DNA from: Austropuccinia psidii
Lineage: Eukaryota; Basidiomycota; Pucciniomycetes; Pucciniales; Sphaerophragmiaceae
Length of the DNA: 64,000 nt
Direction of reading: 5' to 3'
Assembly (NCBI GenBank): GCA_023105745.1
Contig: JALGQZ010000011.1
Span: 14,909,975 to 14,973,974 of the forward strand
Positions 1-64,000 of this stretch are shown one piece after another. Below the pieces are notes generated by a model. That model was given only the letters and a program-made list of their open reading frames with translations. It did no database searches and was not told where the DNA came from. How positions within the stretch are numbered: position 1 is the first letter of the stretch; each line of letters starts with the position of its first letter. The position numbers and the translations under genes are program-made.

Positions 1-557
1 GTAATAATTGATACCTCATATGTAAATGAAAGTTCACTTATGTGATAGATGTGCACATTTTGAAATTTTCATTGAAAATGATTCAATTCCTCATAGCTTC
101 TAAACTAAACACCACACCTCAATTTTAACAGAAAAATTGATTTTTAATGCAATCAAATTAAGCCTATCTAGAGTTGAGCTACAGAAATCTCACCCAGGGG
201 GGACCCCATGTTATTGTTTGTGAGAAATCCAGTGGTGAAATAATTTTCATAAGCGTATTGATTAGATAAGAAGCTATAATAATTGTATTCAAATTTTTTC
301 AAAAAATATTTGACTTTGAATATTTTTGTTGAAAATTTATTTTTACTTAATTTTTCAAGTAAACATGTATTCTTGCAAATTTAACATTTAATGGAATTTT
401 AATTTCAGATTATAATCAAAATTTCAATTTTTTTGATAAATTCTATATTTATATTTTCATTTTTGTCTTGATAATATAAACAAATTCATTCATTTATAAT
501 TATAAAATAGTTTTTTATATGTGATCTTTTGGGTATATAAAAATACCTCTAAGTCTC
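1..557 (-). repeat. Fragment of a dispersed repeat, inverted relative to 61416-62060
   Basis: Read on the minus strand, this stretch matches about 61416-62060. The matching landmarks are the TAATTGAAACCTCATAT block, the segment around CTCACCCAGG, and a GGGTATATNAAAATA segment near 530. Homology to the other copy of the duplicated locus starts only at about 558, so the repeat ends there. No coding potential is visible. It looks like an old, AT-rich non-autonomous element continuing off the left edge of the window. The class is unknown. Confidence 0.55.
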
Positions 558-2712
558 TGGCTGTAAACTCCTCAGTTCTCTTTTAGGTTAATTTAGTTAG
601 CACCAATAAATATCTGTCTTTGAGATCTTCAATAAGTTTCCAAAACTCATGGGTTGCTGAATTGAACTATTGATTTTATATGAGAGGTCAACTTTGAAAT
701 TTACACTCAGTTTTGGTTCTGAGCCAGAATACTTTTTATTTTTTCTTATCCTTCTGCGATATAAATGATACATTATGAAAGAAGGGAGCTTCCGTTTCAG
801 ATGAATACTATTATGCGTTGTTTGGCCTAGTTTTTCATCTTGTGAGGGTTGTATTTCAATATTATTACTCATTTTATTGATGTGTCATTCTTATGCCAGT
901 GTTTTGAGTCAGAGGCTGACAAATTTTTTTCACTTTATCTACTTTCTATATGTAATGGGTTTCTCAATTTGATTATTCAAGTTATGAATTATAAGTAAAA
1001 ATATTATCTCATTTTCTCATTTTGTAAAAAAAACCTGCATATTTATTAAGTTTTTTCTCCAATTAATAGACACATGTCAATATATTTATTCTTCTGTAAC
1101 ATGAAATTGAGTTTATGCAAATATTGTCATTTTGTGAATTGGTTATTTGAAATTTTCAAGTTCTTTTTTGGATCAATAACTTATCTTACACTTTTCAAGA
1201 GCTACAAGGATTCAAATTGATAAGATACACTATTTTGAATGGAAAGGAAACTCAAATATTTAATACTTCCTACTTTAAAGTGTTTTCTCACAACTGGGTA
1301 ACATTAAGAAAGAAAAGAACCCCACTATGTCTTATTATTTAATCTTTTTCCATTTTGTGAAATACTATTCTTTTATTTTTATTGCTTAAAGGGGTCAGAG
1401 TTGAAAAAAATACATAATCAGGTAACAAAAAGTTGAATAGTATAATTAGTAAGAGTATATAGGGAGTGCCCTGCGCCAATGTCAAGAGAAAAATGAAGAA
1501 GGAAACTTGAATTGGGTGAAATATTCAACAAAACACTCTAAAAAAAAAAGCTTTCTTGAAAAATAATTTTCTCATGAAAGAGGCCTTTCATGTAAAACCA
1601 ACCTGTAAAACATTCTTTTTATAGAGAACCTTTTTCCAACATGTTTGTTTCCTTATTTTTGGATCTCACCAATCAGAAAGTACAGCATATTTCTTTTTCC
1701 ATTAATCGATAGTCGAAATTCCTTCACCCAACCTCTCTCACCTCCAGCCAATTTCTCAATCCTTTCTCCTTTCTTTGCAAATTTTTCCTCTTTATGCAGT
1801 ATTTTTTCTTATTCCACAACAGTCATTCGAGTGCATATGTTTTTTTCTTTCAATATTCCTCATCTTGGTGTGAGGAAATACTCTCTATGGAATTATTCCT
1901 TTTGAAAAAATGCAACATTCCCAGAACCCCGCATAATCCCTTCCATTCCAACTTAACAATTTCTTTAAATGAGAAAAGGATTATAAAAAAAAAAGGTCAA
2001 AAATTACCCATAATGGGTGTAACTCCCTTGCGTCTTCAGATAGAATCATTGATCTGGGTGTTTTTGATATATCAATTGTATTACTGATGACTCCCGCCTG
2101 TACTATGAGGGTGTTTTTTAGAAGACATTCCGATTCTAGATTTGCTTTCCAAAATCTGAATAAAGGAGGTGGAAGACGCATGAGGTTTTACTTTCAATAA
2201 GTTGATTCGATATAATATGAAAGAAGCGCTCTGAGAAACCTGGCCTCTATTGAGCCTATTGGCGAATCTATTTAAGGCCAGAAATACTGAGATGTGTTGT
2301 TTTCAGGGGTGATTCAGTCAAAATTTCCTTGGATTTTAAATCTGAACTTTAATGAAGGTATTTTGTTGGTGATTTTCCTATTAACGAAGATATTGAAATT
2401 TTTTCTTAGATTTTATAACAAATTAAGATAAAGCTTGTAGAATTGAGCTCAGTACCTGATAGCTTTTTGCGCAATTTTCATCAATGCTAGGTAAATGAAG
2501 GAGTCGAGGGTGATGTTCATTTTTCATCCTTCAGTTTTCTTATATGGTCGGGTTCAGAGATATTAAAAGAGCTGGGAAGACAATGCTGATAGTTCGACTC
2601 CTAAATATTAATGACCCCTTCCTTTCAATGTGTCAATCCAAATCTATAGCATTCAATAGGTGACATATCAGTAACCGAAAGGGGAATACTAGAAATAATC
2701 TGAGTTAGTTCA
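558..2712 (+). repeat. Duplicated locus, copy 1, left part (non-coding)
   Basis: This segment aligns along its length with 18961-21188, with scattered substitutions and small indels. Shared blocks include one near 610/19015 (CTTTGAGATCTT), one near 1640/20115 (TTTTTCCAA) and the final stretch before the tRNA-like start. I see no gene; the short open frames here are not conserved between the two copies. It forms the 5' flank of the tRNA-Asp-like gene that CACTA-1 splits. Confidence 0.7.
2699..2712 (+). tRNA. 5' part of split tRNA-Asp(GUC)-like gene, copy 1
   Basis: TCTGAGT is the 5' acceptor strand and TAGTTCA is the first seven bases of the D arm and A box. The gene then breaks off into CACTA-1 and resumes at 9565. 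The 5' acceptor pairs with ACTCGGA at 9650-9656, with one G-U pair. The uninterrupted relative at 30416-30522 shows the expected order. It cannot be functional in its split state. Confidence 0.7.
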
Positions 2713-4169
2713 ACGCGCCGTGCGCAAATGGCTGTCGTATCCTGGGCAACGATGCGCGGTCGTTTCTTGGATCGTTGTTGGTTCTCAAGCTTAACATTGA
2801 CCCGCTAACTTTTCAAATTGCTCAGTAATGCACCAACAGTACAACGAGTGTTCAATGTATTTTTTTGCTTTAAATCATCGCAGTTATTTTCATATTCAAC
2901 CAAAAAAAAAAAAAATTCACTACTCTTTTATTTCATGCAGACTTTAAAATAGAGGAAACAGAAGGAAATTTTCATTTTCTAAAATCATGTTCTTATTTGA
3001 TAAATCGCACAGAAAGAGGCTATCAAAACCATGATATTAGGAATGAAAAGCAAAGGGAAAGTATTTGATCAAGAACGTAAAAGTCAATTTGAAGGAAATA
3101 ACTAAAAAAAATCTGGAAGTTGGAAGAAAGCACTCACTTTGATTTTCTCCAACATTCCTCATTCTAATAATTCTTTTTGAAATATTCTATTCCAAATGGT
3201 GAGTTGAACCTTCCGATTTGGAGAATTCATCAATTTGATAAACTCAATGGTTTCCTCCCAATGTGAGCTTTGGTGGTAGGGCTTTTTGAAAGTGTAATTC
3301 ATAATGTCGTTTAAGCAAGATGATAAAAGAAATGAATATATATATATGATTTTCTAAGACTAGAAGGTATATAAAGAGGATCAAATGAACAATCAGCAAT
3401 ACGGAAGTAAAGAGTTGTGTTAGCAAATCTAAAAGAAATGAGAATGCAAACAAAAACAATATGTAATATATTGTTGAGCAAAAACATGGATATGTTAAAT
3501 AAATTATAATATTAGTTATGATTATTTTGACAAGCATTCCGATAATTATGAAGTGATCAGAGTGCCACAAATTAGATTTTTTGAAATGATGTTTAATCAA
3601 AAAAATTTTGAGGGAGACAATGAAGATTGTAGGATAAAATATTAGATTCCACTTATGAATGAAGTCAAAATTTTTACCCATACTCTTGTGTGCTCCAACA
3701 AAGAATTAGATCTATGGCTGAGCCAAAACAAAAGGAATCATACATCAATCGTGGTCAAAAAGGGCCACTTTGTTGATTGAAGTGAGGTTAAGCTCAACCA
3801 AAGCAAATATTTCCAATATAATTTGAAGCCTGGGCCAGCTCATTCAGAATAATTCTGTATTAAATATTGAGTGAAGAATATAAGTGAGCTTGAAAACATA
3901 TTGAGGTAAAGGAAAACATACCTTTTGAAAAGAAATGTTGGCCAATCTGAGTGAATGAGAATTATTACAAATAGGAGGACCTATGTGTTGATATTTCCTT
4001 TATTCAAGGTTTTGAAAAAATTCACGAGTCCTTTAACCTAGACTAAGTCTCATTCTAAATTTTCAATCAGGACAATTTTCTTCTGCGGAAAACCTTCTCA
4101 TTATCCCAAAATATTTCTTACAACGTCAAATTTCTTTTTTATTATTGATTAAAATAATAATATTTCTTC

Positions 4170-6019
4170 TAATGAATCTCAGCAGAATCCAGAATCTCAT
4201 ATCACTTTAACACCTGTGCTTATCACAGAGCTTCAGAAAAACCTTTCTCATAAAGATGACATGATGTATAATCTCCTCCAACAAGTAGAAGAAATGGAAC
4301 TTCAGATCCAAGAAAAATCACCATCAAACAACATCAAAAATAACAAGGTCTCAAAAGCACAAACTGATCATTCACATTCAATAGAGAAACCATAGCCATC
4401 TATAGGAAGCTCAAACTTAAATTCAACAAGTTCAAAGAAGAAAAAATTGGAAAAAAAAATCCAATCAAAAAAAAGGTATTCGCAAATAAGTCATCAAGTA
4501 AAAGGAAAATTCCATATCAAATGGTGAAGGATAATCAACCTGCTGGATTTGAGGATACCAAGGTTTGAATCATCTTAATTTATGATGTTTTTAGGCTTCA
4601 TGACTAACGCATTGTCTTTTTTTAGGAAGCCTTCTATACACATATAAAACTTCTATGTAGTATGATTGAGAAGGAAGACGTTCCATTGGCCCCTGATCCT
4701 GCGCAATGAGTTATATTCTCACAAAGATTTTCAAATTCCAAACAGGTTGAATCAGCCATAGCAGGTGATGTACCTCTTTTAGTCCCATTAGATAGATTTG
4801 AAACTTTTTGTGGACTCAAAGGTCAAAGAACAAAAGTTTGGAAGCATTTTCTTAACTTATCTGACTTCCTAATTCAATATGTGCAAGTCTCGTTATCAAA
4901 TCTGGGCAATTTCAAGTGGGAACCAAATTTTGATGAGCAGCCAGACTCAATCTACAATGAAGCATGTCAGATTAGTGCACTTCAAAAATTCAGGCAGCTT
5001 GTTGTCGGTGGTTCTTACATGTTTATGAACATCAACAAAGGTTATGTTAATGATCTGCATCTCCTGACACAAACATATGACCACTATGTCCATTTTTACA
5101 TGGCTAGTATTTATTGTAAGGAGGAAACTGAAAAAGGAAAGTGTCGCAAACAAAAAGAGATGGTCTTACTTCAGAAAGGTCGCGAAAGGTAAACTATTAT
5201 CAGTCATATATTTCTGTGGTAATAATGTGACTAAGCTTGATTTGATAGTTGCGAAATATACAGTACAAGTTTTCAGTTAGCAATGATTTCCCAAAACAAT
5301 ACCAGAGAATTTTAAATCCAGTACAGGCTCACAGTGATGATGAATTCTATTCAAAAAAGGAATTTTACATTTCTCAATGACTTCCTTTCCAATCAGAAGC
5401 AGCCAACATATTCTTTTGCAAGCTAGATGAAAAAATCAAAGCTACAAATGATGCCAAAAACCATTCAACTAATCCAAGAACCCAAGTACACATTAAAGAC
5501 CCACCTTTGACACATTTCCCCAAAGCACCTGAAGGCCTGCCTTTGGACTTTTATGATCCTAAATGGTTCAACTCAAAGCTTCCAGCACAAAGGAAGAATT
5601 TGGCCGATGTTGGAACTGTGGCATTTCTAAAAGATCCAACAGACTCACTTGAGTTCAAAGTTGATGATGAAAGACTTGGCAATAAACGTTTCACTGATCA
5701 GAACTGGGACCGTGCAACAAAGAAATACAGTTTAGATTTTCTTGCTGAACAAGAATTGGACGCCAATGAACAATCAAGCAATGAAGAGCCTGACCATGGT
5801 GAGAGTTTCAGCCTTGAAATAACAGATCAGGAAGAAGAAAATGAAGAAGAAAAAACTAATAAAGTCCAAGAAAAATTTAACTCCAATGACAAGGGAAAGG
5901 GAAAACAAATTGAAAATGAGTATGATGAGTTTGATGACGATGCTATGGAAATTGAAACATCAAGGCAAAGTGGTTATGTTGGTGGGCTGACTGAGGAAGA
6001 ATGGAATGCATGGCAATAA
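4170..6019 (+). pseudogene. CACTA-1 partner gene (unknown function), broken
   Basis: This is homologous to the genes at 21872-23725 and 39838-38011. There are three exons: about 4170-4565, 4625-5190 and 5280-6019, with GT..AG introns at homologous places. Exon 1 keeps the TELQKNLSHKDDMM-type coiled segment but no in-frame ATG. Exon 2 has an in-frame TGA just after the APDPAQ motif; exon 3 has one just before LPFQSEAAN. Conserved parts are PDSIYNEACQISAL, YDHYVHFY, AHSDDEFY and LPLDFYDPKWFNSKLP, then an acidic tail ending EEWNAWQ. I do not recognise the family. Its place opposite the transposase suggests a second transposition protein (a TnpA-like role is inference only). Confidence 0.75.
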
Positions 6020-6378
6020 ATGTAGTACTGCATAAATAGACCATTTGTTTATTCTTATTACTTCTTATTATTTTCTCATCTTGAATATTGTAAATATGTT
6101 TTTGATACTTTGGGATGTGAATGACTGGAATTATACTTCTTTCTGAAAGATATTGAGACCATCACTTGTCTTTTAAATACAGATGTCAAATGCCTTAATC
6201 CACATCTAAAACAAATCCCTTCTGGTTTTGTTAATTAATCTTAATTGATCTATTTTTATTTAAATTATATCAAAAATATTTCTAAGATATTGATAGAGTA
6301 TATTTTAAAGTAATTTTTTCAATGGTAAGATAATTCTAAAATTTGAAATGATACAAAAAGGCAGAATACTTTATATAT

Positions 6379-9271
6379 TCAATTTATTTCCATTTCAATT
6401 GACTCATAATTAAAATGAAAGTTTTGTTTTATGGAATCTATCCAACGTAAAAGGAATGTAGGCTTTATTTGACCCAATGACCATTCAAGGAGGGATTGGT
6501 AGGCCACAGGCATTACTGAATCTGAATATATAAATTCATTTCCAGAAAGGTTTATCTGCATTAAATTCAATTTTTTAAAAAGCCCAATTAAACCACTATC
6601 CAACTCCACTTCCTTTCCTCAAAAGACTTTAAGCAAAGTTAAATTTTGGTCAGTCAGTTCAAATATCTCTGAAACCTTACCATAACGCTTTTCTCCATTG
6701 ACTAAGTACTCAATCATATTGTTTGGATGTTTTTTTGATATTTAAAATCCTCCATTGCAGCTCAATGTTTGCAGTTCTTGAGCCTCGTTTAATAGAACTG
6801 GTGCTTTTTCAGGATGCGGAACCAGTGATAAGGCCTTAATTCAGCCTCTTTCTTCTGACAAAAACTCAAGATACAATCATAATCTCTCCTTCCAATTTGA
6901 TATTTCTTACTAATCCTTTTTTTTTGTTCAGGTTTTTCACAATATACCCCATCTTTAACTTAAAATCGTTGAATTTTGCAAAATTGTTTTAGTAGGCAGC
7001 TTCAAAAATTCCCTATAAAAACAAATTAAATTACAAATCAATAGTTTTATCTTCATTCCTGAAAAATACACCAAACATACTCAAACTGGAGTTTGTATCA
7101 AGCTTTTGCAACTTTCCAATGAGCCTCTCTCCGGGAAATTCTGAAACTGCCATTAAAGGCCCCCACCATCTCATTTGCTCAGGCATATGAAGAGCATACT
7201 GATTATTTGGAAGAACCCTTTTATTTGAGAAGAGGCTTGCTGAAGTTTGTGTGTATGTGTTGTATTCTCTTTGAAAACTAATCGCATCATCCTCTTTATA
7301 TGATTTTGAGCTTACAATATTGGTACATTGAATTAAATAACCCAGATTCTCAAGGACAATTTGATAGCAAACCATATATTCATTGGATGTTTGAAATTGT
7401 AACAAGGTGTCTAAAAAAATTAATGGAAGGTAAATTGAAAACAATGAATGCCATTCACTAGCTTTTAGCTTTCCGTTCTTTGCTATCCCAATTCGTTTAG
7501 GCATTGGAGTTATTCCTGTTGGTACAACAGCTTCTCCAATTGTACAAAGAAGCAATTTCTTGAATCCATCACTGAAAAATTCACCTTCTTATTCATCTTT
7601 TGTTTCTAATATAGGCCCACCTGTAGTATCATCCTTGGTTTCCTCTGCGCTGTTCTTTTTGAAAATTCATTGAGTCCCCAATGGAATCAAAAATGGTGTT
7701 GTAAGACACCTTCATACAAGTTATGCATGAGACCAAGAACAACATTCTTTAATGGATTCCAGTATGGCAGCCAATTCAGCTCAGACCACCTTACTCCTGT
7801 TTTTTTTACCAATTTTTCACATTCTGTATTTTTGTTTTCATCATGCCATCTATGTGCAATGGCTAAAGTGTTGTTTTTGTTTTGGGGGAGGTCAATTTTA
7901 ATGTTAGTAATGTCTGCCTTTTTTGTATTACACCATGAGCATATTTTTGTTGCTGAGTGTGATGCAAACCCTGATACCTTGTGGGTAGCAACAAGATCTC
8001 CAATTAAAGCACCAAGGCAGATGACAATTGTTCTTCCTAGGGGAAATCAAAGTGTTTGAAATTTTGTAGGTCAATTCAGTTCTAGCATTTCCTTTACTAA
8101 AGGCTTAAAGATATTGTTTATTCTGATCATGTTTGGTTGATTTGGTGCAGGAAGCATACCTGCCATGAATGTGTATTGTGGTTTATATTGGACTGATGGA
8201 GGAAGGTTTAAGCATGTCAGTGCAAGGATTCCAACTGAGCTTTGTTTTCCTGAAATCTTGTTCCCCAAAGGATTAAACCAATTAACAAAGAGTGAAAACA
8301 AAAGAAAAAGTGAGTTTCCTATCTTGCCCATGTCACTTCTAAAGCTGTTCCATGAAGCCAAATGACAATAATCAACTACATCAGTTGAGTTTGGAACCAA
8401 GCTTTGTGGCCATTCTTCAATAAATGATTCCACTTCAGGTAAGATTAAGAACTATTCCAACCACTCTGCAAATGATTGGCTGGCAAATACACTTATTGGA
8501 CGTTTTTGTTTTATACGGTTCTTTTTTATACCCCACTGTTCTTTGAAGATGGTGTCAAGATGTTCCAGTACTAGCAGATCTCTCGGCTCAAAAAGGTCAG
8601 CCCCGCATATCAAAGAATCCAGAGTAGCTTGATATTTGCATTCTGATGGTGCAAAATCTATATTGTAAAGCGAGTAGCAAGCTTGATAGCAAAGGTGATA
8701 GTGAATTTTTGCATCAAGCTTAAGGTGTTTCATTATTGTCCGGACGTCTTTTGAGATATTTTTCTTAATACCAATGGTTGGTGGATGCTTTCCGCAATTT
8801 TCAATAATGTATGAGATAAATTTGATTGCTTCTTGACATTTTTTCTGGCTAAGACCACCAATAAGATAAAGCCATGTAATAAAAAACCAAACAAAATCTA
8901 AAGAAATTTTTATCATGTTAGCTTGACTGGTTGTGAATTTAACAAATAAAACAAGAATGCTTATTACAATGATTAGTATTAACAGGACCATAGCCTCGGT
9001 TTTCTGATTGCTCTGAATCAGTAGTATCTTGAATATCAGTATCTCTCCTGGGGTCTTTTCTGTCTTGGCTAGTTAGGTCAGGGAATCCGTCCAGCAAAAG
9101 TCCCATAAGTTTGTTTTCCTTGCTCTGATTTATGGGCTGGCTATTTCTGTTCCAATGTCTTCGACGTGTGCTAGGATGTACATACCTCCCTCGACGGCTT
9201 ATACCTGAGTCATTGAGAAATTTATGATTAATACATTTGGTGCAAACACAGGGATCACATTTGGGTTCCAT
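6379..9271 (-). pseudogene. CACTA-1 Tnp2-type transposase, broken
   Basis: The start at 9271 gives an N-terminus with a CDPCVCTKC cysteine cluster, then a STRRRHWN motif. An intron near 9000 is followed by WLYLIGGLSQKKCQ, a CYQACYSLY region, NWFNPLGNK (where other copies have DWFNP), ILALTCLNLPPS, GNKDLVATHK-like and CSWC-like stretches, and HNLYEGVLQHHF. The C-terminal part has TPMPKRIGIAKNGKLKASEW, WWGPLMAVSEFPGERLIG and a final VAYQSLLEWSLGQI. Defects include a TAG replacing a Trp codon near 8450, a TGA after HHF near 7674 and several frameshifts, so no contiguous product is possible. The order matches Tnp2/Transposase_21 proteins of CACTA elements, which cut and rejoin DNA with a DDE active site. 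Confidence 0.8.
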
Positions 9272-9564
9272 TCTTAGTTGATGGGTAACCACAAATACTA
9301 AGAATTTGACAAGGTATAAAAAAGCAAGATAGAAATTTACAATAATAAACCAATTTGTATAGAGCAATAGAAAAAATATTAACCATGAAATCCTAAGTAG
9401 AAAGCTTTTGAAAGGCTTCTTCTTGTCTCAAAAATTCAAAGGAAAATTCATTGTTATTGATGAGCTGCCAATACGCTGAGGCATCATCGTTATGACTGAG
9501 TGAAACTTTTACCTGAACGACCGCGCATTGTATTCCAAAAAACAACGTGGGTTTTCTGCTAGTG

Positions 9565-9657
9565 ACGGTAGAATAACTGCCTGTCAAACTTGAATGGACA
9601 CGGGAGCATTCAAGAACTTGAAAGCTGTAGACGGGGGGTTGACTCCCTCACTCGGAG
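9565..9657 (+). tRNA. 3' part of split tRNA-Asp(GUC)-like gene, copy 1
   Basis: It resumes the D arm (ACGGTAGAAT), then the anticodon arm ACTGC-CTGTCA with anticodon GTC, then a 36-nt intron holding a hairpin (CTTGAATG..CATTCAAG-type arms). Then come GCTGT, the T arm and the acceptor ACTCGGA plus discriminator G73, the normal base for eukaryotic tRNA-Asp. The B box has lost a base (GGTTGACTCC), so this copy would be weak even if rejoined. Confidence 0.7.
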
Positions 9658-12362
9658 AATTGACATCCTAGCTTCTATATAATCTGGGGATAGTTTTTTG
9701 AAGCTTATCTTGAGCTTATTTTAAACCTTTCAATTGACGGACTTGCAATGTCCAAAGACACTACCGACAAAATTATCCATGACTTTACCTTTTTCATCTA
9801 TGTGATGTAATAATTGAATGGGTTTCAGAAAGAATTAAGAGTTTCAAAAATCACAATATCTCCTATTTTTGTTTTATTTACTGACACGATTGCAGGCTTG
9901 AGGAATTAAAATGCTAAATTAATTGATAGTAAGCCTTTTTAAACAATCTTCTACCTGTTGGTATCCAAATATCGGTCCCAGAAAGTTGCTTGAGTATTTC
10001 AAAAGGTTCAAAATATAATTTAGGGTATTTCCCGCTTTCATATATATTCAGAAAATCCCTGACGTTTTTTTCTTTAGTGTTAGCATATTCACGCCGCAAT
10101 AAAATGGTTATTGATAATTAATGTATGGCTACGAGAAACTCAGCAAAGTCTCTGATATAAGAAATATATATTGATAATATGTGATATCGTATATGAGGTT
10201 GGAATATGCAGAAGTATTGGAGGCTTTTTTCCTTAAAGGATATTGAAGAAGATATGAATATATATGATATTTAAAATAGTTCCTGCATCAATAAGTTTGT
10301 TAAGAAAATATCTTAAAAAACATTCTTATATATCCATTTGAATGAAAAAATTATCAAAATATGAATAGTTCTTGAGGGCAGTTTTATACGGGTATGAATA
10401 TCCCAAACAAGCAAGGTTTAAAGCCTCTATACTTCTAAGTTTTATCTAGTTGAGAAAAGATATAATTTATTTCCCCTTCAAAAGTAAGTTCCATCAAGAG
10501 ATCCTTTCCTACCCTTGAAGGTAACAAGAAAATGAAATTTGTCATTGTGGCTTTGGAACTCAAATTTTAAATTCAATTCACAACACGGAAACTGACAATA
10601 TAAATTAATTGAATAAAAAAACCTGAAAAATTCCCAATATCCTCTTTCTTTAAAATTTACAGTATATAGATTATATATATGATAATTATATTTTGAATTT
10701 GATAAAATTTGTTCCATTTAAAGGAAATTTGAAGCCATTCAAAAAGAGATTATTTGAGAAAATCTTTCAAGGCTGGAGTTTGGAAGGAAGATTCATCTCT
10801 TGTACATCACTAGTAATTGAAGGGAAGGGCTCATTTTATACTAGATGACCAGCTAAGCTAAGGATAATCTTTGTTTTTTGAGATTGTGAGGCTAATAAAA
10901 TTTATTCATAAAGCTATTATATTCCAACAGAGTATCTTATGTTCCTGTTTCCCTTGCAAAAAAGAATTTCTTTCAATTTTTATGTTATGCAAAAGTTATC
11001 ACAAATTATCAAACATGAAATAAATTCTCAATATCATTCAAAATTACCTTTTTTTAATGGTAAAACACTATACTTTTACCAATTTAATCTATAATGTGAT
11101 CATATTTAGGGGGTAAATCTAGACATACTATCAGGAAGGGCCCTTGACATGATTGAGAAACTATTTACATATCTTAAGTCCTAAACAATTATCACCAATA
11201 AACTTGATATTTGAGGCTTTATTCTGAATGGATGTCAGGAAAAATTATTTGCACTAATAAGATTTGCAAAAACGTTGTCACCAATGTTAAGGTCAAGAGT
11301 CTCAAATATAGCTACATTCTTGGCTGGAAATTAGGTGAAAATCCGTTTTAACTTGACCAGAAAATTCAAAATAGAGTGGCTATTCCCAAATACCCTGACA
11401 GTATGTGGAGATTTGTTCATTAAATATTCTCTTTTGATTGGTACTAATTTCTTCTAAAGGTAGAATAATGGAAAACATGAGTAAGTACTATTGTTTGGGA
11501 AACTTCTTATTTATTTGATATTTGATTTTTTCTCCTTTCATCAATATTTACACTCATATAGGTCAAAAGTTTTGAAATAACTCAATTCCATTTTGATGTC
11601 TGGCTTTGCCTATGTAAAATATATAAACTAGTAATCATAATCTCCACTATGACTGCAAAATATATACATCAATAATGATAAAAATTCATAGGGCTCTACT
11701 ATTGGGAATAGTGGTTATAAGAAATTTGGAACTGCTGATTTCATTGTTTATCAGTTTTTTACCCTATAAAACACTACAAAAATCATTATTATGGCTATAT
11801 CTTGATATATTCTAGGGGTTCCTTCTGTTTAAGATGGTATAACCACATCATTATAAGCTGACAATATGATGTAAGTATTTATCTAGATGGGAGATTATGC
11901 TTTTATATCAAATAGGGCTTAAAAAAAGTCGTTGGCCTCTCACCATATTGTTAGAGTCACTACTTTCACTCAGGTGGTTGTTTTGTGGTTCAATAAAAGG
12001 ATAAAAAGCTGTATCAATTCTTAAATGTGGTTTCAGAACCACATCTCAACCTTCTGCTGCCAGATAGGGTGAAATGTTTCACCAATAGAAGGCTGAGTAA
12101 TCCTCTTCAGGCAATTATGTGTCTAGTGAGGTAGTAATAATTCCTGGGTGACCCCCATTGCACAAGCTATGAGGGGAAATGTAAATACATCAATTTGGTG
12201 GTTTTGAAACTTAATATCTCACTTGCTTGTAATGAATACCTACCTAAGCACCAGATAAAGCTTTAAAACTGTGAATTACAAGTCATCACCAATAAATAGC
12301 CTTCTGAAAGCTTGTACACCTTGTAATTCAACTATATGGGAAAATATTCCACAGTAACACTT
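9658..12362 (+). repeat. Duplicated locus, copy 1, right part (non-coding)
   Basis: This matches 30160-31010 and then, past the LTR elements, about 60190-61410 and 63240-64000. Landmarks are CACAATATCNCCTATTTTTGT near 9850/30718, ATATTGATAATAT near 10170/60200 and CTACTATTG(G/A)GAATAGTGG near 11697/63355. No conserved open frame is seen. The match shows where the younger insertions in copy 2 lie. Confidence 0.65.
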
Positions 12363-15300
12363 TGTCAGCCTGTGACTCCAAACAGAGCACCAGACTGACA
12401 TCCAAATATCATAAGTAATTTTATAGCAAGTATTTAACAAAAATAGTAAATACATGTATAAATATAAAGAGGAAAATAATGAAATAGAAATATACCAACC
12501 TTACACAAATAAAATAAGAAATGACAAAGATAATACCAAATAAGCATAATTGTAATTTTCACCCCTAATCAAGGTTACACATAATGAATGCAAACCCCAC
12601 CAAAATTCTATTTTTATTAGGCTCTAAAGGAGAGCTATCCAATGTTACTATTTATTCCTCTGTAGAATTCCTACTTCAGGAGATACCATTATACCACCCT
12701 TACTTACTAAGAGCGTGTTGCAACCATTTATAATACTCCTTTGGGCCATCCTATGAAATATCAATTTCATATCAATTTTTTATAGATTTTACCATATATC
12801 TTCATCTTGGCCAAAGTGGCCACTTTCACTTTTATGGCTATTTCATCATCTGTAGAAAACCTGGCCCCTTCACCATAATCATGCCATATATGGCCATTCT
12901 CTGCCTTTGGGCAATTTGGGAAATGTCCTAGTTGACAGGAGAAATACAGCCCAAAAGCCAGTATTATGCTTTTCAAACTCAAAATACAGTTTTCCACAAT
13001 TTGGACATTTGTGCATAATTTGCAAATTTAGTCATTTAATGCCATATTTCCTTTTGATATGGGAAATATGCCAAAATAGCTATATCAGGCCTCTTGGGGC
13101 TTCAATTCAGTATTGGCACATTTTGCGCAGTTTTTGTGCACCTTGTGAAAACACAGTTATAAAGCCATTTAAGCTTGTTTTGGCCAAAACACCAAAACTG
13201 TCCATCAAACACCTCTGAAAGTCCTGAAGCCACCTGAAATCCATTGTCCCCTTTTATCATCCTGAAATTCATTCAAAAGGCCTTTGGCCACTTTTCCTTT
13301 TCAACAAACAAAAGTTCCATAAATGTTGTTATACACCAACATGCTACTTTTCGGCAAGAAATCCAATGGTTCCAATATCAGAAGGTTGATAAAACACCCC
13401 ATCATGTAATGTAGAGGATTAATCAAGGCTCAAGTGCAAGTGTTATTCTTATATATTAATGACACCATCAAGCAGTCATTGGATATTTTCAATTATGCAG
13501 TATTCCTCAAAGGAAATACTGGAAGTTTATTCTCAAGGGATATTCAAAAGGTAATTCAAAAAACAATTTTCAAGTGTCAATTATCCATCAATCCACCTTG
13601 GCAACCATATTAATTTCAATAAATTCTTGTTTCATCAAAACCTTTATTTCAACTATACACCCTGGGAACATGATTGAACTCAGTTCATTTCCCAATTTGC
13701 CAAGGTATACACCTCATCAAGAAATCAATACAGACCATCTGTCAGCCTGAAGGAGTAAATATCTCAACTGATCATATCTGCCAACCTCTCTTTCAAAGCT
13801 GGGGTCTTTCCCCTGTTAATTAGTATATTTTGATTTTATATTATCATTATTTTCTTTCATTTTGTTAAGTGAATTTTTTATTTTCAAGTAAGTAATTTAG
13901 CACCTTTTCCTTCTTTGCCTGTCAGTGGATATTGTTGGTTCTATCATTTATTAAATCCATTCCTCTTTCTGGAAGGTTGAAACAATGATCAAGGACTTAC
14001 TTGGTTGGCTCTTTGGCCATTTTGCTTTTTTCCCTTATTGAATCTCATCTTGTAATTGAATACCTTTTTAGAGAAATTTATTTTTTCATTTTGTTTCTTT
14101 ATTCCTTTGGATTCTTCCAAATAAGCTTCCTGATTACTGAGTGCCAGGCCCTTCTTGTTTTCCCCAAGAGCCCCTGTGACAGGAACCCTTAAAGTATAAC
14201 AGGACTTGTACATAACTGTAAAAACCCTTGGTGTTAGCCTTTCACTCAAAACCAGAGCACAAGCTTGAAAGCTAGAATACCATAAAGCAATGATAGAGTA
14301 AAATACCACCAAAACATGGAGGTTAGGCAAAATAGCTAAAAAGGTATCAGATGAAAGGGTGAACTAACCTCTTTACAAATATACAAGTTTCATAACCATA
14401 GGCCAAAGCATAAAAGATTTATTCAGGCTAAAATCATATGCTGAGCACAAACCTTAATGTTCACCTCTGCTTGAAAATACAGAAAAGAGGCTTAACCCTG
14501 TCATATATGTGATAAAATTGAAGCTCTCAGTCAGAAAGTTGAATGGTACTAGCCAAATTGTGCTAGCATCAAGATTACAGACGTTATGGCTAAAAATGCA
14601 CCAAATAAGGGGGAATAAACTATTTACCTCTCAACTAACTTCTACAGTTTGAGTGTGAGCCACACAAAGAGGGGATATTTTGGAAAGAGCTCAATAAGAA
14701 ATATCTTATGGTGCCATCAATTTGCCTATAACTCATCTAGAACCAAAGGTATGGAGCAAATAAGTTCTATACAGTATTTCAGCAAAGAACTGTTTTGGAT
14801 AATGGAAATTGAACATGCCATAGCTTTGCCATATTTTATGCTATCCATGATAAATGAGGTACCATTTTGTATATCCCATCCAGGGATACACAATGAACCA
14901 ACCTTGAGCTCAATATATTGAAAATGACAAAGCTATGGCAGTTTTAACATGAAAATCCCACAGTTTTGGCATGTCACAGGGGCTCTTGGACAGAAAAACA
15001 AGAGTGGCCCGGCACTCAGCAATCAGGGAGGTCACTTGGAAGACTCCAAAGAATACAGAAAATAAAATAAAATAATACATTTCTCTGAGATGGATGCAAG
15101 TACAAAGATGAGATGCAATAAGAGGAAGAGAAGCCAAATGGCCAAAGAGCCAACCAAGTAAGTCCTTAATCAATGTTTCAACCTGACAAAATGAACAATG
15201 GAATTAGTAAGGATATGACCACCAAATATCCATTGACAGGCAAAGAAACAAAGGAGAAAAGGTTCTAAATGACTGACTTGATAATATCAGTATTCACTTA

Positions 15301-17171
15301 ACAAAATGGTAAGATAAATAAAGATAAAATGAAATCAAAATATATTAATTAACTGGGGGAAAGCCCCCCAGGTCAAAGGAGGCTGGTATATGTGAAAATT
15401 TGAGAGCTTGACTCCTTCAGGCTGACAGCTGGTCTGTATTGAATCCTTGGAACTGTATTGACAGCTTGATGAAGTGTATACCCTTCCAGATTGGGAAATG
15501 AACTGGGTTGAATGATCTTCCAATGGTGTATGAATGGAAAATACAGGTCTTGATGAATTAAGACTGTACTGAATGACTTGGGTTGCCAAGGTGGATTGGT
15601 GGAGCATTGACCCTTGACTCATTGGTTTGGAACTGCCTCTTTAATATGACTTGAGAATGAACACCCAGTATTCCATTGGAGGAATACTGTGAGTGAGAAT
15701 AACCATTGATTGCTTGATAGCATCATTGGTATTTGAGATTATGACACTTTCCCTTGAGCTTTGATGAATCCTCTGGAAGGTGTACCTTGATGACCTGTTG
15801 AAAAGTCAAAATAACCATTTGAAATTGCCACCATTGGATTTCTGCTGAAAAAAGGTGCATAATGGTGTATAACACCATATATGGCACTTTTGGTTATTGA
15901 AGGTTGAAATTGGCCAAAGGTATTTTGAGGAGATGCCAGGAGGATATAAATGAAATTTGGGTTTTGGAAGCTTCAGAAGTGACAAAATGGTTTTTGGGAT
16001 ATTTGGCCAAATACAGCTAATAAAGCTTAAAAACTGTATTTGCGCAAAGTGTGAAAAAATGTGCAAAATGCACAAAATAGGAAATTGAGTGCCAAAAGGC
16101 CTGATATGGACTTTTGGGCATATTTCACATAATACATGAGAAATATGGCCTAAATGGCTAAATATAGCTAAATGGGCAAAATGCGCAAAATGCGCAAAAA
16201 GTGCGCAAACTGTATATAAAGCTTAAAAAGCATAATACAGGCTTTTTGAGCTGTATTTTCCCTGTTTTATGGAAAATACCCAAGATGCCCAAAAGCACAG
16301 AGACAGCCTAGAATGGCTTGATGATGGTGAAGGGGCTAGGTTGGCCCCAGAAGATAAAATGACCCTTAAGGCCATAAGATATGAAAATGGCCAATTGGGC
16401 CAATGATTATGGATATGGCCAAATTGCCATATATTGGATATGGCATGGATATTCCATATTGATGTCCAAGAGGGTGAATTTCCATGGTTGTGACAGGTCA
16501 ATACACCTTTACTGTGGGATACATTCCCATATCCTCTAATATGAGGTGTCAGTTATACAAAAGAGCCTTTAATCCTTCAATAACTCATAATTTGTTTGGT
16601 AATGGGGTCCCATACAGTTTTATTACAGAATTCTACCCATCATTCACATCAGAAGAGGGCTGTGTGGTGCCCAGATCAAAATCTTCACCCTGTATTGGTG
16701 AAAACTGTCCAGATGTGGTTTTGAAACCACATCTAAGCCCAATCCAGTCTATAAAGCCCATGTGGAAACCACATGAAAGTCCTTGAAAGTGTAAAATCTT
16801 TGCTTCCTCTATGTAAAATGGTCTAGAGGACCTTTTGACCCATTTTGAGGGTGAAAAGGGACCTTTCTCTGATGTAAAGTGAAATCCACATCCTTTTCTT
16901 ATATTCCAACTTATTAAAGCTGTAAAAGGAAGTTAAAGTATGTGAATAAACAAGGTATAATCATAGTCTAATTATTGTAGTATTTTATAAGAGTAAAGAA
17001 ATTGGTAAAGCTGAATCCAGGGATTTAAATAGCACCCACCACCACTATTTCTTCATAGTAAAGCCCTGAATTTCCTTTTCAAAATCCATGTAAACTTATT
17101 TAACTGTCTAACCGTCATATTCCGAATTTTATATACTATTATTATAACTTCATCATAGTCTCAGCCTGACA
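12363..17171. mobile_element. Foldback element with TGTCAG ends and long imperfect inverted arms
   Basis: The left end is TGTCAGCCTGTGACTC; the right end in reverse is TGTCAGGCTGAGACT. Long stretches of the left half recur inverted in the right half: 13985-14060 pairs with 15100-15175, 14155-14180 with 14970-14995, and 12900-13040 with about 16170-16270. A spacer of about 780 bp (14190-14960) separates the arms. The arms are packed with ATATGGCCA/TTGGCCAAA and GCGCAAAA motifs. There is no transposase; open frames on the arms are not conserved. The first 40-odd bases match the right end of the 1,505-bp element at 45346-46850, so both belong to one non-autonomous family. I could not confirm a target duplication here. 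Confidence 0.6.
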
Positions 17172-18960
17172 CCAACTTAAAAAAATAATTTTGAAGTTAG
17201 GCCACATGTACCCCATTTCTTTATGAAGGATCTCAGAATCCATTCCACTAAATATTAAACATCACAAGTTATTACTATAGGTATTACGTTTCAAAAGAAA
17301 ATACAAGGATTCTCAACAGTTTTGGAATTCTATGCATACAATGGTTCAACTGCCAGCTTACAAATTGCGGTGTCTTACTTTTTCTTTTTTCTAGGCTTAA
17401 TATTTTCTATTCCAAATTTCTCCTAGAAATATTCTGTATGAGATATTGTGGATATTTAACTCAGTATCAAGTTACAGCTAACTTATTAATCAGATCATCA
17501 TATGAATGATGGTTCCAAAAGGTTTTTTGGTTTTTCACTTTTTCTCTTTATAGAAGAAATACTTATGCATCATGAAAATATGGGAAATGATTTTGTTTAC
17601 CTTTTTCAAAAAAACATAACAATTGAGTGCAAAAGCTCAATAAATTGTTGTTTAAAGGACATTTATTATACCCTTAGCTACAAAAAGAGGGGAATTAAAC
17701 AGCCCAACCATAAAGGTTGGGCTTGAGGAATCTATTTTTTCATCCTAAAGTGAGAACCAATTGCATTAAGAAATCCTCATACCTTTCTAAATTGACCAAA
17801 TTATATAGTTTGAAGGGTTTTTAGCTCTTTCATATTATTAATTTAATTTTTTCCTACAATTCAAAATATTTGGTCTTGGTCAAAACCATGTCATTTCAGA
17901 TTTCACTCTTAGCTCAATGGTACTGAGTTCAATTCTCAAAAATAATCAAAAGAAAAAATCAAATACTGAAATTTTCTATATTAAGGTAAAGAATTTTATT
18001 TCACTTCCAATTAATTTCACAAAGTTTTTATGGGAACATATGAATAAAATGTTTTCCTGAAGGTTCACAAACAAAATATACAATGATATTATTAAAATAC
18101 ACGTGTTTTAGAGATCAAAGAATTCTTTGAATTTTTATCAAAAAGTATAACCCTTTCTTTAAAGTGCAAAAATGATTTCAAACCTGAATACCTTCCCAAT
18201 AATTGATTAAAGGTAAGTAGTATACATATCTACATTGTAGAAATCATGGTTTGCGTTAGTTTCAGGCCATAATGAGATTCCTTCTGTCAGGAAGTGGAAA
18301 AAGCATCAAATAAATATGACTAAAGTATCATTTAAGCCCATATAGGGTTGTCATATGGAATATATACCCAAACAATTGAAATTTAGTTTTCAACAATGAA
18401 AAAAATATTTTCAAATTTGGTTAAGGGAAAGTTTGGAAATGAGAGGACTCAAGGGATGTTTAATAGAGCTATGAAACAGATCCTCATGGTGCATGTACAA
18501 TTCATTTATGAATAAACCACATTTAATTTACTTGACTACCTATTAATTCAGTTAAATGTACATTTTTCCCATAGGAAGATCCCAAGCTGTCTTTTATGAG
18601 AGTGTATCATGAAAGCCTGAGTATACTTGTCATTAATGAAGCTGAAAATCTGAAATATATCTCCTTTCTTATCCAATTTTGATATTTAGAAACGTTTTGC
18701 TTGTTTTGCATGTGTAAAATCCAGTTTGGAAAGGTTATACCACCATACAGTTTCCCCAAAGGTATAGTAAACAGGATATGAAAGGCCTATCCGTTAGAAG
18801 GTTGATAATTGGTGATCTTGGCTTGCTTCAGAGGTTTGGAAAAAAAATTTAGGAAGGAAAAACTATATAATAAAAAACAAAATTATGGGTATCCCAAACT
18901 AAAACTGCCAACGTTGGATGTGAGGTGTCAGTCTTACATACCACAATTAGACTATTAAGT
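17172..18960. other. AT-rich stretch with no recognised gene
   Basis: I see no protein family, no intact repeat and no match to the duplicated locus. A short open frame at 17502-17726 has no recognisable motif. A fragment at about 17905-17945 has tRNA-like A and B boxes placed too close together for a tRNA gene. Confidence 0.5.
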
Positions 18961-21188
18961 GGCTGTACTCCCCAGTTTTGTGTTAGATGTATTTATGTAG
19001 AACCAATTAATACCTATCTTTGAGATCTTTAATTAGTTTTCAAAAATTATGTGTTTTCGCGTTGAATTATTGATTTTATATGAGAAGTAAAATTTAAAAT
19101 TTATGCTCAGTTTTGGTTCTAACCTGTAGAGTTTTTGTTTTTTCTTATCCTACTGGGATAGAAATCATACATTATGAAAAAAGTGAGCTTCCATGTCAGA
19201 TGAATAATATTCTGAGTGATTTGGACTAGTTTGTCATCTTATGAGTATACTTATTTGATATCTCTCTTCATTGTATTGAGATGTCATTCTTGTGCCCATG
19301 TTTTGAGGAGTGTTTTGAGTCAGGAGGCTGACAACTCTTCTTCACCTTATCTCTTGTCTATATCTAATGGATTTCTAAATTTTGTATCTTAAGTGAGCAA
19401 TTGTCAATCATAATATTATTCCGCATTTCTGATGTTCAAAATAAATAATTGCATCTTTTTTAAGATGTTCCTCCAATAAATAGACACATGTCAAGATATC
19501 AATTTTCCTGATACAAAAAATTGAGTTTATGCAAATCTTGTCAATTTTCAAATTGGTGATTTAAAATTTTCAAGTTCTTTTTTGGTTAAAAACTTAATCT
19601 TAGACTTTCCATTAGTTATAAGGATCGAATTTGATGTGGTTTAATCTTTTGAATGGAAATCAAATTCAAGGATTCAATACTTCGTACTTTAAAGTGCTTT
19701 CTCACAACTGCGTAACACTAAGAAAGCAAAAAACCCTACTATTTCTTAGCATTTAATCTTTCTTGGTTTCGGAAAAGATCATTCTGTTATTTTTATCGTT
19801 CAAAGGGGTCCGAGAACTTGAAGATTTGAAAAAACACATAATCGCACAACAAAAGGTCAGAGTATATAATTAGTAAGAGCATAAAGGGAGTTCCCTGCGC
19901 CAATTTTAAAATAAAAATAAACAAGGAAACCCGAAGTGTGTGAAATCCTCAACCAAACATTCTGAGAATCAATCTTTTCTTGAAAAATATTTTTCTCATC
20001 AAAGAGGCTTTTCACTCAAAAAGAAGTGTTCAAAACATTGTGAATTTTTTCCAACTAGAAAAAACCTTTTTTCTATAAATCTTTCTTCTAAAACATTCTT
20101 TTTATGCAGAACCTTTTTCCAAAATATTTGTCTTCTTATTTTTGGATCTCACCAATTAAAAAATACAGCATAATTCCTTTTCCTTTTATCAACAGTCAAA
20201 AATCCTTCACCCAATCTCTCGCACGTCAAGGCAATTTCTTCATTCTTTTTCATTTTTATTTGCCAATTTTTCCTCTTTATCCAGTATTGTTTCTTATTTC
20301 ACAAGATTCTTTTGGGTTCATATGTATTTATTTTTCAATATTGCTAATCTTGGTGTAAGTACATACTCTCTATGGAATTTTTCATTTTGAGAAGATACAA
20401 CATACCCAGAACCCTCCATAATCCCCTTCAGTCCACCTTAACGATTTATTGAAATCAGAAAGGGATTATAAAAAAGAAAAGGTGAAAAATTACCTATTAC
20501 GGGTGTAGCTCCCTTGTGTCTTCAAATAAAACGATTGGTCTGGAGGTTTTGATATCTCAATTGGATCACTGATGATTTCCGCCTGAACTATAAGGGTGTT
20601 TCTTCAAAGATATTCTGATTCTAGATTTGCTTTCCAAAATATTAATCAAGGAGATGGGGCGATGCATGAGGTTTGACTTTCAAGAATTGAATTTGATATA
20701 ATATGAAAGAAGCTCTCTGAGAAACCTAGCCTCGACGCAGCCTATTGGCGAATCGATTTAAGGCCGGAAAAATTTTCAGGGGTGATTTAGTGGTCAAAAT
20801 TTCCTTGGATTTTAAATCTGAACTTTGATCAAGGTATTTCGTTGTTGATTTTCGTATTAAATTTTTTTTTGAAAGTTTTCCTAAGCTTTTATAACAAATT
20901 AAGATAAAGCTTGTAGAATTGGGCTCAGTACCTGATAGCTTTTTGCGCACTTTTCATCAATGCTAGGTAAATGAAGGAGTAGAGGGTGATGTTCATTTTT
21001 CATCCTTCAGTTTTCGTATATGGTCGGGTTCAGAGATATAAGAAGAGCGGGGAAGACAATACTGATAATTTGACTCCTAAAAATTAATTACCCCTTCCTT
21101 TCGATGTGTCAATCTAAATTTATGGCATTCAATAGGTGACATATCAGTAACCAAAAGGGGAATACTAAAAATAATCTGAGTTAGTTCA
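18961..21188 (+). repeat. Duplicated locus, copy 2, left part (non-coding)
   Basis: This is the counterpart of 558-2712, ending in the tRNA-Asp-like 5' part. The last 150 bases (21035-21188) are repeated once more at about 30281-30429, in front of the tandem tRNA copy. No conserved open frame is seen. Confidence 0.7.
21175..21188 (+). tRNA. 5' part of split tRNA-Asp(GUC)-like gene, copy 2
   Basis: TCTGAGT (acceptor) and TAGTTCA (start of D arm and A box) are followed directly by the CACTA-2 terminus. The last three bases, TCA (21186-21188), are repeated at 30064-30066 and form the target duplication. Confidence 0.8.
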
Positions 21189-21223
21189 CACTACGCGCAA
21201 ACAGGGGTAGTTTGCTGCGCAAC
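21189..21223 (+). repeat. CACTA-2 left terminal inverted repeat
   Basis: 35 bases starting CACTACGCGC, notably GC-rich against AT-rich surroundings. They match the reverse complement of 30029-30063 at 34 of 35 positions. Confidence 0.95.
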
Positions 21224-21871
21224 CACAAGCAGATGTTTCCTGAGGGTGACAGTTAGTTTAAACCAGAAACTTCTAGTCTCTGAAGTTTCAGTTGTCTTTT
21301 CGTTCAGCATTTCCAGATCCTTTCATTGCCTTGAGGGCTAATTTGTATCCTTTCAAGTTTGATAGTCAATGTAAAACACAAAAAAGCTCCAATCGTCTAT
21401 GCTTTTGTTTTTTCACCAACACTCCTTTCACCCAAAGAGATCTTATCAATGAATCGTATTTTACCATTTTCAATGGCAATTCAATTCAAACAAAATCTCA
21501 TGACAGCTAATTTTTCTTTGTCGGATTTTTCACATCATTGAGAAGATTCACATTTCTTTGAAAAGCAAATCACTCATTTTACACAGCAAAATACTCACGG
21601 CTGAAGGGCAAAACAAACCCCATTGAACTTGCATGTGTATGTATTCTTATTACTGATCTCTTTCACCAAATTCAATCTTCTCTTCATAAATATAGCTGCT
21701 CATTATATTGTCCGCCGTCATTTCTTTTTCACTTTTACTTTCCAAAAAATCCTTTCCAGTTTCATTTACCCAATGTGGTTCTGGTTTCTCAAATTGTCAA
21801 TTGGCTGCATAGTCTTCGTCTTATTGAAGTTTATTTCAATAATTATTTCACTTTACAGTTTACTTCGACCA

Positions 21872-23725
21872 ATGAGTTTCGTCCCAGAACAGACACCAAG
21901 GCCTTCAAATGAGGACATTGTTATCCCCTTTATGCCTGATCTTCTCAATGAACTTCAACATAATTATTCTCACAAAGATCAAATTATATCTCAGCTTGCT
22001 GAAAAAGCTCAACAAATGGAAGTGAAACTACTCAGCAATTCCAAACCCACTCAGGAAACTTCAAACAAAAGCAAAAAAGCTCCCCGTAAATCAACTGATA
22101 AAAGTAATGCCAATTGTAGAACGTCTGCCAAGAAATCCAAAAGAAATTCACAAAGAAAATCAACAAATTGTCAACAACTAGATAAAATGAATTGTGAATC
22201 TAGAACTAGAAAAAATCCCCTTCAGATGCTTCAGGTGGATCATGAAACTGGGTTTGAGCACACAAAAGTAAGGGCTCATTTTTTTGCATAAGAAAACCAA
22301 AATGACTTGAATTGTTTCTCTAGAAAGCCTTTTATACGCACATCAAACTCCTTTGGGATCTTATTGTAAAAGGATCTGTCCCAGTAGCCCCCGATCCCAA
22401 TCATCTGCAACAATTTTATCAGCGTTTCTCTAACAGTAGTCAAATCAAATCAGCTATTGATAGTGATGGGCCCACCTTGATACCCATTGATGAAATCAAA
22501 ACCCTTCGAGAAGCTCGAGAACAACGTACAAAGATTGGAAATTACTATTTGTACTTGCCCGAGTTCTTGATCCAATATGTACGTAGCTCTCTGGCAAAAC
22601 TCGGAATTCCAGTATGGTCACCAAACCTTTATGAGCAACCGGACTCTGTATACAACAAGGCATGTCAGATTAGTGCATTACAAACCTTTTGCCTGCTGGC
22701 CATTGGTGGTGCTTATTCCTATCATAATATCAACCTTAGTTATGTCAATGATGTTGATCTCTTAGTACAGACCTATGATCATTATGTTCATTACTACTGG
22801 GCAGGTATTTTTCATAAGGAACAAAAGGAAGCTGGAGCTCATCACTTGATGAATGAAAGAAAGGCTACACAATCAGCTCGCCAGAAAGTATGTAATTTAT
22901 TTTTAAATTTGAACCAAAAAATTGCTTTATTAACTTGATATTCTAGCTACCGGATGTCAGATATAAATTTGCATTAAATCAAAATTTTCCAAAACAATAT
23001 ATGAGAGTTCTCACTCCTGTGCAAGCCCATAGCGATGAGGAGTATTATGCTCCAAAAGATATCTACATTGCCCGCAAGCTACCTTTTCGCTCTGAAGCTG
23101 CCAATACATTCATGCGTAAGCTGGATCAAGTGATTTGCAACTCTAATAAGGAAAATGGAGGAACAAATCAACAACGTCGTGTCAGAATCAAGAACCCACC
23201 AAATACTATGTTTACTAAAGCACCCAAAGGCCTTCTGCTAGATTTTTATGACAAAGTCTGGTATAACTCAAAACTTCCAGAACAAAGAAAAAATATTGCT
23301 GACTGGAAATGTGTTGCATTTTTGGAGGACCTCACCAGCTTATGCAAATTCACAACAGAAGATGAAAATCTTGGTGAAAAACGTTTCAACAATAAACATT
23401 GGGATGTCACAAGGAAAGGATACAACTTAGACTTCCTATCCATTGTCGAATCCAAATCAGAAAATGATGATGAAGACAAAGAGGATGATAGTGACTATGG
23501 TGAAAGTATTGAGTTAGAACTTGATAATGAAGATGAAACTCAAGACCAGGATGATGAAGATGACATTACAACAAGAAAAAAGGTGGGAAAGGAAAAGAAT
23601 GAGAAATTGAAGTCAATGACGATATTGAAATTGAGCTCAAAGATGAAGATATGGAAATTGACGCAACTCATAATTCCAACTTTATTGGGGGATTAACTGA
23701 AGCAGAATGGAATGCATGGCAGTAG
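21872..23725 (+). pseudogene. CACTA-2 partner gene (unknown function), nearly intact
   Basis: The start ATG at 21872 (MSFVPEQTPRPSN) fits the N-terminus of the copy at 39838. Exon 1 is 21872-22267, intron GTAAGG..CTCTAG; exon 2 is 22324-22887, intron GTATGT..TTCTAG; exon 3 is 22947-23725. Exon 1 has a coiled LNELQHNYSHKDQII segment and a Lys/Ser-rich stretch. Exon 2 holds the most conserved block, TLREAREQRTKIG..FLIQYVRSSLAKLG..PDSVYNKACQISAL..YDHYVHYYW. Exon 3 has AHSDEEYYAPKDIYIARKLPF, LLLDFYDKVWYNSKLPEQRK and an acidic tail. A frameshift near 23580, next to an A run, knocks out the last 45 or so residues; the expected GGLTEAEWNAWQ end lies in another frame at 23690-23725. Its role is unknown. 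Convergence with the transposase in all three elements makes a transposition function likely (inference). Confidence 0.75.
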
Positions 23726-24048
23726 TTATTAAGAAATAGGATTCTCCTTGTTTTGATGAGAAAAATAGTTTTAAATACGCTTTTTTGATCAGATTTTTTG
23801 TATATAAGATAGGGATATGTTATTTTGTGTTTTTCTAAAGGTTACTTTCCCCAAACAAAGAAAAAAACAAAAAAAAGAATAAACAATTGTTTGTATTAAA
23901 GTAGTACTCAAAAAAAACAATGCTTTCTAGAAAATATTAAAATGTATGTTTTTGTTAAGAAAAAAGAAACAATCTAGTTGGTTTGTTTATTCAGGAAAGA
24001 AACAAGAGTGTGTTGATTCTTTAAAAAAAATTAAGCAGATTTTTTGGC

Positions 24049-26150
24049 TTAAAAATAGGTAAGTGCTTTAAAAATAAAAAAATAAATATCAAATAAAAAT
24101 AAAAATAACAAGAAAATTAAAATTAAAATTAAAATAAAAAATAAAATTAAAAAGACAAATAAAAAAGCCAAATGAAAATAAAACTTGAAATTAAAACAAA
24201 ATTGAAAATGAATAAAAAAATGTAAATAAAAATGTATATAAAAATGAATATAAAAATGCAAATACAAATAAAAGAAAATGGCGAATGAAAATCAACAAGT
24301 AAAGGATGAAAATAAATACAGAACACTGCATAGAAATAATGAAGACAATTAGAAATATGATCAAAGAAAAAGATATGTCATAACTTAATATAAAAACATG
24401 AAAATGAATAAAAATAATATAAGAAGAAATCATATTGCTTTTGAAAAATTTACAAATAAATAAAAATCTCAATATTAAATAACAAACATATAAATGAATG
24501 AGGATATTGATCTTTCATTTTTTTATTATTTGTAACTTTTTATCTTTTATATTTCACTATTTTTGGGGTTTTATTGTCTTTTTTTGAACTCTTGTATAAA
24601 TAAATTACAATAAATATATAGAAATAGTTGTAAACAATTATGGCTTGACAAAGATTAATGAAAAAAGAAGAGATAAAACTTCAAAACTAACAATAGGTAA
24701 ATAATGAGAATGATATTTAAATAAAAAGAAATAAATGACTAGAAATCATTAATATTAAACATAAAGAAATATTGTAAAAATGAAAATTCATGAGGAATAT
24801 ATGGAAATAAACATATAAAAATCCATAAAAATAGTAAAAAATGATGAAAATGAAAACAAATGAAAAAGAATAATCAGAATACCAATGGAAAATTGAATAC
24901 CAAGAATCAATCTGTAGAAGAATAAGCACCTTTACTTTATTTTGCTTTTTGATTTTATTTTATATTTCATTTTTGCTTTAGTTTTTCTCCATTATTACAT
25001 TCATTTTTTATTTTTGTTTATTTTTGTTTTTAATTTATTTATAATTTATTTTTAATTCATTGTGAATTTATTTTTCATTCAATTAAAATTCATTGTTGAA
25101 TTATATTTAATTTATTTTGAAGTTAATTTTAATTTATTTATAATTTATTTATAATTTATTTCTCATTCATTTTGATTTCATTTTGAATTTATTTATAATT
25201 CATATTTGAATTATATTTAAATTATTTTCAAATGAATTTTTATTTATTTTTGATTTAGTTATAAATTATTTATAATTTATAAATAATTCATATTAAATTT
25301 ATATTTAATCCAAGTTTATTTTCAATCTATTTGTGATTCATTTTTGAATTATATTGAATTTATTTTTGATTTAATTATAATTTCTTCTTAATTTATTTAT
25401 AATTCATTCATAATTCAGTTATAATTCATCTATAATTTATTCACAATATATTTATAATTCATATTTGAGTTATATTTAATTTATTTTTAATTTAATCATA
25501 ATTTCTTTTTGATTTATTTATAATTTATTTATAAATCATTTTTGAATTATCTTTAATTTATTTTTAATGCAATTATAATTTATTCATAGTTTATTTATAA
25601 TTGATTCATAATGTATTTATAATTCAATTATTATTTCTTCATAGTTTAGTTATAAGTGATTTATAATTCATTTTTGGATTATATTTAATTTATTTTTGAT
25701 TTAATTAGAATTTCTTATTAATTTATTTATAATTTATTCATAGTTCATTTATAATTCATTTAAAATTTATTCATAATATATTTATAATTTATTTATAATT
25801 CATATTTGAATTATATTTAATTTATTTTTAATTTAATCATAATTTCTTTTGGATTTATTTATAATGGATTCATAAATCATTTTTGAATTATCTTTAATTT
25901 TCTTTTAATGCAATTATAATCTATTTATAAATTATTTATAATTTATTCATAATGTATTTATAATTCATTTTTAACTTAATTATAATTTATTTATAATTTA
26001 TTTTTAATTTAATTACAATTAATTTTTAATTTATTTATAATTCATTGTTAATTCATTTGTAATTCATTTTGAATTCATTTTGAATTCATTTATAGTTCAT
26101 TTTTAATTATATTTAATTTATTTTTAATTTATTTTAATTGTTTTTTGCTC
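24049..26150. repeat. AT-rich low-complexity block between the convergent CACTA-2 genes
   Basis: From about 24050 to 24470 the plus strand is A-rich with AAAATAAAAAT-type units. From about 25000 to 26130 it is T-rich, made of reiterated TTTATAATTCATT/TTTTTAATTTA-type units of roughly 10-14 bases. Open frames here (for example on the minus strand at 24049-24472) are Phe/Leu/Ile-only translations of the repeat and are not genes. It probably forms the 3' ends of the two converging transcripts. Confidence 0.7.
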
Positions 26151-26385
26151 TTTGCTTTCTTACTTATCTATTTTCTTGATTTTTAAAGTGGATTTTTTAA
26201 TTTGAATTACTCATGGTAAGTTTTTCAATTTGTTTTACATCTTTCTATTGAGTTTTTTGTTCACTTATTAATTTAATAATTTTTTCAATTTTGATTTATT
26301 TACATCCTTTGCTTTTGATAAATTTTCCTGTTTCTATTTAAAAACAAACAACAAGCAACTATAAATGGGTAAGTGGGCATATCTA

Positions 26386-29320
26386 TCATTCACTATCTAT
26401 CTCCATCAAATCATCTACCGTCCCTGTTGGTTGTGGTTCTGATGTCAACTGACATATCAGATATGTTTGTTGTATTTGATTAAGTGACCATGCAGGAAGT
26501 TTACAATATGCTACAGGTCCTACAATGTCCGACTCCTTTATAATCTCTTCTGACAAGAGACGCACCTGGACCAAACCCAATCTCTCAAAAATACTCTTCA
26601 ACAAATTATCCAGTTCAACTGGGTTACCTTTTGCAACAATTATTAGTGTAAGTTCTATTCCTCCAATCAACTTCATTCTCTCCATAACCTGTCCATATAT
26701 TCTTTGACCATTGATTTTGTATTCAACCATATTGTTTGGACGTTTTTTTGATATCCTCCTTCCTTCAGCCTTTTCAAGAAACCTCAACCTTCTTATCTCA
26801 TTCATCAAGACTTTGGAACCTTTGGGATGTGGAATCCAATTGTATGGTCGCAAATCGGGGACCAGTTCTCTGCCGAAATTCCAGATATAACAATAACACT
26901 GACCACTAATGTGAGCTTTTTGACTTTGTGCCCGCGTTTTATTTTTTTGTGGTTGATTCAATTTTTTTTGGGCCTCCAGACATTGAATTTGGCAAAAACG
27001 TTTCATTAGTGAACAGCCCAACTGACCTACATCAAAGTAACAATGAGCTTTTTCAAAAAACTAATGATTGTACTTTGACTTACATACTTGACTTGGAGTT
27101 GGTTTTTAGTTTCTGCAAAAACCCAATCAGGCCCTCACCAGGGAACTCCAAGACTCCAATTAGAGGACCCCACCACATAAGCTGCTCAGGAATGTGAAGG
27201 GCATAATGATGGTTTGGAAGTATTTGCATTTTTGGAAAGATTTTTTTTGATGTGGCTGAGTAAAGCTGATATTTATTTTTGAAAATTTGGCACTCCTCCT
27301 CTTAACAACATTTGAGCTAACAATCTTTGTACATTTGACTAGGCAGCAAAAGCTTTCAATAACATCTTTATAGAAAAAGATGTCTTCTTCGAGATAATGG
27401 AACCGTATCAAGCTATCCAAAAAGGCCAGTGGCAAGTAAATGGAAAATAAAGAGCTCCACTCACTTGCGTTCAGCTTTCCGTTTTGTGCTGAACCCAATC
27501 TTTTTGGCATCGGAGTGATGTGGCTTGGAGCTACTACATCCATTATAGATGATATTAGCTTTTTCTTAATTTCAATGCTCAAGATACCTAAAATTGATTG
27601 AGGTTCTTCATTCTCATCATTTGGATCATTTGAAAACTCGGGTTCTTCATATTCTATCAAGCTCTTTGTACTGCAATTTGATAATCCATTTATTCCCCAA
27701 CGAAATCAAAAATGATGCTGTAGTATTCCTTCATACCAATTGTGTAGCACACCAAGCACTACACTTTTCACGGGATCCCAATATGGAAGGTGATTCAGCT
27801 CAGACCATCTTACGCCCACTTTTCTAGCTAAGCTTTCACGTTCTGTAATTGTTCTTGTCTCTTTTATTCGATAAGAAACAGCTTTTGTACTATATTGATC
27901 TCGAGGTCTTTTAATTTGCATTTTGTCAATATTGGCCTTAGTTGTTGTGCACCAGGAGCAGAAGGAATTTGCTGAATGTGACAAGAACCCTGCAGTTTTG
28001 GTTGTTGCAATTATATCACCAAGTAGGGCACCAAGTCTCACGTTTATTTTTTGCCCATTAGGAAACTGAAATGTTTTGATATTTACTGTTCTATATAGAT
28101 TGATTAAATCATCAACCAGAGGTTTCAAAACATTGCTAATCATTATTGTATTTGGCCGATCTGGTGCTGGTATGACATCAGGAAGGTAAGTGTATTTTGG
28201 TTTGTATCGTAATGATGGAGGAAGGTTGAGACAGGTGAGTGCTAGAATTCCTAATGATATTTGCTTTCCCAAAAGCTTATTTCCTAAAGGGTTGAACCAA
28301 TCAACGAAAAGGGAGAATGCAAGAAAAGATGTAACATTTTCTTCTCCTTTTTTTTCAAATATTTTTGTGTTTCCAAATTCAATTTTGTCCAAGCATTGGA
28401 ATGACAATAATCAATTTGCTCAGATGGCCTTTGGACCAGCTCTTTTGCACATGTTTCAATAGATAACTCAACCTCTGGTAAGCACATAAACCATTTCATC
28501 CAATCAACAAAGTTTTGGCTGATGAAAATACTTTTTGCAGCTTTTTTTTGATTGTTTACTTTTTGGTTCATTTCCGAATCAGAAGAAAAGGATCTGGGCA
28601 TTTTTCCAATTAATGTAAAGCTAAATTCTTCAAAACGTTCAACCCCACATTCTGGTACTGTTGTTGCAATTCGATAGTTGCATTCTGCTGGAGCTGTTTC
28701 TTCATCATAGAGGGAGTAACATGAAGTACAACAAACATGAAATTGCAGCTTTGAATCAAGATTTAGATGTTTAGTAATTGTACAAATGTCTTTGGGTAGG
28801 TTTTTTTCAATGCAAATTTCAGATGGTAGCCGACGTGACTGCTGTATGATGTAAGTGATGTGATTTATTGCTGCTTGGCATTTCTGCTGGCTGAGTCCAC
28901 AAACTAGGTACAACCACGAAATGAAAAGCAAAAGGCAATGTGATAAAAACCAAACAATGGAGTTTTAGATTTCAAAAAAAAAATTCAATAATGACATAGA
29001 ACTAATTGCCTTGATCATTGCTTTTTTTCCCATAAACTATGCTATCTGATTCAGTTGCTACACTGCTGGTATTGTTATTGGCTTCAATGTTTTTCTTTTT
29101 TTTGTTTCTGTCAAATGGATTCAAAAATTCTCGGAGTGCAAGTTGTGAAATTGATTGCTCAAATTCTGTATCAGCAATCTGTGTATTTTTATTCCAATGC
29201 CTTTGACGTGTGCTTGGATGCACATACATCCCTCAATGGGTTATGCCTTCTATATCAACAATCTTGTGAACAACACATGTTGGGCAAGTACAAAGGACAA
29301 TGTTGGGGGGCATTGCTAAT
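26386..29320 (-). pseudogene. CACTA-2 Tnp2-type transposase, broken
   Basis: The N-terminus from 29320 has a CTCPTC cluster, then an in-frame TGA at 29235-29233 where CACTA-1 reads CGA, then STRQRHWNKN. After an intron: WLYLVCGLSQQKCQ, CCTSCYSLYDEETAP, LFVDWFNPLGNKLLGKQ, ILALTCLNLPPS, RLGALLGDIIATTKTAGFLSHSAN, FCSWC, RWSELNHLPYWDPVKSVVLG and HNWYEGILQHHF. A TGA follows HHF at about 27708. Then come MPKRLGSAQNGKLNASEW, a frameshift near 27230, WWGPLIGVLEFPGEGLIG and a last exon (from 27021) ending VAYCKLPAWSLNQI..DDLMEIDSE. DWFNP, the GD of GDII and HNW are candidate positions for the DDE residues, by analogy with Tnp2/Transposase_21. This is the best preserved of the three N-terminal and central regions. 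Confidence 0.85.
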
Positions 29321-30028
29321 ATAAATAAGGTGAAGAAAATATCAATTCTTTTAGTTGAAAAAAGGTAAAAAAAAAATAATGATTTAATTTCTTATTGACT
29401 AATAATAACCTCAAACTTATAGTGTTTTACCCAAAAATACTAGGCAAAAGGGGTTAGTGAAGCTCATTTCAGAGCTTTTTTGAGAAGGGGTTTTCCTCTT
29501 GCTTGATGAGTATGTTCCCTTTGTTGTTTCATTTTAATTTTATCCCTTTGTGTTAATAGAATGCCTACTAACCTTTTACTTTAGCTCAATGTGATTGTTG
29601 TAGGTCTCATGCCAACATTCAATTTGGAATTGTACCTACTTTCACTTGAAAGCAGGAAATATCACAAAAGAAATATTCAATCTCAATCACTGTTCAGTTG
29701 GTATCATGCTGCACAGAATCATTATCATGTAAAACTTCTCAAAGCAATTCTTATCAAGAAACTATGAGATGCAGAAAAATAAAAAGTAGCTAGTATTTAA
29801 TTTAAAACTAGAAATTTTTTTCAGTTCACAATTCAGCTTTTAAGATGGTATAGTATCACCATTGCTTATAATTTCCATTCATAGCATATTTGATTAGGCC
29901 AACAAAGTTTATAATTGTTTCTGTAACAATAAAAGCAAAGAGTAAACTCAAAAAGAAGGATCTACTGAGTGTTAGTTTTTTTACCAGTCATTATTGCAAT
30001 GAAAACCACGTTCCTTCAAGTGCGCATA

Positions 30029-30063
30029 GTTGCGCAGGAAACTACCCCTGTTTGCGCGTAGTG
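30029..30063 (-). repeat. CACTA-2 right terminal inverted repeat
   Basis: 35 bases ending ...GCGCGTAGTG, the inverse of 21189-21223 with a single mismatch. They are followed at once by the TCA target duplication. Confidence 0.95.
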
Positions 30064-30159
30064 TCAATGGTAGAATAACTGCCTGTCAAACTTGAATGGA
30101 CATGGGTGCATTCAAGAACTTGAAAGCTGTAGATGGGGGTTCGACTCCCTCACTCGGAG
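30064..30159 (+). tRNA. 3' part of split tRNA-Asp(GUC)-like gene, copy 2
   Basis: After the duplicated TCA the D arm continues ATGGTAGAAT, then anticodon stem ACTGC, loop CTGTCAA (anticodon GTC, U33 present), a 36-nt hairpin intron after position 37, the T arm with an intact B box (GGTTCGACTCC), the acceptor ACTCGGA and G73. The anticodon stem has one T-T mismatch. Of the three copies, this one has the best B box, so it may have been active before CACTA-2 split it. Confidence 0.75.
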
Positions 30160-31010
30160 ATTTGATATCCTACCTTCTAACTATATCTGAGGAAATTTTT
30201 TTTGAAGGATATCTTGAGCTCATCTCAAACTTTTTCACTTAGCGGACTTGCAATTTCCAAAGACACTACTGACAAAATGGGTAAAGAGCATGGAAGACAA
30301 TACTGATAATTCCAGTCCTAGAAACTAATTACTCCTTCCTTTGAATGTGCCAATCCAAATTTACGGTATTCAATAGGTGATATATTAGTAACCCAAATGG
30401 GAATACTAAAAATAATCTGAGTTAGTTCAACAGTAGAATAACTGCCTGTCAAACTTGAATGGAAATGGGTGCATTCAAGAACTTGAAAGCTGTAGACGGG
30501 GTTTTGACTCCCTCACTCGGAGAGTTGATATCCTAGCTCCTAACTATATCTGGAGAGATTATTTTGAAGCGTGTGTTAATGGATCTCAGACCTTTTCACT
30601 TCACAAGCTTGCTCTTTCCAAAGACGCTACCCACAAATTGGTCTAAAACGTTACCCTTTTCATCTGTGTGACATTGTAATCCAATGGGTTTCATAAAGAA
30701 TTAGAAGTCTCAAAAATCACAATATCCCCTATTTTTGTAGTATTTCCGGAGAAGATTTCAGGCGTGAGGAATAAAAATGCCAAATTAATTAATAGTAAGC
30801 CTTTGATAACTAAAAAGAGCCCTTTTGGATAATTTGCTACCTTTTGGTATGCCAACATCATCAGTAGAAAGTTTCTTGAGTATTTGAAAAAGTTCTCAAT
30901 ATAATGTAGGATAGTTTTTGCTTTCATGAAGATTAAAAAGATCCCTGACCTTCTTTTCTTTAGCGTTCCAATATTCAAGACGTGATCACATAGCTACTTA
31001 TAATTCACGT
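30160..31010 (+). repeat. Duplicated locus, copy 2, tandem unit and right flank
   Basis: 30160-30280 is the 3' flank of the split tRNA. About 30281-30415 repeats the 5' flank seen at 21035-21174, and then a second tRNA copy follows. From 30523 the sequence again follows the 3' flank and matches 9660-10100. No gene other than the tRNA is seen. The stretch ends at ACGT, the target of the Ty3-type element. Confidence 0.65.
30416..30522 (+). tRNA. Uninterrupted tRNA-Asp(GUC)-like gene with intron, probably a pseudogene
   Basis: Acceptor TCTGAGT pairs with ACTCGGA (one G-U). The D stem is GTTC/GAAT, the anticodon arm is ACTGC with loop CTGTCAA (anticodon GTC), a 36-nt intron follows position 37, and the discriminator is G73. 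This is the undisturbed version of the site that CACTA-1 and CACTA-2 occupy. The invariant GG of the D loop is AG here, and the B box is altered (GGTTTTGACTCC), so transcription and folding are doubtful. Confidence 0.7.
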
Positions 31011-32925
31011 TGTGGGAACTTCTTTTGGTGTGGGATGAAATAAGGCAGTACCTTGAGGGGGAAATTATTGGTAAGTCTGTTTTGAATTTCAGAATTGTCC
31101 AATAACCATGGGTGCTAAGGTGTATTAGCTGCCCCTCTAAATAATACTGAATAGTCAGCCTACAGAGAATCACAAAATAAAACAAGATTTGTGGCTTTAA
31201 CAGATAGAGAAGACTTATCAGCAGTCTCTCAATCAGACCTATCAATAACACTAAAGTAAAATTTTTATTTAAAACTAAAAATTTCTGATAAAATAAAGAC
31301 TAAGATTTTTTTTTTATTATTTTAATAAAAGTAATTATAATATATACATTTTTTTTTGGTTTTCTGTTATTTTAATAAAAGTAATAGGAATATTTTTTTT
31401 TGGGTTTTATGATGATTATAATGATTTTTTTTAGATTAATACTAATAATAAGACTACTTGATATTCTTCTTTTTATATTTTCAACGTTGAGTTTATATCA
31501 CTACTTCTTTTCTTTTAATGACACTAAGCCACTGAGCAACGCACTGAGCTTTTACTACAGTTATACTACTATTCTTCAACAATACTAAGCTACTGAGCAA
31601 GGCTACTGAGCTTTTACTATGTCAATACTACTATTCTTCAACAATACTAAGCTACTGAGCAAGGCTACTGAGCTTTTACTACTAAAGCACTACTACTATT
31701 CTAGATATCCTGCTAGTTCAGGGATGGTTGTGATCCTGGATAGTGGGAACTTGTTCCATGATGATGGGAAAAATGAGGGAGAGAGGACCTCTATTTATAG
31801 CTTTTAGGCCTCCATAGAGCTTCTCAAAACAGGGTACTTAGAAAAAATCATAGTTGAGAGGTTTTAGCTAGTAAGACGGGTAGTTTTGGTGTAGCAACGT
31901 GTTTGCTGAGAGAATTATGCTGGTGGTGCTTTTTCTTATCAAAGTCATGTGATGTATTTGAGATAATTTGGCTAGTGAGATTTTCTTGAAGGTGGGGAAA
32001 GTATTTTTTTGTTTCTATTTTTATGTATGTTATGAGAGAATTATACTGGTGGTTCTTTTCCTTATCAAAATCATGTGATGTATTTGAGATAATTTGGCTG
32101 GTGGTATTTTCTTTTTATCAGAGTCATGTGAGGTCATTGAGATAATATGGCTGGTAATGTTTTCTTGAAGGTGGGGAAAGTATTTTTTGTTTCTATTTTT
32201 TACGTATGTTATGAGAGAATTATCCTGGTGGTTCTTTTCCTTATCAAAATCATGTGATGTGTTTGAGATAATTTGGCTGGTGATGTTTTCTTTTTGGTGA
32301 CTTTGTTATGTATTTTCTGAGAGAATTATGCTGGTGGTGCTTTTTCTTATCAAAATCATGTGATGTGTTTGAGATAATTTGGCTGGTGGGATTTTCTTTT
32401 TGCCAAAATAGTGGAGAAAATACAGCTCCTGACAATTGAACTGTCTTCTAGTCATATGATATATATGAGAAAATTATGCTGGTGTTTCTGTTTTAGTAAT
32501 GTATCATTTCATATGGAGATTTCATCATTTCTATCAAGTTTGATGCATGTTATTATTACTAAAGAAGCATTTGTTCTTGGAAAATATATTGTAATTTTAT
32601 GCATAGCCTTGAGGTATTTCTTCTTTAACTTGAATCAAGGTGGGGAAAATACATCTTCTGATGCTTTGGTCCATCTTCATATACCTTTATTTAAATTAAC
32701 TTCCTTTAATGACGTAATTTGTTATTGATGATGCAATAAGGTGGATAAATTCTTTGATACTATACTGTTTTGATAAGATCTTGAGGCTGTTTATTGTATA
32801 TTTCTTTTTAAAATTTGTAATTGTAATGTGTAAATTTATTTTGCGTAATTCTTTTTATCATCATTTTTTTTTCTTTTGTTTTATTGGTAAGCTTGAAACT
32901 GGTACTAATGGTATGGAATACCACA
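31011..32925 (-). repeat. 3' LTR of the Ty3-type element
   Basis: 1,915 bp, closely matching 48153-50008. It has two internal repeat families: two tandem copies of a roughly 59-bp unit near 31565-31680 (CTACTGAGCAAGGCTACTGAGC core), and four to five variant copies of a GAGAATTATGCTGGTGG/ATCATGTGATGTRTTTGAG unit at 31900-32400. A polypurine tract (GGAGAGGGGGA on the minus strand, 32926-32936) abuts it. Confidence 0.9.
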
Positions 32926-33021
32926 TCCCCCTCTCCATTTAATGCTGTCCCCAGAATTCCAGTTGAAAAGCTTGCCAATATCAATCATATCCATTTTGAT
33001 CAATTTCTTCTCCCTCTGATA

Positions 33022-33479
33022 TTAAATCTTCTTCTTCAATTTATTCACTGCTTTCATTTTCTGACTCTGAACTTGATTGAACTTTCTTTCCTCTGGGATA
33101 AAACCCTTGATGTGACTTGCTGCAAATTTTCTTGTAAGTTTAGTGCCATCCAATTCTTCAAGCTCATAAGGTCCATTATGAATTTGATTTATGACTCTAT
33201 AAGGTCCATTCCAACGGTTATTGAAGAGTAAACCCCACTTTGACTCAAGTGGTTTATTATAAACTAATACCAAGTCCCCTGGTTCAAGTGGATTTCTCAG
33301 TCTATGTGCCATCTTTTTGTCAAAATATTGAACTGATTTGTGTCTTGAATCTCTTAATTTCTCTGCTGCTGCTAATCTTGTTTCTTGTTTTGCCACAATC
33401 TGTATGGTTCTTGCCTTCAATAGTTCTTCTAGTTGGTATTTTCTTTTGATTGAATATTCCTCATTAATTTCACCTTGAA
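33022..33479 (-). pseudogene. Integrase C-terminal fragment of the Ty3-type element
   Basis: The frame reads LEELLKARTIQI..RDSRHKSVQYFDKKMAHRLRNPLEPGDLVLVYN, then RWNGPYRVI (the GPY motif) and FAASHIKGFIPEE. This is the post-catalytic and C-terminal region of Ty3-type integrases, which helps bind DNA. The zinc-binding HHCC and DDE core domains should precede it but are absent; upstream sequence passes straight into a 50-bp tandem array. Coding extends above the first ATG (33420) to about 33479, as a truncated frame would. Confidence 0.85.
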
Positions 33480-33563
33480 GTGTTCATTATTCACCTTGGT
33501 TGTTAATTTTGATATCTTCATTTTCTTTATTTTGTTGATTCCTTGATTTTACTTTCATATTCA

Positions 33564-33917
33564 GCCCTCTGGTGCGCTACCCCTGTAGTTTGAGTCATAC
33601 AAAGACTAATTTTAGCCTTCAGGTTGCTACCCTGTAGTTTAAAGTCATACAAGGACTAATTTTAGCCTTCAGGTTGCTACCCTGTAGTTTAAAGTCATAC
33701 AAGGACTAATTTTAGCCTTAAGGTTGCTACCATGTAGTTTAAAGTCATACAAGGACTAATTTTAGCCTTCAGGTTGCTACCCTGTAGTTTAAAGTCATAC
33801 AAGGACTAATTTTAGCCTTCAGGTTGCTACCCTGTAGTTTAAAGTCATACAAGGACTAATTTTAGCCTTCAGGTTGCTACCCTGTAGTTTAAAGTCATAC
33901 AAGGACTAATTTTATTT
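33564..33917 (+). repeat. 50-bp tandem array, about seven copies
   Basis: The unit begins TTCAGGTTGCTACCCTGTAG and ends GACTAATTTTAGCC. Copies start near 33618 and recur every 50 bases to 33868, with a diverged first and a cut last copy. The copies are contiguous with no spacers, so this is a minisatellite and not a CRISPR array. Confidence 0.9.
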
Positions 33918-33982
33918 GATCTGTTCTGTTATCCTTTGTGTTAATCAAGACTTTTATTTTATCTTTATCTTTTTATTTTTTT

Positions 33983-34081
33983 TATATTTGTTGAAACCAA
34001 AAAAAAAAATTATTTTATGTTGAAAAAAAAAAATTTTTTTTCAACATAAAATAATTTTTTTTTTTGGTTTCAACAAATATA
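33983..34081. repeat. 99-bp near-perfect palindrome
   Basis: Arms of 48 bases (TATATTTGTTGAAACC, A11, TTATTTTATGTTG, A8) flank a 3-base centre. I see no mismatch in the arms. On either strand it would form a long hairpin. Confidence 0.9.
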
Positions 34082-34211
34082 TTTTTTTTTTTTGGTAAAA
34101 TTTTTTTTTTTTTTTGTTTTTTTGGTAAATTTTTTTTTTTTTAAGAGTGATTAAATTGATGATTTATGTTGAATGAGTTTTTAATTTGAGGAGTGAGGTT
34201 ACATTTTCAAA

Positions 34212-34218
34212 TGGTGTA
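34212..34218 (+). promoter_or_regulatory. Left half of a tRNA-like A box split by CACTA-3
   Basis: TGGTGTA stands just left of CACTA-3. With GTGG from 40644-40647 it spells TGGTGTAGTGG, a full match to the eukaryotic A-box consensus TRGYNNARNNG. The last three bases, GTA, form the target duplication. Confidence 0.6.
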
Positions 34219-34267
34219 CACTACTGGCAAGTGTCTGACGCTGCGTACCGCGGCGTCGTCCTGACCC
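34219..34267 (+). repeat. CACTA-3 left terminal inverted repeat
   Basis: 49 bases starting CACTACTGGC and ending TCCTGACCC, GC-rich, with 43 of 49 positions matching the reverse complement of 40592-40640. Confidence 0.95.
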
Positions 34268-34479
34268 TTCTTGAACCATTGCCAAAGCCCGCGCAATGCA
34301 TGTGCTTGTGGGCAGTCAGCAATACCCCAACAACCATACCTCCTGACTTCTACGCACCACCCCAAATTTACATTTAATTCATTTTTTAAAAATCAATTTT
34401 CTTTTTTATAAAAGTTACATTTTAGCTCTACTTTATTGTCAATCTTTTTCCTTTTTATTTAATACGTAAACTCAATAAA

Positions 34480-37325
34480 ATGGAAATTTGCGATTGCCCT
34501 CAATGTATTAAATTCGATTTTACGAACGAACTTGGCAAGAAAACTCAAGGTGTTCTTGTCTCTCAAAGGACACGTAATCGCCATTGGGCAAGTCATTGTC
34601 AATCTGATTACGGGTTATCTGAAATTATCTCAAAAACTCAAATTTTGGAGGCTCATGATGCAAAGGAGAGTCCCAATCAATTAGATTGCACTCAAGAAAG
34701 CAAAAATGTAGATTACTGCACCGAAGATAGTTTTGTGGAATTGATTTGCAAGTAGTTTTTTATTTCTATTTTTTGTTTGAATAATCATGATCAACTAACA
34801 CTTCCAATCACTAGATCTTATGCTATGCTTTATTGCATGGCTTTCTGTTGTTGGTGGCATGAGTCGAGAAAAGTGCCAGGTTGCGAGAAACTATCTGTTA
34901 AATATCATCAAGCTATCCAAACAAGTCAATAATCAACATCAGATATCTCAACAGATTCCCAAGGATGTGCGAACGGTGGTAAATAAACTTGATCTTACTC
35001 CAGAACTCAATCAATACCTTTGTTGCCCCAAATGCTATTCTACATATGATATTGAAGTACACCCCCATGATTGTTCATATAAAATGTTTCCAACATCTCC
35101 TCCATGTGGTGCGTCTTTATTTCAACCATTCCATTTTATTAGTCACCTACATCACGTCAAAAAGATTTCAACCCATTATTCTAGATCCCATCAACAACGA
35201 AGGCGTAGAAAGCCAATTTCCATCTATGTGACTCAAGACTTCTCAAACTGGCTTAAATGGTTTATTCCTTGACATGAAGAATCAATTGAAACCTGGAAGA
35301 TATCATTAATTACCACCAATGATTCTGTTTACGATTATCAGCAATCACAAGCATGGGATGCTCTTTACCCCAAATGCCAGCAAAAATCAAACTCACCACT
35401 TCAGTTGGCATTCAGTTTATTTAAAGACTGGTTTAATCCGCTCTCCAACAAAGCAGCTGGAAAGCAAGTCTCTCTTGGCGTTCTTGCCCTAAACTGCCTA
35501 AACCTGCCACCAACTAGTCGATGGAAGGCTCAAAACACGTTTCTCTCAGGCCTTGTCCCAGAACCCTCACAGCCAAACATGTTGACAATCAACAATATCT
35601 TGAAAATTTTCATTGATGAAATGGTTCAGCTAGATTCAGGAACAATCATTCAAACTCCACGTTATCCTCACGGTCGAAGGGTAATTGTACGCCTGGGATG
35701 CTTAATTGGCGACTTGGTAGCAAATCACAAAGTTGCAGGTTTTGCTTCACATTCTGCTACTCGGTTTTGTTCATGGTGCGACTGTCCAAAGGCTGATATT
35801 CAAGAAATGAAACTAGGAAAAATACGACAAAAGTCTCATGTTAAAGACTACTCACGAGCATTCCAGGAGCTGAAGAATGAAGCTGAATGCACCAGGATGG
35901 TGAAGCGTACTGGAATTAGGTGGTCTGAGCTGAATCGACTTCCTTATTGGGACCCAGTGCAACAGATACCATTGGGTATCATGCACAATTGGTTTGAAGG
36001 AATACTTCAACACCATTTTTAATATCGATGGAGGTGGGATTTTGAAAAATTCGCAAACATTCAAGCCAAAAGCAATAACATAGAAGAAGACGATGACCTC
36101 AAAATGGAAGATGGTGATTCATCAGGCCAAGCTGGCCTTTCATGGGAGCAGGGGCACAATATGATGGTGGCATTGTCAGATGTGGTTGTTCCTTTTGGTG
36201 TCACTCGAATCCCAAAATGGCTGGGTCAGGCAAAGGAGGGTAAGATAAAGGCTAGCGAATGGTGCTCACTTTTCTCAATATATTTACCTTTAGCAGCAAT
36301 CGATACATTGGTAGGAGATATAGAGAAATTTTTGAACAAACCGCAAGAAGCCGCAAACCTGTGCCAATTGGTTGACAACTTTTGTGCACTAGTTGTGTGT
36401 ACTCACATTTTGGAAGCTCGATCAATCACAAAGCCGGATTGCGTACGATTTGGACAAGAATATTGAAAATACTCAGCATCCTCAAGCTTGCTATTTCCAG
36501 GGTATGTGGTTAACCCCAATCATCATTATGTGTTGCATATCGAAATGCAACTCAAGTGGTGGGGGCCTTTGAGAGGTGTAGCAGAGTATGCAGGGGAGAG
36601 GTTAAATGGGATGCTCCAACGAATACCGACTGCTGGTACAATTGGTAAGGGATTCTTCTGCTTGTTTGGATCCTAAATCTCAATAATTCTTTTTTTGTCT
36701 AGGTAAATTTGGATTAACTATCATGAAGTCTTTTTGTCAATGGCAACGTCTTACAGTTAAAGAACATTTGGAAGAGTCCAAGCAGGTAGAAGAGAAAAGG
36801 GAGAATCAGTTTGAAATGGATCGCCAAACATACCTCAAGATACTGTCACATCTGCAAATACGGCAACCAAGTCTTAGGGATTACACTAAATTACCTCACC
36901 CAAAAGGTGCCAATATCTTGCTAAACTACGCTAAAGATATTTCTTCAATAAAAAAAGGTGACTATTTAATTACTCATGGAGAACCAAACAATATGATTCA
37001 GTATATCGATTCAGAAGAGATTCAATATGGCATAGTGCTTCAAATTTTGAAGGTGATTAACCAAGAAACAGATGATGAAATTCTTTGGGTCAAGAACTTA
37101 GGCATGGCAAAAACTGAATGGAATGAAGAAAAATGGCTGAGAGATGTTTTTGGTCAATTGGGGGTGGTTCATCTACGTCAAGCAGGTTTGATTAAAGTTG
37201 TTCCATCATCTTCAGTCTTGGCTACTTGTGCTTACCAAAAACTATCAGCATGGACACTGGGCTGCAAAGAGCCCAGTGTGTTGGTTCAGGTGATCAAAAA
37301 GGCAGAAAAATTTGATCAAAATTGA
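34480..37325 (+). pseudogene. CACTA-3 Tnp2-type transposase, broken
   Basis: The ATG at 34480 begins MEICDCPQC, the same CxCxxC cluster as the other copies, then RTRNRHW. Exon 1 ends near 34751 and exon 2 starts near 34815 (GTAGTT..CACTAG). Then come WLSVVGGMSREKCQ, CCPKCYSTYD, LFKDWFNPLSNKAAGKQ, RLGCLIGDLVANHKVAGFASHSAT, FCSWCDC, RWSELNRLPYWDP, GIMHNWFEGILQHHF, RIPKWLGQAKEGKIKASEW and LKWWGPLRGVAEYAGERLNGML. Another intron (36643-36702) leads into the last exon, ending AYQKLSAWTLG. In-frame stops are a TGA at about 35272, a TAA after HHF at about 36020 and a TGA at about 36464. The frame is otherwise continuous, so only point mutations broke it. Confidence 0.88.
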
Positions 37326-38010
37326 ACGATGTAAAGTTTTGGGAAATTTTGGTGCTAACATCTCATGTGAATATGTATAAGCAAATGAAAACGTTTCACT
37401 GATGATGGTCAATTCATTTGTAGCTCCACAAAAAAAGAAATCATGGGAGATTGACATAACATTCCCATAAGATAAAGCTAACCGACTCTCAAAATCCAAG
37501 TACCATAGCCATGTACAAAAACTCTATGGGATGAAACATCAACAATGAAACTCCAACTATAAAAGCTATTTACAAAGATCCTCCAACACACCAACGATCA
37601 AGTATGAAATCTAAGTCCCCAAACTATGTACAACCAAACCTCACTCAAAGCAAACATGTATTGAATTCTGAAACAAAAACGCAGAAGTAATCTTTCAATT
37701 ATCTAAACAAATTAAACACGAGAAAATATTAATGGACGCATAAGCATAGGCAAGCATAATTAAAGCCACTAAAAATATGAAAAAATAACCAGAAAAAATC
37801 GAGGATAAGTATGAGATAACCAAAACCAAATTAAAGATCAATCCGATCACAATATATAATTAAAGAAACTAAGTGGGGATAATATTAAATAATCAAAAAA
37901 ATAGATTTCGAAAATATTAACAAGAAAATGTGAAAGAAACCATATAAATATTAATTTTGAATCAAAAAAGGAGAAGCACACGCAAAAAATAATTTGAGTA
38001 AATTCTGATT

Positions 38011-39838
38011 TCATTGCCAGGTGTCATCTTCAAAACCCTCCATCCTCCAATTATGCCTAGTAAACCTTGAATCCCAAGCATCTGTCATGACTACATCTTC
38101 ATTGATATATTCTCTCCTTTCATTTTCCTCGGGTTCAAGCTCCACTTCGCTTTTTTCATTCTCGATGATTTCCTTCTCAAGCAAATTGTTGTCAACATCA
38201 TGTTCTGCATCAAGATCCACACTTTCATCACCAATACTGCTTGCAACACTATAACTATCACTGCTGTCGGGGGAGTTGGGCTCAATTTCGTACTCTTTGA
38301 TTGTGGAATGCCAGTATTTCTGGTTGAAAGCCCGATCGCCAAGTTGTTCATCGGGATGTTGCTTGGGACCTGGAGGTAGATCCCTAATGGGAACAAAGGC
38401 AACCTCTGATAAGTCAGCAACAATTTGTTTTTCGGAGTGATCTTTTTATTGAACCATTCAGGTCTATAGAAGTCGATTGGAATGTTCTTGGGAGTTTTTT
38501 CAAAATCGGAAATGATGGGTTTCTTTGGCCTTCGGCGTATTCGTTGATTTGATCTCCGGCCCATCATGGCATCAACGTCATTCATCTTAATATCAAGTTT
38601 TCGGAAGAAAGAAGTTGCACTGTTGGATCGGTATGAAAGAGTTTTAATTATATAAATACCAGCTTTTGCATTGTACTCCTCGTTGCTATGAGCATTAACG
38701 TCTGACGCAATGATTTGGTATCTTTTAGGATATTTGTGTGTGACTAAAAACTTGTAGCGGCGATCACGTAGCTTTTTCAAAAAATGAAATGGGTTAGTTA
38801 TGATGTATTCGCAATATATTAAATATTCTCATAAAACACTTACTCGTTGTCTTGCCCGCTGTACTACCTTTCTCTCCACATCACGCACATTCCATCCTCT
38901 CTCTCTAGTTTCTTTTCTAAACTTTTCGCTTAATACATAGTGTACATAATGATCATATGCACTACGAAGCAAACCAAGATCACTACAGTAAGTCAGATTT
39001 GCTTGCATATATTGATAGGCACCACTGCAAGCAATTTGTCAAAAGGTCATCAACGCCACAATGCGACAGGCCTCATTGTAAATGGAATCAGGGGCCTCTT
39101 CCAGATCGGGTGCCCAGATACGGATTCCAAGCTTAGCAAGCATAGCGTGAACGTATGTGATATAAAAGTCTTGCATGTTGATTATGTTCTTGCCAATTTT
39201 TCTTTTTCCAGAACGTGCATCACGTAAAGTTTGAACTTGGGCTTCACTGATTAATTTGACACCTTGAGAGTTCTGTGCCACATTCTGAACCTCTTCAGCA
39301 CTTGAGAATTGTTGGTAGAACTCCTTGAGCAATTGTTTATCTGGTGCTGTTGGCATTGCTGCTGGAGTAAGCATCCCCCACAAGAGCTTGATGTGAACGT
39401 ATAATGCTTCCTGAACAAAAGGAAACATATAAGATATTTGATCAGATTGGCTAATATTTTCATTCTCACCTTTGTATATTTGAAGTCTGGAGGAGCATCT
39501 CGCATTAGCATTTGGATTGGATTACGCCTTATTGTTGAAGTCAAATTAGGTATTGGAGCAGGACCTTTCTGTGTTTTAACGACTGGCTTTGATTTACTGC
39601 TGCTTGGTAATGGCGGGCTAGGTATTGTATCTTGAAAACTGATGCGTCGCCCTTTACCTTTATCCTTTCTTTTGTTATTTCTGTCGTCCCAAGGGTTATT
39701 TGCATCTTCTTCCTGTTGCATCAATGCTGCTATTATTTCATCACGTTGAGAAATTGCATTTTGCATTTCTGTGTACTCGTTTGGGTGTGATGAGCTTCCT
39801 TGAATAGGTCGATAATTGTTGTTGTTTGGAAAACTCAT
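38011..39838 (-). pseudogene. CACTA-3 partner gene (unknown function), broken
   Basis: It starts at 39838 (MSFPNNNNYRPIQG; compare MSFVPEQ in CACTA-2). Exon 1 has a short coiled segment (MQNAISQRDEIIAALMQQ), a Lys/Arg-rich stretch and RRNPIQMLMRD..FKYTK, then an intron around 39470-39415. Exon 2 carries TLRDARSGKRKIG..YVHAMLAKLGIRIW..PDSIYNEACRIVAL. An in-frame TGA follows at about 39047, and the frame then continues through AYDHYVHYV. Exon 3 (about 38772-38011) has AHSNEEYNAKAGIY, IPIDFYRPEWFNKK, a one-base frameshift near 38430 and an acidic tail ending EDDTWQ. Conservation of exon borders and motifs across three diverged copies argues it was a working gene of the family. Confidence 0.75.
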
Positions 39839-40591
39839 TTTGTTTTGAATTAAATCAAAAGAGTTATATTGTCTGGTAAGCGTTAAAAGATGAAAAGTAG
39901 TTTGAGTTTCACAACTCCCAAAAAAAAATTGTAGAGAAATAAAAAGGATATAATAATATTAATGAAATGAAATATTCGGTCAAATTTATTGAAAAAAGCT
40001 GAAAATTAATTATTTTTGGATTGTTTTTAAACCGAATTGAAAGAAGCTAAGCCAGTAGCTATCATTAAGTAAGAAAGAAAGAACTTCGATCTAGAAAAGA
40101 AAATTCCAAAGCTAAACCAGTAGCTTTTATCGGGGTATGAAGTAAAGAAATCAAACGTGAAAGTTTATGGGCAGAGGGGGAAGGAAGAATTTCGAGAAGC
40201 AACAACACTTTATATAGGGGAAATCAAGTCTCAAAACTAGAGTTACAGAATGAAAGGACTCTTGAAGCTAGTGGATCCTTTATTAGACATGCCTTAGTAT
40301 GACAAATCTTTTAACCACCCAAGATTTTCTATAAGATAAAGCTTATTTTCGATGCTTCTCAGTTTTTTTCAAAAGAAATTTCAACAGCTTAGTTGAATTG
40401 AAATATTACAATTGCAGTATGAAAGGAAGTACTCAAGGGCCTTAGAAATGCCTTAGTTGATAGAACTGTTTAATGATCCATGAGTCTTGACAAAGAAATT
40501 TCTTTTGTGCCTGATTGGAATAGTAAAGTTTTCACAAAATTTATTATAAAGGGCGCTTTTGTTGTTGATGATCTCATACACAAATTTTCAA

Positions 40592-40640
40592 GGGTCAGGA
40601 TGACGCCGCAGTTTGCAGCGTCAGGCCCTTGCCAGTAGTG
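40592..40640 (-). repeat. CACTA-3 right terminal inverted repeat
   Basis: 49 bases ending GCCAGTAGTG, followed by the GTA duplication. Confidence 0.95.
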
Positions 40641-40715
40641 GTAGTGGTTAGTGATTCTGGGTTGCTTTCAACTTTCATCAAATTTGAAACGGGTTCAAAT
40701 CCCCCCTCTGGTAGT
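40641..40715 (+). tRNA. 3' part of a tRNA-like sequence split by CACTA-3
   Basis: After GTA it reads GTGGTTAGTGATTC (D-arm-like), then a B box GGTTCAAATCC near 40690 that fits the consensus GGTTCRANTCC, then CTCTGGTAG as an acceptor-like end. With the left part it has A and B boxes about 50 bases apart, as in tRNA genes. I cannot fit a clean acceptor stem or a certain anticodon (a CTTTCAA loop would be Glu UUC), so it is better called a tRNA-derived sequence than a gene. Confidence 0.45.
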
Positions 40716-41057
40716 AATTCTTCTGCCGGACCTGTCAGTTTCTGGAATAGGGTAACCATGCTGGGTAGCATATTCTGAGCCTTGAGCAAGTTTAGTGATG
40801 CAATTTGGTATTGTTGTGTTCCTTGATTCTGTCAAACAAAATTGATCTTTGGAAACTTGTTGTGATGGAGGGTGCTCAACCTTGATCATAATTTGAGAAG
40901 TACTTATTTCAATTTGCTCATTTAAAATGCTGGAAGGATGCATGCTTGTCAAAGATTGACAAACCCATTAATTTGGGGCTATAAGAACGTCATCCAGTAT
41001 AAATGGTGGTAGCCTTTTTGGTGAGGTGAATTCTTTTCTGTAATAAGGTGGTCATTT

Positions 41058-41353
41058 TATGACCGGCGGTCATAACTTGACATTTTAAATTCTTTGATCT
41101 TCCTTTTCTGTATCTGAATGGCCTAGCTTGTTTGGTTGATTTTTCCCCCATGTCTTGAGATAATTTTCTTGATTTTAGGCCAAATTATGACCGGCGGTCA
41201 TAATTTTGACATTTTGAGCTTCTTCTATCTTCTTTTTCTGTATCTGAATGGCCTAGCTTGTTTGGTTGGTTTTTGTTTATTCTTGTTTTCCTTTCCATAT
41301 TTTATATCTTCCTGTCTCAAAGAACAAAATTATGACCGGCGGTCATAATTTTG
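41058..41353. repeat. Three copies of a 17-29 bp palindrome in 128-145 bp direct repeats
   Basis: TATGACCGGCGGTCATA occurs at 41058-41074, 41186-41202 and 41331-41347. In the third copy the symmetry extends to 29 bases (41325-41353). The spacer repeats share CTGTATCTGAATGGCCTAGC. It lies in the non-coding part of the Ty3-type element, in the gap where pol should be. The symmetry suggests a binding site for a dimeric protein (inference). Confidence 0.85.
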
Positions 41354-41659
41354 ATATTTTGAGCTATCTATATCTTGTTTTTCTGTTTCTTCACATCATC
41401 TTTTCATTGTTTTTTTTTAAAAAAAAGAGAAATAAAAATAATAAAGGCCTATGGGCCCAAACTTAGCCAAACTTGTGCCATTTTTTATATGAGGTGGCAT
41501 AAGAACAGATAACCACCCCTGTTTTTTTTTTTTAAAAAAAAAATGAAATAATAATACTTATACATTGGGAAAAAATCTCTTGGAAAATGTTGAGTTTGAA
41601 ATCCTTTATTGAATACTGATTTATAGCCTTGAGTGATAAGATACTTGAAAAAAAATTGA

Positions 41660-41885
41660 AAAAATTGAAATTCCTCTTTGATAAGGCAGGAGGTCACTTC
41701 CACTGAGTGATAAGAGTGTTTAAAAAAGATTTTTTTATAAGTTAGTTTGAATGATTTGAAATTCCTCTTTGATAAGGCAGGAGGTCACTGCCCTGAATTA
41801 TGGGAATTTTGAAAAAAGATTTTTTTTTATAAGTTAGTTTGAATGATTTGAAATTCCTCTTTGATAAGGCAGGAGGTCAATGCCC
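41660..41885 (+). repeat. Roughly 105-bp tandem repeat, about two and a half copies
   Basis: GAAATTCCTCTTTGATAAGG followed by CAGGAGGTCA recurs three times, separated by GATTTTTTT..ATAAGTTAGTTTGAATGATTT. It is non-coding and lies in the Ty3-type element. Confidence 0.85.
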
Positions 41886-42009
41886 TTGATACTAATACAG
41901 ATATATACAGAATTCTCTTTTTTTTGGTGATTTTTTTAATTTATTTTGAGATTTTTTATATGGTTTTTTATTTTTTTACTTGGTGATTGAAATTGGATTA
42001 CTTCAGCTG

Positions 42010-43492
42010 TTATTGAGAAATATTCAACCTTCTGTTGTGAATTACTGAAAGACATATGTCCTTCAATATTTCTCCAAATATCTTGTTGCATTGTTTTCTT
42101 TGTGTATTTCCTTTCCATTCTGAAACAAAACCTTTTACTTCATGAATAAACATGTACCCAACATCACACCAGCAAAGAGTTCCCCCCAAGATTTCAAAAC
42201 CATCTAGATTCAAGTCTTCTTGAGCCCATAACATTTTGTGATACAGTCCTTCTATTGTCAGGCTTCTTCCAGTAAGGATTCCTTAAATTTCCTTTGATTC
42301 CAATAGTGGTTAGTAATTCCAGAAAATCAACATTTGTAAGATTTGATCCAGGTAGTTCTGAAATATATTTGGTTTGAATGATTGGTGAATCTAGCTCATA
42401 ATCATACAGTTCCTTAAAGGTTATTATTGGAAGTATTACATAATCTTCCAGTCCTTCATATTCTGGTATGTCTTTCTGTATGCCATTTTGATTCTGGGAG
42501 TCATTTGGTAATTCAGATGTAATTCCTTTATTTTGATTAAATAGATCAGTTGCACTTGAAAAGCAGAATATTTGATCATAGGCATGATTAAATTCTTCTA
42601 GAATGCTAAGTCCAGCTAGCCTTTGTGTATTTTCTGATAACTCTCCTTCTTCTAGATCTTCAAATATTCTTCCTTGCTTATATTTATCTTCCAAATCTTC
42701 ATTATTTTGTTGGTATAACTTCAAGTCATCTTCTGATTCTGCTGTTTCCAATTTTTTATCAATCCTCTTTTGAATATTTCTATCCCAAACTTGATCCATT
42801 TTGTCTTCAGTAATTATGGCACTTTCCTTTTCCAATTCTTCAAATTTTCTTTTTGCCAATGGATTGATTATGTCGTCTTTTATTTTTTCATTATCACTAA
42901 TGTACCAAGCTTTCTCCTGAAATAAATTTGAATAATCTTCTGCAATTCCTGAGGAATTTGCTTCAGGTGGCTTCAGATCCCTTTTAAATTTCTTCTGTGG
43001 GATTTCTACTTTATCTTCTTCATTAATACCACTTAACTCAAGTCCTAGCCATTTCTCTGGGTCTTCTATGGCCATGTCCAAATTTCTTCTCATCTTCTTC
43101 AGTTCCATTTTTATTTTTTCTATTGCTTCACTATCTTCTACCTTCAATTCATACTCCTCTGGATCCTTCCCTTTAGATTTTGTTTCAGTTTGAGGTGGAA
43201 TACTTTCTTTAGATGAAGATAGTATGCTTGACTTTTCTTTATCTATTATCTGGTTGAAATTTTCAAATACTAAGAAGTCCAGGTAGGTTTTCTCTTCACT
43301 TTCAAAAGTGACTTCAAGATTTTTAATTTGACCAATTGCCTTCAAAAAGTTATCTGTTGATTTTGATGTGTAAGGGCTGATTTTTAATTCTGCTTTTAGG
43401 GCCATTTCCTGAGTTATAACATTCAAGTCATTTTTTGCATCAAAAATAGCTGAGAAGGGTATTTTGTTTGCACCAAGAAATATTGTCTTCAC
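42010..43492 (-). pseudogene. Ty3-type element: distal Gag-protease polyprotein part
   Basis: A 432-residue frame (43492-42194) continues directly, in the same frame, from the one above after a single TGA at 43495-43493. It begins with a region that looks like a second, degenerate retroviral-type protease (FSAIFDAKNDLNVITQEMALKA, without a D-S/T-G triad). A long acidic, Lys-rich linker and a conserved-looking end (YELDSPIIQTKYISELPGSNLTNVDF in part) follow. Around 42235 a frameshift passes into LWAQEDLNLDGFEI (to 42010). No reverse transcriptase motif follows. The function of this part is unknown. Confidence 0.65.
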
Positions 43493-45340
43493 TCATGTTG
43501 AAGATTGACTTTCTGTTTCCCTTGTTTCTTTTCTTTTGGATGATTCTGCTCCATGTATTGACCATTTTCCAATCTCTGAAGATGCACAAAGCTCCATTCC
43601 TCTGGGTGGAGAAATTTCCCAACCCATAGCTTGAGGGTTACATATTGGTAAACATAATCGACGTCCATATTGCTCTGGATAACTAAATATTTCCCCTTGC
43701 TTGTGTGAAAATTCCAATTTAACATTATTATCTGCTAAAAATGGTCTTCCAAGTATGGTATGTACAGCTCCTTTTGCTATGAATAAATGAATTTCTTTTT
43801 CTTCTCCTGTTATCATAGTAATTGGTGTAAATTCTGAGAGTCCAACCAAAGATGTTGTATGTCCACCAATTCCTCTAAGATTCATATTAAGCTTTCTACT
43901 TGTAAGTGATGCTTTAATTGCAGTTTCCTCTGGTATTATATTAATTTCTGATCCAATATCCACCAATGCCATTGTAGAATATTCTTCTCTTCCAATAAAT
44001 ACTTCCATAAAGCCAAGTGGGCATGCATAATGTAATCTTGGGGTATCATAGTCCCGTAGCTTTACTGAAAGTAGTCTCTCTTGAATATTTGACGTATTGA
44101 CTGATTTTATCACTTCTTTTTCCAGGATAGTTAAATTTTGTAATTTATCAATAAAGGTTGGTGACATTGATAATATTTCTTCAAGAGTAAGATTTATCTT
44201 TTGTTCAAGTATTTTCTTCATTACATGTTCAATTATTAGCTTTGGGGTATTGGCTGTAGATTTTACTTTGTCTTTTAATTCCATCTTTTGCGACTCCTGT
44301 CTTAGTCCCTCCTTATTCTTATTCCTGGAAATGATTTCAATATCATCATTATCTACTTCCTTTCCTTCTTGTGTCTTCTTGTATTTTGTTGGAATTAGAA
44401 CTCTCATTTCTTCTTCTGCCTCATTTTCCTCATGGTAGGCACCTGGTATCTTCTTTTTAAAGGGTTTGTGTGTTTCATTTTTATCCTCTTGCTGGGTTTG
44501 GCTTTGAATTTCCTGTCTTGCAGCTCTTTGCCTTGTCTGTCTAAGCCCAACATTTATTTGAAGATTTTCATTTGCTGGTGATACTTGAGGAGGTTTCCAG
44601 TTTCCCCATTCTTCTATTTGAGCTATAGCAGTTGCCTTCTCTTCTTTGCTTTCCTCAATTACTGTTGTTTCTTGCTTATTAGGGGGTGGATTTGATTGTT
44701 CCATCATTTTCTTTGTAAAATCCTCCTGCTCTTTGGCAAAATGTCTAACTAATGCTTTTGCAGATTTAGGGCCTTCTGTGGGTACTCTTTGAAAATTTGG
44801 AAAAAGATATGTTCCTCCACGCTTCAAAACAGTTCTTTTCTCCAAGTCTTCTGTGAGGTGATTACATCTTATTGCGGAATTTCCTTCTTCTAAGCAGTAA
44901 TAACACTTCAGTAGCTGTCTTAGAGCCATTTGGGCTGGAACATATGGTTGATAACCAGAAGATATGGGTAGTAAAGGATATCTTGGCCTGAGTGGCTGTG
45001 AGTTTTGTGTAGCTTTCTGATCTTGTTTATTGCCTGCTTGTATTTTATTTGGAGATTCAACTACTTCTGAAAGGTGTTTGAGCTGATTCAATACTTGCTT
45101 AACTGATTCCTTCCCAGTATCCTTTGATTGATGCCCTTGCGGCTGAGGATTTTGAATTTTTTGGGTAAGATCTTTCATTTGCTTTAAGACTTCTTCCCAG
45201 CTTTCCTCTTCAAACCTAGCTTTATTCTCTTGTGACTTTGGTTGTGAAAATTCCTTCTGTTGAATTAAGACTTTGGCTTCTAAATCTTGTTCAATGTATA
45301 ACTTTAAGATTTCCAATCTTGGAATGATATAACCATCATC
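43493..45340 (-). CDS. Ty3-type element: Gag C-terminus, zinc knuckle and aspartic protease
   Basis: This is a long open frame of about 616 residues with no start of its own: it is the downstream part of gag, cut off by the TGTCAG element at 45346-46850. Near residue 146 lies CYYCLEEGNSAIRC, a zinc knuckle whose usual His is Asn. Near residue 457 lies ALVDIGSEINIIP, a retropepsin active site with DIG in place of DTG/DSG. It is followed by LRGIGGHTTSLVGLSEF, ILGRPFLADNNVKLEF and GRRLCLPIC, a layout I associate with Ty3-type elements of rusts. The frame ends at a TGA (43495-43493) with an open frame continuing beyond. Such a stop could be a mutation or a read-through point. Confidence 0.8.
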   Translation of the reverse strand, partial: DDGYIIPRLEILKLYIEQDLEAKVLIQQKEFSQPKSQENKARFEEESWEEVLKQMKDLTQKIQNPQPQGHQSKDTGKESVKQVLNQLKHLSEVVESPNKIQAGNKQDQKATQNSQPLRPRYPLLPISSGYQPYVPAQMALRQLLKCYYCLEEGNSAIRCNHLTEDLEKRTVLKRGGTYLFPNFQRVPTEGPKSAKALVRHFAKEQEDFTKKMMEQSNPPPNKQETTVIEESKEEKATAIAQIEEWGNWKPPQVSPANENLQINVGLRQTRQRAARQEIQSQTQQEDKNETHKPFKKKIPGAYHEENEAEEEMRVLIPTKYKKTQEGKEVDNDDIEIISRNKNKEGLRQESQKMELKDKVKSTANTPKLIIEHVMKKILEQKINLTLEEILSMSPTFIDKLQNLTILEKEVIKSVNTSNIQERLLSVKLRDYDTPRLHYACPLGFMEVFIGREEYSTMALVDIGSEINIIPEETAIKASLTSRKLNMNLRGIGGHTTSLVGLSEFTPITMITGEEKEIHLFIAKGAVHTILGRPFLADNNVKLEFSHKQGEIFSYPEQYGRRLCLPICNPQAMGWEISPPRGMELCASSEIGKWSIHGAESSKRKETRETESQSST

Positions 45341-45345
45341 CAAAG

Positions 45346-46850
45346 TGTCAGGGTGAGTCTATATAGTAGCTATAAAGTGTAAATACAAGCTAGTATCATG
45401 ACTGTGACACGTCAAAAAACAAATAATTTTAATTCTTCAGGTCCTACTGCTATGTGGTAACAGTGGTGATGAGTCTGTTGAGGACCTGGGTTGCAATACT
45501 CTAATATCTTTGACTGTAAAGAAGTACTACAATAATTATGCTTTAATTATATCTTTTAATAATTCTAAGGACACTACTGATGGATAACAGTTTTGTCATG
45601 TAAGAATATGGGTAAATAAGATAAGAATGATGGGTTTTCAAGGAAAAAACCCTTCTTTTTATATCTTTCAAGACTGTCAAGAGTTATTAACTCTTCACAC
45701 ATCAGAGGAGTGAAAATGTTCACTCCAATGGTCAATCTGTGGTTCTGGATCCTCAATTCTGACGTCAATATAGGCAGAATTGTGGTTTTAGCACCACAAA
45801 TGATCATTCTGGGTCAATACAGGGTGAAAAAACTTTTCACCTGCCACGTCAGCACTTGGATGACATTTTTATGGTGTCTGTATGATCAATATTAGTCATT
45901 CTGGGCGGGTTTAAGCTTTAAACAACCATTATTTTAAGTATCAAGACTGTACTGGTTGGTACTGGTTTGGTACAGGCCAGTATTGGTCAAAAAACTTCCA
46001 ACCAAGATATGTTGGTCAGTTTTTGAGATATTGAGAAACCAAGAGCACAGAATTGAAGGGCTTAATGAGCTCTTCAATTTGGTATGCTTAATGTTTACCC
46101 TTCCTTCAAATAGCAAAAGTTATAAGGGTTTTAGGTTTTTGGATGTAATTTTGTACATCAGTATGAGGCTTCAAAAACTTCCATGCCAGATATCTTCTCC
46201 AATTTGGAAGATATCTGTATTCTGATGATACAGTTTTGTAGGGCTTGATTAACTCTACAGTTTGGTATATTACACTGTACATTGGTATGAGTGTATGCCA
46301 AAGATACAGGGGTTTGTTTACTTTCTTGTTTTCAGAATATCTGTATTTTTGGTTGTTAAAACTTTGAACCAAGATCCCTCAGTCAATTTAAGAGATACAG
46401 AGGTCTAATGTACCTCAAATTAAAGCTCTTGTTTATATCTTTAATTTGGTTATACTTTTGTACAGTTTTGTACCAGCCCTCTTTGACTTTCAGGGGGGTC
46501 TTGGTTTTGAAATAAAGGTCATATGGTATCTCCAGTTGTAGTGGTGTTACAACAACATGGATGATATCATTGTGTAGCTCTCTATGAGAGCTTTAAGAAA
46601 AATACTATTTTGGTATAGAATAACTAAAATATGCATAAGGTAGATGAGAGGTGAAAATAAAGGTTTTGACTTGTTTATTCTCCTCTAGGTTTCCTTATTC
46701 TGTTTGGATAAGGTTGGTGTTTAATTTAAGAGGATTGTTTTCCTCTTATTTGTTACCTGTATTGACTATGTTTGTTCAATACTTGTCATACCATTATTTA
46801 TGGTATGTTGGATGTCATGCTAGTGCTCTGTTTTGAGTCACAGGCTGACA
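45346..46850. mobile_element. 1,505-bp non-autonomous TGTCAG-ended element inserted in gag
   Basis: The ends are TGTCAGGGTGAGTCT and, inverted, TGTCAGCCTGTGACTC. The flanks CAAAG (45341-45345) and TAAAG (46851-46855) give a near-perfect 5-bp target duplication. Taking out the element and one duplication lines the two gag frames up exactly (codon boundary at 46851), which confirms the borders. There is no transposase inside. Its right end matches the left end of the foldback element at 12363 over more than 40 bases. Confidence 0.88.
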
Positions 46851-47747
46851 TAAAGCTTGCAACATGGCCTTATCTTTAATCATTTCTTTGTAAATAGATT
46901 CTTGAACACTTGAGGAAAGACTGGCCAAAATTTCTTGATTGTGATTGATATCTCCTTGTATATATTGATACCTTCTGAGATAATTAATAATGGATTCATA
47001 TTCACCAATGAACTTTTTATATTGGGTCATATTTCTAATTCCTCCTTCTTGTTGAATCTTTGTAAATAATTGAGTAATTGAGGACAGCTTGTATCTTCTT
47101 TCAGGTGACACTGTTCCCCATCTCCTCTTCATATCCAATTTTAATTGCTCCCAATCGCCAGTTTCATATCCAGGCATTCCTTCAATATGGTAGCTAATTT
47201 CTTGATCTTTAGTCCAAAAGGATATCTGTCTTGCTATATCCCTTCCACTTTCTCCTTCTATTTCTGCTATATTTTCTACTCTTTTAATAAATCTTTCCAC
47301 TTCCTTTCCATCAAACCATAAATTATAATCTTTTGGTCTGATCTTGACAATGGGTGTATTGTTTCGTGGGATTTCTTGTTGCAATGTGCTTGAAGCCTGT
47401 GCATGAATATTAACCCGCTTTGGTAGAGTATTTGGTCTTTGTGAAGTGAATGGAGTTGATGAGGCCATAGGCCTTGAAAATGGTGATGGTGACCCTTCTT
47501 GTCTAAAGATTCTTGGAATGATTGTAGTTTCTTCCATTGGGCTGTTTTCTGCGGTAAAACTTGACTCTTTCCTTTTCCCTTCTTTTTTAAGGAGTTCAAT
47601 TAATTCTTGCTGCATTTCCAACATTCTTTGATGAAGTCTTTCTACATCAGATTTATCTTCTTGTCCTTGCATGGTCTCTTCATTTATAATTTCTTCTTTG
47701 GATTCATCTGGATTGTGTGGTATCTTTGATGATGATGCACAATCCAT
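46851..47747 (-). CDS. Ty3-type element: Gag N-terminal part
   Basis: 299 codons from ATG 47747. A low-complexity, Glu/Lys-rich start includes a heptad-like segment (VERLHQRMLEMQQELIELLKKE). The retrotransposon Gag domain follows: LWFDGKEVERFIKRVENIAEIEG, then ISFWTKDQEISYHIEGMPGYETGDW and LKLDMKRRWGTVSPERRYKLSSI. Gag packages element RNA in virus-like particles. The open frame runs on to 46815 into the TGTCAG element, but those residues are foreign. Upstream, an open frame without ATG (YYPKRGETPPGEESPIDY) reaches 47950, where an in-frame TAA stands, so the original start may have been further up. Confidence 0.85.
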
Positions 47748-48152
47748 ATTGATATATTCTTTTTTGATTTTTTGTTGTTCACTTTTCTTTTTAATTTCAA
47801 ACAGTTCCTTGAGTAATTTCTGAAAATAATCTGTAACTATCTTTTGATCTTTCTTCTTGGTTGTAGGTGTACCAACTCGTATACTATAATCTATAGGTGA
47901 TTCTTCTCCAGGTGGTGTTTCTCCTCTTTTTGGATAATAATAGTGAAATGATTTTGTTTAAGAACTTGATGGTGATGATGATTTAGAATTTTGTGGTTTT
48001 TCTAATTCCAGATTGACTTGATAGGTGCTTGAAATTTTTTATTAATAAAAGGCTTTTTCTTTTTATGGACTAGATTTGAATGTTTTTTTTCTTTGATAAT
48101 TGATGAATTATTGATGATTGAAGTTGTTGTTGGCCACTGTTGGGACACCAGA
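47748..48152 (-). other. Ty3-type element leader with primer-binding site
   Basis: On the minus strand, two bases after the LTR end, TGGTGTCCCAACAGTGGCC (48150-48132) begins with TGG, the complement of a tRNA 3' CCA end. This is a conventional primer-binding site. The tRNA species is not identified. The rest is Ser/Lys-rich potential coding sequence in broken frames. Confidence 0.65.
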
Positions 48153-50008
48153 TGTGGGAACTCCTTTTGGTGTGGGATGAAATAAAGCAGTACCTTGAGG
48201 GGGAAATTATTGGTAAGTCTGTTTTGAATTTCAGAATTGTCCAATAACCATGGGTGCTAAGGTGTATTAGCTGCCCCTCTAAATAATACTGAATAGTCAG
48301 CCTACAGAGAATCACAAAATAAAATAAGATTTGTGGCTTTAACAGATAGAGAAGACTTATCAGCAGTCTCTCAATCAGACCTATCAATAACACTAAAGTA
48401 AAATTTTTATTTAAAACTAAAAATTTCTGATAAAATAAAGACTAAGATTTTTTTTTTATTATTTTAATAAAAGTAATTATAATATATATATATATTTTTT
48501 GGTTTTCTGTTATTTTAATAAAAGTAATAGGAATATCTTTTTTTTGGGTTTTATGATAATTATAATGATTTTTTTAGATTAATACTAATAATAAGACTAC
48601 TTGATATTCTTCTTTTTATATTTTTTCAATGTTGAGTTTATATCACTACTTCTTTTCTTTTAATGACACTAAGCCACTGAGCAACGCACTGAGCTTTTAC
48701 TATGTCAATACTACTATTCTTCAACAATACTAAGCTACTGAGCAAGGCTACTGAGCTTTTACTACTAAAACACTACTACTATTCTAGATATCCTGCTAGT
48801 TCAGGGATGGTTGTGATCCTGGTTAGTGGGAACTTGTTCCATGATGATGGGAAAAATGAGGGAGAGAGGACCTCGATTTATAGCTTTTAGGCCTCCATAG
48901 AGCTTCTCAAAACAGGGTACTTAGAAAAAATCATAGTTGAGAGGTTTTAGCTAGTAAGACCTGTAGTTTTGGTGTAGCAACGTGTTTTCTGAGAGAATTA
49001 TGCTGGTGGTGCTTTTTCTTATCAAAGTCATGTGATGTATTTGAGATAATTTGGCTGGTGAGATTTTCTTGAAGGTGGGGAAAGTATTTTTTTGTTTCTA
49101 TTTTTATGTATGTTATGAGAGAATTATGCTGGTGGTTCTTTTCCTTATCAAAATCATGTGATGTATTTGAGATAATTTGGCTGGTGGTATTTTCTTTTTA
49201 TCAGAGTCATGTGAGGTCATTGAGATAATATGGCTGGTAATGTTTTCTTGAAGGTGGGGAAAGTATTTTTTGTTTCTATTTTTTACGTATGTTATGAGAG
49301 AATCATCCTGGTGGTTCTTTTCCTTATCAAAATCATGTGATGTGTTTGAGATAATTTGGCTGGTTATGTTTTCTTTTTGTTGACTTTGTTACGTATTTTC
49401 TGGGAGAATTATGCTGGTGGTGCTTTTTCTTATCAAAATCATGTGATGTGTTTGAGATAATTTGGCTGGTGGGATTTTCTTTTTGCCAAAAAAGTGGAGA
49501 AAATACAGCTCCTGACAATTGAACTGTCTTCTAGTCATATGATATATATGAGAAAATTATGCTGGTGTTTCTGTTTTAGTATTGTATCATTTCATATGGA
49601 GATTTCATCATTTCTATCAAGTTTGATGCATGTTATTATTACTAAAGAAGCATTTGTTCTTGGAAAATATATTGTAATTTTATGCATAGCCTTGAGGTAT
49701 TTCTTCTTTAAATTGAATCAAGGTGGGGAAAATACATCTTCTGATGCTTTGGTCCATCTTCATATACCTTTATTTAAATTAACTGCCTTTAATGACGTAA
49801 TTTGTTATTGATGATGCAATAAGGTGGATAAATTCTTTGATACTATACTGTTTTGATAAGATCTTGAGGCTGTTTATTGTATATTTCTTTTTGAAATTCG
49901 TAATTGTAATGTGTAAATTTGTTTTGCGTAATTCTTTTTATCATCATTTTTTTTTCTTTTGTTTTATTGGTAAGCTTGAAACTGGTACTAATGGTATGGA
50001 ATACCACA
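48153..50008 (-). repeat. 5' LTR of the Ty3-type element
   Basis: 1,856 bp, TGTGGGAAC...ATACCACA, the partner of 31011-32925. It has one copy fewer of the 59-bp unit near 48705-48770, which accounts for the length difference of 59 bases. The other differences are scattered single substitutions, so the element is fairly young despite its nested insertions. Confidence 0.9.
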
Positions 50009-50058
50009 ACGTATGGCAATCAACACATCAGCAAAAGTTCTGATAAGGGTCATAGTTC

Positions 50059-50409
50059 TGTCAAGAATCAAGCCATGATGAGCTTAGGTTAGTCAATCCT
50101 ACCTCAACAACACACCTGCCATAGGCAGCATGGCATGGTCCAGAAACTAACTCTGAACCATACCTTTAGACCAAGATCTCACGAGTTACAAGTCCGTTGA
50201 CATTGCCTAGCAATGTGAACAATGCTCGTACAAAATCCTGTAATAAAGAATATAAAAAGGCCCTCCTTCATGGAAAGGAGGAGCCACAAGGACTACAGGG
50301 GAGTCTAAATCAAATACACATTTATTGTACTTTAGATAAACCTTTTTGTAAAAGCTTTACCTTTGTAAAAAGCCTCTTGCTATAAAATAAAAACTTCCAT
50401 ACTTCAACA
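50059..50409 (+). repeat. Copia-A 5' LTR
   Basis: TGTCAAGAATC...ACTTCAACA. It differs from the 3' LTR by scattered substitutions and lacks a roughly 10-bp segment (CGTATGAGTAG) found there near 59715. Confidence 0.92.
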
Positions 50410-50431
50410 GATTTACAGTCTTGAGATTCTC
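50410..50431 (+). other. Copia-A primer-binding site complementary to the tRNA-Tyr anticodon arm
   Basis: GATTTACAGTCTTGAG directly follows the LTR. Its complement contains GACTGTAAATC, the anticodon loop and stem of tRNA-Tyr(GUA). Confidence 0.6.
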
Positions 50432-50468
50432 TTATATATATATATATTACAAATAAAAAAAACCAACA

Positions 50469-51360
50469 ATGATTGACAAACCACTTGATGTTAAGGATAT
50501 CTTGACAATTCCAATACTCGACGGAACCAAATATGGTCACTGGCAAATGTGTATGAAAATTCACCTAAGGTCCAAAGACTTACTTGAAGTCTGCAAGAAA
50601 TCGGTGCCTTCAGATTCCTCCACCAGTGCAGTAAACAAATGGACTAGAGCCAGCTTTGAAGCCATCAATCTGATCACGACAAGAATACCAGAAAGGGTCT
50701 TCACAGAAGTAATTAATTATGAAACCATTGAGAATAGTCAGAAGCTTTGGTCCAAAATTTCAGAACAATATGCATCCAAAAGAGCTGTCAACAGAGGTCA
50801 AGTTTGGATGGACTGGCAGCAATGTTTTTATGACGGAAACCTACAAGGTTATATTGATACGTGCCAAAAACTGATTATGGAACTGGATGCTGTTAGCATC
50901 GTCATACTTGCTATTAGGAAAACTGGGAGGAAACTATCATCTCAGTCAATTTGTTGAAAGCTTGATCTTCAACAAAGATATCATTGAGAAGCCACAATCC
51001 ATTTTATCAAGGCTTCAAGATTTTGCCAGTAATAACCAACATGCAAGTCATGGAAAAGAAACAACGTCAAATGCATTAACTAAATCTCTGGATGAACCGC
51101 ACAAAATAATCTATTACTGCAGCAATGGCAAGCACAACAACAAGTGCACCACACACAGAAAAGCCAAATGTTGGTCAGAAAACCCACACTTAAGACCTAA
51201 TAGAAAGGATAAGAAATGCAAGAACAATCCTGCTGTGCACCTATCCATGGTTCAGGCCTTAATGACACTCTCAACAACAGAACAACCTTCATCCAATCAA
51301 ATTTCCATTGACTTTGGTGCTAGGCACCACATGTTTAACTCTGCAAAATTCTTCACCTGA
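50469..51360 (+). pseudogene. Copia-A gag and protease start, broken
   Basis: From ATG 50469: PILDGTKYGHWQMCMKIHLRSKDLLEVC and ISEQYASKRAVNRG, the usual Gag of rust Copia elements. The frame shifts near 50890 into a frame containing YYCSNGKHNNKCTTH..CW (zinc-knuckle-like) and SIDFGARHHMF, where the protease triad D-S-G has become D-F-G. A TGA stops it at 51358. Confidence 0.85.
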
Positions 51361-52478
51361 CAAATCAAACCCATAAGTTCTGAAGTCGGAACAGGTGACA
51401 GCCAGAGTAACTTGAAAGCTTGTGGGATAGATGAAGTACAATTAAGATGTAATGAAAAGACTCTAACACTAGAAAAATGTCTTTTCGTTCCAAAATTAAA
51501 ATCTAACCTTATAAGTATGTTAGAGTTGTTCAAAAATAGACTTACCGTTCATCAAGAGAACAACACCTTTTCTCTTATCGCTAATGGGAAGACATTACTC
51601 AATGGAGAAATCATTAATTGTCTAATGAATATCAAATATGACCTACCAACAACTTTTCTCACGACTTCAAGTGGGACTCTGCCTTGGCACAGTAGACTAG
51701 GACACCCTGGACCAGCCGTTCTTAAAATTCTAGGTCTATCAAGCACAGAAACCCCATGTTTAATATGTGAAACAAATAAATCTCACCGTTTAGCTTTTAA
51801 TCACCACTTCACCTCAGCTAGCAAATCCATGGATTCAATCCACATAAATGTGGTAGGACCAATCACCCCACCTCTGATATCTGGGTTCAAATACCGGCTT
51901 ACAATTATTGACCAATCAACATCTTTTAAAATAATAGAATTTTTAAAAGAAAAATCTGAGAGTCTTGACCAATTTGTCATTGCCAAAAACTACATGGAAA
52001 ATCAACAGGATAAAAAGATAAAGAAACTAACCTCAGATCAGGGAGGTGAGTTCTTAAATGAAAAATTTAAAAGATTAGCTGCAAACTGTGGTTTCGTACA
52101 CATATTTTCACCTCCTGAGACTCCTGAGCACAATGGCTATGCAGAAAGGTGTAATCACACCATTCTTGAAAAAGCCAGGTGTTTAATGGGTGCTGCTAAC
52201 TTGCCAAACCAATATTGGGCCAAAGCAATCAATACAGCTGTCTTTCTTTCAAATATGTCACCCACTCCATCAAGAGGAAACAAAACACCCTATCAGCTAT
52301 GGAGCAACAATCCCCCCAGACTAAGCAGGTTTAGAATATTTGGGTGTCGTGAAGTAATCTATAACTTGAAGAGTAGGCATAGTTGGAAACTTGCTCCCCC
52401 CGGTCAAGAAGGTGTTTTGCTAGGTTTTCAAAATTAAAATACCTCTTATCAAATATTAGGCTTATCCGATCTAAAGGT
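51361..52478 (+). pseudogene. Copia-A protease remainder and integrase, broken
   Basis: HSRLGHPGPAVLKILGL with CLICETNK is the pre-integrase zinc region. HINVVGP replaces HIDLVGP, so the first catalytic Asp of the integrase is Asn. SDQGGEF and PEHNGYAER keep the second Asp and the Glu. The frame ends at GFQN with a TAA (52435), then runs open to the Copia-B insertion. The enzyme would have pasted element DNA into the genome. Confidence 0.87.
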
Positions 52479-53036
52479 TGTTGAGAATTGATGCTCATGC
52501 GCGTGCGTCAATCAAATTCATGCGCATGTGCTCTTAGCACCAATCATGTGAATGTGCTCTCAACCGAAGGACGACAGTCAATTATGACATCATGATCAAC
52601 TGGCCTTTATGCCCCTGCTGTTAGCTACTTAAGAAAGCTCCTCCTCACCGTTCCTTTTGTTCCCTTTTCCTCGGAGAACTCCTTCGTTAAGCTACTGTAG
52701 ATAATTTTCTTTATTAAATTACCGTAGCCAATTCTTCTCTTAACTTTCATCTTATTATTCCTGTTCTCCCCGGTACAAGCCACCGTAAAAGTGCTCCATC
52801 ACTTTTTGAGGAGTAGCCAGGTAATGCTACTTCCACTTAAGCACAACAGTATTGACAAACTTATTAAATACTCTTATTATAGATTAGAATTTAGATACTT
52901 CTTACTTGACCATTCACTCAGTAAAATTTTAGATTACAGTGCTGTCCACCTTTAGGTAGATCTCATTTTGTCTTTGTTAAAATACAGCGTATGATCATTG
53001 AAATAACAAACCCCACCTTTAATTTGGTTTCTTACA
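52479..53036 (+). repeat. Copia-B 5' LTR
   Basis: TGTTGAGAATTGATGC...TTTCTTACA. It contains repeated TTCATGCGCATGTGCTC-like blocks near its start. 558 bp, the same length as the 3' LTR. Confidence 0.96.
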
Positions 53037-53060
53037 GATTTACAGTCTCGAGGCTCTATC
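53037..53060 (+). other. Copia-B primer-binding site complementary to the tRNA-Tyr anticodon arm
   Basis: GATTTACAGTCTCGAGGCTC follows the LTR. Its complement reads ...GAGCCTCGAGACTGTAAATC, which fits the end of a D arm, the anticodon stem CGAGA and the loop CTGTAAA of tRNA-Tyr(GUA). Confidence 0.65.
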
Positions 53061-53102
53061 AAACCATCAATACGGTGGACAACACCTCTCAAATACGACA
53101 AA

Positions 53103-53825
53103 ATGTCAGACAAAGAACTTAAGGACAATAGCAATATTCCCATACTAAATGGGACAAACTATAGTGAATGGTACAGACGTACTCGAATTTATCTGCGGTC
53201 AAAAGACCTGCTGGATGTCTGTTTAAATAGTATCCCACCAGAAGCCACACCTGCCATCGTCAACAAATGGAAGAAAGCAAGCTGTGATGCTGTCAGCTTT
53301 ATCTCCAGTAAAATAGATCCCTCCGTATTCATAGAGGTCGTTGATGATGAGACCATGGAAGACTCCCATCTCCTCTGTGAAAAGATAAATGAGCAGTATG
53401 CCTCAAAAACGGCTATAAATCGTGGTCGTGTGGTGATGAATTGGGTGTCAATTGCCTACAAAGGTAATCTGGATGAATTCATTAAAAAATGTCGACAATC
53501 ACTCGTTGATATTGCCTCAGTAAACATCAAAATTCCTCCTGATGTACTGTCGTACATGATCCTTGGAAAATTATGTGATCATACAAGCATGTATCATCTA
53601 GCCGATAGTTTAGCTATGAGTACAGAAGCGACTGAAAATCCCTCAGAAACTCTGAATCGGCTGCAAAATTATGCAAGACATCTCAAATCTAAACAAAAAA
53701 CGCATAAGGATGAACAGCAGAGCACAGCACTAGTCTCTAGCAGCTCAAACCACCCTAGCCGTCTGGTGTACTACTGTGCTAATGGAGTACACAATCCACT
53801 TAACACCACTCACAAACCTAATTGA
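53103..53825 (+). CDS. Copia-B Gag
   Basis: 240 residues from ATG 53103. It has PILNGTNYSEWYRRTRIYLRSKDLLDVC near the N-terminus, then INEQYASKTAINRGRVV and YMILGKLCDH. The end, YYCANGVHNPLNTTHKPN, leads into an in-frame TGA, where Copia-A continues into KCW. Gag forms the particle that holds element RNA and enzymes. The stop falls inside the zinc-knuckle-like stretch, before the last Cys. The reading frame continues open behind it (CYVEFPHLRPKKK) into pol. Confidence 0.9.
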   Translation: MSDKELKDNSNIPILNGTNYSEWYRRTRIYLRSKDLLDVCLNSIPPEATPAIVNKWKKASCDAVSFISSKIDPSVFIEVVDDETMEDSHLLCEKINEQYASKTAINRGRVVMNWVSIAYKGNLDEFIKKCRQSLVDIASVNIKIPPDVLSYMILGKLCDHTSMYHLADSLAMSTEATENPSETLNRLQNYARHLKSKQKTHKDEQQSTALVSSSSNHPSRLVYYCANGVHNPLNTTHKPN

Positions 53826-56800
53826 TGCTATGTTGAATTTCCACACTTACGACCAAAAAAGAAAAGTGAAAAGGATGAGCGGTCAAATTCTTCTCCGTCG
53901 ACTCATCTCTCAGCCGCTCACACGCTTATGACTTGTTCCTCAAAGTCATTGTGCAAAATCATCATAGACAGTGCCGCCACACATCATATGTTCAACAATA
54001 AACTCATCTTTGGCAATCTGGAACAATGCAAACCTTTTGTCATATCAACTGGTGATCCTGCGAGTAACCTGCTTGCTGAAGGGAGAGGATCTATTGATCT
54101 TCACGTGAATGGAAAATCGTTACATCTAGAAAGCTGTCTTTACGTTCCCCGGATCTCTCACAATCTTGTTAGCATGATACAATTGCTCAAAGATTCAATA
54201 ACTATTGAGAAGCTGGCAGAAGATAGATTCCAGATGATAATAAACCATGATACGACAATAACTGGTCAAGTCGTCAATGGATTAATGTCAATAGTTCACA
54301 CTGAACCCAGAGCATTCATTTCGACCGGTGACATCTGGCACTACAGGCTCGGGCATCCATCTAATCAAGCGATAAAAATGCTGGGACTGCCACCCTCCTC
54401 CAGTACATGCGAAACATGCATGATGGGTAAATCGACCCTTTTACCTTTCTCCAGCAGTTTTGAAAAGGTTTACAAACCTCTTGAATGTGTGCATATAGAC
54501 TTAGTTGGACCAATCACTCCACAATCAAACAGTGGATATCGTCATTTTATGACTATAGTTGATCAATTCACTGCTTTTAAATTCGTAAAATTTTTAAAAA
54601 CAAAAGATGAAGCATTCAAAGAATTTTTGGAGTGGAAAACCTATGCAGAAAATTTTCAGTCTCTCAAAATAAAAAAACTTGTTAGCGATAGAGGTGGTGA
54701 ATTTGAAAATAAAAACTTCTCAGAATTGGCCGCATCCTGTGGCTTTGTTCATCTATTCGCACCAACCTCAACCCCTGAACACAATGGTTTTGCTGAACGT
54801 GAAAATCGTACCATACTCGACAAAGCAAGATGTTTGTTACTAACTTCAAAACTGCCCAGATCATACTGGGCTGAAGCAGTGAATACTGCTTCTTTCTTAT
54901 CAAACTTGATGCCCACACCATCTAGAGACAATCTTTCTCCCTTCTCGGCATGGTCTTCAAAGCCTAGTCGAATCAAAAGATTGAAAACCTTTGGCTGCAA
55001 AGCCTTCATTCTGGTCCACAAAAACAAAAGAGAATGGAAGTTATCTCCAACAAGTGAAGAAGGAATCTTACTAGGCTTCGTTAATGATAACTCAGCCTAC
55101 AAAATTCTTTGTATAAGGGACAAGGCAGTGATAATCACAAGGCACGCATTATTCGTCGAAGACAGTTTTCCCTCCCTTGCTTCAAAACCTAACATCCATG
55201 ATTGTTCCAGATGGGTAGATATTGAACAAGAGGACGATGAAGCATTCTTCGATTGTGAAGACATCGAATCTGAACACACCAATGATACAAGTGACGCTTG
55301 TCAGTTGGATTCCTCACCCTCTGTCGATCAAGCTCCTCAAATTTCTGAAGATCTGAATCCCTGTCATCCCGAGAATCATCGTAGGATAAAAGTTATTGGC
55401 CCTCGGCATCCTACATTGATACATGGAGAGATATCCTCAGAGAATATCTTACCTTACTCGAGAAGACCCAAGGCTTTCGTAGCGTCTGGTCCAACTGACC
55501 CAATCACCTATTCTAAGGCCATCTCTGGGAGCGAATCCTCTCTTTGGCTAGATGCAATCCATCGTGAGTTGAATTCAATGCAAAAGCTGGAAGTCTGGGA
55601 TGTTATCCCTCTGGAGAAGGACTTCAGGCTCGTTGGTACCACATGGGTCTTTAGACGAAAACGCAATGAATTGAACGAAGTCATTGAGTACAAAGCGAGA
55701 TTATGCGCTCAAGGTTTTTCACAAACATTTGGGCAGGACTACTCAAAGACCTTCGCACCTACTGGCCGTCTCCACTCTTTAAGAACTTTAATTGCATTTT
55801 CAGTTGCCCACAAGTTGGATTTCCAACAGTTGGACATTCAAAGTGCCTTCCTGAATGCACCGTTGGATGAGAAAGTCTATCTTTCCATTCCTCAAGGACT
55901 TCCAATGTGTAGAAAAACCCATTGCCTCAAACTCAAAAAAGCTATATACGGTCTCAAGCAGGCTCCTCTCGCCTGGTACAAAAGGTTGACCTCTTGGCTT
56001 GAGGGCTCAGGCTTCAATGCCTCCGCCTCTGATCCGTGTGTATTCTTTCGAAAAACTCATCCTCCAATCTGGCTCTTCTTTCACGTTGATGATATCGCAG
56101 TCTTTGGAAGCAATATATTTTCTTTCAAAGAGGACATAAGAAAGGAGTTTGAGGTGAAAGATCTCGGCAAAGCTGACCTGATGCTTGGCATCAAATTATT
56201 CCACGCTGACAATGGTATAATCCTATCTCAAGCCCATTATGTGGAATCAGTTCTGGCACTGTACGGAATGGAAGAATGCAGACCGATGATGACACCGATG
56301 GTTCCAAACTCTCACCTAGAAGAAAGTACTGTGGAAGAATGCAGTCGATTTGAAGCCCTGGGTACCAATTATAGGAGTGCGATAGGCAGTCTGAACTATC
56401 TCAGTGCGGCCACACGACCAGACATTTCCTTTGCTGTCAGTTCTCTGTCTCAGTTCCTCGAGAAGCCTGGGATTTGTCACTGGAACGCCTTCCTTCACGT
56501 CCTACGCTATCTCAGGGGAACTGCTGATTACAGTCTGCACTACGCAGCTGATGGAGTTGGTGATCTCTGTGCTTACTCAGACGCTGATTGGGGAAATTGC
56601 AGGCAGACACGGCGCTCAATCACCGGTTTCGTGATCTCCTTCAAAGACTGTCTGGTTGTCTGGAAGACTCGCAAACAACCTTCAGTCTCTCTGTCTACAG
56701 CAGAAGCTGAGTACAAGGCACTGACGGACTTAAGCACTGAGGTGCTGTGGTTGCGACAATTTGTAAAGGAGCTTTCCTTATGTGACCTGGATGGGCCGAC

Positions 56801-57065
56801 TGTCATCTTCGACGACAATCAGGGTTGTATTAGCACGGCAAATAGTGACAGTAACTCCAACACCCGTCGCATGAAGCACGTGGATATCCAACTTCATTTT
56901 ATCAGAGAGGTAATTCGGAATGGGCTAATAAAAGTGACCTACATTCCATCGGACAAAATGCTGGCGGATTTTATGACCAAGTCGGTGTGCAGGCCTGCGC
57001 TTGCAAAGTGTCTTAGAGCCCTTAGTGTCCTCAGTGTGAGAGCAAGGGGGGATGTTGAGAATTGA
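53826..57065 (+). CDS. Copia-B Pol: protease, integrase, reverse transcriptase, RNase H
   Basis: An open frame continues from the TGA; the first ATG is at 53928 (1,045 residues). In that numbering: protease IIDSAATHHMF near 14 (DSAA where DSGA is usual); pre-integrase HYRLGHP near 137 with CETCMMGK; integrase Asp in HIDLVGP near 190, Asp in SDRGGEF near 252 and Glu in PEHNGFAER near 282; reverse transcriptase from VGTTWVF near 568 with QLDIQSAFLNAPL and FFHVDDIAVFG near 718; RNase H with YSDADWGN near 883, LSTAEAEYKAL and IFDDNQGC near 960; end MLADFMTKSV. All enzymes for copying and inserting the element are present. No frameshift is seen. Only the upstream TGA and the protease Gly-to-Ala change are suspect. 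Confidence 0.93.
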   Translation, partial: CYVEFPHLRPKKKSEKDERSNSSPSTHLSAAHTLMTCSSKSLCKIIIDSAATHHMFNNKLIFGNLEQCKPFVISTGDPASNLLAEGRGSIDLHVNGKSLHLESCLYVPRISHNLVSMIQLLKDSITIEKLAEDRFQMIINHDTTITGQVVNGLMSIVHTEPRAFISTGDIWHYRLGHPSNQAIKMLGLPPSSSTCETCMMGKSTLLPFSSSFEKVYKPLECVHIDLVGPITPQSNSGYRHFMTIVDQFTAFKFVKFLKTKDEAFKEFLEWKTYAENFQSLKIKKLVSDRGGEFENKNFSELAASCGFVHLFAPTSTPEHNGFAERENRTILDKARCLLLTSKLPRSYWAEAVNTASFLSNLMPTPSRDNLSPFSAWSSKPSRIKRLKTFGCKAFILVHKNKREWKLSPTSEEGILLGFVNDNSAYKILCIRDKAVIITRHALFVEDSFPSLASKPNIHDCSRWVDIEQEDDEAFFDCEDIESEHTNDTSDACQLDSSPSVDQAPQISEDLNPCHPENHRRIKVIGPRHPTLIHGEISSENILPYSRRPKAFVASGPTDPITYSKAISGSESSLWLDAIHRELNSMQKLEVWDVIPLEKDFRLVGTTWVFRRKRNELNEVIEYKARLCAQGFSQTFGQDYSKTFAPTGRLHSLRTLIAFSVAHKLDFQQLDIQSAFLNAPLDEKVYLSIPQGLPMCRKTHCLKLKKAIYGLKQAPLAWYKRLTSWLEGSGFNASASDPCVFFRKTHPPIWLFFHVDDIAVFGSNIFSFKEDIRKEFEVKDLGKADLMLGIKLFHADNGIILSQAHYVESVLALYGMEECRPMMTPMVPNSHLEESTVEECSRFEALGTNYRSAIGSLNYLSAATRPDISFAVSSLSQFLEKPGICHWNAFLHVLRYLRGTADYSLHYAADGVGDLCAYSDADWGNCRQTRRSITGFVISFKDCLVVWKTRKQPSVSLSTAEAEYKALTDLSTEVLWLRQFVKELSLCDLDGPTVIFDDNQGCISTANSDSNSNTRRMKHVDIQLHFIREVIRNGLIKVTYIPSDKMLADFMTKSVCRPALAKCLRALSVLSVRARGDVEN

Positions 57066-57610
57066 TGCTCATGCGCGTGCGTCAATCAAATTCATGCGCA
57101 TGTGCTCTTAGCACCAATCATGTGAATGTGCTCTCAACCGAAGGACGACAGTCAATTATGACATCATGATCAACTGGCCTTTATGCCCCTGCTGTTAGCT
57201 ACTTAAGAAAGCTCCTCCTCACCGTTCCTTTTGTTCCCTTTTCCTCGGAGAACTCCTTCGTTAAGCTACTGTAGATAATTTTCTTTATTAAATTACCGTA
57301 GCCAATTCTTCTCTTAACTTTCATCTTATTATTCCTGTTCTCCCCGGTACAAGCCACCGTAAAAGTGCTCCATCACTTTTTGAGGAGTAGCCAGGTAATG
57401 CTACTTCCACTTAAGCACAACAGTATTGACAAACTTATTAAATACTCTTATTATAGATTAGAATTTAGATACTTCTTACTCAACCATTCACTCAGTAAAA
57501 TTGTAGATTACAGTGCTGTCCACCTTTAGGTAGATCTAATTTTGTCTTTGTTAAAATACAGCGTATGATCATTGAAATAACAAACCCCACCTTTAGTTTG
57601 GTTTCTTACA
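57053..57610 (+). repeat. Copia-B 3' LTR
   Basis: 558 bp, a near-identical copy of 52479-53036. Differences are a CTTG/CTCA change, two single changes near 57500-57530 and one near the end. Pol overlaps its first bases. Confidence 0.96.
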
Positions 57611-59625
57611 AAGGTAATTGTTACAAGAAATGCAAACTTCAATGAAAAAGTTTTTCCTTACGTCTTAGGTGGTAAGAATAAAAACTTGTGGGCTATTGAA
57701 ACCATGCCAACAGGGAAATGTTTGGATGAACTTGATGTTCATCCAGTGGAAATAAGAGATGTACTATCTGAACGAACTGAATCTTCTTCTGAAGGGAAAA
57801 ATCTAGTCAAAAACATAGGAGCACAGCAAGAAACAACTAATGAAAAAACAATCAATGACGACAACTCAACTCAAGAAGGGATGAATGACCAACAGCAGGT
57901 TGACAGTAACACTGGGATTACTAGGATACAAGTAATTGGTCCTCGTCATCCTACTATTATCACTGCTAACGTTGACCCCCTGCACATACTACCATACAAA
58001 AGAAGGGTGGTAGCTTACCTTAGCACAGCAGACGATGCACCTGCTACATATCAAAGTGCCCTGAAATCTGAAGATAAAGAGGCATGGATGTTGGCAATAG
58101 AAAAGGAACTAACAACAATGAACAACCTAAATGTATGGGAGGTTGTAGAACTTAGGAAAGAATATAAGATTGTGGGCACAACGTGGGTCTTCAAGCTAAA
58201 AAGGAACCACCAAAATACGGTTATTGAGCACAAGGCTAGACTCTGTGCACAGGGGTTTATGCAGACTCCCGGCATAGACTTTGATAAAACCTATGCTCCT
58301 ACAGGTCGACTTAACTCCCTTAGAGCACTAATTGCTCATGCATTTGCTAATAATTTAGACTTTCATCAGATAGACGTCAAGAGTGCATTCTTCAATGCAC
58401 CGCTTAGAGAAACTGTCTATCTGAGTATTCTAAAAGGCTTGGACCTTAACCACCGACAATACTGTCTTTGTCTTAAAAAGGCAATATACGGCCTCAAACA
58501 AGCTCCATTAGCATGGTACACTCATCTTAAAACATGGCTGCTAGATTCAGGCTTTCTGGTCTGCAAACTAGACCCATGTGTATTCTATAGGAAGACACCA
58601 GATCAAATATGGATATATGTCCATGTTGATGACATGAAAATTTTTGGGCAAAGCCAACAAGGCTTCAAAGAGCAAATCAACAATGAATTCCAGATTAAAG
58701 ACCTTGGGCCTGCGGACTTGCTATTGGGAGTTAAAGTGAATCAATCACAAAGTTTCATAACCCTGAACCAACAACACTTCATCGAATCACTGCTGCACTC
58801 TTATGGAATGCAGGAGTGTAAGATTGTAAGCACTCCTCTCGTACCAAATTTGCACTTAGGGCCGGCTACAGAGAATTAGAGAAAAACCTTTTGTCTATTG
58901 AGATCAACTATTGTAGTGCCATTGGCAGCATAAATTACCTCAGCACAGCCACTTGACCCGACCTCACTTTCGCCGTCAGCTTCTTGTCTCAATATTTGGA
59001 AAAACCAGGCATACAGCACTGGAAGGCCTTCTTACATGTACTAAAGTACCTTCGGGGCACACAAGATGTGGGGCTTTGCTACATGCACAACAGGAAGTCT
59101 GGTCTAGTTGCGTTCAGTGATGCTGACTGGGGTAATTGCCATGAAACACAATGTTCAACCTCTGGCTTCCTTGCACAAATGCACGGTTGTCTTATTTTCT
59201 TGAAAACAAGAAAACAACCATCCGTGTCAATCTCAACAGCTGAGGCTGAATACAAATCTCTATGCGATTTGACCTCAGAACTCCTGTGGTTTCACCAGTG
59301 GTGTCAAGAAGCTGAAATTTACCAGTTTGACAACGCGATAATAGTCTGGGAAGACAATCAGAGTTGCATTAGTAATGCTAATGGCAATTGCAACCTCAAT
59401 AACAAACAAATGAAAAATGTGGATATACAGCTCCACTTTGTCAAGGAAGAAATCCAATCCAATTTCATTAAGCTGCAATATGCTCCAACACTGGACATGT
59501 TAGCTGACTTCCTTACAAAGTCAGTAACAAAAAACAATCTACAACGTGCCTTAACAAGCTTAGGAGTTTGTGGGCTAGGAGTGAGGGGGGGTGTCAAAAA
59601 TCAAGCCATGATGAGCTTAGGTTAG
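57611..59625 (+). pseudogene. Copia-A reverse transcriptase and RNase H, broken
   Basis: It resumes the Copia-A frame after Copia-B. VGTTWVFKLKRN, QIDVKSAFFNAPL, KKAIYGLKQAPLAWY and YVHVDDMKIFG are reverse transcriptase motifs with the two Asp present. A TAG at 58877, a frameshift and a TGA near 58954 (in the place where Copia-B has CGA in ATRPD) break it. From 58984 RNase H continues with FSDADWGNCHE, STAEAEYKSL, WEDNQSCIS and MLADFLTKSV to 59625. A polypurine tract (GTGAGGGGGGG) precedes the 3' LTR. Confidence 0.9.
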
Positions 59626-59952
59626 TCAATCCTACCCCAAAAACACACCTGCCGTAGGCAGCATGGCATGGTCCAGAAACTAACTTTGAACCATACCTTT
59701 AGACCAAGATCTCACGACGTATGAGTAGTTACAAGTCCGTTGACATTGCCTAGCGATGTGAACAATGCTCGTACAAAATCTCGTAATAAAGAATATAAAA
59801 AGGCCCTCCTTCATGGGAAGGAGGAGCCATAAGGACTACAGGGGAGTCTCAATCAAATACACATTTATTGTACTTTAGATAAACCTTTTTGTAAAAGCTT
59901 TACCTTTGTAAAAACACTCTTGCTATAAAATAAAAACTTCAATACTTCAACA
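59592..59952 (+). repeat. Copia-A 3' LTR
   Basis: TGTCAAAAATC...CTTCAACA, the partner of 50059-50409, roughly 95 percent alike by eye. Confidence 0.92.
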
Positions 59953-61415
59953 GGTTCTTGAAGCTATAAGCAGTGTGGATATTAATCTTGAAGTCATTTG
60001 AAATATCAATTGGCTTAAAGATAGTCTTTTTTATGATGGGAGAAAATAAAGGGTGGAAGAATTGATTTTTTGGAATTTGAAATAACTTTTCAACTTACTT
60101 CTTTTTCTAAAAGATTTTGTTAAAAAGTAAGTGAAACGAAAATCTTGTTTTATATTTAGAAATCTTATTTTTCAAATTTCACAGTATATAAGGAACATAT
60201 TGATAATATTTCATCTTGTATATGGGTTTGGAATGTTCAGATCTATTGGAGACTTCTTTCCTTGAAATATATTGGAGAAGATATAAATATATATCTTAAT
60301 TAAAAGGATTCGCGATTCAATAAGTTTGTGAAGAACAGGTCTTCAATATAATTTTTATATATCCACTTGAATCAATCAATTTTAAAAACAAAAATTCTAA
60401 ATGGCGGAAGTTTTCTACAGGTATGTATATCCCAAACAAATGAGTTTGAAAGGCTCTTTGATTCAGCGTTTTATCTTTTTTAGAGAAGATATCATTTATT
60501 TTCTCTTAAAAAGGAACTTCCATCAAGATACCCTTTCCTACCCTGGGAATTGAGAAGAAAACAAAACTTGTTATTGTGGCGTTGAAAGTTACATTTTCAA
60601 TTCCATTCAAAGCACAAAAACTGACAACGTGAAACAATTGAATAAAATAACCTGAAAATTCCTCATATCCTCTTTCTCAAAATTTTATAGTATATAATTT
60701 TTAGATAATAATAATATTCTAAATTTTATGGAAATTTCATACATTTAAAGAGAATTTGATGCCTTTTAGAAAGATCATTTGATAAAATCTTTCAGGGCTT
60801 GAGTTTGGAAGGAAGAGTGATTTTTGCTATCAAACTGGTAATTGTAGGGAAAAGGTTGTTTTCTAATAGTTGACCCCATAATATCACAGAGTATCTTATG
60901 CTCCCAATTCATTTGAAATCACCATTTGTTGCAATTTTGAAATATTGAAAAAATGAGCACAAAATACCAAACATAAAATAACTTCCTTTCAATGGCCTTT
61001 TGAATAAGTTCCTTCAATGCAAAACTACTATAGTATCACAACTTTAATATTTAACATGATCTTACTAAAGGGGAAAAATCTAAACGTGTTATCAGAAAGA
61101 GCCCTTTGAATAATGAAAAACTATGCATATATCTAGAATCCTAAATGCTTTCACCAAAATATTTTATCTCAGTATGATGTTGATCTTTAGGATTATAGGA
61201 AATTCATTTAAACTTGAAAATAACATTAAACATAAATTGAGTATTCCCCAGGAAACTTGCGGTATGTGAGTATTTGTCCATGAAATATACTCTATTGATT
61301 GGTACCAATATCTTATACAAGGATGAGAATGGAAAATATGATTAATTTGTATCCTTTTAAAAACTTTTCTTGATTTAATATTTCATTGTTTATGGTTAAG
61401 TAAATACTGACACTT
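59953..61415 (+). repeat. Duplicated locus, copy 2, right part after the LTR insertions
   Basis: 59953-60190 has no counterpart in copy 1. From about 60190 the sequence follows 10150-11560, for example ATATTGATAATAT and CTTCCATCAAGA near 60515/10485. No gene is seen. Confidence 0.6.
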
Positions 61416-63230
61416 TGTCAGCCTGAGAGCTATTTTAATATACCCAAAAGACCATGAATAAGAAAATTATGTTATAATTATGAATAAATGAATCTATTTA
61501 TATTATACAAACAAAAATTGAATATAAATAGGAAATTTATATAAAAATTTAAACATTTCATTATAAGAAAAAATTAAGAATACATTAAAATCTAAAAATT
61601 TGAAAACACAATTTTACTTGAAAAAATGAAGTAAAAATGAATTTTCAACAGAAATAGTAAAGTTAAGATATGTTTAGAGAAAAGTTAAAGAAAAATTATT
61701 ATAGATTTTTCTCCAATAAATAAATGTATGGAAATTATTTCACCATTGGATTCTTCATAAAATATAAGATGGGGTCACCTCTGGGTGAAATTTCTGTAAC
61801 TCAACTCTGAAGAAGCTTAAATTAAGTTTTTGGTATTTTGTGAATAAAAATTGAAAGTTCTCAAAAGAATAATTTAATTAACACCAAATGTGCTTTTACC
61901 CATCAATTTTGGTGTTGAAGTTAAGGTGTTGTGTGTAAATTAGAAGTTTTGAGGAATTGAAGTATTTTCAATTGAAATGTCAAAATGTGTGCATGTATTA
62001 CATAATTGAACTTTCATTTAAATATGAGGTTTCAATTATTGGAATTTTGTACTGCAGAAAATATATTGGATTACGTATGTAAATTACAAATATAATAAAT
62101 GATGAGGAATTAAAGAAAGAATAAATTGGGAGGATTAATCCTGGGGGGCAGAGGAATCTTGGGTACAAGGGTTCCAAAATACCCCAAATTCCTTTCTGAC
62201 AGACGTGGGTTGTCAAAATTAACACAAAAGTCCATAAATTATGGCCTGGAATTAATCACAGGGTCTGTGACTCAATTTATGATGAGGATTGGTGTTCAAC
62301 TAGGGAAGTTTTAAGTGTTGCCAAGAGGGTAAAACTACAATTAAGCCAAAGAAATATTAGTAAAAACAGTTTTGAGTGGTATTGATGTGTCTTACACACA
62401 TTCTGATGTGTTTTGAAGGCTTTAAGCCAGGTATTGCTATACCAATGGCTGATTTAAGGGTGTAAAATGCCTAATACCATCCCTTTTTTGTTTCAAGCAG
62501 GGTTCAATTATGCCATAATTCACTTTTATGTTGTCAGAGTGTTCCTCACGACTGACAAGAGTAGATGTGCTTTTGGAGTAAGAGAAATGGTGTTAATAAA
62601 AGAGTGTCTTCCTTTCCCCACTTCTTTCTTCATCTTGTAACCTTTTCCTTTAATAATTAGCTTAAATACTGTTAATCCAATCAATAAAATATTTCAACCA
62701 CCAATTTTATATCATTTTAGAACTTCAACCATATGAAAAAGTCATTCTAGTCTTTTTTTTTAATTCTTACAATCAATTTAACCCTTAAACCACCCCAAAA
62801 TTGAATTAAAACATCTTTCATTACTGTTAGCTTTCTCACTTTCTTTCCAATTCACTAAGGTCATTCTTGGGTGTGTTTTCTCTTTGATAATCTCTTCAAA
62901 GAATTTTCCATATTAATCTCCTGCAATTATTTTCTCAATTTATTCCAATTGAAATTGTACTTGAAGAAATTTCTGTTTTTGCCTTAAATATCTCTTGTAA
63001 AGTATTTTATGATAAGTTTTTATTGTTGGTAAAACAATAAATCATTATAATACTATTTTTTATACGAAAAAAGTTAAAAAAAAGGTTGGTGTATTTTCTC
63101 TTAGAAATTTCACATTTTACTATATTTTGTTAAATTTTACCTTATAAAGATTTTGACAACAGGAAAAGTACTTAATTTTCATCAAAGTTTCATATCCACA
63201 TCTTACGCACTTATCTCCAGCTATGATTTC
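61416..63230. mobile_element. Probable non-autonomous element, absent from copy 1 of the locus
   Basis: The homology to copy 1 stops at 61415 and resumes at about 63235, so some 1.8 kb was inserted or lost. The left border reads TGTCAGCCTGAGAGC, like the TGTCAG ends at 12363 and 46850. The first 650 bases match the window start (1-557) in inverted orientation. The right border is uncertain. I find no coding sequence; 62126-62314 and the other short frames have no motif. Confidence 0.45.
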
Positions 63231-64000
63231 AAACAAATCAATTCCATTGTTATGTCTGGATGAGTCTAAATAACAGATATAAATTAGTAAATACAAGGTG
63301 CAAGTAGGACTGTGACATATGTATGTGGAGTAATTATAAAAATTTTTAGGGCCCCACTATTGAGAATAGTGGTTATGAGCCAGTCAAGACAACATGTTGA
63401 AGTGGTTATGAATTGATTTATTATAATAAACACTAGAATAATTATTATTATGGTAACATATTTATATATTCTGAGGGTTCCTTCTGTTCCAGATGGCATA
63501 GCCACATAAGAATATGCTGATAAGAGGATGGAGGTATTTTTCTAGGTGGAAAGACTTTTTTTATCTCAATTCAGGGTTAAAAGAGGTGGATGATATTTTA
63601 CCACATTTCTAGAGTGAAGAATTCCACCCAGGTGGTTGGGTTGTGAGTTCCTAAATGTGATTTCAGACCCACATATCAACCTTCTGCACCCACAAGAGGT
63701 GAAAAATTTGACCAACAAAGGTTTAAGGTGTATCATTTAATCTAAAATTCATCTAACAAGGTTATGATAATTTCTGGGTGACCTTTATTACACAGTTCAT
63801 GAGGGGAAATTCAAAATAATCAATTGGGTTCTTTTGACACATAATTAAATTGTATGTGATTAATTCCCACCTTAATGTTAAATACCACTTTGATTGCATC
63901 TATGAGATATGCATTATGAGTATTAAAATTATAAATAGCATTCTAACTGCTTTGAAACCTCATAATTGAACTATATGGGATAATATCCCACAGTAACACT
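63231..64000 (+). repeat. Duplicated locus, copy 2, far right part
   Basis: It follows 11575-12360: the CTATTGAGAATAGTGGTTAT block, CCCAGGTGGTTG, ACCCACATATCAACCTTCTGC and the final CCACAGTAACACT, which is where copy 1 meets the foldback element. No gene is seen. Confidence 0.65.

What the first reader, a model, noticed from the sequence alone, without database searches (positions are those of the whole stretch)
2706..40647. Three CACTA transposons inserted at the same nucleotide of a tRNA A box
CACTA-2 lies in TAGTTCA|ACGG and CACTA-3 in TGGTGTA|GTGG. Both are full matches to the pol III A-box consensus TRGYNNARNNG, and both are cut after position 7, with positions 5-7 duplicated (TCA, GTA). 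CACTA-1 sits at the same point of a second tRNA-Asp-like copy. The CACTA-3 target is a different, unrelated tRNA-like sequence, so the site shared is the A box and not a longer sequence. Targeting of tRNA genes is known for Ty1/Ty3, Dictyostelium retroelements and Dada DNA transposons. I know of no CACTA family that does so.
Basis: partly seen in the sequence, partly recalled or inferred. Interest (0 to 1): 0.9.

Follow-up and report, generated by a model that had tools for sequence, protein, structure and literature searches.

The report
CACTA transposons targeting tRNA A boxes
In a giant rust-fungus genome, several families of cut-and-paste CACTA transposons insert themselves, often to the nucleotide, into the promoter box inside tRNA genes and tRNA-like repeats.

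Summary
Largely confirmed, and broader than reported. CACTA-2 (21189-30063, TSD TCA) and CACTA-3 (34219-40640, TSD GTA) both split an exact A box after position 7. CACTA-1 (2716-9564) is in the same tRNA-Asp A box but 3 nt further on (TSD ACG), so 'same nucleotide' holds for two of three. The genome holding the window (1.015 Gb; best protein matches Austropuccinia psidii) was sampled. Of 50 rejoined insertions of four related terminal types, 40 have matching 3-bp TSDs, and 32 have a B box (<=1 mismatch) at tRNA spacing, against 1.2% of 3000 control windows. The rate is high in the C2 and C4 types (12 of 14) and lower in C3 and C5 (18 of 33). Sites align to the A-box consensus with the TSD at positions 5-7. 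Exact A boxes at junctions nearly always have a B box (11 of 12), those in background rarely (3 of 74), suggesting that the whole pol III type-2 promoter is recognised. Several insertions are demonstrably independent. A-box targeting is known for Dada DNA transposons; six literature searches listed no CACTA/EnSpm case. Guidance by TFIIIC is inferred, not shown.

The parts
2716..9564 (.). CACTA-1, degenerate ends; convergent companion ORF (+, pieces 4710-6019) and tnp2-like transposase pieces (-, 7031-9427)
   Evidence: Flank matches to the intact tRNA-Asp copy; ORFs; weak Transposase_21 match 20.5 bits, below the cut-off of 28.6
2713..2715 (+). Left copy of the CACTA-1 TSD ACG, A-box positions 8-10 (right copy 9565-9567)
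   Evidence: inferred, ends degenerate
2699..2715 (+). 5' part of the tRNA-Asp copy split by CACTA-1 (3' part 9565-9657)
   Evidence: Match to the intact copy
21189..30063 (.). CACTA-2, terminal inverted repeat CACTACGCGCAAACAGGGGTAGTTT; companion ORF (+, pieces 21605-23696) and tnp2-like transposase (-, pieces 26386-28964)
   Evidence: PF02992 32.5 bits, above the cut-off of 28.6
21186..21188 (+). Left copy of the CACTA-2 TSD TCA, A-box positions 5-7 (right copy 30064-30066)
21175..21188 (+). 5' part of the tRNA-Asp copy split by CACTA-2 (3' part 30064-30159)
   Evidence: Match to the intact copy; rejoined site called tRNA-Asp(GTC) by ARAGORN
30416..30522 (+). Uninterrupted tRNA-Asp-like copy with intron
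   Evidence: Rfam RF00005, 35.2 bits
34219..40640 (.). CACTA-3, terminal inverted repeat CACTACTGGCAAG; transposase (+, pieces 34481-37325) and companion ORF (-, pieces 38011-39958)
   Evidence: PF02992 25.2 bits and Plavaka 25.9 bits, both just below cut-off
34216..34218 (+). Left copy of the CACTA-3 TSD GTA, A-box positions 5-7 (right copy 40641-40643)
34212..34218 (+). Left half of the split A box TGGTGTA|GTGG (right half 40644-40647)
40692..40702 (+). B box GGTTCAAATCC of the CACTA-3 target

Best explanation
[quoted passage not shown] Shown: element ends and 3-bp TSDs, the insertion register in the A box, the B box downstream at tRNA spacing, several terminal types with the same habit, and independence of several insertions. 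Inferred: the integration complex recognises the promoter as a unit (A plus B box), most likely through TFIIIC bound there, and the transposase then picks a local triplet: TCA or TTA (either strand) in the strict C2/C4 types, various triplets over most of the A box in the looser C3/C5 types. The companion ORF protein is a candidate tether without evidence so far.
For: B box at 25-90 bp downstream in 37 of 99 ends, about 1 expected from distal flanks by my arithmetic. B box in 32 of 50 rejoined sites against 1.2% of 3000 controls. ARAGORN tRNA in 10 of 50 against 2 of 1500. Aligned sites give the A box. Exact A boxes near the TSD have a B box in 11 of 12 independent cases against 3 of 74 in background, p about 2e-10. 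TSD TCA/TTA or complement in 53 of 58 C2/C4 ends. Element and flank identities disagree. Six further tRNA-Asp copies cut at the A box adjoin sequences ending in GTG.
Against: A minority lack a promoter: 12 of 47 independent pairs have neither a B box at <=1 mismatch nor, by eye, a clear tRNA-like context or have only part of one; 10 of 43 unpaired ends show no tRNA-like half. One of three near-identical recent copies is in such DNA. The 12 exact A boxes come from only about seven distinct targets. The strict C2/C4 triplet fits direct sequence reading. One genome only, and no binding or expression data.
Confidence: 0.72

Rival explanations
1. Direct DNA-sequence recognition, as proposed for Dada: the transposase reads a degenerate motif around TYA|RNKG, perhaps longer than the A box, and needs no host promoter complex.
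For: Fixed register and triplet in the C2/C4 types (53 of 58 ends); insertions at TGA (TCA on the other strand) five nucleotides away in L079/L080; the C2 insertion L032 has TSD TCA without a convincing promoter.
Against: Exact A-box matches occur about 810 per Mb in background, yet of 12 at independent junctions 11 have a B box. Targets of many kinds share little beyond the A and B boxes.
Confidence: 0.2
2. A few insertions were amplified with their host repeats (tRNA-Asp array, retroelement copies), so the shared site is inherited.
For: True for some: L036/L038/L040 and L122/L123 have flank and element identities both 97-100%, and were collapsed.
Against: CACTA-3 and L105: flank 80%, element 94%. 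CACTA-3 and L119: 83% and 73%. CACTA-1 and CACTA-2: flank 85%, left ends not alignable at default settings, right ends 70%. Different terminal types sit in the same targets.
Confidence: 0.03
3. Random insertion followed by survival only in multicopy, dispensable DNA.
For: Most targets are repeated sequences.
Against: Survival cannot set a register within a few nucleotides of the A box in repeats whose homology runs on for up to about 770 bp of the outer flank compared; some targets look like single tRNA genes (L011, L091, L085).
Confidence: 0.02

Closest known systems
Dada DNA transposons (PMC3706591, PMC8869645; passages read)
   Same: DNA transposons inserted inside tRNA genes; several families hit the A box (nucleotides 8-13 in Perkinsus families), others near the anticodon
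   Different: Dada has 6-7 bp TSDs, no terminal inverted repeats and a transposase akin to MuDR/hAT/P/Kolobok; here 3-bp TSDs, CAC..GTG inverted repeats and a tnp2-like transposase
Rust EnSpm families of the CMCT clade (PMC12730594, passages read)
   Same: CAC..GTG ends, 3-bp TSDs, Plavaka-like transposase; found in Puccinia species and A. psidii
   Different: That paper is about TET/JBP genes; the word tRNA does not occur in its main text and no insertion preference was seen in the passages. Whether the present elements are the same families was not tested
Ty1/Ty3 and Dictyostelium retroelements (recalled; PMC5911963 seen only in a listing)
   Same: Integration directed to pol III genes; for Ty1/Ty3 through the pol III machinery (recalled)
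   Different: Retroelements, inserting beside the gene and not inside the promoter (recalled)
Helenus TRIMs with tRNA-derived LTRs (PMC10886601, passages read)
   Same: Known in A. psidii; may be among the tRNA-like repeats that are hit
   Different: They would be targets, not the inserted elements; identity not tested. No second copy of the target was seen in the 1.5 kb held on each side of L034/L048

Membership tests
CACTA/EnSpm (CMCT) | Terminal inverted repeats beginning CACTA or CAC | tested here: met
   CACTA-2 and CACTA-3 and the other types; CACTA-1 ends degenerate
CACTA/EnSpm (CMCT) | 3-bp target-site duplication | tested here: met
   Identical triplets in 40 of 50 pairs
CACTA/EnSpm (CMCT) | tnp2-type transposase (PF02992) | tested here: met
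   CACTA-2 piece 32.5 bits, cut-off 28.6; CACTA-3 piece 25.2 and CACTA-1 piece 20.5, below cut-off; relatives carry PF02992
CACTA/EnSpm (CMCT) | DDE catalytic residues and C(2)C, H(3-4)H motifs | not tested
   A CSWC motif is visible in the translations; the full set was not aligned
Dada | 6-7 bp TSD | tested here: not met
   TSD is 3 bp in 40 of 50 pairs
Dada | No terminal inverted repeats | tested here: not met
   Inverted repeats present at both ends
Dada | Insertion inside small-RNA genes | tested here: met
   likeness of behaviour only
Dada | Dada transposase | not tested
   No Dada profile was searched by name; the Pfam matches at E <= 0.1 for 10 window pieces were tnp2, Plavaka and one weak zf-like
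Pol III type-2 promoter as target | A box at the junction | tested here: met
   Consensus of 27 sites; exact in 14 of 50, <=1 mismatch in 33 of 50 within 4 nt of register
Pol III type-2 promoter as target | B box at tRNA spacing | tested here: met
   32 of 50
Pol III type-2 promoter as target | TFIIIC or pol III occupancy at target sites | not testable with these tools
   No chromatin or expression data

The most novel reading that the evidence does not exclude
A whole radiation of rust CACTA transposons has evolved integration guided by the assembled pol III promoter (TFIIIC on A and B boxes). It would be a cut-and-paste counterpart of Ty1/Ty3 targeting that acts inside the promoter, and near-identical copies suggest it has worked recently.
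Probability: 0.45. Interest if true: 0.88.

Novelty: new variant of a known kind. Interest (0 to 1): 0.78.

Why it matters
CACTA elements are textbook transposons, not known for small-RNA-gene targeting in the papers searched here. If they target pol III promoters, A-box targeting has arisen at least twice among DNA transposons (Dada and CACTA). It would give a natural harmless-site integration system to compare with Ty1/Ty3, and a possible reason why a gigabase rust genome tolerates many such elements. The association with A plus B boxes makes sequence reading versus promoter-complex guidance a testable question.

Tried and rejected
Rejected: the A box sequence alone as target; amplification of single insertions as the main cause; chance; the placement of CACTA-1 at the identical nucleotide. 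Led nowhere: viral-contig search for relatives, none; companion-ORF fold, mean pLDDT 45, so no fold search; Rfam around the CACTA-3 right half, no tRNA; occupancy counts for one target class, unanswered. ARAGORN with a lowered threshold gave hundreds of spurious tRNAs and was dropped. Limits: controls are distal flanks of the same loci, not random genome. The C5 pairs were chosen because both ends matched the pattern and, for most, one end was already held; 27 of the 96 ends were fetched. The A-box/B-box count (13 of 14 against 3 of 77) favoured hits with a B box when choosing among matches, so I recounted every exact match without that choice (13 of 14 in all pairs, 11 of 12 independent, 3 of 74 background). 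Of 150 transposase places scored (743 candidates) only the 30 best were held.

Full report
What is in the window. Three CACTA-like elements, each with a tnp2-like transposase region and a second, convergent ORF, lie at 2716-9564, 21189-30063 and 34219-40640. CACTA-2 and CACTA-3 have clear terminal inverted repeats and 3-bp TSDs (TCA and GTA). Rejoining the flanks gives TAGT[TCA]ATGG and TGGT[GTA]GTGG, both exact matches to TRGYNNARNNG with the TSD at positions 5-7. CACTA-1 has degenerate ends. Its left flank matches the intact tRNA-Asp copy through query position 16 and its right flank from position 15. The duplicated triplet therefore reads ACG, and the cut is three nucleotides downstream of that of CACTA-2.

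What the targets are. An uninterrupted paralogue at 30416-30522 scores as a tRNA in Rfam (35.2 bits, gathering 29), and ARAGORN reads the rejoined CACTA-2 site as tRNA-Asp(GTC) with an intron. The CACTA-3 target has an exact A box and an exact B box 48 bp after the TSD, but no program called it a tRNA. It lies between two 94%-identical LTR-like repeats (31011-32925 and 48153-50008), so apparently inside an LTR retrotransposon. Other copies of this repeat, with homologous outer flanks, are hit at or near the same place.

The genome. The window lies in a 1.015-Gb assembly of 84 contigs. The best protein relatives are Austropuccinia psidii MF-1 proteins, with others from Cronartium, Puccinia and several Agaricomycetes, so the host is probably A. 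psidii or close to it (inference). Pattern searches gave 41 ends for the CACTA-3 terminus (C3) and 58 for the CACTA-2 terminus, of which 38 are CACTA-2-like (C2) and 20 a related CACCA type (C4). A search with the first 91 residues of the CACTA-3 transposase, blind to target sites, scored 150 places of 743 candidates. Its 30 best loci revealed CACAACTGG/CACAGCTGG types, here C5. A pattern search found 96 such ends, some overlapping C3; 27 were fetched.

Test of targeting. A B box with at most one mismatch lies 25-90 bp downstream in 37 of 99 ends. The distal flanks predict about one (my arithmetic), and only one end of each element can face the B box; in the opposite orientation 2 were seen within 20-99 bp. 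Of 50 rejoined insertions 40 have matching TSDs; 32 have such a B box within 20-85 bp, against 1.2% of 3000 control windows. Allowing two mismatches gives 40 of 50, but 12% of controls, so I do not lean on it. After removing three duplicates the figures are 39 and 30 of 47. By type the B box is present in 8 of 9 (C2), 4 of 5 (C4), 9 of 16 (C3) and 9 of 17 (C5). ARAGORN of 50 rejoined sites tRNAs, three of the ten being duplicates of one insertion, and 2 of 1500 controls. The 27 sites with matching TSD and B box align to T-G-K-Y-[TCA]-G-T-K-G, the A box with the TSD at positions 5-7. Of 43 unpaired ends 15 have a B box, 18 match one half of a tRNA-like target in register, and 10 show neither. 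Among the 27 loci of the blind set with a readable transposase-side end (26 events), my reading by eye is 19 in A-box context and 7 not; of the 19, four (L113, L117, L118, L124) rest on the left half alone, and L115 among the 7 lies in a tRNA-Asp copy but outside the A box.

More than the A box. Exact A-box matches occur about 810 per Mb in background. Counting every exact match within 4 nt of the insertion register, 11 of 12 at independent junctions are followed by a B box, against 3 of 74 in background (Fisher p about 2e-10). The twelfth, L011, has a B box with two mismatches. These 12 come from only about seven distinct targets, so the p-value overstates independence. A motif-only mechanism would be expected to fill isolated A boxes. 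This points to recognition of the promoter as a unit, most simply through TFIIIC (inferred). C2 and C4 are also strict for the triplet (53 of 58 ends TCA, TTA or complements), so the transposase seems to have its own base preference. C3 and C5 spread over most of the A box, with a few at the tRNA 5' end or elsewhere.

Independence and age. Where two insertions share the host repeat, element and flank identities disagree: CACTA-3 and L105 80% flank, 94% element; CACTA-3 and L119 83% and 73%; CACTA-1 and CACTA-2 85% flank, left ends not alignable at default settings and 70% at the right end; relaxed scoring aligns their interiors at about 60%. Some are duplicates: L036/L038/L040 and L122/L123. 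Three elements 99.4-99.9% identical in the pairs compared, over the 1.5 kb held, sit in unrelated flanks on three contigs: two in tRNA-like A boxes with TSD TCA, one in DNA without a B box. That suggests recent activity. In the tRNA-Asp array seven of the 40 scored hits start at query position 7 or 10, as if cut at the A box. One belongs to the known L039 insertion; the other six were fetched, and six of six are preceded by a sequence ending in GTG, followed by TCA or by ACG/ACA. Only one side was seen, so their TSDs are not verified; the differing ends suggest further families (by eye). One target class matches a 24-nt pattern 275 times with up to 3 mismatches, at least one of these being an interrupted copy.

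Against this reading. Some C3/C5 sites (for example L013, L022, L089, L112, L154) have no recognisable pol III promoter; L032 is a C2 insertion without a convincing one. Ten of 50 pairs lack a matching TSD. All data come from one genome, the controls come from the same loci, and nothing shows that the targeted promoters are active or bound.

Literature. Dada DNA transposons insert in tRNA genes, including the A box at nucleotides 8-13 (passages of PMC3706591 and PMC8869645), but with 6-7 bp TSDs, no terminal inverted repeats and another transposase. Rust EnSpm families with CAC..GTG ends, 3-bp TSDs and Plavaka-like transposases were described in 2025 (PMC12730594, passages), without the word tRNA in the main text. 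tRNA-bearing TRIMs (Helenus) are known in A. psidii (PMC10886601, passages) and may be some of the targets. The A. psidii genome paper (PMC8063080, passages) has no occurrence of CACTA or EnSpm, and the listing gives none of tRNA. Six searches listed no CACTA/EnSpm case; I saw titles and abstract beginnings, and three of the lists were cut (25 of 371, 15 of 48, 15 of 26). Repbase and most subscription papers are not held.

Verdict. The targeting is real and general in the families sampled; the element class makes it new as far as searched. The behaviour is Dada-like, but by termini, TSD and transposase the elements are CACTA/EnSpm, not Dada. The odds of the promoter-guided reading were lowered slightly (0.5 to 0.45) on the recount, because few distinct targets carry the A-plus-B argument.

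Noticed in passing
30416-30522 and the genome places: tRNA-Asp-like copies form a dispersed array: all 40 scored hits (of 122 candidates) lie on C11:14.86-15.86 Mb or C16:12.56-15.19 Mb. Seven look cut at the A box.
   Followed up: partly
31011-50008: Apparent LTR retrotransposon with about 1.9-kb LTRs, 94% identical, interrupted by CACTA-3; it carries a tRNA-like A/B-box module in its interior.
   Followed up: partly
52476-57610 within 50059-59956: Copia-type element (LTRs 98.9% identical, 1079-aa pol frame with RVT_2) nested in another element whose LTR-like repeats are 93% identical.
   Followed up: no
24938 onward: 11-bp tandem repetition inside CACTA-2, between its two genes (family D1).
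   Followed up: no
33983-34081: Perfect 48-bp inverted repeat with a 3-bp loop shortly upstream of the CACTA-3 target.
   Followed up: no
L064/L051 (G000:C6:48085600-48097143): A CACTA-2-type element seems to abut the end of a CACTA-3-type element next to a tRNA-like half, suggesting repeated hits on one site.
   Followed up: no
L117, L118: C5 ends follow TGGCCGA and GTGGCCGAGTG, which look like tRNA-Leu or tRNA-Ser D arms (recalled); the other half was not seen.
   Followed up: no
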